Both the position numbers and the translations under genes were made by a program. From Marinobacterium marinum (GTDB lineage: Bacteria > Pseudomonadota > Gammaproteobacteria > Pseudomonadales > Balneatricaceae), in contig NZ_JACEMT010000037.1 of assembly GCF_013868415.1 (NCBI RefSeq), forward strand, positions 1-35,983: a DNA stretch of 35,983 nt, in the 5' to 3' direction. Positions 1 to 35,983 of the stretch are shown here, piece by piece (the stretch's first letter is position 1; each line of letters opens with the position of its first letter). The notes beneath the pieces are model-generated. The model had not been told where the DNA came from, made no database searches, and saw only the letters and a list, made by a program, of their open reading frames with translations.

Positions 1-821
1 GTGATCGGCGCGTGGTCCGGGTAGAAGTAGTCTCCGCCGCAGAACACCTCGTTGCGGTTGCCGGACGGATCAAAGAAGTAGATCGTCTGGCCATGGGTAA
101 TGCCGTGGCGGGTCGGCCCGATATCGATGGAGGTATCGGTCATGGAGATCAAGTCACCGGCACGCAGCACATCTTCCCAGGTTTCAAGGAAGAACGAGGC
201 ATGGTGAAACTTGCCCGGCTCAGGGTGATCGATAAAGGCGATGTCATGCGCCTTCATGCTGGTAGTCAGGAACTGTGCCACTCGCTTGCCGTCCGGCGTC
301 ATGATCTGTTCGCACAGGTCAAAGCCCAGCACCTCACGGAACAGGTCCAGGGTCTGGTCCAGCTCCGGGCCGTACAGCAGGCAGTGGTCAAACCGCTGCG
401 CCTTCATGCCCTTGAGATCACGGGGCCAGGCTTCCGGGTTGTGATTGCCGACGCCGTAACGACCGGTCTGTTCCTTGTTGGCAAAGAGTTCAAAGTAATG
501 CCCGGTCGGTGCCTGAAAGCGGATTCGGCGACCACAGCCCTTGAGTTCCTCGGCCGGGATCTCTTCAACGCCACAGCCGAACGCCAGCAACTCCCGGTTC
601 AGGCGATCAACCACCTCCTCGTTCAGGCACTTGAAGCTCATGAAATCCATGCCGGCTTCATCGGCTTCTCGCAGCACCACCGAGAACTTGTCCACTTCGG
701 TCCAGCCCTTCAGGTAGACACGGCCCTGCTCGTCGCGATCCGTTTCGATCAGCCCCATCAGCTCGACATAATGGTTAACCGCTTCTTCCAGATCCAGCAC
801 ACGAATTTGTACATGTCCGGG
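1..821. repeat. Left copy of 821-bp terminal direct repeat
   Basis: Bases 1-821 match 35163-35983 in the same orientation with a constant offset of 35,162. I compared blocks along the length and saw no mismatch. The repeat lies wholly inside xylE and both copies are cut by a window edge, as expected for end redundancy of a circular or tandem unit. No inverted ends or transposase genes accompany it. Confidence 0.95.
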
Positions 822-842
822 ACGCATTACACCTTTTTTCAT
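1..842 (-). CDS. xylE: Catechol 2,3-dioxygenase (partial, 3' end cut by left edge)
   Basis: Extradiol dioxygenase of the XylE/DmpB type, which opens catechol to 2-hydroxymuconic semialdehyde using Fe(II) in the cytoplasm. The start is ATG at 842-840, giving [12 protein letters not shown], behind a GAGG ribosome site. About 280 codons are present and the last 27 codons plus stop are missing. The protein closely follows P. putida XylE as I remember it, including the [20 protein letters not shown] region. The iron-ligand contexts RFDH, FHHASF and NRNEVF are all intact. It lies 52 bp after dctM as the last gene of the iac/TRAP operon in view. Family knowledge: XylE is 307 residues, and joining this copy to the right-edge copy gives exactly 307. 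Bases 1-821 match 35163-35983. Confidence 0.95.
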
Positions 843-894
843 CGGGTTACCTCATCGTTTTCTTATAGATTGTTTTCACGATATCGTTGCTGCC

Positions 895-2211
895 CTAGCC
901 CACGGCATTGGGCAGCATCAGAGACAGGGACGGAATCGTAATAATCAGCACCAAGCGCACGATATCCGCCAGCCAGAACGGCGTGACGCCACGAAAAATG
1001 GTGGACAGTTTCACGTCAGGCACAACCCCTCTCAACACAAACACGTTCATGCCCACCGGTGGCGTAATCAGGCTGATCTCGGTCACGACCACCACCAGAA
1101 TGCCGAACCAGATCAGGTCGAACCCCATCGCTTCGACCATCGGGTAAAACACCGGCACCGTCAGCAGTATCATGGACATGCTCTCAAGCACACAGCCCAA
1201 CAGCAGGTAAACGCCCACCAGAATCAGGATCACCGTAAAGGGACTGAAGCCGGATTCCAGAACCCAGTCTTTCAGCATCATGGGCATGCCGGTGAGGTTG
1301 ATGAAGTTGGAAAAAATCACCGCACCAATAACCAGGAAAAACAGCATGGCCGTTGTACGTGCAGCGCCCGTCAGCGAGCGCTGAAACATGGTGAAATTCA
1401 ATTTCCCGCTGAACAATGCGATCAGGAAGGCCCCCGAAGCCCCGATACCGGCGGCTTCCGTCGGCGTGAAAATCCCGGCATAAATCCCGCCCATAACGAT
1501 GATGAAGATCAGGTTGATCCCCCAGATACCCCGCATGGACAACAGGCGTTCCTTCCAGCTGGAGCGCTTGCCCGCCGGTCCGATTTCCGGTTTCAGGCGT
1601 ACGGCAAACACCACGGCCAACATGTATAGAATGACCCCGATCAGCCCCGGTAATAAACCGGCGATGAACAGCTTGCCAATATCGCTTTCCGTCATCAGGC
1701 CATAGATCACCAGAATCACGCTGGGAGGAATCAGAATCCCCAGCGTTCCTCCGGCCGCAATCGCGCCAGTCGCCAGGCTATCGGAGTATTTGTACTCCCG
1801 CATGGAGGGCATGGCGACACGAGACATGGTGGCTGCAGTTGCCATCGAGCTGCCGCACACGGCCGAAAAAGCACCGCAGGACACGACCGTCGCCAGCGCC
1901 AGGCCACCCTTGAAGTGGCCCAGAAATGCATTGGCTGCCCGGTACAGCTCCTTGGACATGCCTGATTCCGTAATCAGATTACCCATCAACAAAAACAGGG
2001 GCACGACCGATAGTCCATACGCCAGCCCCGTATCGAAGGCAGTTGACGCTATCATGTTCAAGGCCGTATCCCAGCCACGCGGGTTGCCGTAGGTCACCTG
2101 CTGCACCAGAGCAAAGCCGACCACACCCACAATACCCATCGCGACTCCCAGGGGCACACGAGCCAGAATCAGCATCATCAATGCTGCAAAACCAATCAGA
2201 CTTGCTTCCAT
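895..2211 (-). CDS. dctM: TRAP transporter large permease subunit (DctM type)
   Basis: Large integral membrane subunit of a tripartite ATP-independent periplasmic transporter, which uses ion gradients to import organic acids. It has 438 residues with many hydrophobic segments and conserved DctM features: the GGTLGILIPPS motif, the FTPTEAAG motif near the middle and a late LITPPVGMN motif. I chose the ATG at 2211, which overlaps the dctQ stop as TAATG. A longer upstream reading (to 2391) runs back through dctQ and is unlikely. It sits between iacF and xylE on the same strand, so indole-3-acetate or a related aromatic acid is the inferred substrate. The family as a whole carries many carboxylates, so the substrate is not shown by sequence. 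Confidence 0.93.
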   Translation of the reverse strand: MEASLIGFAALMMLILARVPLGVAMGIVGVVGFALVQQVTYGNPRGWDTALNMIASTAFDTGLAYGLSVVPLFLLMGNLITESGMSKELYRAANAFLGHFKGGLALATVVSCGAFSAVCGSSMATAATMSRVAMPSMREYKYSDSLATGAIAAGGTLGILIPPSVILVIYGLMTESDIGKLFIAGLLPGLIGVILYMLAVVFAVRLKPEIGPAGKRSSWKERLLSMRGIWGINLIFIIVMGGIYAGIFTPTEAAGIGASGAFLIALFSGKLNFTMFQRSLTGAARTTAMLFFLVIGAVIFSNFINLTGMPMMLKDWVLESGFSPFTVILILVGVYLLLGCVLESMSMILLTVPVFYPMVEAMGFDLIWFGILVVVVTEISLITPPVGMNVFVLRGVVPDVKLSTIFRGVTPFWLADIVRLVLIITIPSLSLMLPNAVG

Positions 2212-2732
2212 TAAGGCTCTCCTGTCGATGTTTTGCCCGGGCGGTTGGAGAACAGTTTGGCCATCAGTGCCAGGGTGGCCACCGATGTCGTCACCGCCAT
2301 CAGAAATGCCAGCCAGGCATAGGGGATCTGCAATACCGCCGTTGTATCTTCGTAACGCAGCACCTTGAAGGCGAGCCTCCACAGCACCCAAGAGAAGATG
2401 CCAAACGCCAGCACATTGATCAGCCCAACCAACCAGTACTGGATCAGACGCACCCGGTCACTGAGCGCCGCGTCGAGGATGTCCACGGCTATGTGGCCAC
2501 CCTCCGCCGTGATCAACGGCAACCCCAGAAAGATGACCGCTGCCAACATCAACTCCGTCACCTCAAAGGCACCTGTCACGGGAGTTGAAAACAGGTAGCG
2601 CCCCAGTACGTCAACCAGGGTCAGCGCCATCATCAAAAACATGACCAGGGCTGCCGTTCCACTCAGCAGGGTTTTGACCGCTCCCTCTCCACGTGACAAC
2701 CAGCCACGACTCTGTGTACGAGTTGAGCTCAT
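2211..2732 (-). CDS. dctQ: TRAP transporter small permease subunit (DctQ type)
   Basis: Small four-helix membrane subunit of the TRAP transporter, 173 residues. It shows the DctQ pattern of hydrophobic helices at about residues 22-45, 60-80, 100-120 and 140-160, with VDVLGRYLF after the first helix, typical of the family. The ATG at 2732 has a GAGGTG ribosome site. Its stop overlaps the dctM start by one base, so the two are probably translationally coupled, and dctP ends 8 bp upstream. It pairs with DctM; in family knowledge Q and M form the membrane complex that receives ligand from the P protein. Confidence 0.92.
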   Translation of the reverse strand: MSSTRTQSRGWLSRGEGAVKTLLSGTAALVMFLMMALTLVDVLGRYLFSTPVTGAFEVTELMLAAVIFLGLPLITAEGGHIAVDILDAALSDRVRLIQYWLVGLINVLAFGIFSWVLWRLAFKVLRYEDTTAVLQIPYAWLAFLMAVTTSVATLALMAKLFSNRPGKTSTGEP

Positions 2733-2740
2733 CTTTCACC

Positions 2741-3775
2741 TCAGCGCGTCTGTGTCAGACTCTGGTCCAGCTGATGGCTCTGTGCACGGAACGCCTCCAG
2801 TGCGGCGCGACCATCAACCCCCTGCTCATCCGCTACCTTCAGCCACGCCTCTTCCATCGGTGCACTGGCCTGACGAATTTCAGTCAGGAAGGCATCCGGA
2901 GCCGTCACCACTTCATTACCGTTTGCACGAATCGCTTCAAGTCCCTTGGCATCCTGGGTATCCCACATGCGTCCTGCCAGTCGTGCAAAAGCCTCGCCCG
3001 ATACCGATTCGATCGCTTTTCGATCTTCTTCCGGCAGGTCTGCAAAGCGATCACGGTTCATAACCAGATAAAAACTGAAGTTGTGGGTTCCGCCAGGGAC
3101 CAGCGTGGTGTGCGTCAGCTTGTCTTCGATATTGAAGGCTACGACGGATTCATGCGGAAACAGCGTGCCGTCGGCTACGCCACTGGAAACCAGCTCGTAA
3201 CTGCTGGAAGAGGGTTTCTGGATAGAAACCGACCCCAGTGCAGAGGCCAGGTCACTGGCAACACCGCCACCGACGCGCAATTTCAGCCCCTTCATATCTT
3301 CGGCAGACTGAACCGTTCGCTTGCTGTTATGAATATGACCCGGACCGTGTGTGAACAGACCCAGCAGTTTGACATCCTTATGTTCACCGGCCGGCTTCAG
3401 ATATTCGTTGTACACGTTCCAGTAGGCGACCGAAGTTGCTTCCGCACTATTGCCCCCAAACGGGAACTCGACCATTTTGTACAACTTGAAACGTCCCGGC
3501 GTATAACCGTGTCCGCCGTACGTAATATCGGCCTGTCCCTCACGGGCGATATCGTAATGCACCTTCGGATGGCCCAGGGACGATGGCAGGATAATGACCT
3601 TGACACGGCCGTCCGTGGCTTCTGCAACGCTGGCCGCCCAGGGTTTCATTACGTCTTGTACCAGTGGATGTCCGGACGGCAGCCAGGATGACATGGTCAG
3701 GCGGGTTTCGGCCTGCGCAGTGGAGGCCAGTAGTGCAACTGTTGCAGTCGCTGCAACGCGGAGAATCGTTTTCAT
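2741..3775 (-). CDS. dctP: TRAP transporter periplasmic solute-binding protein (DctP type)
   Basis: Extracytoplasmic ligand-binding protein of the TRAP system, 344 residues. It begins with a classic signal peptide ending AQA at about residue 22. The core contains the DctP signature KGLKLRVGG, whose arginine in known family members binds the substrate carboxylate. The ATG at 3775 follows GGGAGA. Of the three TRAP genes it is closest to iacF, separated by 87 bases that hold two small hairpins. Because the genes lie inside the iac operon, indole-3-acetate is the best guess for the ligand. Other aromatic or organic acids remain possible, since ligand cannot be read from the sequence. Confidence 0.93.
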   Translation of the reverse strand: MKTILRVAATATVALLASTAQAETRLTMSSWLPSGHPLVQDVMKPWAASVAEATDGRVKVIILPSSLGHPKVHYDIAREGQADITYGGHGYTPGRFKLYKMVEFPFGGNSAEATSVAYWNVYNEYLKPAGEHKDVKLLGLFTHGPGHIHNSKRTVQSAEDMKGLKLRVGGGVASDLASALGSVSIQKPSSSSYELVSSGVADGTLFPHESVVAFNIEDKLTHTTLVPGGTHNFSFYLVMNRDRFADLPEEDRKAIESVSGEAFARLAGRMWDTQDAKGLEAIRANGNEVVTAPDAFLTEIRQASAPMEEAWLKVADEQGVDGRAALEAFRAQSHQLDQSLTQTR

Positions 3776-3804
3776 TTTTATAGTCTCCCGATTGGGTTTT
3801 TATT

Positions 3805-3846
3805 CCGGTTCAAAACCGGTTATACGCCCTGAGCACAACCCTCAGG
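3805..3846 (-). other. Two intercistronic inverted repeats between iacF and dctP
   Basis: CCGGTT/AACCGG (3805-3819, 3-base loop) and CCTGAG/CTCAGG (3828-3846, 7-base loop) lie in the 87-base gap between iacF and dctP. Neither is followed on the minus strand by a run of T, so full termination is not supported. They could protect or process the mRNA and so set the ratio of enzyme to transporter transcripts. Confidence 0.35.
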
Positions 3847-3862
3847 ACGCCAGGTCTGCAAA

Positions 3863-4825
3863 TCAGATATCCAGAACCAGACGACTGCTCTTGGCGCGCG
3901 AGCAACAGAGCGCAATCTGGTCGTTATCCTCTTTCTCCTCCTCGGTCAGGAAGTGATCGCGATGATCCGGCGTGCCTTCGCTGACATCACAGATACAGGT
4001 GCCGCACACGCCCTCTTCGCAGGACATCTGTACTCGTACGCCAGCCGCCTTCAAGGCACTGGCAATGCTTTCCTCGGGACCCACCTGTACGGTGACATCA
4101 CTGGCCTCGGCATAGACTTCAAACGCCTCACCACTGATATCAACATCCGCGTTGAAGTACTCGAAATGAACCTGCTGATCCGGCAGTCCCGCCGCCTTGC
4201 CCTGCTCAATGACCCAATCCATGAATCCGCCCGGACCACACACGTACAGGTGAGTGCCCGGCCGTGCCGCTGCCAAGGACTTCGGGTCGATTCGTCCGCC
4301 CGCCTCCACATCATCAAAATGCAGGACCAGACGGTCGCCGAACGCCTGCCGCAACTCATCCAGAAAAGCCGCTCGGCTTTCACTGCGACAGCAATAATGC
4401 AGCTCGAAGGAGTTGTTCGCCGCCTGCAGGGCGTAGGCCATCGCGATCATCGGCGTAATACCGATCCCGCCGCCAATCAGCACACTGTGCTCAGCCTCCA
4501 TCGCCAGCGGGAAATGGTTGCGTGGCGCACTGATCTGCACCTCAGCGCCTGCTTTCAAATCGGCATGAATGCTGCGGGAACCACCTCGCGAATTCGGGTC
4601 ATTGAGAATGCCCAAACGATAGGTCGTGGCGCCGGGAGCGTTACTCAATGAATACTGGCGGATCAGGTCCGGTCCCAGCACTACATCAATGTGCGCGCCC
4701 GCTTCAAATGCGGGCAAGGAGCTGCCGTCAGCCGCTGCCAGTTCGAACACTGCGATATCGTCGGTGTGATCATCGCGCCGCTGTACTCTGGCGTTAATGA
4801 GCGTATTTTCGATACTAATCGTCAT
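3863..4825 (-). CDS. iacF: Rieske oxygenase reductase component (IacF-like)
   Basis: Flavin/iron-sulfur reductase that passes electrons from NAD(P)H to the IacCD oxygenase. The phthalate dioxygenase reductase/VanB architecture is visible: flavin motif RQYSLSN at 56-62, nucleotide-domain motif GGGIGITPM at 118-126, and a C-terminal plant-type 2Fe-2S domain with cysteines 269, 274, 277 and about 307. It has 320 residues from the ATG at 4825, which has GAGG upstream and starts 10 bp after the iacE stop. A longer reading to 4885 lies inside iacE and was rejected. The position, iacC-D-E-F in order, supports the name. A generic reductase of another Rieske system is the alternative. Confidence 0.88.
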   Translation of the reverse strand: MTISIENTLINARVQRRDDHTDDIAVFELAAADGSSLPAFEAGAHIDVVLGPDLIRQYSLSNAPGATTYRLGILNDPNSRGGSRSIHADLKAGAEVQISAPRNHFPLAMEAEHSVLIGGGIGITPMIAMAYALQAANNSFELHYCCRSESRAAFLDELRQAFGDRLVLHFDDVEAGGRIDPKSLAAARPGTHLYVCGPGGFMDWVIEQGKAAGLPDQQVHFEYFNADVDISGEAFEVYAEASDVTVQVGPEESIASALKAAGVRVQMSCEEGVCGTCICDVSEGTPDHRDHFLTEEEKEDNDQIALCCSRAKSSRLVLDI

Positions 4826-4835
4826 AATGGTTGCC

Positions 4836-5591
4836 TCAGCGCATGAACAAGCCGCCATTGATATCCCAGGTGGTACCCGTCGCAAAAGCGGCTTCCGGAC
4901 GAGCCAGCTGCACGACCATGTCTCCTACAAAATCGGCTTCGCCCAACTGTCCGACCGGAATGGCTCCCAGCAGCCCCGTCAACCGTTCTTCGGGTACCAG
5001 CGCCTTCACCATGGGCGAGTCGATCGGGCCTGGCGCAATCGCATTCACGGTCACGCCTCGTCCGGCCAGCTCCTTGGCAAACACCTTGGTCAGGGTCACA
5101 ATGCCGCCCTTGGACGCGGCATAGTGCGCACCAGTTGATGTGCCACCGTTCTGCCCCGCCAGCGAAGCCATGTTGATGATGCGGCCATAGCCCTGCTCGG
5201 CCATGTATTGCCCCACCACCTGACAGCCAGAGAAGGTGCCTCCCAGATTGATATTCACGACCTCGGCAAACTCCTGTGCACTGATATCCATGACCGGCGT
5301 CGCGCGGGTCACCGCCGCATTGTTCACCAGTACATGCAAGGCCCCCCAGTGCTCCAGCGTAGCGCGCAAAGCCGCGTCAAAGTCCTCACGACAGGCCACA
5401 TTCAAGCCCAGAGGCAGAACCTGTGTGCTTTCGGGGTCCAGTGCAGCCGCAGCCTGTTCGGCCGCCTCTCGGTTCACGTCGGTCAGCACCACCCGGTAAC
5501 CGGCCAGCAGCAAACGAGCGGCGATACTGTAACCCAGCCCCTGGGCGGCACCGGTTATCAATGCGATCTGAGGTGTTGTCAGGTTAGCCAT
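4836..5591 (-). CDS. iacE: Short-chain dehydrogenase/reductase (IacE-like)
   Basis: Classical NAD(P)-dependent short-chain dehydrogenase, 251 residues. It has the nucleotide motif TGAAQGLG at 13-20, NNA at 90-92, catalytic S143, Y157 and K161 (YxxxK spacing), and PG plus NGG-type C-terminal features. The ATG at 5591 follows a perfect AGGAGG. It lies between the oxygenase beta subunit and the reductase with gaps of about 10 bases. In iac clusters an SDR called IacE acts after the first monooxygenase step on oxidised indole-acetate intermediates. That exact role is assigned by position, because SDR sequence alone does not fix the substrate. Confidence 0.82.
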   Translation of the reverse strand: MANLTTPQIALITGAAQGLGYSIAARLLLAGYRVVLTDVNREAAEQAAAALDPESTQVLPLGLNVACREDFDAALRATLEHWGALHVLVNNAAVTRATPVMDISAQEFAEVVNINLGGTFSGCQVVGQYMAEQGYGRIINMASLAGQNGGTSTGAHYAASKGGIVTLTKVFAKELAGRGVTVNAIAPGPIDSPMVKALVPEERLTGLLGAIPVGQLGEADFVGDMVVQLARPEAAFATGTTWDINGGLFMR

Positions 5592-5602
5592 GCCACACCT
5601 CC

Positions 5603-6088
5603 TCAGAAAATGAAGCTGACAGTGCGCAAGAAGCTGTCGGCATGCATCAAACGCACGACCTTCCCGGCCAGACGGTAACCGTCACCTGTCGGCTGCAAGC
5701 GGTATTCCACATCGGCCGGGTAGGTCACCAGTTTGCCGTGGCGCATTTCATTCAGTGTCATGGCACAGCGTGCAATTACCAGGTCGTCACCCGCTTCCAA
5801 CACCCGCACCCGAGAGACCATCCGGATCGTATTGCCGGTCGAGTTGGCCGACACGGACTCGCCATTTTCCAGACGTGCCACGCGCATGCTGCGCATGTCG
5901 GCATCATCCAGGGCAAGATTCAGGGTGTCTTCGTAGTTACCATCCGCATTGAATTCGGCCGGCACGATGTACAGTCCGTCCTCATTCCACAACTGCAGCC
6001 AGTCCTGATAACCCTTGTGATCCAGCAGATCGGACTCATGCCAGATGAAAGCCGTCACATCATTAAGTATCTGCGTCTGAGTGCTCAT
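5603..6088 (-). CDS. iacD: Rieske non-heme iron oxygenase beta subunit (IacD-like)
   Basis: Small structural subunit of an aromatic-ring-hydroxylating oxygenase (SnoaL/NTF2-like fold), 161 residues. It includes the typical beta-subunit stretch WLQLWNEDGLYIVPA early on and a C-terminal RTVSFIF strand. The ATG at 6088 was chosen; it starts 2 bases after the iacC stop, with GGAGG inside the end of iacC. A longer reading to 6163 overlaps iacC and is unlikely. The beta subunit assembles with IacC as an alpha3beta3 oxygenase in this family. The tight spacing implies translational coupling of the two subunits. Confidence 0.88.
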   Translation of the reverse strand: MSTQTQILNDVTAFIWHESDLLDHKGYQDWLQLWNEDGLYIVPAEFNADGNYEDTLNLALDDADMRSMRVARLENGESVSANSTGNTIRMVSRVRVLEAGDDLVIARCAMTLNEMRHGKLVTYPADVEYRLQPTGDGYRLAGKVVRLMHADSFLRTVSFIF

Positions 6089-6090
6089 GA

Positions 6091-7380
6091 TTACTTGTCC
6101 TCCCCTGCTGCCATCACTTTCTTGTACTGACGATAGGCACCGCGCATGCCGGTTTCGGAGCACACGGCTCCAGCCACATTGCCATCCGGGGATTGATGCA
6201 GGTTGTTCATGCCGCGATTGACCAGAATCCAGCCATCCTGTCCCGCCTGCGATCCTTTGTGTACACGCTCCCAGGCCTCACCGTCATCGGGGGTGCCGAA
6301 TCCCATCGGTCCCTGGAAGTGCTCGTGCAACCGCATGCGTTTGCGGTTAAAGGGCGCCGGCGCACCTGCACCACCCAATGCCACATGCTGGATTTCAGTC
6401 TCGCCGACACTGACCGGACGCAAAACACGCAGAAAGGCCATGGAACAGGACACGTTCGGGAACAGATTGAGGTTGAAGCCCGTGCCGTGCGCCGCACGCA
6501 CCAGCTTTTGCACTTCCTCTTCGGAGCGACCTTCGGCCCGCAGCTCATCTGCCAGCTTCTGGAAACGTGGCGGAATCGGCTGATCCAGGTTGTCTTCCAG
6601 ATCCACCAATTCGGGGATCATCACCATGACACTATGGCCGTTCCCCAGGTCCTCAACAAAACCATCGCCATGCAGGAAATCGAAAATATCCGCCGTCGCA
6701 TCATCCAGTGAGGTGATAAACGACTTATGAATAATCGGGAAATGGTAGGCATCCGTGGTGTTTTCCAGCTGGATCTTCCAGTTGCCCGGGAAGTTGAAAC
6801 GATGTTCACCCAACACCTTGACCGGATAACCGCCCCCCTGCTTCATGAACAAGTCGATCCATTTCCGGGCTCCGCCCAAAAAGTCGTACAACGACTCCAA
6901 GTCTTCACGGTAGGTCGCAAAAACCAGGCCCTGATAGGTCTCAACCCGCAGGCGTTCCAGAGGCAGTTCATTCTTGTCCAGAACACCTTCATATTCTTCC
7001 GGTTTTGGCAGTGCACGCAGCGCACCATCCAAGCCGTAGCCCCAGCCATGATAGGGGCAGGTAAAACTTTTGGTCTTGCCCTTGCGTCCCTCGCACACCG
7101 TCGCACCACGATGGCGGCAGCGATTCTGCAGCACATGCAGGTTCATCTTGCGATCACGGCTCAGGATAACCGGCTGACGCCCGACCCACGCGGTCTTGTA
7201 ACACCCGGCATCAGGCACTTCACTTTCATGACCGACATATACCCAGGTGTTGTTGAATACCTTGTCCAGCTCTTCTTCAAAAATGGCCGGGTCTGAATAG
7301 AGGGCCTTATGCACTCGGCCCTCTTCAACCATTTCAGCCGCTTTCAAGCTGATGTTCTGCATCTCGATCAGTTCACTCAT
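6091..7380 (-). CDS. iacC: Rieske non-heme iron oxygenase alpha subunit (IacC-like)
   Basis: Catalytic subunit of a ring-hydroxylating dioxygenase, 429 residues. The Rieske 2Fe-2S ligands are C88, H90, C108 and H111 (CRH and CPYHGW motifs). The mononuclear iron site shows D210 followed by H213 and H218 in NTTDAYHFPIIH. Length and motifs fit the benzoate/anthranilate-type large subunits. With a flavin monooxygenase of IacA type, IacB, IacI, an SDR, a reductase and a MarR regulator next to it, the best match is IacC, which acts on an oxidised oxindole-acetate intermediate on the way to catechol. A salicylate- or anthranilate-type oxygenase is the alternative if only this gene is considered. The ribosome site before the ATG at 7380 is weak. 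Confidence 0.87.
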   Translation of the reverse strand: MSELIEMQNISLKAAEMVEEGRVHKALYSDPAIFEEELDKVFNNTWVYVGHESEVPDAGCYKTAWVGRQPVILSRDRKMNLHVLQNRCRHRGATVCEGRKGKTKSFTCPYHGWGYGLDGALRALPKPEEYEGVLDKNELPLERLRVETYQGLVFATYREDLESLYDFLGGARKWIDLFMKQGGGYPVKVLGEHRFNFPGNWKIQLENTTDAYHFPIIHKSFITSLDDATADIFDFLHGDGFVEDLGNGHSVMVMIPELVDLEDNLDQPIPPRFQKLADELRAEGRSEEEVQKLVRAAHGTGFNLNLFPNVSCSMAFLRVLRPVSVGETEIQHVALGGAGAPAPFNRKRMRLHEHFQGPMGFGTPDDGEAWERVHKGSQAGQDGWILVNRGMNNLHQSPDGNVAGAVCSETGMRGAYRQYKKVMAAGEDK

Positions 7381-7434
7381 GGTCTTGCTCTCTTTATTCT
7401 TGATCGGCCGGCATGATGATTGCCGCCGCGACGC

Positions 7435-7956
7435 TTATTCTTCTTCAGGTACCGGCAACGGCTGCGGGTTATCCCAGGGCGTGTGCACCGGTCGATTAAA
7501 GCGACTCGTGGTACAGAAATGTGCAATCTTCCACTTCCCGCCTTCCCGGCGGAAACGCACATCCAGCAACGCACTGCTCAACTGGGAGCGCCCGTCTGCA
7601 AAAGTGGCGGTCTGCAACAGCACCCAAGTGCCTGCGGCATCATTTTCACTCTCGACGTCTACCTTCTCGGAGGTCAGAAAATGCACATTGAGGGCAAAGT
7701 GAGCCGGTGGTCGGGTGTACTGCTCAAACATGGCACGCACCGCTTCCCGCCCTTCGCGACGACCAAAGGTGGCAGCATAGCGCTGGCCCCTTCCTTCCCA
7801 GATGGCGTCCGCCGTAAACAGCGCGACCAACGGTTCCAGGTCAAACCCTTCATCCAGGTAGTCACACAGCTGCATGTATTCATGCAGGCAGGCGCTCACC
7901 TCTCGTGCCGCTTCAAGCGCATTCACGCGACGACGCAACTGCTCCAGCTCACTCAT
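7435..7956 (-). CDS. iacI: SnoaL/NTF2-like protein (IacI-like)
   Basis: A 173-residue protein with the SnoaL/NTF2-like pattern: a first helix pair with YMQLCDYLDEGF, then LVALFTADAIWEGRG. It resembles oxygenase beta subunits in fold but stands apart from iacC/iacD. Described iac clusters contain a small NTF2-like gene, iacI, of uncertain catalytic role in early IAA turnover. The ATG at 7956 has GAGG upstream and starts 10 bp after the iacB stop. No metal or classic catalytic motif is visible. The name rests on fold and position, and it could simply be an accessory isomerase or dehydratase. Confidence 0.75.
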   Translation of the reverse strand: MSELEQLRRRVNALEAAREVSACLHEYMQLCDYLDEGFDLEPLVALFTADAIWEGRGQRYAATFGRREGREAVRAMFEQYTRPPAHFALNVHFLTSEKVDVESENDAAGTWVLLQTATFADGRSQLSSALLDVRFRREGGKWKIAHFCTTSRFNRPVHTPWDNPQPLPVPEEE

Positions 7957-7966
7957 ATCGGCCGCC

Positions 7967-8329
7967 TCAGCTCCGCTGTACGATCAGTTCACGACCGATA
8001 CGCGCTTCAACCTTGGCATAACGCCAGAGCTTGTAAGGCCCCTGACCGACTTCCGTGCTGCGGAACAGGTTGCAACAGGCCACCACGCGATCGTAATCGG
8101 CCACATCGGCCAGCAGGTAGGTCGTCCAGGGATATCCGGCTGAAGGACCGACCATGCTCTGGTCATCGTCCATGTTGCCAATCACTTCAACGCCGTCCAT
8201 GTCGTGGATTGCGTTCCACATTTCTCCGAATGCCGCCCAGACTTCGAGCTGCTCATCGCGCGGCGCATCCATAAAGTTCTGGTTGATGCCCATACAGAAG
8301 AGAACGCGCAAAGGTTTGTTGTCACTCAT
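7967..8329 (-). CDS. iacB: Conserved small protein of iac cluster (IacB-like)
   Basis: A 120-residue soluble protein with a dimeric alpha/beta-barrel look: beta strands at LRVLFCMGIN, GVEVIGNMD and YLLADV, alternating with helices. It has no signal peptide or membrane segment. Known iac operons carry a small gene, iacB, directly after iacA, whose product is of uncertain role but is linked to IAA conversion. Here it starts with ATG at 8329 behind AGGAGA, 25 bases from iacA. I recognise it by size and position rather than by a motif. Confidence 0.72.
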   Translation of the reverse strand: MSDNKPLRVLFCMGINQNFMDAPRDEQLEVWAAFGEMWNAIHDMDGVEVIGNMDDDQSMVGPSAGYPWTTYLLADVADYDRVVACCNLFRSTEVGQGPYKLWRYAKVEARIGRELIVQRS

Positions 8330-8354
8330 GGTGTATCTCCTTGTTATTGTTCAG

Positions 8355-9503
8355 TTACAGATAACCCGGCAGAGGGTCGTGGCCGAAAAACATGGCCCCC
8401 GCATTCTTGAGGGTGATGGCCCCCATAAATGCGTGCTGGGTACACATCATGGAATCACGCAGGATTCGGGATAGCGGATGATCGTTATAGGTGCCGGTCA
8501 TCCCCGTCACCTGATAAGTTGAGCGGATGGCTTCGGCACATTCGTGGGCCAGATTGGTGGTCGCCAGGCGTACCAGATTGACCTGATCACGTCCGGGCTC
8601 CCCCCCCGCCTTGATTCGATTCCAGGCATCTTCAGTGGCTTCATAGAAAAAGGCGCGGGAAGCACGTACTTTCGCCTCGGCTCTGGCAATTTCGATCTGG
8701 ACATATTCACGCTCACCCAGGTTGGGTGCGCCGGTCACGGACTTGCGCCCTGCGGCCATGGCCTGTACTACATCCAGCGCCTCTCGCGCCAGACCGGCCG
8801 TGGTTACGGACAATACCTGTGCCGCAAATGCCAAAGAGGGATAACGGAAGAAATCGGAATCGATATTGGGCTTGCCGCCGCGCACGAAGGTCCATTCCTC
8901 CGGCACGAAGACCTCTTCCACAACCAGATCGTGACTCCCCGTCCCCACCATGCCGATGACATCCCAGTTAGGCTCGATACGCACCTTGTCTGCCGGCATC
9001 ACCGCCATGCGCGGCAAGGGTTCACCGCTGTCCGGCTGAATCCCAACACCGATCAGAGAGGCTCCCATACAGCCGCTGCCAAATTTCCAGCGGCCATTGA
9101 CAATGAAACCACCGTCAACCTTCCGAGCGGGTTGAGTCGGAAAAATGCCACCGGCAAATACAACATTGGGGGTTTCGGACCAGACCTTATCAACCGTATT
9201 CAGTGGCAAGGCCGCCAGGTAGGCCGGGTTCATGCCAAAACTGGCCACCCAGCCTGCAGAGCCATCCGCTGCCGCCAGCGCTTCAACCATCTGCAAAAAT
9301 TCCACCGGACTGCGCTCGTCACCCCCCAACGCCTTGGGAACCATCGCCCGGTAGACGCCGATGTCCTTGAAGGACTCGATGATGTCCTGGGAGATATATC
9401 GCTGGCTCTCGAACTCCTGCCGGCGCGCACGCACCTCGTTCAGCAGGGCATCGAATACGGTCTCCCCGCCCCAGAGGGATTTATCGATTTGATAACCAGG
9501 CAT
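8355..9503 (-). CDS. iacA: Flavin-dependent monooxygenase, acyl-CoA dehydrogenase fold (IacA-like)
   Basis: A 382-residue enzyme of the acyl-CoA dehydrogenase superfamily, in the hydroxylase branch (HsaA and IacA type) that uses reduced flavin and oxygen. Visible features are the N-terminal helical domain with MVPKALGGDERSP, a mid beta domain with GRWKFGSGCMGAS and VGTGSHDLVVEEVFVP, and a C-terminal helical bundle ending ILRDSMMCTQHAFMG. In iac pathways IacA attacks the indole ring of indole-3-acetate first. Such enzymes need a flavin reductase (IacG in known clusters), and none is seen here. It is the first gene of the minus-strand operon, with ATG at 9503 and AAGGGAG upstream. Recognition is by family and context. 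Confidence 0.82.
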   Translation of the reverse strand: MPGYQIDKSLWGGETVFDALLNEVRARRQEFESQRYISQDIIESFKDIGVYRAMVPKALGGDERSPVEFLQMVEALAAADGSAGWVASFGMNPAYLAALPLNTVDKVWSETPNVVFAGGIFPTQPARKVDGGFIVNGRWKFGSGCMGASLIGVGIQPDSGEPLPRMAVMPADKVRIEPNWDVIGMVGTGSHDLVVEEVFVPEEWTFVRGGKPNIDSDFFRYPSLAFAAQVLSVTTAGLAREALDVVQAMAAGRKSVTGAPNLGEREYVQIEIARAEAKVRASRAFFYEATEDAWNRIKAGGEPGRDQVNLVRLATTNLAHECAEAIRSTYQVTGMTGTYNDHPLSRILRDSMMCTQHAFMGAITLKNAGAMFFGHDPLPGYL

Positions 9504-9641
9504 ATTGCTCGGCTCCCTTGTGTTGTTGTCTTTATTTTCAAGAAGACGGCCTCACCACTGCCATCGCCTTCACTGGGCAACTGATTGCATGCCGCCGGAG
9601 GTTCCCAAGGCTTGCACCACTGACCTCTCAAGATGCAACAA

Positions 9642-9670
9642 AGAATTTCACCTATCACTTGATTCGTCAA
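9642..9670 (-). promoter_or_regulatory. Candidate sigma-70 promoter of iacA
   Basis: On the minus strand TTGACG (9670-9665) is followed after 17 bases by AATTCT (9647-9642). The -35 matches consensus well; the -10 matches only three of six. It would give a 5' leader of roughly 130 bases. AT-rich sequence and the phased A-tracts lie just upstream, as expected for an UP-element or curvature-assisted promoter. Confidence 0.35.
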
Positions 9671-9743
9671 CTAAATGAAATCTCCGTATCCAATGATTTT
9701 CATCAAAAAACAACCAATACGTAAAAATACCCACAACACACCC

Positions 9744-9810
9744 AAAAAGACCAAAATCCAACAAAATCGACAAAAAACAGATAAAAAGACCACAAATTCA
9801 CACAAAAAAA
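9744..9810. other. Phased A-tracts, predicted intrinsically curved DNA
   Basis: A-runs of 3-7 bases are centred at about 9746, 9754, 9764, 9774, 9785, 9795 and 9807, so they repeat about every 10 bases, the helical period. Known physics: A-tracts in phase bend DNA. Additional A-runs flank the block (9705, 9723, 9827, 9849). The location upstream of the iacA promoter suggests an architectural role. Confidence 0.75.
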
Positions 9811-9834
9811 CAAAATCAAGAAATTCAAAAAACA

Positions 9835-9848
9835 TTGATCATGATCAC
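9835..9848. promoter_or_regulatory. Palindrome TGATCATGATCA, candidate IacR operator or ANR-like box
   Basis: Bases 9836-9847 form a perfect 12-base palindrome. Read from 9835 it is TTGAT-CATG-ATCAC, which matches the FNR/ANR consensus TTGAT-N4-ATCAA at nine of ten fixed positions. It lies midway between iacA and iacR. MarR-family repressors usually bind palindromes in such divergent regions, so IacR is the first candidate and ANR/FNR the second. Confidence 0.5.
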
Positions 9849-9950
9849 AAAAAACCATTTCCGATATCTAAACATCCCACTAACGGGAGCTATAAATGCA
9901 ACGTTCACGCCTTTATCCCAACAAAAATTTCATCAACTTCCCTTTAGCGA

Positions 9951-9956
9951 TATACT
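9951..9956 (+). promoter_or_regulatory. Candidate -10 element of iacR
   Basis: TATACT matches the sigma-70 -10 consensus at five of six bases and lies 66 bases before the iacR start. The partnering -35 (TTCATC at 9929-9934, 16-base spacer) is weak, which would fit a regulated or modest promoter. Confidence 0.35.
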
Positions 9957-10022
9957 TTCCTTATCAACCACCATGGCGCCTGCCTTCCTGACCTTCAGCC
10001 CCCATTCCGGAGACCCCTTTTA

Positions 10023-10502
10023 ATGAGTACCAGACGCAAGATCGACATGTATGACCCGCTCAGCGACAACTTCAAACGCTGTGAATTTCCGTTTTATTGG
10101 GTTGCGCAGCTCGACGCTCTCTACACTCAGGAAATGGACAGGCTGCTTAAAAGGGTTGATATGGATATTCCGCGCTGGCGTATCATCATGATCCTGAAAG
10201 AGCATTCGGAACTGAGCATTTCGGAAATAGCCGGGCACGCGGTTGCAAAGCTGCCAACCACCACCAAAATCCTGTACAGGATGCGGGATGAGGGACTGGT
10301 ATTATTGAAGACCTCCCCTGAAGACGGCCGTGTTACCCTGGTATCATTGACCGGCAAGGGGCTGGAGCGGCTGGAAGAAATTCGCGGCTCGGTAAGCCAG
10401 CTGTTCAGACGCAGCTTCAAGGGGCTAACCTCGGCTCAGATCGAACGCGCCAACACTCTACTGGCCAAAATGTACAACAACCTGACCCAGGGTGCTGACT
10501 AG
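10023..10502 (+). CDS. iacR: MarR-family transcriptional regulator (IacR-like)
   Basis: A 159-residue MarR-type winged-helix protein. The recognition region LSISEIAGHAVAKLPTTTKILYRM lies near residues 63-86 and is followed by a wing with SPEDGRVTLVSLTGKG. The N-terminus RRKIDMYDPLSDNFKRCEFPFYW resembles IacR-type regulators. Described IacR proteins repress iac genes and are relieved by indole-3-acetate. It is divergent from iacA across a 519-base region, the usual iacR layout. The ATG at 10023 has GGAGA upstream. It probably controls its own gene as well. Confidence 0.82.
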   Translation: MSTRRKIDMYDPLSDNFKRCEFPFYWVAQLDALYTQEMDRLLKRVDMDIPRWRIIMILKEHSELSISEIAGHAVAKLPTTTKILYRMRDEGLVLLKTSPEDGRVTLVSLTGKGLERLEEIRGSVSQLFRRSFKGLTSAQIERANTLLAKMYNNLTQGAD

Positions 10503-10533
10503 ACAAGCAGAGCACGACGCCTTCCGACACGCA

Positions 10534-10557
10534 TAAAAAACCCCGGACATGCCGGGG
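10534..10557 (-). terminator. Rho-independent terminator of the lig operon
   Basis: CCCCGG (10541-10546), five-base loop, CCGGGG (10552-10557). On the minus strand the hairpin is followed by TTTTTT, so it ends the ligJ-to-ligB operon. On the plus strand only a few weak bases follow, so it would be a poor terminator for iacR, whose stop is 38 bases before the stem. Confidence 0.8.
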
Positions 10558-10615
10558 TAAAAGATCTGTAGGGAGGGAGACCGTAACACAGGTCTGACCT
10601 ACTAGACGTAGAGAC

Positions 10616-11455
10616 TCAACCGTTGATCAGCAACTGTAATCCGGCCCCTGTATTGGAAATCGGTGCCACATAGTTGCGGTGTACTTCCTTGACATCACCC
10701 AGCATGCAGCCGCGCATCGCCAGCCACATGTTCAGTTCGACACCTTGGGCACCGGCGATCTCGACCAGATCGTCGTTGCTGTACCGAGTCAGGGCTTCAG
10801 GATCGCTGACCAGCTTGTCCATACACTCGATATCGAAATCGCTGTTGATGATGCCCGCGCGCTCGCCATCCAGCTGATGCGACAAACCACCGGTGCCGAA
10901 GACCACCACCTTCTGGTCACCGGCGAAGGATTCCACCGCCTTGCCGATCGCCTGGCCCAGCGCGAAGCAGCGAGACGGCTTGGGCATCGGGTAGCGTTCG
11001 CAGTTGATGCACACCGGTATCACCTTCAGGTGCTGATAGTTGTGGCCCGGGTACATAACCGACAAGGGTACGGTCAGACCGTGATCCACCTTGATATCCT
11101 GGCAGATGGTCGGATCGAAGTCGTGCTCGATCAGTTCATTGGCGATATGCCAGGACAGCTCGGTCTCACCCGTGACCGGCGGGATGGTGGCAATCCCCCA
11201 GCCCTCGTCAGCATTCTCATACTGCGGTGCGCAACCCAACGCAAACGTCGGCTTCTTGTCCAGGAACATCTCCAAACCGTGGTCGTTGTAGAACACGATG
11301 GCGATATCAGGCTGCTGTTCATTCAGCCACTCGCGCACGGGCGGATAACCGGCAAAGAAGTCCTTCCAGTAGGGAGTGTCTTCCAGCCCCCGGTCCATGG
11401 CGATGCCGATCGCCGGAATGTGGGAGGTGGTGATGCCACCAATCACTTTAGCCAT
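10616..11455 (-). CDS. ligB: Protocatechuate 4,5-dioxygenase beta (catalytic) subunit
   Basis: Extradiol class III dioxygenase that opens protocatechuate between C4 and C5 to 4-carboxy-2-hydroxymuconate-6-semialdehyde. It has 279 residues. Iron ligands fit H12 (TTSHIPAIG), H59 (YNDHGLEMF) and E240, with catalytic base H193 in GGLSHQLDGERAG; each after H12 is offset by two from the Sphingobium LigB numbering (H61, E242, H195). Length is closer to Comamonas PmdB than to Sphingobium LigB. The ATG at 11455 overlaps the ligA stop by 8 bases, so the two subunits are coupled. It is the last gene of the operon, with a strong terminator about 60 bases on. Confidence 0.96.
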   Translation of the reverse strand: MAKVIGGITTSHIPAIGIAMDRGLEDTPYWKDFFAGYPPVREWLNEQQPDIAIVFYNDHGLEMFLDKKPTFALGCAPQYENADEGWGIATIPPVTGETELSWHIANELIEHDFDPTICQDIKVDHGLTVPLSVMYPGHNYQHLKVIPVCINCERYPMPKPSRCFALGQAIGKAVESFAGDQKVVVFGTGGLSHQLDGERAGIINSDFDIECMDKLVSDPEALTRYSNDDLVEIAGAQGVELNMWLAMRGCMLGDVKEVHRNYVAPISNTGAGLQLLING

Positions 11456-11810
11456 TGTTCTTCCCCCTGCCCTGGCTTTCCAGGTATGCCTGAAACTCTT
11501 CGGTGGTGCGACCGGTCTGCAGACCGCCGATGTCCTGCATGTTCAATCCCAACAGGCCGGCGAACTTGGCCAGATAATAGATGCTGCCACCTTCGCGCTG
11601 CAGCGCCAGAATATCGCGCCCCAGGATCGCTTCTTTCTGCGCCTCGGTCAGGCCGAACTTGTCGCAGTAGGCCGCTTCATCAGCCTTGAATGCGTCGCGA
11701 CCTTCAGTGCTGTTGAAGGAGTAACACATCTTGTTCAGCCCATAGCCCTTGGTGGCCATGGGGCCGTCAAAAAAGATGGTGCCCGGTATCTCACGGTGTG
11801 TAGTCATCAT
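11448..11810 (-). CDS. ligA: Protocatechuate 4,5-dioxygenase alpha (small) subunit
   Basis: Small helical subunit of the protocatechuate 4,5-dioxygenase, 120 residues, with the LigA-type stretch GYGLNKMCYSFNS and the C-terminal IGGLQTGRTTEEF. In the known LigAB structure the alpha subunit covers the active site of the beta subunit. There are two adjacent ATGs, at 11810 and 11807; GGAG is 5 bases from the first and 8 from the second, so the second may be the real start. It overlaps ligB by 8 bases and follows ligI by 11 bases. Fused alpha/beta forms exist elsewhere; here they are separate. Confidence 0.94.
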   Translation of the reverse strand: MMTTHREIPGTIFFDGPMATKGYGLNKMCYSFNSTEGRDAFKADEAAYCDKFGLTEAQKEAILGRDILALQREGGSIYYLAKFAGLLGLNMQDIGGLQTGRTTEEFQAYLESQGRGKNNG

Positions 11811-11821
11811 CGAATCTCCAG

Positions 11822-12694
11822 TCAGGACCAGTAGAGTCGCATCGGGTTATCGACCAGCAGCTTCTGCTGCAGCTCGGCTGTCGGGGCAATCTGTGGGATC
11901 ACATCCACCAGCTTGCCGTCATCGGGTGTATGAGACTTCATGTTCGGATGCGGCCAGTCGGTACCCCACAGGCAACGATCCGGGAACTTCTCCACCAGCG
12001 CTTTCATGAACGGCACCACGTCACGGTAATCCGGCGGCGTCTGAGTCAGCCGCTCGGGACAGGTAGTCTTGACCCACACCTTGTCATTGCTTGTCATGAA
12101 GTCGATGAAACGCTGGAAATCCGCGTGTTCAACGCCCTTGGTCACATCCGGGCGCCCCATGTGATCAACCACAATCGTCGTGTCCAGCTCGTTCAGGAAA
12201 GGAATCAACGCCTCCAGATCCGGCGCCTCGAAATACACCACGATGTGCCAGCCCAACGGCTTGATCTTCTCGGCAATCGACAGGAAAACCTCTTTCGGCG
12301 TGGTATCGACCAGACGCTTGACGAAGTTGAAGCGCACGGCACGTACACCGGCCTTGTCCATCACCCTGAGTTCTTCTTCGGTGATCCCAGGATCAACCAC
12401 GGCCACGCCACGGGCCAGTTCACCGGCATTTTCCAGCGCATCAACCAATGCCGCGTTATCAGTACCGTGGCAAGAGGCCTGCACGATCACGTTGCGGGAG
12501 AAGCCGAGGTAATCACGCAGTTCAAACAGCTTTTCCTTGGGCGCATCACAGGGCGTGTACTTGCGCTTGGGATGGTACGGAAACTTGTCTGCCGGACCAA
12601 ACACGTGGCAATGGGCATCAACGGCACCTTCCGGCGCCTTGAATTCAGGCTTGCTCGGATTGGCGTGGAAAGGTAGGTAATCAGGATCCATCAT
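11822..12694 (-). CDS. ligI: 2-Pyrone-4,6-dicarboxylate hydrolase
   Basis: Amidohydrolase-superfamily lactonase that opens 2-pyrone-4,6-dicarboxylate to 4-oxalomesaconate. It has 290 residues. The metal-site-like motif DAHCHVFGP carries H28 and H30, and GTDWPHPN carries D246, the equivalent of the catalytic aspartate D248 in Sphingobium LigI. Known LigI works without a metal despite these motifs. The start at 12694 has AGGTG seven bases upstream; a second ATG follows directly. It lies between ligA and the tautomerase gene with short gaps, so it belongs to the same transcript. Confidence 0.94.
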   Translation of the reverse strand: MMDPDYLPFHANPSKPEFKAPEGAVDAHCHVFGPADKFPYHPKRKYTPCDAPKEKLFELRDYLGFSRNVIVQASCHGTDNAALVDALENAGELARGVAVVDPGITEEELRVMDKAGVRAVRFNFVKRLVDTTPKEVFLSIAEKIKPLGWHIVVYFEAPDLEALIPFLNELDTTIVVDHMGRPDVTKGVEHADFQRFIDFMTSNDKVWVKTTCPERLTQTPPDYRDVVPFMKALVEKFPDRCLWGTDWPHPNMKSHTPDDGKLVDVIPQIAPTAELQQKLLVDNPMRLYWS

Positions 12695-12712
12695 CTCGGT
12701 ACACCTGTTGAA

Positions 12713-13777
12713 TCAGTTGTTGTGGGTGAACACTTCGCCGTCAAACAGCTTGCGTGCCGTTCTGAGAATGGCGGCGGAGGTCACCTGACCTTCGGCATCC
12801 ATATCCAGTATCACACTCATTTCGCCGATCGGATGCTCGACCGACAGGGTCTTGCGTTCGCCAGCCGGAATATCGGCCACCGCAGCAGCAGGAGAGCCCG
12901 GTAGTACGGCAGCAGTCGCCACACTGACCGCACCCAGCACACCAATAGAGGCGTGACAGCGGTGCGGGATGAAAGTGCGGGTCGACAGGGATCCGCCGTT
13001 GGTTGCCTTGCTGACCATGCTCATCTTCGGCACCGACTTCTCGCTGACATCGCCCAGGTTCATCAATGGCCCCGCCTGCAACCGGATCGACTCCAGCCTC
13101 TCACGCAATGCGCTATTGGCTTCAAGCGCCTCGCGAGACTCGGTGCCGGTGATGCCCATGTCTTCGGCGCTCATCACCACGACCGGCATGCCGTTGTCGA
13201 TCAACGTCACGGCAACACCATCGATGGTGTCAACGGCATTGCCAGTGGGCAACAGTGCGCCACAGCTGGAGCCGGCGGTATCCTCGAAGGTGATCGGCAG
13301 TGCTGCTGAACCGCCGGGCACACCATCAATACGGGCCATGCCCACATAGCTGACCTTGCCAGCAGGCGTGCAGACGCGGGCACGGGCGATCTGGCCGGTA
13401 TTCTCCATGAAGATGCGCACTTCAGTCTCGCCATCCCGTGCCGCCACCAGGCCGCGCTCGATGGCAAAGGGACCGACGCCGGCAAGGATGTTGCCGCAGT
13501 TCTGCGCGTCGGTCACGATTGCCTGATCGACGAACACCTGCAGGAACAGGTACTCCACATCGGCATCTTCACGGCTGGACGGCTTGACCACTGCAACCTT
13601 TGAAGTCAGCGGGTCGGCCCCGCCCATGCCGTCGATCTGACGCGGGTCGGGCGAACCCATGACCCGCAACAGGAAGGCGTCGCGTTCGGCGGTATCGGCC
13701 GGCAGGTCGGACGCGAGGAAATACCCCCCCTTGGAGGTACCGCCACGCATCCACATGCAGCGAACGCCATCAGACAT
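12713..13777 (-). CDS. galD: 4-Oxalomesaconate tautomerase (PrpF family, GalD/LigU-like)
   Basis: PrpF-family isomerase of 354 residues that opens with [13 protein letters not shown], the family hallmark, and includes [17 protein letters not shown] and the late [18 protein letters not shown]. In protocatechuate and gallate 4,5-cleavage pathways such proteins interconvert 4-oxalomesaconate forms before hydration; they are called GalD in Pseudomonas and LigU in Sphingobium. Which chemical form it makes cannot be told from sequence. Its start overlaps the ligK stop by 8 bases, and the ribosome site lies within the end of ligK. Other PrpF members act on 2-methylaconitate, but the neighbours rule in favour of this pathway. 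Confidence 0.87.
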
Positions 13778-14447
13778 ACTTCAGGCCCTTTTCTTTCAGG
13801 CGTGGACGCATGTTGTAGATATCCAGACCCAGCTCGCCGTTGGCCATACGCACGCGCTTTTCTTCTTCCAGCACCATACGAGCCTGAGCTTTTTCCAGCA
13901 CAGCTGCAGCGTGTTCACGACGAACCACCACCACACCGTCATCGTCAGCCACGATCACGTCGCCCGGGTTGACCCGCTCATCGGCGCACACCAGCGGCAC
14001 GTTGACCGAGCCCAGAGTTTCCTTGATGGTGCCTTCGGCAAATACGGCCTTGGACCAGACCGGAAAGTTCATCTGGCGCAAATCACGAGTATCACGCACG
14101 CCACCATCGATGATCAGGCCCACGACACCGCGCGATTGCGCAGAAGTGGCCAGCAAATCACCGAAGAAACCGTGCAGCGACGGTGACGTTGGCGCAAACA
14201 CCATCATGTCACCCTTCTGGCACTGCTCGATCGCCACGTGCATCATCCAGTTGTCGCCGGCAGCGCCGGAAATGGTCACTGCAGAACCGGCCACGGCCAC
14301 ATCCTGCTGGATCGGGCGCATATAGTGCGCCAGCAGACCAACACGGCCCTGGGCTTCATGGATAGTGGCCACGCCACATTCGGCCAGACCATCAATCACG
14401 GCCTGATCGGCACGTTCAATATGCTGAACAACAATATTTTCTCTCAT
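13770..14447 (-). CDS. ligK: 4-Carboxy-4-hydroxy-2-oxoadipate aldolase (RraA-like)
   Basis: Class II aldolase of the HMG/CHA family, 225 residues, which splits 4-carboxy-4-hydroxy-2-oxoadipate to pyruvate and oxaloacetate and usually also decarboxylates oxaloacetate. The family motif of GD (96-97) followed about twenty residues on by GGVRD (R118, D119) is intact, as needed for divalent-metal and pyruvate binding. The fold is shared with the RNase E regulator RraA, which lacks this catalytic context. The ATG at 14447 follows AAGGAG. It is the last chemical step of the pathway encoded here, and it overlaps the tautomerase gene by 8 bases. Confidence 0.93.
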
Positions 14448-14461
14448 GATCGACTCCTTGC

Positions 14462-15475
14462 TCAGGCCGGGATCTGCAGGCGACTGAAGACACGACGAAT
14501 ATTATGCTCGAAGATATCCTGCTTCTGCTCGGCGTTCAGCGCGGTATTGCCGTCGATGTAACGCTTGGTGTCATCGAAGTAGTGGCCGGTTTCCGGGTCG
14601 ATACCGCGCACGGCACCAATCATCTCGGAGGCGAACAGGATGTTCTTGGTCGGCACAATATCCAGCAACAGGTCGATACCGCGCTGATGGTACACGCAGG
14701 TATCGAAGTAGATGTTGTTCAGCACCTTCTCTTCCAGATCGAAGCCACGGTCCAGTGCCAGCCCCCGGAAGCGACCCCAGTGGTAAGGTACGGCACCACC
14801 ACCGTGCGGGATGATGATTTTCAGTTCCGGGAAGTCCTTGAACACGTCGGACATCATCAACTGCTGGAAACCGGTAGTATCACCGCCCAGATAGTGTGAA
14901 CCGGTCGTGTGGAAGCACTCGTTGCAGGCCGCACTGACATGTACCATCGCCGGAATATCGTATTCGACCATCTTCTCGTAGATGGGGTAGAAGGAACGAT
15001 CCGCCAGAGAAGCGCCGTTCCAGTGACCACCGCTGGGATCAGGGTTCAGGTTGATCCCGATGAAGCCCATCTCTTCTACCGTACGAACGATTTCCGGAAC
15101 CGACTTGGCCGGATCAACACCCGGAGACTGCGGCAGCTGAGCAACCGGCGCGAAATTTTTCGGGAACAAGTCGCACACGCGGCGAATCAGGTCGTTCTGA
15201 TGTTCGGTCCAGAACTGGCTGGTATGCTCGTTACCGATGTGATGGCCCATCCAGCTGGCACGCGGCGAGAAGATGGTCATATCAGTACCACGTTCCTGCT
15301 GCAGACGCAGCTGGTTGTTCACGATGGTTTCGCGAATCTGATCATCGCTGATGACGATCTGGCCCTTGTCACCGACGAAGCTCGGGTCCTTGGCAACGGC
15401 TTCTTTCTGTTTTTCGCGGTACTCACCCACCTGTGGCGGAGTCGTGGTGTAGTGACCATGGCAATCGATAATCAT
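14462..15475 (-). CDS. ligJ: 4-Oxalomesaconate hydratase
   Basis: Amidohydrolase-superfamily hydratase that adds water to 4-oxalomesaconate to give 4-carboxy-4-hydroxy-2-oxoadipate. It has 337 residues, close to the 341 of Sphingobium LigJ. It begins [11 protein letters not shown] with the HxH pair (H6, H8); a second site shows [11 protein letters not shown] and [15 protein letters not shown]. The ATG at 15475 has AAGGTG six bases upstream and was preferred over a TTG at 15490. It is the first gene of the lig operon and divergent from the LysR gene, so its promoter lies in 15476-15624. Confidence 0.94.
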
Positions 15476-15624
15476 CTCAGGCACCTTCAATAGACGTTAA
15501 TGTGGCTGAATCAAAGTGCCTCTAGTATTGGCAAGCGTTGCCGGACTGGCTATTTCAATTTGACCGCAATACTATTGATTTTTGTGAACGCACAGTTCAA
15601 TCATCCCATTTTTCAGGAGCCATC
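15476..15624. promoter_or_regulatory. Divergent ligJ-lysR regulatory region
   Basis: A 149-base region between divergent ligJ and the LysR-type gene. It holds the inverted repeat GGCAA-GCG-TTGCC at 15530-15542 and a wider pair, AGTATTG (15524-15530) and CAATACT (15567-15573). TTGACC at 15560 could be a -35 for the regulator. LysR-type proteins usually act from such shared regions, repressing themselves and activating the divergent operon. Confidence 0.55.
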
Positions 15625-16845
15625 ATGCAGTTTACCATGCCGAACCTGAGACACCTGCGCGTATTCATGGAGGTAACCAAATGCCGCAGTATCAGCAAGG
15701 CGGCCCCACGTGTATTCCTGTCCCAACCGGCCATTACCCAGGCAATAGGAAAACTGGAAGCACTACTGGAAACCGAATTGTTTGAACGCCACTCAAACGG
15801 CATGTTTCCCACTCCGCCTGGCGAGGTCTGGTATAACCGGTCACGCCGCTGCATGAGTTATCTTGAACGGGGTATCAGAGCCGCCCTCAAGAGCAGCCTG
15901 AGCCAGAACGGCAGCCCCTCTCAGCTACTGCCCATGTTGACGACTACCCAGCTTCGCGCCCTGATTGCGGTTACCGAAAGCCACAGTTTCAGCGTTGCCA
16001 GCCGCAATCTGGAACTGTCTCAATCCTCACTGCATCGTGCCGGACGTGAACTCGAACACCTGCTGGGTATCACATTATTCGAAAAGGCCCGTTCCGGTAT
16101 TACACCGACCCGTGCTGCGGAAGTTCTGGCGCGAGCCGCCAAGCTGGGATTTGCCGAAATCGAGCAGGGCTATTATGAAATCAGCGCCCTGCAATTTCGC
16201 GAAGTGGGCAAGATTGTAGTCGGCAGCATGCCGCTGGCCCGTACCTCCATTCTGCCTGATGTCATCAACCGCTTCAGTCTCGCCCATCCGGATATCGGTA
16301 TTAACGTGGTCGACGCGCCCTATGATGACCTGCTGTTTCACCTGCGCAGCGGTGACCTGGACCTTCTCGTCGGCGCCCTGCGCTCCCCGGCCCCTGCCGA
16401 TGACGTCATTCAGGAAGAACTGCTGTCACCACCACTGGCGATTGTCGGTCGCAAGGAACACCCCCTGCGCCGAGCCGCGCCTTTGCAACTGGAAGACCTG
16501 GCCGACTACAGCTGGGTCGTACCACGCAAGGGCACACCGACCCGTGCATTTTTCGACACTCTGTTTTCCGACCGACAGATCCCCTTACCGACCCGTATTG
16601 TTGAAAGCAGTTCACAAATACTTATTCGAGAACTGCTGATTGGCAGCGACCGACTCACCCTGATATCGGCCCATCAGATCGAGCACGAACTGCGTCACGG
16701 CATCCTCGGGGTCATACCCTTCGCGCTGAGCCATACACGCCGCCCTATCGGCATCACGCTGCGCCGAGACTGGCAGCCGACACCAACTCAGAGTCGCTTT
16801 CTGGAAATGATCAGGGATTCCGCATCACGCTATTCCGACATCTAA
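15625..16845 (+). CDS. LysR-type regulator with two tandem N-terminal HTH domains
   Basis: A 406-residue LysR-type protein, about 100 residues longer than the usual 300. The extra length is a second winged-helix domain. The first HTH is at about 6-65 (LRHLRVFMEVTKCRSISKAA, LSQPAITQAIGKLE) and the second at about 105-165 (TTQLRALIAVTESHSFSVAS, LSQSSLHRAGRELE). A normal effector-binding domain follows from about 195. The ATG at 15625 has AGGAG upstream; a TTG reading from 15538 was rejected because it lacks a ribosome site and would extend a normal N-terminus. Being divergent from ligJ and upstream of ligC, it is the likely activator of protocatechuate genes, in the role of LigR. Confidence 0.88.
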   Translation: MQFTMPNLRHLRVFMEVTKCRSISKAAPRVFLSQPAITQAIGKLEALLETELFERHSNGMFPTPPGEVWYNRSRRCMSYLERGIRAALKSSLSQNGSPSQLLPMLTTTQLRALIAVTESHSFSVASRNLELSQSSLHRAGRELEHLLGITLFEKARSGITPTRAAEVLARAAKLGFAEIEQGYYEISALQFREVGKIVVGSMPLARTSILPDVINRFSLAHPDIGINVVDAPYDDLLFHLRSGDLDLLVGALRSPAPADDVIQEELLSPPLAIVGRKEHPLRRAAPLQLEDLADYSWVVPRKGTPTRAFFDTLFSDRQIPLPTRIVESSSQILIRELLIGSDRLTLISAHQIEHELRHGILGVIPFALSHTRRPIGITLRRDWQPTPTQSRFLEMIRDSASRYSDI

Positions 16846-16896
16846 AACGACCCCACCTCTATGCAAAATTTGAATACCACCGGAGGTTATTCAATT

Positions 16897-16948
16897 ACTC
16901 AGCACAAAACCTGAGTGATAGATTTCCGGTACTAATCTAACGTACCGG
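16897..16948. promoter_or_regulatory. Inverted repeats upstream of ligC
   Basis: ACTCAG/CTGAGT (16897-16916, 8-base loop) and a longer CCGGTAC/GTACCGG (16926-16948, 9-base centre) lie in the 161-base gap between the LysR gene and ligC. Arms are perfect. The second, a 23-base dyad, has the size of a regulator operator, and the first may be a weak terminator of the LysR gene. Confidence 0.5.
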
Positions 16949-17006
16949 GGCAATTTACCCGCCACCGGACAGTGAATTCACAGGCTCAGCAGCAGGAGAC
17001 ACCCAC

Positions 17007-17960
17007 ATGAGACTTTGTGTAGCAGGCGCCAGCGGCGCTTTTGGCATGAAACACATGGACGCCATCGCAGCGATCGACGGCGCTACCGTCACCTCCGTGG
17101 TCGGCACCAAAATCGACGCGATTCGCCAGTTCGCCGAAGAACGTAACGTTCCCCACTACACGACGGATCTGGCCGAAGCCCTGGCGCGTGATGATGTCGA
17201 TGCCGTGATCCTGGCCACTCCGACCCAGATGCATGCCTCCCAGGCAATCCAGTGCCTGGAAGCCGGCAAGCACGTTATGGTCGAAATCCCGATGGCCGAC
17301 AACATCGAAGATGCCCGCAAGCTGGTCGAAGTGCAGCAGAAAACCGGCCTGGTCGCCATGGCCGGACACACCCGTCGCTTCAACCCTAGCCACCAGTGGA
17401 TTCATAACAAGATCCAGGCCGGCGAGCTGAACATCCAGCAGATGGATGTTCAAACCTACTTCTTCCGTCGCACCAATACCAACGCCAAGGGTCAGGCTCG
17501 CTCCTGGACCGACCATCTGCTGTGGCACCACGCCTGCCACACCGTGGACCTGTTCCAGTACCAGGCCGGCGAAGCCGCCACCAAAGTACAGGCGATGGAA
17601 GGCCCGCACCACCCGGATCTCGGCATCGCCATGGACATGAGCATCGGCATGAAAACCGGCAGCGGCGCTCTGTGCACCCTGTCTCTGTCCTTCAACAACG
17701 ATGGTCCTTTCGGCACCTTTTTCCGCTATATCTGTGACAATGGCACCTACATTGCCCGTTACGACGACCTGTATGACGGCAATGAGAACAAGATTGATCT
17801 GACCGGCGTTGCCGTGTCCAACAACGGCATCGAACTGCAGGACCGCGAATTCATCACCGCCATTCAGGAAGGCCGTGAACCCAACTCCAGCGTCGCCCAG
17901 TGCCTGCCCGCCATGGAAACACTGCACCAGCTGGAACAGTGCCTGGAAGCCGATCGCTAA
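17007..17960 (+). CDS. ligC: 4-Carboxy-2-hydroxymuconate-6-semialdehyde dehydrogenase
   Basis: GFO/IDH/MocA-family NAD(P)-dependent dehydrogenase, 317 residues. It oxidises the hemiacetal form of the LigAB product to 2-pyrone-4,6-dicarboxylate, the substrate of LigI. The Rossmann motif VAGASGAFG is at about 5-13; the family EIPMADN stretch (replacing the EKP of sugar dehydrogenases) and HHACHTVDLF in the catalytic region are visible. The ATG at 17007 has AGGAGA upstream. It is split from the minus-strand lig operon by the LysR gene and begins a plus-strand unit that includes an aldo/keto reductase and a TRAP transporter. Confidence 0.93.
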   Translation: MRLCVAGASGAFGMKHMDAIAAIDGATVTSVVGTKIDAIRQFAEERNVPHYTTDLAEALARDDVDAVILATPTQMHASQAIQCLEAGKHVMVEIPMADNIEDARKLVEVQQKTGLVAMAGHTRRFNPSHQWIHNKIQAGELNIQQMDVQTYFFRRTNTNAKGQARSWTDHLLWHHACHTVDLFQYQAGEAATKVQAMEGPHHPDLGIAMDMSIGMKTGSGALCTLSLSFNNDGPFGTFFRYICDNGTYIARYDDLYDGNENKIDLTGVAVSNNGIELQDREFITAIQEGREPNSSVAQCLPAMETLHQLEQCLEADR

Positions 17961-18021
17961 CAGACGGTCGGTCCGCCGCCGACCATAACGTGTTACTGAG
18001 TGAAGAAAAGGGGAACCCCGT

Positions 18022-19017
18022 ATGAGCAACATGCTGAGCAACCACTTCAATCATCCCGGCATCGGCCTGGGTTGCATGAACCTGTCCCACGCCTATGGCA
18101 CTCCGCTGTCAGAGGGTGATGCGGTTAGAGCGTTGCAGCAGGCGTTCGACATGGGATATCGCCACTTCGACACCGCGACACTGTATGGCGGCGGTCGTAA
18201 CGAAATCGTGGTCGGCAAGGCCCTGAAGGAGCAGCGCACCTCGCTGTTCCTGGCCAGCAAGTGCGGTATGGCAATCGGTCAGGAAAGCGGCAAGAAAGAG
18301 ATCAACGGCCGCCCCGAGACACTTCGCGCTCAGTGCGAAGCCAGCCTGCGTCGCCTGCAGTCCGACCACATTGATCTCTACTATCTGCACCGCCTCGATC
18401 CCGAAACACCGATCGAAGAGAGTGTCGGCGCACTGGCCGACCTGGTTCGTGAAGGCAAGATCGGCGCCATCGGCCTGTCCGAAGTCTCCGCTGCCACGCT
18501 GAAGCGTGCTCAGGCCGTGCACCCCATCGCCGCTCTGCAGACCGAATATTCGCTCTGGTCCCGCAATGCCGAGATTGCCGTACTGGACGCCTGCCGTGAC
18601 AGCGATACTGCTTTTGTGGCCTTTAGTCCGCTGGCCCGCGGTTTCCTGACCAACACCCTGCTGGATGCAGACAGCCTGGTGGAAAAGGATATCCGCAACA
18701 ACATGCCGCGCTTCCATAAGGAAAACTACCAGTACAACCTGAAATTGCTGGACGATTATGTCGCCATCGCCAACGAAATCGGCTGTACCCCGGCCCAGTT
18801 GGCGCTGGCCTGGGTCAAATCCAAGGGTGATTTCATTGTACCGATTCCCGGCACTCGCTCCGTTGAGCACATGCAGGAAAACCTGAACGCTGCCCCCCTG
18901 CAGCTGAAAGCCGAAACCATTGCTCAGCTGGATGCACTGATCAACCGAAACACCGTTCACGGCCCGCGCTACAACGCCATACAGCAGGCCGAAATCGATA
19001 CCGAAGAGTTTGCCTGA
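18022..19017 (+). CDS. Aldo/keto reductase of unknown substrate
   Basis: NAD(P)H-dependent aldo/keto reductase, 331 residues, with an intact catalytic tetrad: D50, Y55 (DTATLYGGGRNE), K80 (ASKCG) and H123 (LYYLHRLD). The late motif IPIPGTRSVEHMQEN binds the cofactor phosphate in this family. It is of the YakC-like kind, which reduces many aldehydes. It sits between ligC and dctP in the same direction (gaps of about 60 bases), so a role in handling an aromatic or semialdehyde intermediate is likely but not defined. The start at 18022 has AAGGGG nearby; a second ATG at 18031 is possible. Confidence 0.88.
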   Translation: MSNMLSNHFNHPGIGLGCMNLSHAYGTPLSEGDAVRALQQAFDMGYRHFDTATLYGGGRNEIVVGKALKEQRTSLFLASKCGMAIGQESGKKEINGRPETLRAQCEASLRRLQSDHIDLYYLHRLDPETPIEESVGALADLVREGKIGAIGLSEVSAATLKRAQAVHPIAALQTEYSLWSRNAEIAVLDACRDSDTAFVAFSPLARGFLTNTLLDADSLVEKDIRNNMPRFHKENYQYNLKLLDDYVAIANEIGCTPAQLALAWVKSKGDFIVPIPGTRSVEHMQENLNAAPLQLKAETIAQLDALINRNTVHGPRYNAIQQAEIDTEEFA

Positions 19018-19079
19018 TTCCGGCAAGCTCTCACTTTCAGTCCCCATCTAATAACAACTCAAGACACAGGTACTCAACC

Positions 19080-20102
19080 ATGAAAATGCTGTTCAAATCG
19101 GCCTCTGTCGCCACCTTGTTAACCCTCGGGGTCTGCACCGCAGCCCAGGCAGCCGACGTTACCTTGCGCTTTTCCCACTTTTGGCCGGCAGTATCGCCCA
19201 ATCACACCGAAGTCTTTCAGGCCTGGGCCGACTCGGTCGAATCCGCCTCCAACGGCCGCATCGAGGTAGAAGTCTACCCCGGCTCCACTCTGGCCAAGCC
19301 ACCGGCCCAGTATGATGCCGTCATCAACCGTATCGCCGATATGACAGCAACGGTGCAGGGCTATACCGCCAACCGCTTCCCGCTGACTCAGATTGTCGAA
19401 CTGCCCGGCATGGTAGAGGACGCGCGCCAGGGCTCCTGTGTGGTACAGAGCCTGTATGATGAAGGCCTGATCGCGGACGAATACAAGGACACCCGCCCCC
19501 TGTTCCTGTTCACTCACGGCCAGGGCCACCTGCACCTTAAGGGCAAGGTTGTCGAAAAGCCTGAAGACCTGGCCGGCCTGCGCATTCGCCGCCCGACCTC
19601 CGTGGCCGGCAAACTGCTGGAAGGCCTGGACGCTGCCCCCGTCGGCATGCCTGCTCCAGCCTCCTACCAGTCCATGCAGCGCGGTGTTATCAATGGCGTC
19701 GCTCTGCCATGGGAAGGCGTCAAAGCCTTCAGAATTAACGAACTGGCCGACAGCCACACTGAAATCGGCGGCCTTTACAGCCTGTCGTTTGTGGTCACCA
19801 TGAACACGTCGGTCTATGACCGCCTGCCGGAAGATCTGCAGCAGGTCATCAATGATCATTCCGGCCTGTCATGGGCCCGCAAGGCCGGTGATGTCTTCGA
19901 CAAGGCCGATGCTGCCGGACGCGCCGACGCCGTTGCCGCGGGTCACACCATCGTGACCATTGAAGGTGGCGCCAACAATCCGGCATGGAAACCGGTACTG
20001 GACGCCGCTTCGGAAGAGTACATCAACGATCTGGAGGCCAAGGGGCTGCCCGCTCGTCAGGTGTATGAGCGGGCACGCGAACTGGCCGAACAGTGCCGCT
20101 GA
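19080..20102 (+). CDS. dctP: TRAP transporter periplasmic solute-binding protein (second system)
   Basis: Periplasmic ligand-binding protein of a second TRAP transporter, 340 residues. The signal peptide ends AQA at about residue 24. The conserved AGLRIRRPT stretch carries the arginine that in known DctP proteins binds the substrate carboxylate. It is clearly diverged from the DctP at 2741-3775, so the two probably bind different acids. Placed after ligC in a protocatechuate gene unit, 4-hydroxybenzoate or protocatechuate are natural guesses. The substrate is not proven by sequence. Confidence 0.92.
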   Translation: MKMLFKSASVATLLTLGVCTAAQAADVTLRFSHFWPAVSPNHTEVFQAWADSVESASNGRIEVEVYPGSTLAKPPAQYDAVINRIADMTATVQGYTANRFPLTQIVELPGMVEDARQGSCVVQSLYDEGLIADEYKDTRPLFLFTHGQGHLHLKGKVVEKPEDLAGLRIRRPTSVAGKLLEGLDAAPVGMPAPASYQSMQRGVINGVALPWEGVKAFRINELADSHTEIGGLYSLSFVVTMNTSVYDRLPEDLQQVINDHSGLSWARKAGDVFDKADAAGRADAVAAGHTIVTIEGGANNPAWKPVLDAASEEYINDLEAKGLPARQVYERARELAEQCR

Positions 20103-20125
20103 ATTGTGCCGAACCGGAGCCTGAC

Positions 20126-20638
20126 ATGAACCCCTTAGCCCGCCTGGTCGATATTGTCTGCCAGCTGATGATGCGCCTGAGTGGCCTGATGATTGTCGCC
20201 ATGATGGCCATCGTGCTGATCGATGTTATCACCCGCGCACTGTTCCGACTCACTGATGGCCGCCTCGATTTCACCTTCCTGGGGGGAATCGAGCTGGTCA
20301 GCTTTGCGCTGTTGTTTGCCATTCTCTATGCCCTGCCCTGGTGTGTCGATCGCTCTCAGGTTGTAGTTGATCTGTTCACCGAGCAACTGTCCGAGCGCAA
20401 GAAAACCGCGCTGGAAATGCTGTGCTTTGCCGGTTATACCCTGCTGGGCACCGGCATGAGCATTCGCTTCTGGCATGCTGTCGGCTCGGCCCACATGAGT
20501 GGTGAAACCACTCAGGATCTGATGCTGCCCATGTCATACATCTACGCCGCCACGCTGTTTGGCACCGTCATGCTGGCCCTGCGTTCATTGATGGTGTCCA
20601 TTGACCGGGGCGCCAAAGTCATGGGGATCAAGTCATGA
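20126..20638 (+). CDS. dctQ: TRAP transporter small permease subunit (second system)
   Basis: DctQ-type four-helix subunit of 170 residues, with hydrophobic helices at about 12-35, 48-68, 90-110 and 130-150. The ATG at 20126 has GGAG eight bases upstream and was preferred over a GTG at 20093, which lies inside the end of dctP. Its stop overlaps the dctM start (ATGA), so translation of the two permease subunits is coupled. It forms the membrane complex with the DctM at 20635-21921. Confidence 0.9.
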   Translation: MNPLARLVDIVCQLMMRLSGLMIVAMMAIVLIDVITRALFRLTDGRLDFTFLGGIELVSFALLFAILYALPWCVDRSQVVVDLFTEQLSERKKTALEMLCFAGYTLLGTGMSIRFWHAVGSAHMSGETTQDLMLPMSYIYAATLFGTVMLALRSLMVSIDRGAKVMGIKS

Positions 20639-21921
20639 GCAGTGCAAGCATCGGTTTTATCTGTATCGGCTTGATGCTGGTCCTGCTGGCCATCCGCATC
20701 CCCATCGCCCTGACCATGGCAATCGCCGGCTTCGTTGGCTTTGCCTGGATCATCGCCTTCGACCCGGCCATGGCGATTCTGGAAAATGCGCCGTTTGAAA
20801 CCCTGACCAACTACAACTTCAGCCCCATCCCCATGTTCATCTTCATGGGCGTATTGGCTTCCCGCTCGAAGATGTCAGACCAGCTATTTTCCGGCGCACG
20901 AGCCCTGTTCGGTGCCTGGCGCGGCGGTATTTCGCTGGCTGCACTGATGTCATGCGGTATTTTCTCGGCCATTTCCGGCTCATCCGTGGCCACCGCAGCA
21001 AGCATGTCCCGGGTCGCCTTACCGGAAATGCGCAAGCATGGCTATGCCGACTCACTGGCAACCGGTACGCTGGCAGCAGGCGGTACGCTGGGCATCATGA
21101 TTCCGCCCTCGATCGCCCTGCTGCTGTATGCACTGATTACCGAGCAGTCCGTCGGTGACATGTTCATGGCCGGGCTGATCCCCGGTCTGCTGGGCCTGGT
21201 TCTCTATGCCGTTACGGTAACGATTATCGTGCGCCTCAATCCGGCACTGGCTCAACCGGGAGAAGCAACAACTCTGGCGCAGAAGCTGCTGGGACTGAAA
21301 GGCCTGCTGCCCTTCACCAGCGTCTTTGCCATCATCATCGGCGGTATCTACCTGGGTCTGTTTACCCCGACAGAAGCCGCCGCTGTTGGCGCCTTTTCCA
21401 CGCTGATAATCGCCGTCAAGCGCGGCATGGGCTGGGCCGGCTTTATGGATGCCCTGCAGGAAACGCTGATCACCTCAGCCATGATTTTCTTCATGATCCT
21501 GGGGGCCGAGATCTTCGGTTTCTTCCTCAGCGTATCGCGCATCTCGTTTGAGCTGGTGGACTACGTCGACGCTCTCAACCTGTCGCCGTACATGATTCTG
21601 TTCGCCATCCTGCTGCTGTTCATGCTGCTCGGATGCGTTATGGACAGCATCGCCATGCTGCTGCTGACCGTGCCGGTGGTGTTCCCACTGGTCCAGGCCG
21701 CCGGTTTTGACCCCATCTGGTTTGGTGTGGTAGCGGTCATTACGGTCGAACTGGGGTTGATCACCCCGCCGGTAGGGATGAACGTGTTCGTCATCAAGGC
21801 ATTCGCCAAGGATGTGTCCATCGGCAACATCTACAAAGGCGTGATGCCGTTCGTGATTTCGGATCTCGTCCGTCTGGCTCTGATCATCGCCTTCCCGGTG
21901 CTCGCACTGGGGCTGCTGTAA
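20635..21921 (+). CDS. dctM: TRAP transporter large permease subunit (second system)
   Basis: DctM-type permease of 428 residues with about a dozen hydrophobic segments. It has GGTLGIMIPPS near residue 142, FTPTEAAAVGAF mid-protein and LITPPVGMN near the end, the same family signatures as the DctM at 895-2211. It starts at 20635 inside the dctQ stop codon (ATGA). It closes the ligC-AKR-dctPQM unit, and a 10-base-pair hairpin follows at once. The two DctM proteins are similar along their length but not close copies. Confidence 0.93.
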   Translation: MSSASIGFICIGLMLVLLAIRIPIALTMAIAGFVGFAWIIAFDPAMAILENAPFETLTNYNFSPIPMFIFMGVLASRSKMSDQLFSGARALFGAWRGGISLAALMSCGIFSAISGSSVATAASMSRVALPEMRKHGYADSLATGTLAAGGTLGIMIPPSIALLLYALITEQSVGDMFMAGLIPGLLGLVLYAVTVTIIVRLNPALAQPGEATTLAQKLLGLKGLLPFTSVFAIIIGGIYLGLFTPTEAAAVGAFSTLIIAVKRGMGWAGFMDALQETLITSAMIFFMILGAEIFGFFLSVSRISFELVDYVDALNLSPYMILFAILLLFMLLGCVMDSIAMLLLTVPVVFPLVQAAGFDPIWFGVVAVITVELGLITPPVGMNVFVIKAFAKDVSIGNIYKGVMPFVISDLVRLALIIAFPVLALGLL

Positions 21922-21927
21922 CCTCGC

Positions 21928-21959
21928 GCCCGCCGCACGCAACAATGCCTGCGGCGGGC
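21928..21959 (+). terminator. Hairpin after second dctM, likely terminator
   Basis: GCCCGCCGCA (21928-21937) and TGCGGCGGGC (21950-21959) form a perfect 10-base-pair stem with a 12-base loop, seven bases after the dctM stop. The following sequence is only mildly T-rich, so termination may be partial and let some transcripts enter the AraC-type gene. Confidence 0.6.
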
Positions 21960-21993
21960 TCCTGCTTCCATTATATTCCGGGAGGTTTACCCC

Positions 21994-22899
21994 ATGCTTT
22001 ACCGGCACCCTGCTGACACCGCCGGCATCTCGACCTACGCACTCTACAAGGAAGAACCCTCACGGCAGGACCCGGAATTTTTTCATATCGAGGATATCAA
22101 GAGTCGAGCCCGACTGTTTGACTGGACCATCAATGTCCACAGTCACCCGCAAATGTACCAACTGGTATATGTACGCCAGGGGCAGGTACGCGTTCATCTC
22201 AATGGTCAGGAGCTGGAATTGAGCGGCCCCTGCCTGTTTACCTTGCCGCCCGGCGTGGTGCACGGCTTTGCCTTTGAACGCGACATCACGCTTGGCTATG
22301 TGATTACACTCTCACGCCTGTTGTTGCTCGACGAACGCTTCCAACGCAGCTTCCCCTTCCACAACGAGTTGATGCAGTCCGCACAGGTCATCCCGCTGGG
22401 TAACCACCCCAACGATCTGACCTTCATTAACCAGCTAACCGAAGAATTGACACGTGAATACCAGAACAACGCCACAGGGAAACAGCCCCTGTTCGAATGG
22501 TTGATGTATTCACTGCTGATAAAAATGGGCCGTCTGGTCAATGCCGGCAGTCAGCCCGCCACGGAAGACCGCTACGCCACACGCTATCGCAAGCTCTGTG
22601 AACTGATTGAGCAGCACTATCGCGAGCACCACCCCTGCCAGTTCTACGCCGACATTCTCTGCACGACACCCATCGGTCTGAACCGTGCCTGTCACGCCAT
22701 GGCCGGAAAAAGTGTGGGCGAACTGCTGCAGGATCGTCTGGCACTGGAGGCGCAGCGCATGCTGATTTACTCCACCGTTCCCGTGGCGGTGATCGCCTAT
22801 GACCTGGGCTTTTCCGATCCGGCCTACTTTTCTCGCTTCTTCAAGCGCCGCGTGGGCTCATCCCCGACCACCTTCCGCGAGCATCGCGATCAGGGATAA
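21994..22899 (+). CDS. AraC-family regulator with N-terminal cupin domain
   Basis: A 301-residue regulator with an N-terminal cupin-like ligand domain (about 45-120; HSHPQMYQLVYVRQG, then LFTLPPGVVHGF) and a C-terminal AraC double helix-turn-helix ending PAYFSRFFKRRVGSSPTTFR. The design is that of PobC/HpaA-type regulators that sense 4-hydroxybenzoate or 4-hydroxyphenylacetate. With pobA in the same locus, activation of pobA is the leading guess, though pobA is 6.5 kb away. The ATG at 21994 has GGGAGG upstream. It is convergent with the sigma-54 activator, with 8 bases between stops. It may be partly co-transcribed with the TRAP genes. Confidence 0.83.
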   Translation: MLYRHPADTAGISTYALYKEEPSRQDPEFFHIEDIKSRARLFDWTINVHSHPQMYQLVYVRQGQVRVHLNGQELELSGPCLFTLPPGVVHGFAFERDITLGYVITLSRLLLLDERFQRSFPFHNELMQSAQVIPLGNHPNDLTFINQLTEELTREYQNNATGKQPLFEWLMYSLLIKMGRLVNAGSQPATEDRYATRYRKLCELIEQHYREHHPCQFYADILCTTPIGLNRACHAMAGKSVGELLQDRLALEAQRMLIYSTVPVAVIAYDLGFSDPAYFSRFFKRRVGSSPTTFREHRDQG

Positions 22900-22907
22900 G
22901 CGCTCGA

Positions 22908-24680
22908 TTACTTCCTGTCCCTAAGCCGATAGCTCAACTGCGCTCGAGTCATTCCCAGCATCTGAGCTGCGGCGGTAATATTGCCGTCGCAACGTTCCAT
23001 TGCCGCCGTAATCAACAGGCCCTCGACCTCGCCCAAGGACGTATCCAGCACCGCGTTTCGACCACTGACAAAATCGCGCAGGCGCATCAAGGGGTCATCG
23101 CTCTCGACAGCATGCTCCGACGCTTCCGGTTCGGTCGCCTGCAACGGCGGTGTATTCGCTTCCTTACCATCACTTTCACGACGGCTTAACCGCTCATTTT
23201 CGCCCAACGACAGGTGGGTAAAGTCCAGCGTATCGCCATCTTCGGCAATAATCACGCCGCGCTCGATCAGGTTTTGCAGTTCACGAATATTGCCCGGAAA
23301 ACGATAGGCCAGCAGCGTATTGACCAGGCGCGTAGTGAAACCGGTCAAGTGTCGGTTGTAACGCTTGCAGTAATGATCCAGAAAATAGCTCATCAGCAAA
23401 GGCAGATCTTCTCGACGTTCACGCAGAGGCGGCAAGTTGATCGGGAAAACATTCAGACGGTAAAACAGGTCCTCACGAAAACGACCCGCTTCCACTTCGT
23501 CGCGTAAATCCAGGTTGGTAGCCGCCACAATGCGCACATCCACCTTGACCGTTTTGCTGCCGCCCAAACGTTCCAGTTCGCCTTCCTGCAGAACACGCAG
23601 GATCTTGCCCTGTGCCGCCAGACTCAGGGTCGCGATTTCATCCAGAAACAGCGTGCCACCATGCGCTCGCTCAAAACGTCCGGCGCGCAATTTGTCGGCG
23701 CCGGTAAAAGCCCCTTTCTCAACACCAAACAGCTCGGCCTCAACCAAATTTTCAGGCAGCGTCGCACAGTTCAGCGATACCAATGGCCCACCCTTGCGCC
23801 GACTTTGCTGATGCAGGCTTTTAGCAAACAGCTCCTTGCCGACTCCGGACTCTCCGGTCAACAGAACGGTCGCTTCGGTCGGCGCCACCTTGGACAACAG
23901 CCGCGTTGCCGCCAGATAGGCGGGTGACCCCCCAACCATCAGGCTGTCATCCTCATGCTCATCCTGGGCATCGCGGGCATGAACACTGTCGACGGCATTA
24001 AACAGGTCCTGACCGCCATCTTCCCACAGCTCGGCTGCCTTGCCGACAATACGGCAGTGCTCATGACCACACGCCTTGCACTCGACTTCACGGTATACCA
24101 CGCTGCGTCCCAGCAAAGCCGATGCATAGCCACTGGCGTAGCCGATCTGCATCCAGCAGGCCGCCTCGCTGCTGACACCGTAACGCGCCAGGTGCTCACT
24201 GGCCTCCAGCGAATTGTGCCACAGGAATTCACCCTGAAACCGGCCTCGGGCATTGTCGATTTCGATCTGGACCACTTCCACATCGACCATCCCTTTCAGC
24301 TTGTGCAAGCGCGGCCCGGCCGAGAACAGGCTGGCACCATCTCCCTTGGGCCAGAGTTCGCACACTCTCGCGGCATCACGCGCCCCGGCCTGCCACCCCA
24401 TGCGCATGAACAGCTGCCGCGCCTGCTGATAACCCAGCTTCTCAATCAGTTCACGTCGAATACTGCCGAACACCTCGGCCTGCATGAACATGATGCGCTG
24501 CCCGGCCAGCCAAATATTACCGTCCCCCGAATCAAAGCTCAGGCTATCGGCCAGGTCTTCCGCCGAAGGCGTCCCCTCCGCATTGAACTGAAACCGCCGA
24601 TCAACGAGAAACTGCTTGTTACGTTCACGGAAGCGACCCACAAACTCCGCCTCCAGTACCTTATCGCGATCATTAACCAT
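22908..24680 (-). CDS. XylR/DmpR-type sigma-54-dependent activator (likely pch regulator)
   Basis: A 590-residue enhancer-binding protein. N-terminal XylR_N aromatic-sensing region at about 40-150, V4R domain to about 215 with a cysteine cluster (C201, C204, C209), AAA+ domain with GESGVGKE (Walker A, 277-284), the sigma-54 contact loop GAFTGA (323-328) and GGTLFLDEI (Walker B), and a Fis-type HTH at the C-terminus (NITAAAQMLGMTRAQLSYRL). Relatives bind phenols or toluenes directly. It is divergent from pchA, whose upstream region has a sigma-54 promoter, so p-cresol or a similar phenol is the probable signal. The start ATG at 24680 has a poor ribosome site. Confidence 0.92.
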   Translation of the reverse strand: MVNDRDKVLEAEFVGRFRERNKQFLVDRRFQFNAEGTPSAEDLADSLSFDSGDGNIWLAGQRIMFMQAEVFGSIRRELIEKLGYQQARQLFMRMGWQAGARDAARVCELWPKGDGASLFSAGPRLHKLKGMVDVEVVQIEIDNARGRFQGEFLWHNSLEASEHLARYGVSSEAACWMQIGYASGYASALLGRSVVYREVECKACGHEHCRIVGKAAELWEDGGQDLFNAVDSVHARDAQDEHEDDSLMVGGSPAYLAATRLLSKVAPTEATVLLTGESGVGKELFAKSLHQQSRRKGGPLVSLNCATLPENLVEAELFGVEKGAFTGADKLRAGRFERAHGGTLFLDEIATLSLAAQGKILRVLQEGELERLGGSKTVKVDVRIVAATNLDLRDEVEAGRFREDLFYRLNVFPINLPPLRERREDLPLLMSYFLDHYCKRYNRHLTGFTTRLVNTLLAYRFPGNIRELQNLIERGVIIAEDGDTLDFTHLSLGENERLSRRESDGKEANTPPLQATEPEASEHAVESDDPLMRLRDFVSGRNAVLDTSLGEVEGLLITAAMERCDGNITAAAQMLGMTRAQLSYRLRDRK

Positions 24681-24720
24681 AATAATTATATGTCTTTGAG
24701 TGCAGGATTTTATGCATGAA

Positions 24721-24729
24721 ATTATAACA
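24721..24729 (-). promoter_or_regulatory. Extended -10 promoter of the sigma-54 activator gene
   Basis: On the minus strand the sequence reads TGTTATAAT, a perfect extended -10 (TG-N-TATAAT). No good -35 is seen, which extended -10 promoters do not require. Transcription would begin about 34 bases before the ATG at 24680. Confidence 0.55.
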
Positions 24730-24788
24730 GCTGCTGAAAATCTATGATTTTTATCACCCCCTCCTTTCGTCTAACAGAGCGCTACACC

Positions 24789-24804
24789 CCGCATTAAAAT
24801 GCGG
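24789..24804. promoter_or_regulatory. Inverted repeat near the pchA promoter
   Basis: CCGCATT and AATGCGG with two bases between form a perfect 16-base dyad. It is only about 20 bases upstream of the -24 element, closer than enhancer sites of XylR-type activators usually lie, so it may instead be a repressor site or a site shared with the divergent gene. Confidence 0.4.
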
Positions 24805-24824
24805 CAAACCCCCGAACTAAAAAG

Positions 24825-24841
24825 TTGGCACGCTTATTGTA
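24825..24841 (+). promoter_or_regulatory. Sigma-54 (-24/-12) promoter of pchACXF
   Basis: TTGGCACG, four bases, then TTGTA fits the sigma-54 consensus YTGGCACG-N4-TTGCW with one change (T for C at -12). GG (24827-24828) and the -12 G (24839) are 12 bases apart, the required spacing. It lies 165 bases before pchA and beside a divergent sigma-54 activator gene. Confidence 0.85.
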
Positions 24842-25005
24842 TAAGCATTACTCGGACTTTATGACACCCTGATTAAATAAAGTTGTTGTTCGCTCAGCAC
24901 AAACAACCTGTGAAAACGAAAATCGGAGCACTCGATAACCCGGTTATCGAAAATATGAATAGGGATGCACACTCTTTTTATAGACTCCGAAAACTGAGAG
25001 AAACG

Positions 25006-26481
25006 ATGAACATGACACCCAACGCTTATAACAACCTGGAACTTCAGCCTCTCGCCGGTGAATGGCGCACGGGCAGCGGTGATCGCTCGCTCGTCGTCAC
25101 CAACCCCTATAACGGTGACACCCTGCTGGACCTGCCCATGGCCACCCGTGACGACCTCGACGCGGCCTTTGCAGCGGCAGAGCGTGCTCAGACCGAATGG
25201 GCCTCACAGACACCGGCGGCACGCGCCGAAGTGCTGATGAACGTGGTGCGCATCTTTGATGAACGCCAGGAAGAGATCGTCAGCTGGCTGGTACGCGAGT
25301 CCGGCAGCACCCGCCTGAAGGCCACCATCGAGTGGGGCGCAGCTCGCGCCATCACCCTGGAAGCCGCCAGCATGCCCAGCCGCGTTCATGGTCGCATTCT
25401 GGAATCCTATGTCCCGGGCAAGGAAAGCCGTGCCTATCGCAAGCCCCTGGGCGTTGTCGGCATCATCAGCCCGTGGAACTTCCCGCTACACCTGACGCAA
25501 CGCTCCCTGGCCCCGGCCCTGGCACTGGGTAATGCCGTCGTCATCAAACCCGCCAGCGATACCCCGGTAACCGGCGGCTTGCTGCTGGCCCGTATTTTTG
25601 AAGAGGCCGGCTTGCCGGCTGGTCTGCTGAGTGTTGTGGTCGGCCCCGGCTCTGAAATCGGCGATGCCTTCGTTGAGCACCCGGCACCGGCGCTGATCTC
25701 CTTTACCGGCTCTACCGAAGTCGGCCGTAATATCGGTCGTATTGCCAGCGGTGGCGACCATCTCAAGCACGTTGCATTGGAACTGGGCGGCAACAGTCCT
25801 TTCGTCGTCCTGGCCGACGCCGATCTCGAACAGGCCGTGAACGCGGCGGTTTTCGGCAAGTTCCTGCACAACGGCCAGATCTGCATGGCGATCAACCGCA
25901 TCATCGTCGAAGCGCCACTGTACGCACAGTTCTGTGAGCGCTTTGCCGACCGCGTTCGCCAGCTCAAATGCGGCGATCCCAATCTGATGGAAACCGCTGT
26001 CGGCCCCGTGGCCAGCGCTCGGCAGCGGGAAGGCCTGCTCAAGAAGATCAGCACTGCAAAAAGCGAAGGCGCCAAGGTGCTGGTATCCGGTGATGTTCAG
26101 GGCAATGTCCTGCCGCCTCACGTGTTTGCCGATGTAACGGCTGACATGGAGATCGCTCGCGAAGAGATCTTCGGCCCGCTGGTTGGCATTCAATGTGCGG
26201 AAGATGCCGAACATGCCCTGACTCTGGCCAATATGAGCACCTACGGCCTGTCCAGTTCGGTCTTTACCGGCAGCCTGGAGCGCGGCGTTCAGTTCGCACA
26301 GCGCATCAAGGCCGGCATGACCCACATCAACGATATTCCGGTCAACGATGAGCCGAATGCGCCGTTCGGAGGCGAAAAGAACTCCGGTGTCGGACGCTTC
26401 AATGGCGACTGGGCGATCGACGAGTTCACCACTGATCACTGGATCACGGTGCAGCACACGCCGCGTCCGTATCCGTTCTAA
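25006..26481 (+). CDS. pchA: 4-Hydroxybenzaldehyde dehydrogenase
   Basis: NAD(P)-dependent aldehyde dehydrogenase, 491 residues, oxidising 4-hydroxybenzaldehyde to 4-hydroxybenzoate. The family marks are [14 protein letters not shown] (nucleotide binding), LELGGNSP with the catalytic glutamate, and the cysteine in [10 protein letters not shown]. It resembles the benzaldehyde/salicylaldehyde dehydrogenase branch. The ATG at 25006 with GAGAG upstream gives the normal family length; an upstream reading from 24883 adds an untypical N-terminus. It is the first gene of pchA-C-X-F behind the sigma-54 promoter, matching the Pseudomonas order. It could act on related aldehydes, but context strongly favours this role. 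Confidence 0.92.
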
Positions 26482-26497
26482 GGCAAGGGAGAATAAT

Positions 26498-26821
26498 ATG
26501 AAAGCCCTGAAACGACAGTTCATGCGCCCCGTTATGCTGGGGGCCGCGCTTATCCTGGGTTCAGGCCAGGCATTGGCTGCAGATGACAGCCAGTGGGAAA
26601 GCGGAGAGCAGATCTACGCCAAGGTCTGTGGTCACTGCCACGAAGCCGGTGTCGGCCCGACCATCAAGGGTCGCAGCCTGCCGCCAAGTTATATCACGGC
26701 TATTGTTCGTCACGGCTTCCGCGCCATGCCGGCGTTCCGTGCCTCCTTCATTGATGACCAGGCACTGCAATCGGTGGCCGAATACATCAGCACCAGCCCC
26801 GCGCCCCAGAACGAGGAGTGA
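26498..26821 (+). CDS. pchC: Cytochrome c subunit of 4-cresol dehydrogenase
   Basis: Small periplasmic c-type cytochrome of 107 residues, including a signal peptide that ends at ALA (residue 27). The heme site CGHCH is at 44-48 and the likely axial methionine is M77 in AMPAF. In 4-cresol dehydrogenase this subunit binds the PchF flavoprotein and takes its electrons. The mature length of about 80 residues fits PchC. The ATG at 26498 follows AAGGGAG. It lies 16 bases after pchA and 5 bases before pchX, so it is in the pch operon. Confidence 0.94.
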   Translation: MKALKRQFMRPVMLGAALILGSGQALAADDSQWESGEQIYAKVCGHCHEAGVGPTIKGRSLPPSYITAIVRHGFRAMPAFRASFIDDQALQSVAEYISTSPAPQNEE

Positions 26822-26826
26822 GTGCC

Positions 26827-27501
26827 ATGAATCCGAAACGTCGCTCCTTTCTGAAGGGCGCCCTGGCTTCCGGTGCCGGCGGGCTGATACTGAGCCATTC
26901 CGGGCTGACTCAGGCCGCCATGGGCATCACGACCGGCAACTCGCCGGCCACACTGGTGCTGGCCGGCAATGCGGCTATTGAATCAAGCTTTGCAGCCGGT
27001 ATCCAGGCCGCCCTGCCCGGAGAAGCCGTTACTCTGCTGCGTACCGACCACAGCAATCCGCTGACGGCCGTTACCGAAGCGCTGCACAGCGGTCAGCCCA
27101 TACGCCTGATCGGCATGGTCGATGACGCTACCGGTGAACTGCTGACCACCCTGGCCCGACACGCCGGTGCACGCATGACCTGGTTGGGCCAGCACAGTGC
27201 CGACCCGCGCCAAACCCGCCACCAGGTCATCAACGATCGCGCCGCGCAAGGCTCGGCGCTGGCACTGGCCGAGCAGCTGCAACAGGAAGCCGCCGGTTTT
27301 CGTTTGAACGCAGAGCAGCCATTTGCCCGCAAGACGGCTCTGCAACTGGCCTCGGCACGCACCGGAGCCGCTTCCAGCCACTGGGCGGCCCACCTGGGTC
27401 ATGCCCTGGCACGCCCCAGTGCGCCGGTCGATGCCGCGTATCTGCCGACCACAAGCAAGCGCCTTGAAGGCCGCTTTGTCTCTTTTGTAATCGAGGTTTG
27501 A
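26827..27501 (+). CDS. pchX: Tat-signal protein of the p-cresol operon (PchX-like)
   Basis: A 224-residue protein of unknown function between the cytochrome and flavoprotein genes, the position of pchX in Pseudomonas pch operons. It opens with a twin-arginine signal (RRSFLKG at 5-11, then a hydrophobic stretch to about 32), so it is probably exported folded by Tat. The rest is alanine-rich and helical without a motif I recognise. The ATG at 26827 has GGAG upstream; a GTG at 26818 was rejected. It could help export or assemble PchF, which lacks a signal of its own. Confidence 0.8.
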   Translation: MNPKRRSFLKGALASGAGGLILSHSGLTQAAMGITTGNSPATLVLAGNAAIESSFAAGIQAALPGEAVTLLRTDHSNPLTAVTEALHSGQPIRLIGMVDDATGELLTTLARHAGARMTWLGQHSADPRQTRHQVINDRAAQGSALALAEQLQQEAAGFRLNAEQPFARKTALQLASARTGAASSHWAAHLGHALARPSAPVDAAYLPTTSKRLEGRFVSFVIEV

Positions 27502-27505
27502 AGCC

Positions 27506-29071
27506 ATGAGTCAACAAACCAATGCCGTTCTGCCCCAGGGCGTAACCGCCAGTGATTTTGCAGCGGCCGTCAACAAGTTCCGCGCTCTGCTGGGTGAAGA
27601 AAACGTCCTGATCAAGGGCGATCAGCTGACCCCCTACACCAAGATCATGATGCCCCGCGATGTAGCGGAAAACACGCCTTCTGCCGCCGTCACGGCCACC
27701 ACCGTTGAACAGGTGCAGGGTGTCGTCAAGATCTGTAACGAGTACAAGATCCCGGTCTGGACCATCTCGACCGGCAACAACTTCGGCTACGGCAGCGCCG
27801 CTCCGGGCCAGCGCGGCCAGGTCATCCTTGATCTGAAAAAGATGAATAAGATCATCAACATCGATCCGGACCTGTGCACGGCTCTGGTCGAGCCGGGTGT
27901 GACCTATCAGCAGCTGTACGATTACCTGGAAGAAAACAACATCCCGCTGATGCTGTCCTTCTCCGCTCCCTCCGCCATCGCAGGCCCGGTAGGCAATACC
28001 ATGGACCGTGGTGTCGGCTACACCCCCTATGGCGAACACTTCCTGATGCAGTGCGGCATGGAAATGGTCATGGCCAACGGCGATGTCTACCGTACCGGCA
28101 TGGGTGGCGTCGAAGGCGACAATGCCTGGCAGGTATTCAAGTGGGGCTATGGCCCGACACTGGATGGCATGTTTACTCAGGCCAACTATGGCATCTGCAC
28201 CAAGATGGGCTTCTGGCTGATGCCCAAGCCGCCGGTCTCCAAGCCGTTCGAAATCCGTTTCGAGAACGATACCGATATCGCCGAGATCGTTGAATTCATT
28301 CGCCCGCTGCGTATCGCTCAGGTTATTCCGAACGCTGTCGTCATCGCCGGTTTGCTCTGGGAAGCCGCCACCTGCAACACCAGACGTGCCGAATACACCA
28401 GCGAACCGGGCGCAACCCCCGAGCATATCCTCAAGCAGATCCAGAAGGATAAAAAGCTGGGGGCCTGGAACCTGTATGCCTGCCTGTACGGTACCCAGGA
28501 ACAGGTCGAGGTGAACTGGAACATTGTGCAGGGCGCTCTGAAACAGCTTGGCAAGGGCACACTGATCACCGAGAAAGAAGCCGGCGGCACCGAGCCGTTC
28601 GACTATCGTGCAAAACTGATGACCGGTGTTCCCAACCTGCAGGAATTCGGTCTGTACAACTGGCGTGGCGGCGGTGGCTCCATGTGGTTTGCCCCGGTCA
28701 GCCAGGCACGTGGCAGCGAGTGTGACAAACAGTACGCTCTGGCCAAGGATATTCTGAACAAGCATGGCCTGGACTACGTTGGCGAGTTCATTGTCGGCTG
28801 GCGCGATATGCATCACGTCATTGATGTCCTGTACGACCGTACCAACGATGAAGAACGTGCACGCGCCGAAGCCTGCTTTAACGAACTGCTGGACGAGTTC
28901 GAGAAGCGCGGTTACGCAGTCTATCGCGTTAACACCCAGTTCCAGGATCGCGTCGCCCAGAGCTACGGCACCACCAAACGCCGTGTCGAACACGCCATCA
29001 AGCGTGCGCTGGACCCGAACAACATTCTGGCACCCGGCAAATCCGGCATCGATCTGGAAAATGATTTCTGA
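27506..29071 (+). CDS. pchF: 4-Cresol dehydrogenase flavoprotein subunit
   Basis: Flavoprotein of 521 residues that oxidises 4-cresol to 4-hydroxybenzyl alcohol and on to 4-hydroxybenzaldehyde, taking oxygen from water. It belongs to the vanillyl-alcohol-oxidase family; the FAD-binding region has TISTGNNFGYGSAAP at about 87-100. Y384 in FGLYNWRGGGGSMWF falls exactly at the residue that carries covalent FAD in the P. putida enzyme. No signal peptide is visible, although the enzyme works with a periplasmic cytochrome in known strains. The ATG at 27506 is 4 bases after pchX, with GAGG in the end of pchX. Confidence 0.97.
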   Translation: MSQQTNAVLPQGVTASDFAAAVNKFRALLGEENVLIKGDQLTPYTKIMMPRDVAENTPSAAVTATTVEQVQGVVKICNEYKIPVWTISTGNNFGYGSAAPGQRGQVILDLKKMNKIINIDPDLCTALVEPGVTYQQLYDYLEENNIPLMLSFSAPSAIAGPVGNTMDRGVGYTPYGEHFLMQCGMEMVMANGDVYRTGMGGVEGDNAWQVFKWGYGPTLDGMFTQANYGICTKMGFWLMPKPPVSKPFEIRFENDTDIAEIVEFIRPLRIAQVIPNAVVIAGLLWEAATCNTRRAEYTSEPGATPEHILKQIQKDKKLGAWNLYACLYGTQEQVEVNWNIVQGALKQLGKGTLITEKEAGGTEPFDYRAKLMTGVPNLQEFGLYNWRGGGGSMWFAPVSQARGSECDKQYALAKDILNKHGLDYVGEFIVGWRDMHHVIDVLYDRTNDEERARAEACFNELLDEFEKRGYAVYRVNTQFQDRVAQSYGTTKRRVEHAIKRALDPNNILAPGKSGIDLENDF

Positions 29072-29091
29072 TCGTTGCGGATAAAACCGAA

Positions 29092-29115
29092 GAGGCTGCC
29101 CAGTGCGGCAGCCTC
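29092..29115 (+). terminator. Hairpin after pchF
   Basis: GAGGCTGCC (29092-29100), six-base loop, GGCAGCCTC (29107-29115): a perfect 9-base-pair stem 20 bases after the pchF stop. No T-run follows, so it may act through Rho or as an mRNA-stabilising end rather than as a simple terminator. Confidence 0.5.
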
Positions 29116-30611
<1,496 letters not shown>

Positions 30612-30640
30612 TCGAGCGCTCCTAGTCGGTCATTGCAAAT

Positions 30641-30667
30641 CGCGCCCCTAACCGGGCGCGTTTTTTT
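30641..30667 (+). terminator. Rho-independent terminator of pobA
   Basis: CGCGCCC (30641-30647), six-base loop, GGGCGCG (30654-30660), then seven T. It lies 30 bases after the pobA stop and separates pobA from the outer-membrane protein gene. Confidence 0.93.
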
Positions 30668-30717
30668 GTGTTCGCTCCATAACAATCCATAACCCTAACC
30701 GAACGAAACAGACAACA

Positions 30718-31527
30718 ATGAAAAAAACAGTTCTAGCCTCCGCTTTGGCCACCCTGCTGCCACTGACGGCCACTGCCGGCCATTACACTCCGGGCGTTGA
30801 AGCTATGCGCGCATCCATTGTTCCCGGACCCGGCGTCTACTATAAAGGCTATGCCGTTCACTATAAGGCCGATACCCACTCGGCCCTGCCGGCCAATAGC
30901 GAGGTGGAGGTCAACGCTCTGGCCAACCGCCTGATCTGGGTCACCGACACCCAGGTACTGGGTGGTGACTTGACGTTTGAAACCATTATTCCCGTCATTC
31001 ATACCGACTTGAATATTGCCGACGGTGCCGTTGCCAGCCGTGAATGGGGTATCGGTGATATCTTTTTCGGTACCGTTCTGGGCTGGCACGGACAGGGCTG
31101 GGATGCCGTTGGCGGTGTGGGCGTCTGGACCGAAACCGGCCAGGACGACGAACCTGCCGATCCGGGACTGGGTTATACCGAGACCATGCTGACTCTGGGC
31201 GGCAATGTCTACCTCAATGACAACCAGGACCTGGCGTTCAGTGCGCTGTCGCGCTACTCCATCGCCGATGACAGCCGGGATGACGAGTTTCTTATCGAAT
31301 GGGGCCTGAGCAAACAATTATCCAACGGCCTGGAACTGGGTCTGGTCGGCTACGACCGCTGGCAAGTTGAAGGAGGCGATGAACAGAAACATGCTGTTGG
31401 TGCATCCGCCGGTTATTTCTGGCCACAGAGCATGATGGGCCTGAACCTGGCAGCCTACAATGAATACGATGCCGACAGCGACTTTGAAGGCTATCAACTG
31501 CGCGCTACCTTGACCAAAGTGTTCTGA
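30718..31527 (+). CDS. Outer-membrane protein, phenol MetA-pathway family (copy 1)
   Basis: A 269-residue protein of the 'MetA-pathway of phenol degradation' family, thought to be an outer-membrane beta-barrel that helps aromatic compounds enter. It has a signal peptide ending ATA at about residue 20, then alternating strands such as VYYKGYAVHY, NRLIWVTD and ALSRYSIAD, ending in LRATLTKVF with the terminal phenylalanine typical of outer-membrane barrels. A paralogue of the same length lies at 34164-34973 on the other strand, about three quarters identical by eye. It follows the pobA terminator and so has its own promoter, which I cannot place firmly. Confidence 0.85.
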   Translation: MKKTVLASALATLLPLTATAGHYTPGVEAMRASIVPGPGVYYKGYAVHYKADTHSALPANSEVEVNALANRLIWVTDTQVLGGDLTFETIIPVIHTDLNIADGAVASREWGIGDIFFGTVLGWHGQGWDAVGGVGVWTETGQDDEPADPGLGYTETMLTLGGNVYLNDNQDLAFSALSRYSIADDSRDDEFLIEWGLSKQLSNGLELGLVGYDRWQVEGGDEQKHAVGASAGYFWPQSMMGLNLAAYNEYDADSDFEGYQLRATLTKVF

Positions 31528-31535
31528 TCCCGCCA

Positions 31536-31561
31536 GGTGCCGGTCGTCCTGCTCCGGCACC
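31536..31561 (+). terminator. Hairpin after outer-membrane protein gene
   Basis: GGTGCCGG (31536-31543), ten-base loop, CCGGCACC (31554-31561): a perfect 8-base-pair stem nine bases after the stop. A loose T/C-rich stretch follows, so it is a moderate terminator candidate. Confidence 0.55.
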
Positions 31562-31607
31562 ACCTCTTCCCGTTATTTGCTTATTCCATATTAGTCTTTG
31601 ATTAATA

Positions 31608-31621
31608 TTGATTCATATCAA
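31608..31621 (+). promoter_or_regulatory. Perfect FNR/ANR box
   Basis: TTGAT-TCAT-ATCAA is an exact match to the FNR/ANR consensus TTGAT-N4-ATCAA. It ends about 80 bases before the ATG of the YeeE/YedE-type gene, a distance that suits activation under low oxygen. Confidence 0.72.
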
Positions 31622-31702
31622 AAAAGAATTAGCATAAACGTCTTCAATCGGGACCGCCTCCTCCCGCGACTTCAGTCCTGCGTACACCCAACGGAAGACA
31701 CC

Positions 31703-32956
31703 ATGAACAAAACCGAGAACCTGAGCGGCTTTGCCCTGCTTGCCCTGATTCTGACAGCCGGCGGCCTGGCGCTTGAGCCCGATATTTTTTTCCGCCTGCT
31801 GATCGGCCTTGGGTTCGGCTATGCCCTGACACGTGCCGCACTGGGCTTTGCCGGCAGTGTAAACCGCGCCTACCGCGCCGGGTCAACCAAACTGATGCGC
31901 AGCCTGATGCTGATGTTTACTGCCACGGCCATCGCATCCACAGCCTTTCTGTATAACCAGAACCCCAAAGATCTGGATCTGTGGGTTAACCCGATCAACG
32001 CCGGACTGGTGGTCGGTGGCATTCTTTTCGGCTTCGGCATGTCTTTTGCCAGCTGCTGTGCATCCGGTGTGCTGACCTATTTTTCCAGCAACCTGACACG
32101 CCCGGCCCTTATTCTGACCTGCTTTGGTGCCGGCGTGTTTCTCGGCTTTCCCCTGCAGTCTACCCAGACCTGGATTACCGATACGCTGATTTCAACCCAA
32201 ACCTATGCCAACCAGGGGGTCTACCTGCCGGATCTGTTCCCGAACGACCCCATGCAAGGCTACTTTGGTGCCATCGTATTAACCGCGAGTCTGGCCGCTA
32301 TCGTCAGCTGGCTGGCACATCGCTATGAACAGCGTCGCCGCCGTAACGACACCTATATCGGTGTGGCTGCCGAGCAGGCTCAGGCGGAGCAGAAGCCTCA
32401 CAACCTGGGAGAACACCCCTTCTTCAGCCGCCAAACCTACGAGGCTCTGTTTGTCTCACGCTGGTCAATGACAACCGGCATCGCCGTCATCGTAATCCTG
32501 TTTACCCTGTTGATGGGCGTGACCGGTGCCGGCTGGGGTGCATCTGCACCATTCGGCTTCTGGTTTGGCCGCCTGCTGATCGCCCTGGGTGCCGATCCAG
32601 TCGCCATCGCCGAGTTTGCTCACCGCCCGGTTGAAATCTTCACCATGCCGTTCTTCAGCCACCCGGTAAACGTCCAGAACATTGGTATCATGCTGGGTTC
32701 TATCGTATCGCTGTTGCTGGCGGGCCGCTTCTTCAGCGGCATGTCAAAAATGCGCCTGAGTCTGAAAGAAGCGGTTCTGCTGATCATCGCCGGACTGGCC
32801 ATGGGCCTGGGTACTCGTTTTGCCAACGGCTGTAACGTGGGTGCCCTGTTTACCCCGATTGCCAACTTCTCTCTGTCCGGCTGGATCTTCCTGGTGTTCA
32901 TGGTGGCCGGCGGCGTGATCGGCAATGTCACCGGCAAGCGCCTGCAACAGGCTTAA
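31703..32956 (+). CDS. YeeE/YedE-family membrane transporter (sulfur-compound transport type)
   Basis: A polytopic membrane protein of 417 residues with two copies of the Sulf_transp/YeeE-YedE module: FGMSFASCCASGVLTYF in the first half and GLGTRFANGCNVGALF in the second, each with the conserved cysteine of thiosulfate-transporting relatives. The two halves are joined by a charged linker near residues 215-235. The ATG at 31703 has GGAAG upstream; an earlier reading from 31598 was rejected since it crosses the FNR box. Thiosulfate or another sulfur (or selenium) compound is the expected cargo. Its link to aromatic degradation is not obvious. Confidence 0.83.
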   Translation: MNKTENLSGFALLALILTAGGLALEPDIFFRLLIGLGFGYALTRAALGFAGSVNRAYRAGSTKLMRSLMLMFTATAIASTAFLYNQNPKDLDLWVNPINAGLVVGGILFGFGMSFASCCASGVLTYFSSNLTRPALILTCFGAGVFLGFPLQSTQTWITDTLISTQTYANQGVYLPDLFPNDPMQGYFGAIVLTASLAAIVSWLAHRYEQRRRRNDTYIGVAAEQAQAEQKPHNLGEHPFFSRQTYEALFVSRWSMTTGIAVIVILFTLLMGVTGAGWGASAPFGFWFGRLLIALGADPVAIAEFAHRPVEIFTMPFFSHPVNVQNIGIMLGSIVSLLLAGRFFSGMSKMRLSLKEAVLLIIAGLAMGLGTRFANGCNVGALFTPIANFSLSGWIFLVFMVAGGVIGNVTGKRLQQA

Positions 32957-32978
32957 TCGCCGATTGAGAAAACAGCGC

Positions 32979-33007
32979 TTGAAAAACGGGCGCCGCACCC
33001 ACATGAT
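32979..33007 (+). promoter_or_regulatory. Candidate promoter of the Old Yellow Enzyme gene
   Basis: TTGAAA (32979-32984), 17 bases, CATGAT (33002-33007). The -35 matches five of six and the -10 four of six. The -10 lies inside the left arm of the 36-base palindrome, a classic layout for repression by operator binding. Confidence 0.5.
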
Positions 33008-33034
33008 CTGTAATACCTATTACAGATCATGTGG
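32999..33034. promoter_or_regulatory. 36-base near-perfect palindrome, operator of the OYE gene
   Basis: Arms CCACATGATCTGTAATA (32999-33015) and TATTACAGATCATGTGG (33018-33034) are fully complementary around two central bases. It covers the candidate -10 and touches the ribosome site (GGAG at 33033-33036). The size suits a TetR-type repressor such as NemR-like proteins. In the mRNA it could also fold and hide the ribosome site. Confidence 0.85.
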
Positions 33035-33042
33035 AGTGACCG

Positions 33043-34107
33043 ATGCCAACCCTGTTTGATCCCTTGCAGGCTGGTGCCCTGCAGTTGCGCAACCGTATCG
33101 TCATGGCCCCTTTGACCCGCTGCCGCGCGGAGAACGATCGTATTCCCGGTGAGCTGATGGTGGAATATTATCGCCAGCGCGCCAACGCGGGCCTGATCAT
33201 CTCTGAAGCGACGGCTATTACGCCTCAGGCCGTTGGCTACCCGGATACACCAGGTATCTGGTCAGACGCACAGATCAATGGCTGGAAGAAAGTCACCGAG
33301 GCCGTCCATGCCGAAGGCGGCCTGATCGTCCTCCAGCTCTGGCATGTCGGACGCATCTCTCACCCCGACTATCTCAACGGCGAACAACCGGTTGCGCCCA
33401 GCGCCATCCGCCCCGCAGGGCATGTCAGTCTGATTCGCCCCAAAACAGACTATGTGACTCCCCGCGCGCTGGAAACCGACGAGATACCAGGCATTGTCGA
33501 AGCCTACCGCAAGGGCGCCGAAAACGCCCAGCGGGCCGGGTTTGACGGTGTCGAAATCCACGGTGCCAACGGTTATCTTCTGGAGCAGTTTCTGCTTGAC
33601 GGCACCAACACCCGCACCGACCAATATGGCGGCTCGCTGGAAAACCGTGCACGATTGATGCTGGAGGTGACCGACGCCGTGTGCTCGGTCTGGGGCCCCG
33701 AACGCGTTGGCATGCACCTGTCCCCCCGCGCCGACTCACACGATGTCAGCGTCACCAACCGTGAAGAGACCTATGGTTATATCGCGGAACAGCTTGGCAA
33801 GCGTAAGCTGGCCTTTATCTGCACCCGTGAGCATGTCGCCGACGACAGTATCAGTCCCCTGCTGAAAGCACGCTTTGGCGGCGTCCATATCGCCAATGAA
33901 AACTTCACGTCCACGTCCGCCCAAGCCTGCGTGGCCGATGGCAAAGCGGAGGCCGTCGCCTTTGGCAAGCCTTACATCGCCACCCCTGATCTGGCGACTC
34001 GCATTGCCAAGGGAGCGGACTGGAACGAGCAGGATACCCGTACCTTTTACAGAGGCGGCGCCAGCGGCTACATTGACTATCCGATGCTGGACCAGAAAAC
34101 TCCATAA
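33043..34107 (+). CDS. nemA: Old Yellow Enzyme-family NADH:flavin reductase (NemA-like)
   Basis: FMN-dependent ene-reductase of 354 residues that reduces electrophilic C=C bonds, quinones and nitro compounds. The catalytic H173 and N176 in EIHGANGYL are of the class I HxxN type, and the family DQYGGSLENR stretch follows. The N-terminus RNRIVMAPLTRCRA is typical. The ATG at 33043 has GGAG upstream. It may detoxify quinone-type electrophiles formed during phenol oxidation, though that is inference. No repressor gene is next to it, unlike E. coli nemR-nemA, yet a strong operator-like palindrome covers its start. Confidence 0.9.
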   Translation: MPTLFDPLQAGALQLRNRIVMAPLTRCRAENDRIPGELMVEYYRQRANAGLIISEATAITPQAVGYPDTPGIWSDAQINGWKKVTEAVHAEGGLIVLQLWHVGRISHPDYLNGEQPVAPSAIRPAGHVSLIRPKTDYVTPRALETDEIPGIVEAYRKGAENAQRAGFDGVEIHGANGYLLEQFLLDGTNTRTDQYGGSLENRARLMLEVTDAVCSVWGPERVGMHLSPRADSHDVSVTNREETYGYIAEQLGKRKLAFICTREHVADDSISPLLKARFGGVHIANENFTSTSAQACVADGKAEAVAFGKPYIATPDLATRIAKGADWNEQDTRTFYRGGASGYIDYPMLDQKTP

Positions 34108-34114
34108 GCAGGCA

Positions 34115-34158
34115 GGCGACAGGCGGCAGCTCTCGGAGCCTATCTGCCGACTGTCGCC
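34115..34158. terminator. Inverted repeat between convergent genes
   Basis: GGCGACAGGCGGCAG (34115-34129) and CTGCCGACTGTCGCC (34144-34158) pair at 14 of 15 positions. It lies between the convergent OYE and outer-membrane protein genes and so could end both transcripts, though T-runs are lacking on either side. Confidence 0.5.
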
Positions 34159-34163
34159 ACTTG

Positions 34164-34973
34164 TCAGAAAACCTTGGTCAGCGTCGCCCTGAAGGTAGTC
34201 CCTTCAAAATCACCACGAGCATGGTACTCGTCATACACCGCCACGTTCAGGCCGGTCATGATTTGCGGCCAGAAATAGCCGACCTCGGCACCTATGCCAT
34301 GTCGTTGCTGATCACCGCCTTCCACCTGCCAATGGTCGTAACCCACCAGCCCCATTTCCAATCCGCTGGCCAGTTGTTTACTGAGGCTCCATTCAACGAC
34401 CAGCTCATCTTCGATTCGACTGGTATCGGCAATGGAGTAACGGCTGAGCGCACTGAAAGACAGGTCCCTGGTGTCATTCAGGTAAACATTGCCGCCCAAA
34501 GTCAGCATGGTTTCGCTGTACCCCAGGCCAGGATCTGCCGGTTCATCATCCTGACCGGTTTCAGTCCATACTCCGATGCCGCCCACGGCATCCCAGCGCT
34601 CACCATGCCAGCCGAGCACGGTGCCCAGGAAAATATCGCCAATCCCCCACTCATCACTGCTGACGGCACCGCCCGCGATACTCAGGTCCGTATGAATCAC
34701 GGGGATGATGGTTTCAAACGCCAGATTCGCGCCCAACACTTCCCGGTCGGTTACCCAAATCAGTCGGTTGGCCAGAGCACTGACCTTCACCTCACTGTCG
34801 GCCGGTAACGCAGCATTCTGATCCGCCGTGTAATGCAGCGCATACCCCTTGTAGTACACACCAGGCCCCGGCATGACGGAAGCACGCATGCCTTCTACGC
34901 CCAGTGGATAGTGTCCGGCCATGGCCGTCAGTGGAAAAAGCGACACCAGGGCCGATGTTATTATTTTTTTCAT
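34164..34973 (-). CDS. Outer-membrane protein, phenol MetA-pathway family (copy 2)
   Basis: A 269-residue paralogue of the protein at 30718-31527, same length and about three quarters identical by eye, with long identical stretches such as WTETGQDDEPADPGLGY. The signal peptide ends AMA near residue 19 and the C-terminus is again LRATLTKVF-like (FRATLTKVF). It is on the minus strand, 107 bases downstream of the right-edge xylE, so it probably belongs to the transcript that contains xylE. It may serve uptake of the IAA-side substrates while copy 1 serves the p-cresol side, but that split is inference. The ribosome site is weak. Confidence 0.85.
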   Translation of the reverse strand: MKKIITSALVSLFPLTAMAGHYPLGVEGMRASVMPGPGVYYKGYALHYTADQNAALPADSEVKVSALANRLIWVTDREVLGANLAFETIIPVIHTDLSIAGGAVSSDEWGIGDIFLGTVLGWHGERWDAVGGIGVWTETGQDDEPADPGLGYSETMLTLGGNVYLNDTRDLSFSALSRYSIADTSRIEDELVVEWSLSKQLASGLEMGLVGYDHWQVEGGDQQRHGIGAEVGYFWPQIMTGLNVAVYDEYHARGDFEGTTFRATLTKVF

Positions 34974-35015
34974 CTTGGCTACTCTTGGTTGGTACAGTGG
35001 TAAACAGCGGGCCCC

Positions 35016-35044
35016 GCCCTCTGCCTGTCAGCAAGGCAGAGGGC
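35016..35044 (-). other. Strong hairpin between xylE and outer-membrane protein gene
   Basis: GCCCTCTGCC (35016-35025), nine-base loop, GGCAGAGGGC (35035-35044): a perfect 10-base-pair stem in the 107-base gap after xylE. On the minus strand only a short weak T-stretch follows, so it may attenuate rather than stop transcription into the outer-membrane protein gene. Confidence 0.55.
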
Positions 35045-35080
35045 TATGCAAAGCCCGCGGGCGTGTTAACAGGATATTGC

Positions 35081-35983
35081 TCAGGTCAGAGCGGTCAGGA
35101 AGCGCTCGTTGAGCTGACGATCATGGTAGAAGATCGCCTTGCCCAGCTTGTCAGCATCCCAGGTGATCGGCGCGTGGTCCGGGTAGAAGTAGTCTCCGCC
35201 GCAGAACACCTCGTTGCGGTTGCCGGACGGATCAAAGAAGTAGATCGTCTGGCCATGGGTAATGCCGTGGCGGGTCGGCCCGATATCGATGGAGGTATCG
35301 GTCATGGAGATCAAGTCACCGGCACGCAGCACATCTTCCCAGGTTTCAAGGAAGAACGAGGCATGGTGAAACTTGCCCGGCTCAGGGTGATCGATAAAGG
35401 CGATGTCATGCGCCTTCATGCTGGTAGTCAGGAACTGTGCCACTCGCTTGCCGTCCGGCGTCATGATCTGTTCGCACAGGTCAAAGCCCAGCACCTCACG
35501 GAACAGGTCCAGGGTCTGGTCCAGCTCCGGGCCGTACAGCAGGCAGTGGTCAAACCGCTGCGCCTTCATGCCCTTGAGATCACGGGGCCAGGCTTCCGGG
35601 TTGTGATTGCCGACGCCGTAACGACCGGTCTGTTCCTTGTTGGCAAAGAGTTCAAAGTAATGCCCGGTCGGTGCCTGAAAGCGGATTCGGCGACCACAGC
35701 CCTTGAGTTCCTCGGCCGGGATCTCTTCAACGCCACAGCCGAACGCCAGCAACTCCCGGTTCAGGCGATCAACCACCTCCTCGTTCAGGCACTTGAAGCT
35801 CATGAAATCCATGCCGGCTTCATCGGCTTCTCGCAGCACCACCGAGAACTTGTCCACTTCGGTCCAGCCCTTCAGGTAGACACGGCCCTGCTCGTCGCGA
35901 TCCGTTTCGATCAGCCCCATCAGCTCGACATAATGGTTAACCGCTTCTTCCAGATCCAGCACACGAATTTGTACATGTCCGGG
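35081..35983 (-). CDS. xylE: Catechol 2,3-dioxygenase (partial, first 7 codons beyond right edge)
   Basis: Same gene as at the left edge, here with its 3' end. The frame enters the window at codon 8 (PGHVQ) and runs 300 codons to a TGA at 35081, ending [10 protein letters not shown] as in known XylE proteins. The iron-ligand regions RFDH, FHHASF and NRNEVF are present. Adding the seven codons visible in the left copy (MKKGVMR) gives 307 residues, the usual length. The 3' part at 35081-35162 is not in the left copy. It is followed on the same strand by the outer-membrane protein gene. Confidence 0.95.
35163..35983. repeat. Right copy of 821-bp terminal direct repeat
   Basis: Identical, as far as I could compare, to bases 1-821 and in the same direction. 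Collapsing the two copies gives a unit of 35,162 bp with a single complete xylE across the join. Confidence 0.95.

What the first reader, a model, noticed from the sequence alone, without database searches (positions are those of the whole stretch)
1..35983. Terminal redundancy: the window closes into a 35,162-bp circle or tandem unit through xylE
Bases 1-821 recur at 35163-35983, same orientation, no mismatch seen. The join restores an intact 307-codon xylE with its ribosome site and makes one continuous operon from iacA to an outer-membrane protein gene. There is no replication, partition, relaxase, integrase or transposase gene. A self-replicating plasmid is thus unlikely. More likely are a tandem amplification of a catabolic block, an excised circle carried by a larger replicon, or a cycle made by the assembler. 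Two xylE copies in direct repeat would also allow loss or amplification of 35 kb by ordinary recombination.
Basis: partly seen in the sequence, partly recalled or inferred. Interest (0 to 1): 0.8.

Follow-up and report, generated by a model that had tools for sequence, protein, structure and literature searches.

The report
Assembly break at twin xylE genes
The 35-kb "circle" is most likely a normal stretch of bacterial chromosome that the assembler cut at two almost identical copies of one aromatic-degradation gene, one copy probably having overwritten the other.

Summary
The repeat is real: bases 1-821 equal 35163-35983 exactly. The circle is not supported. The window is a whole contig (C24) of a 55-contig draft; the same 821 bases end contig C20 and begin contig C23. 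Shared contig ends are this assembly's habit: 47 of 62 ends share an exact repeat of 90 bp or more, and two other contigs self-close, one through tuf. Relatives keep both chromosomal joins: flavin reductase-xylE-TRAP in 7 of 7 genomes with that locus, and C24's right-end gene beside the phenol-operon xylE in 6 of 6 genus genomes with that locus. So the order is C20-xylE1-C24-xylE2-C23. In this strain the two genes differ at 4 of 924 bases, all silent; the same two loci in six genus relatives are 76-80% identical. Identity stops at start and stop codon. Grouping the phenol-locus copy, alone or with its twin, with phenol-locus genes of relatives is rejected. Best reading: inter-locus gene conversion, as in tuf. 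A second pair is 97.5-97.8% identical in two relatives, one closed. No reads were available, so a minor excised or amplified form is not excluded.

The parts
1..842 (-). 5' part (842 bases) of xylE1 (catechol 2,3-dioxygenase, A locus); start codon ends at 842; the last 82 bases of the gene lie in contig C20
   Evidence: Pfam Glyoxalase and Diox-like_N
1..821 (.). maximal exact repeat R; also 35163-35983, right end of C20, left end of C23; the base next to it differs on both sides
35081..35983 (-). 3' part (903 bases) of xylE2 (P locus); the first 21 bases of the gene lie in contig C23
895..2391 (-). TRAP transporter large permease, directly upstream of xylE1 (A-locus anchor)
2741..3775 (-). 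TRAP solute-binding protein DctP
3863..7380 (-). ring-hydroxylating dioxygenase set (reductase, SDR, beta and alpha subunits), order conserved in G001, G002, G004, G005
7435..8329 (-). SnoaL-like protein and a small conserved protein without family match, same strand
10023..10502 (+). MarR regulator, end of the block conserved with relatives
31598..32956 (+). YedE/TsuA-like membrane protein, anchor of the P locus: within 3.6 kb of the start of the P-locus xylE in 6 of 6 genus relatives that have that locus
33043..34107 (+). N-ethylmaleimide-reductase-like flavoenzyme, second P-locus anchor (near the P xylE in 5 of those 6; in G006 and G007 on the far side of the first anchor)
34164..34973 (-). 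Phenol_MetA_deg outer-membrane protein, next gene after xylE2

Best explanation
The window is an ordinary chromosomal contig lying between two paralogous xylE genes in direct repeat, in the order C20-xylE1-C24-xylE2-C23. The two older loci (A: dioxygenase/TRAP operon; P: phenol hydroxylase operon) each have their own catechol 2,3-dioxygenase gene. In this strain the A copy has overwritten the P copy by gene conversion over the coding sequence. That left an exact 821-bp repeat that the assembly did not resolve, so it was cut there and the repeat was written on all four contig ends; the terminal redundancy is a by-product. Shown: the repeat, the four shared ends, the conserved joins in relatives, near-identity confined to the coding sequence, and the tree placement. 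Inferred: the recombination step, its direction, and the linear order in this strain, since no reads were available.
For: Same 821 bp at C20 right end, C23 left end and both C24 ends. 47 of 62 contig ends (31 contigs; 24 N-only contigs left out; two of the 62 ends partly N) share an exact terminal repeat of at least 90 bp with another end; three of the 31 contigs self-close: C24, C26 (through tuf) and C35 (through a TRAP permease). A-locus join kept in 7 of 7 relatives with the locus; P-locus ferredoxin upstream in 6 genus relatives and the C24 right-end gene downstream in the same 6. In closed G001 the A and P genes lie 20.1 kb apart in the order and orientation predicted here, in G004 20.3 kb. 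X1 and X2 differ at 4 of 924 sites, all silent; A versus P within the six genus relatives is 75.6-79.9%. X2 is 74.6-80.0% identical to six P-locus genes and 80.2-84.3% to the six A-locus genes of the same genomes. The 20 bases before the X2 start codon look like the P type (by eye). AU tests reject X2 with four P genes (p 2.8e-07) and X1 plus X2 with those four (p 2.5e-05).
Against: No reads or depth, so the linear join in this strain is inferred from relatives. The distance and order of the two loci are not fixed in the genus: in G002 and G005 the P gene comes before the A gene on the contig, in closed G007 they are about 2 Mb apart, in G006 on different contigs; only the two joins themselves are constant. 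Which variants flanking R belong to which copy is assigned by synteny. X2 keeps no P-type relic that would mark a tract edge. A clade of X1, X2 and four A genes alone is neither found nor rejected (p 0.187), because S- and T-locus genes mix with them. The groups for the AU tests were named after an earlier tree had been seen.
Confidence: 0.9

Rival explanations
1. A free or excised 35,162-bp circle, with C20 joined to C23 in the chromosome, formed by recombination between the two xylE copies.
For: The contig closes on itself with an intact gene, and direct repeats of this length can recombine.
Against: Relatives hold both sides at conserved joins; no replication or recombinase family among 37 ORFs scanned; contigs self-closing through tuf and a TRAP permease show the same signature.
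Confidence: 0.03
2. Tandem amplification of the 35-kb block in the chromosome, C20-R-(C24-R)n-C23 with n above 1.
For: Compatible with the contig graph for any n; direct repeats favour it in principle.
Against: Nothing points to n above 1, but nothing here could show it: no depth data. A left-edge probe (700-1400) has one full-length exact match in the assembly, which a collapsed repeat would give too. Closed G001 has one A and one P locus.
Confidence: 0.05
3. Recent duplication: the P locus had lost or never had its own xylE and received a copy of xylE1 by insertion rather than by conversion.
For: X1 and X2 are nearly identical.
Against: All six genus relatives with the P locus have an xylE at that place; the X2 leader looks P-type; similarity ends at start and stop codon, as expected if homology sets the limit.
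Confidence: 0.07
4. The near-identity is an assembly error that collapsed two diverged genes.
For: The break lies in the gene.
Against: Copies about 76-80% identical should not collapse; the contigs carry separate variants on either side of R, with the exact repeat ending at a mismatch on both sides; the third copy in this strain, 79.9% identical, lies inside a contig without a break.
Confidence: 0.02

Closest known systems
tufA/tufB gene conversion in Proteobacteria (PMC5485169: abstract and section list seen; PMC6053082: passages seen)
   Same: [quoted passage not shown] in this very assembly a contig self-closes through a tuf-like repeat in the same way.
   Different: tuf is a translation gene; xylE is a catabolic gene present here in three or four operon-linked copies, and 37 of 40 within-genome pairs examined are diverged (70.8-86.3%).
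Duplicated meta-pathway operons with two xylE genes on TOL plasmids such as pWW53 (recalled; no paper on it was seen, one search gave a listing only)
   Same: Two xylE genes in one replicon that can recombine (recalled).
   Different: Here the flanking DNA is unrelated outside the xylE coding sequence, the contig links to long contigs on both sides, and both loci are shared with other species of the genus.
Contig ends sharing repeats in draft assemblies
   Same: Exact maximal repeat written on every adjoining contig end.
   Different: Nothing apart from the gene involved.

Membership tests
Circular replicon or excised circle | both ends overlap only with each other | tested here: not met
   the 821 bp also end C20 and begin C23
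Circular replicon or excised circle | replication, partition, relaxase or recombinase gene | tested here: not met
   none listed for 37 window ORFs scanned; a circle made by host recombination would need none
Circular replicon or excised circle | reads crossing the circular join | not testable with these tools
   no reads held
Tandem amplification | raised read depth over the block | not testable with these tools
   no depth data for this genome
Inter-locus gene conversion pair (tuf-like) | paralogs within the genome more alike than orthologs at the same locus | tested here: met
   99.6% between copies versus 74.6-80.0% from X2 to six P-locus genes; locus grouping rejected
Inter-locus gene conversion pair (tuf-like) | synteny shows both loci are older than the homogenisation | tested here: met
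   P locus in 6 genus relatives, A locus in 7 relatives
Inter-locus gene conversion pair (tuf-like) | similarity confined to the homologous gene, flanks keep their locus identity | tested here: met
   flank windows drop to 2-9 of 20 matches just outside the coding sequence; leaders resemble their locus type by eye
Inter-locus gene conversion pair (tuf-like) | tract edges visible inside the gene | tested here: not met
   no P-type relic in X2 at the four differing sites or in 66-bp windows; the tract may cover the whole gene, so this feature is not strictly required
Catechol 2,3-dioxygenase (XylE) | about 307-aa extradiol dioxygenase next to catechol-producing genes | tested here: met
   length; Pfam domains; ferredoxin and phenol hydroxylase genes upstream of xylE2; activity not tested

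The most novel reading that the evidence does not exclude
Operon-linked xylE genes in Marinobacterium evolve in concert by episodes: coding sequences are swapped between catechol-producing operons (A over P here; A with T in G006 and G007; T drawn into the A group in G004), while each keeps its own flanks, although 37 of 40 within-genome pairs are only 70.8-86.3% identical.
Probability: 0.55. Interest if true: 0.4.

Novelty: new member of a known kind. Interest (0 to 1): 0.25.

Why it matters
It takes a supposed circle or amplicon off the list and gives a clear warning: exact terminal redundancy in a draft contig can mean paralogs in direct repeat, with tuf as the control in the same assembly. 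What remains of interest is a small natural system for gene conversion among diverged metabolic paralogs. It also means that xylE trees here follow neither locus nor species throughout.

Tried and rejected
Circle and amplification were tested through the assembly's other contig ends and relatives' gene order, and set aside. A plasmid search with window 1-8000 found no record in which one place covers 80% of the query; the best covers 32% at 66.6% identity (Martelella plasmid with a similar dioxygenase/TRAP operon).

Run-length test for conversion tracts: of 40 within-genome pairs, only the seven with runs of 30 bp or more were printed. Four were unlikely by shuffling: G000 (821 bp, p 0.0), G007 (357, p 0.001), G006 (283, p 0.005) and one G004 pair (41, p 0.01); three were not (p 0.10, 0.19, 0.22); the other 33 are not known. 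The p values are not corrected for 40 pairs.

On checking, two AU tests were badly framed: one held X1 with A genes but left its twin X2 outside, and one held four T genes without the T genes of G006, G007 and G011. One search repeats them properly; both stay rejected (p 4.5e-07 and 5.6e-07). Also one search printed the antisense frames of the four joins, not xylE itself; one search gives the xylE frames.

Rows left out: of the xylE-like matches I fetched and classed the context of 30 loci in nine relatives (G001, G002, G004, G005, G006, G007, G011, G013, G014); matches in G016, G018, G021, G022 and G027, and partial ones in G006 and G007, were not examined. G003 has no xylE match. G013 C2 has a mixed context (TRAP permease, ferredoxin, xylE, no flavin reductase) and is counted as neither A nor P. 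G011_105, G013_C23 and G014 also have a ferredoxin-linked xylE but are outside the genus and outside the count of six; G011 has no match to the P-side anchor. G006_C23 (306 codons) matched no locus class and was left out of the identity tables.

Literature: searches were listings only (8 to 20 titles each, ranked, of up to 876 papers); none of the titles shown is about gene conversion among xylE paralogs. The library is open-licence only. In PMC6053082 the words dioxygenase and catechol occur 0 times in the main text.
Full report
Observation. The first and last 821 bases are identical, and no longer prefix/suffix match exists up to 5 kb. It is the only direct-repeat family of 60 bp or more found with 14-base seeds. 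The repeat is most of a 924-bp catechol 2,3-dioxygenase gene, xylE, on the minus strand.

Where the window lies. It is the whole of contig C24 in a 3.28-Mb, 55-contig genome. The same 821 bases form the right end of C20 (201245 bp) and the left end of C23 (92639 bp). The base next to the repeat differs between C20 and C24 on one side and between C24 and C23 on the other, so the repeat is exactly the maximal match, as expected for a repeat in an assembly graph. All four possible joins give an intact 307-codon xylE.

Control inside the assembly. I hold both ends (up to 3 kb) of all 55 contigs (and the window). 24 contigs read N and were left out. Of the 62 remaining ends (two of them partly N), 47 share an exact terminal repeat of at least 90 bp with another end, in 12 groups. 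Three of the 31 contigs self-close: C24 by 821 bp, C26 (17.7 kb) by 1163 bp, and C35 (4.8 kb) by 1691 bp. The translated repeat of C26 reads as elongation factor Tu and that of C35 as a TRAP permease; both names are by my own reading of the translations, not by a family search. So terminal redundancy here is a mark of repeats at contig ends, and a self-closing contig can simply lie between two direct-repeat paralogs.

Order in relatives. Named records nearest to this xylE are mostly Marinobacterium; by equal contig lengths G001 is M. sediminicola (closed), G002 M. alkalitolerans, G004 M. stanieri, G005 M. halophilum and G006 M. iners. G007 is closed and was not matched to a name. I classed 30 xylE loci of nine relatives by their neighbours. 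The A locus, TRAP permease-xylE-flavin reductase, which corresponds to the join C20-C24, is complete in 7 of 7 relatives with a TRAP permease directly upstream of xylE: G001, G002, G004, G005, G006, G007, G011; G013 C2 is mixed and not counted. The P locus, ferredoxin-xylE of the phenol hydroxylase operon (C23 side; Pfam), is present in 6 of the 7 genus relatives searched: G001, G002, G004, G005, G006, G007; G003 has no xylE. In all 6 the homolog of C24's right-end gene 31598-32956 lies downstream of that xylE, within 3.6 kb of its start, and the second anchor 33043-34107 lies there in 5 of 6, G004 being the exception. So both joins are older than this strain. In closed G001 the A and P genes are 20.1 kb apart in the order and orientation predicted for C20-C24-C23, and in G004 20.3 kb. 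Against a fixed arrangement: in G002 and G005 the P gene comes before the A gene, in G007 they lie about 2 Mb apart, in G006 on different contigs. Between the conserved anchors at 10502 and 31598, G000 has about 21 kb where G001 has about 7 kb; its genes include protocatechuate-4,5-cleavage types and 4-hydroxybenzoate 3-monooxygenase.

Gene conversion. Two chromosomal xylE genes follow from this order: X1 (C20-C24) and X2 (C24-C23). They differ at 4 of 924 sites (21, 843, 849, 852), all silent. A- and P-locus genes within the six genus relatives are 75.6-79.9% identical. Outside the coding sequence the match between the two G000 copies falls to 2-9 of 20 bases. The 20 bases before each start codon resemble their own locus, by eye: X1 like other A leaders, X2 closer to other P leaders. 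X2 is 74.6-80.0% identical to the six P-locus genes and 80.2-84.3% to the A-locus genes of the same six genomes. In a tree of 33 genes, X2 pairs with X1 in a group of 14 that holds four A genes (G001, G002, G004, G005), six S genes and two T-locus genes (G004_311, G011_90); the A genes of G006, G007 and G011 are outside it. Holding X2 with four P genes of relatives costs 208.7 log-likelihood units, p 2.8e-07; holding X1 and X2 together with them costs 115.3, p 2.5e-05. So both copies are not P-like, and the likely direction is A over P. A clade of X1, X2 and four A genes alone is not found and not rejected (p 0.187). No P-type relic remains in X2, so the tract probably covers the whole gene.

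Recurrence. In G006 and G007 the A gene and the gene at a third locus (T, recognised by three conserved divergent genes upstream; the downstream side is not conserved in these two) are 97.5% and 97.8% identical. In closed G007 they lie about 24 kb apart in the same orientation. Holding the G006 and G007 A genes with X1, X2 and four other A genes is rejected (p 4.5e-07); holding the two T genes of G006 and G007 together apart from the A genes is only weakly rejected (p 0.026). A clade of all seven T-locus genes plus the two homogenised A genes is rejected (p 5.6e-07); without G004 and G011 it is borderline (p 0.046), so the T gene of G004, and perhaps of G011, departs from its locus. Of 40 within-genome pairs, 3 are 97.5-99.6% identical and 37 are 70.8-86.3%, so homogenisation is episodic at most. 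These groups were named after a first tree had been seen, which the AU test does not allow for.

How it most likely works. Each operon keeps its own ring-cleavage gene. Homologous recombination between two copies in one chromosome replaces one coding sequence by the other, stopping where homology stops; [quoted passage not shown] This is inferred here. The four differences are silent, so the two enzymes have the same sequence; what each does in the cell is untested.

Limits. No reads, no depth and no second strain were available. A minor population with the block excised or amplified is possible and would not show in these data.

Noticed in passing
window 30724-31277 and 34417-34970: Two Phenol_MetA_deg outer-membrane protein genes form an inverted repeat, 554 nt at 74%; the proteins share 202 of 268 aligned positions.
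   Followed up: partly
window 15538-16845 (+): A LysR-type regulator (PcaQ-like) whose open frame holds two LysR-type helix-turn-helix domains (one at residues 37-96, a second in the full regulator from about residue 137). Whether the upstream start is used was not tested.
   Followed up: partly
window 22908-24680 and L007 6468-8180 (C23): Two MobR-like sigma-54 regulators near the phenol operon: the window's copy matches MobR (below the curated cut-off) and is 42-43% identical to the relatives' counterpart of the C23 gene.
   Followed up: no
window about 10600-31500: About 21 kb of further aromatic catabolism genes lie between the A and P loci; no counterpart was found at that place in the G001 and G004 stretches compared.
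   Followed up: no
G000 contig C26 (17,703 bp): Self-closes through an exact 1163-bp tuf-like repeat shared with C19 and C25, the same signature as the window.
   Followed up: partly
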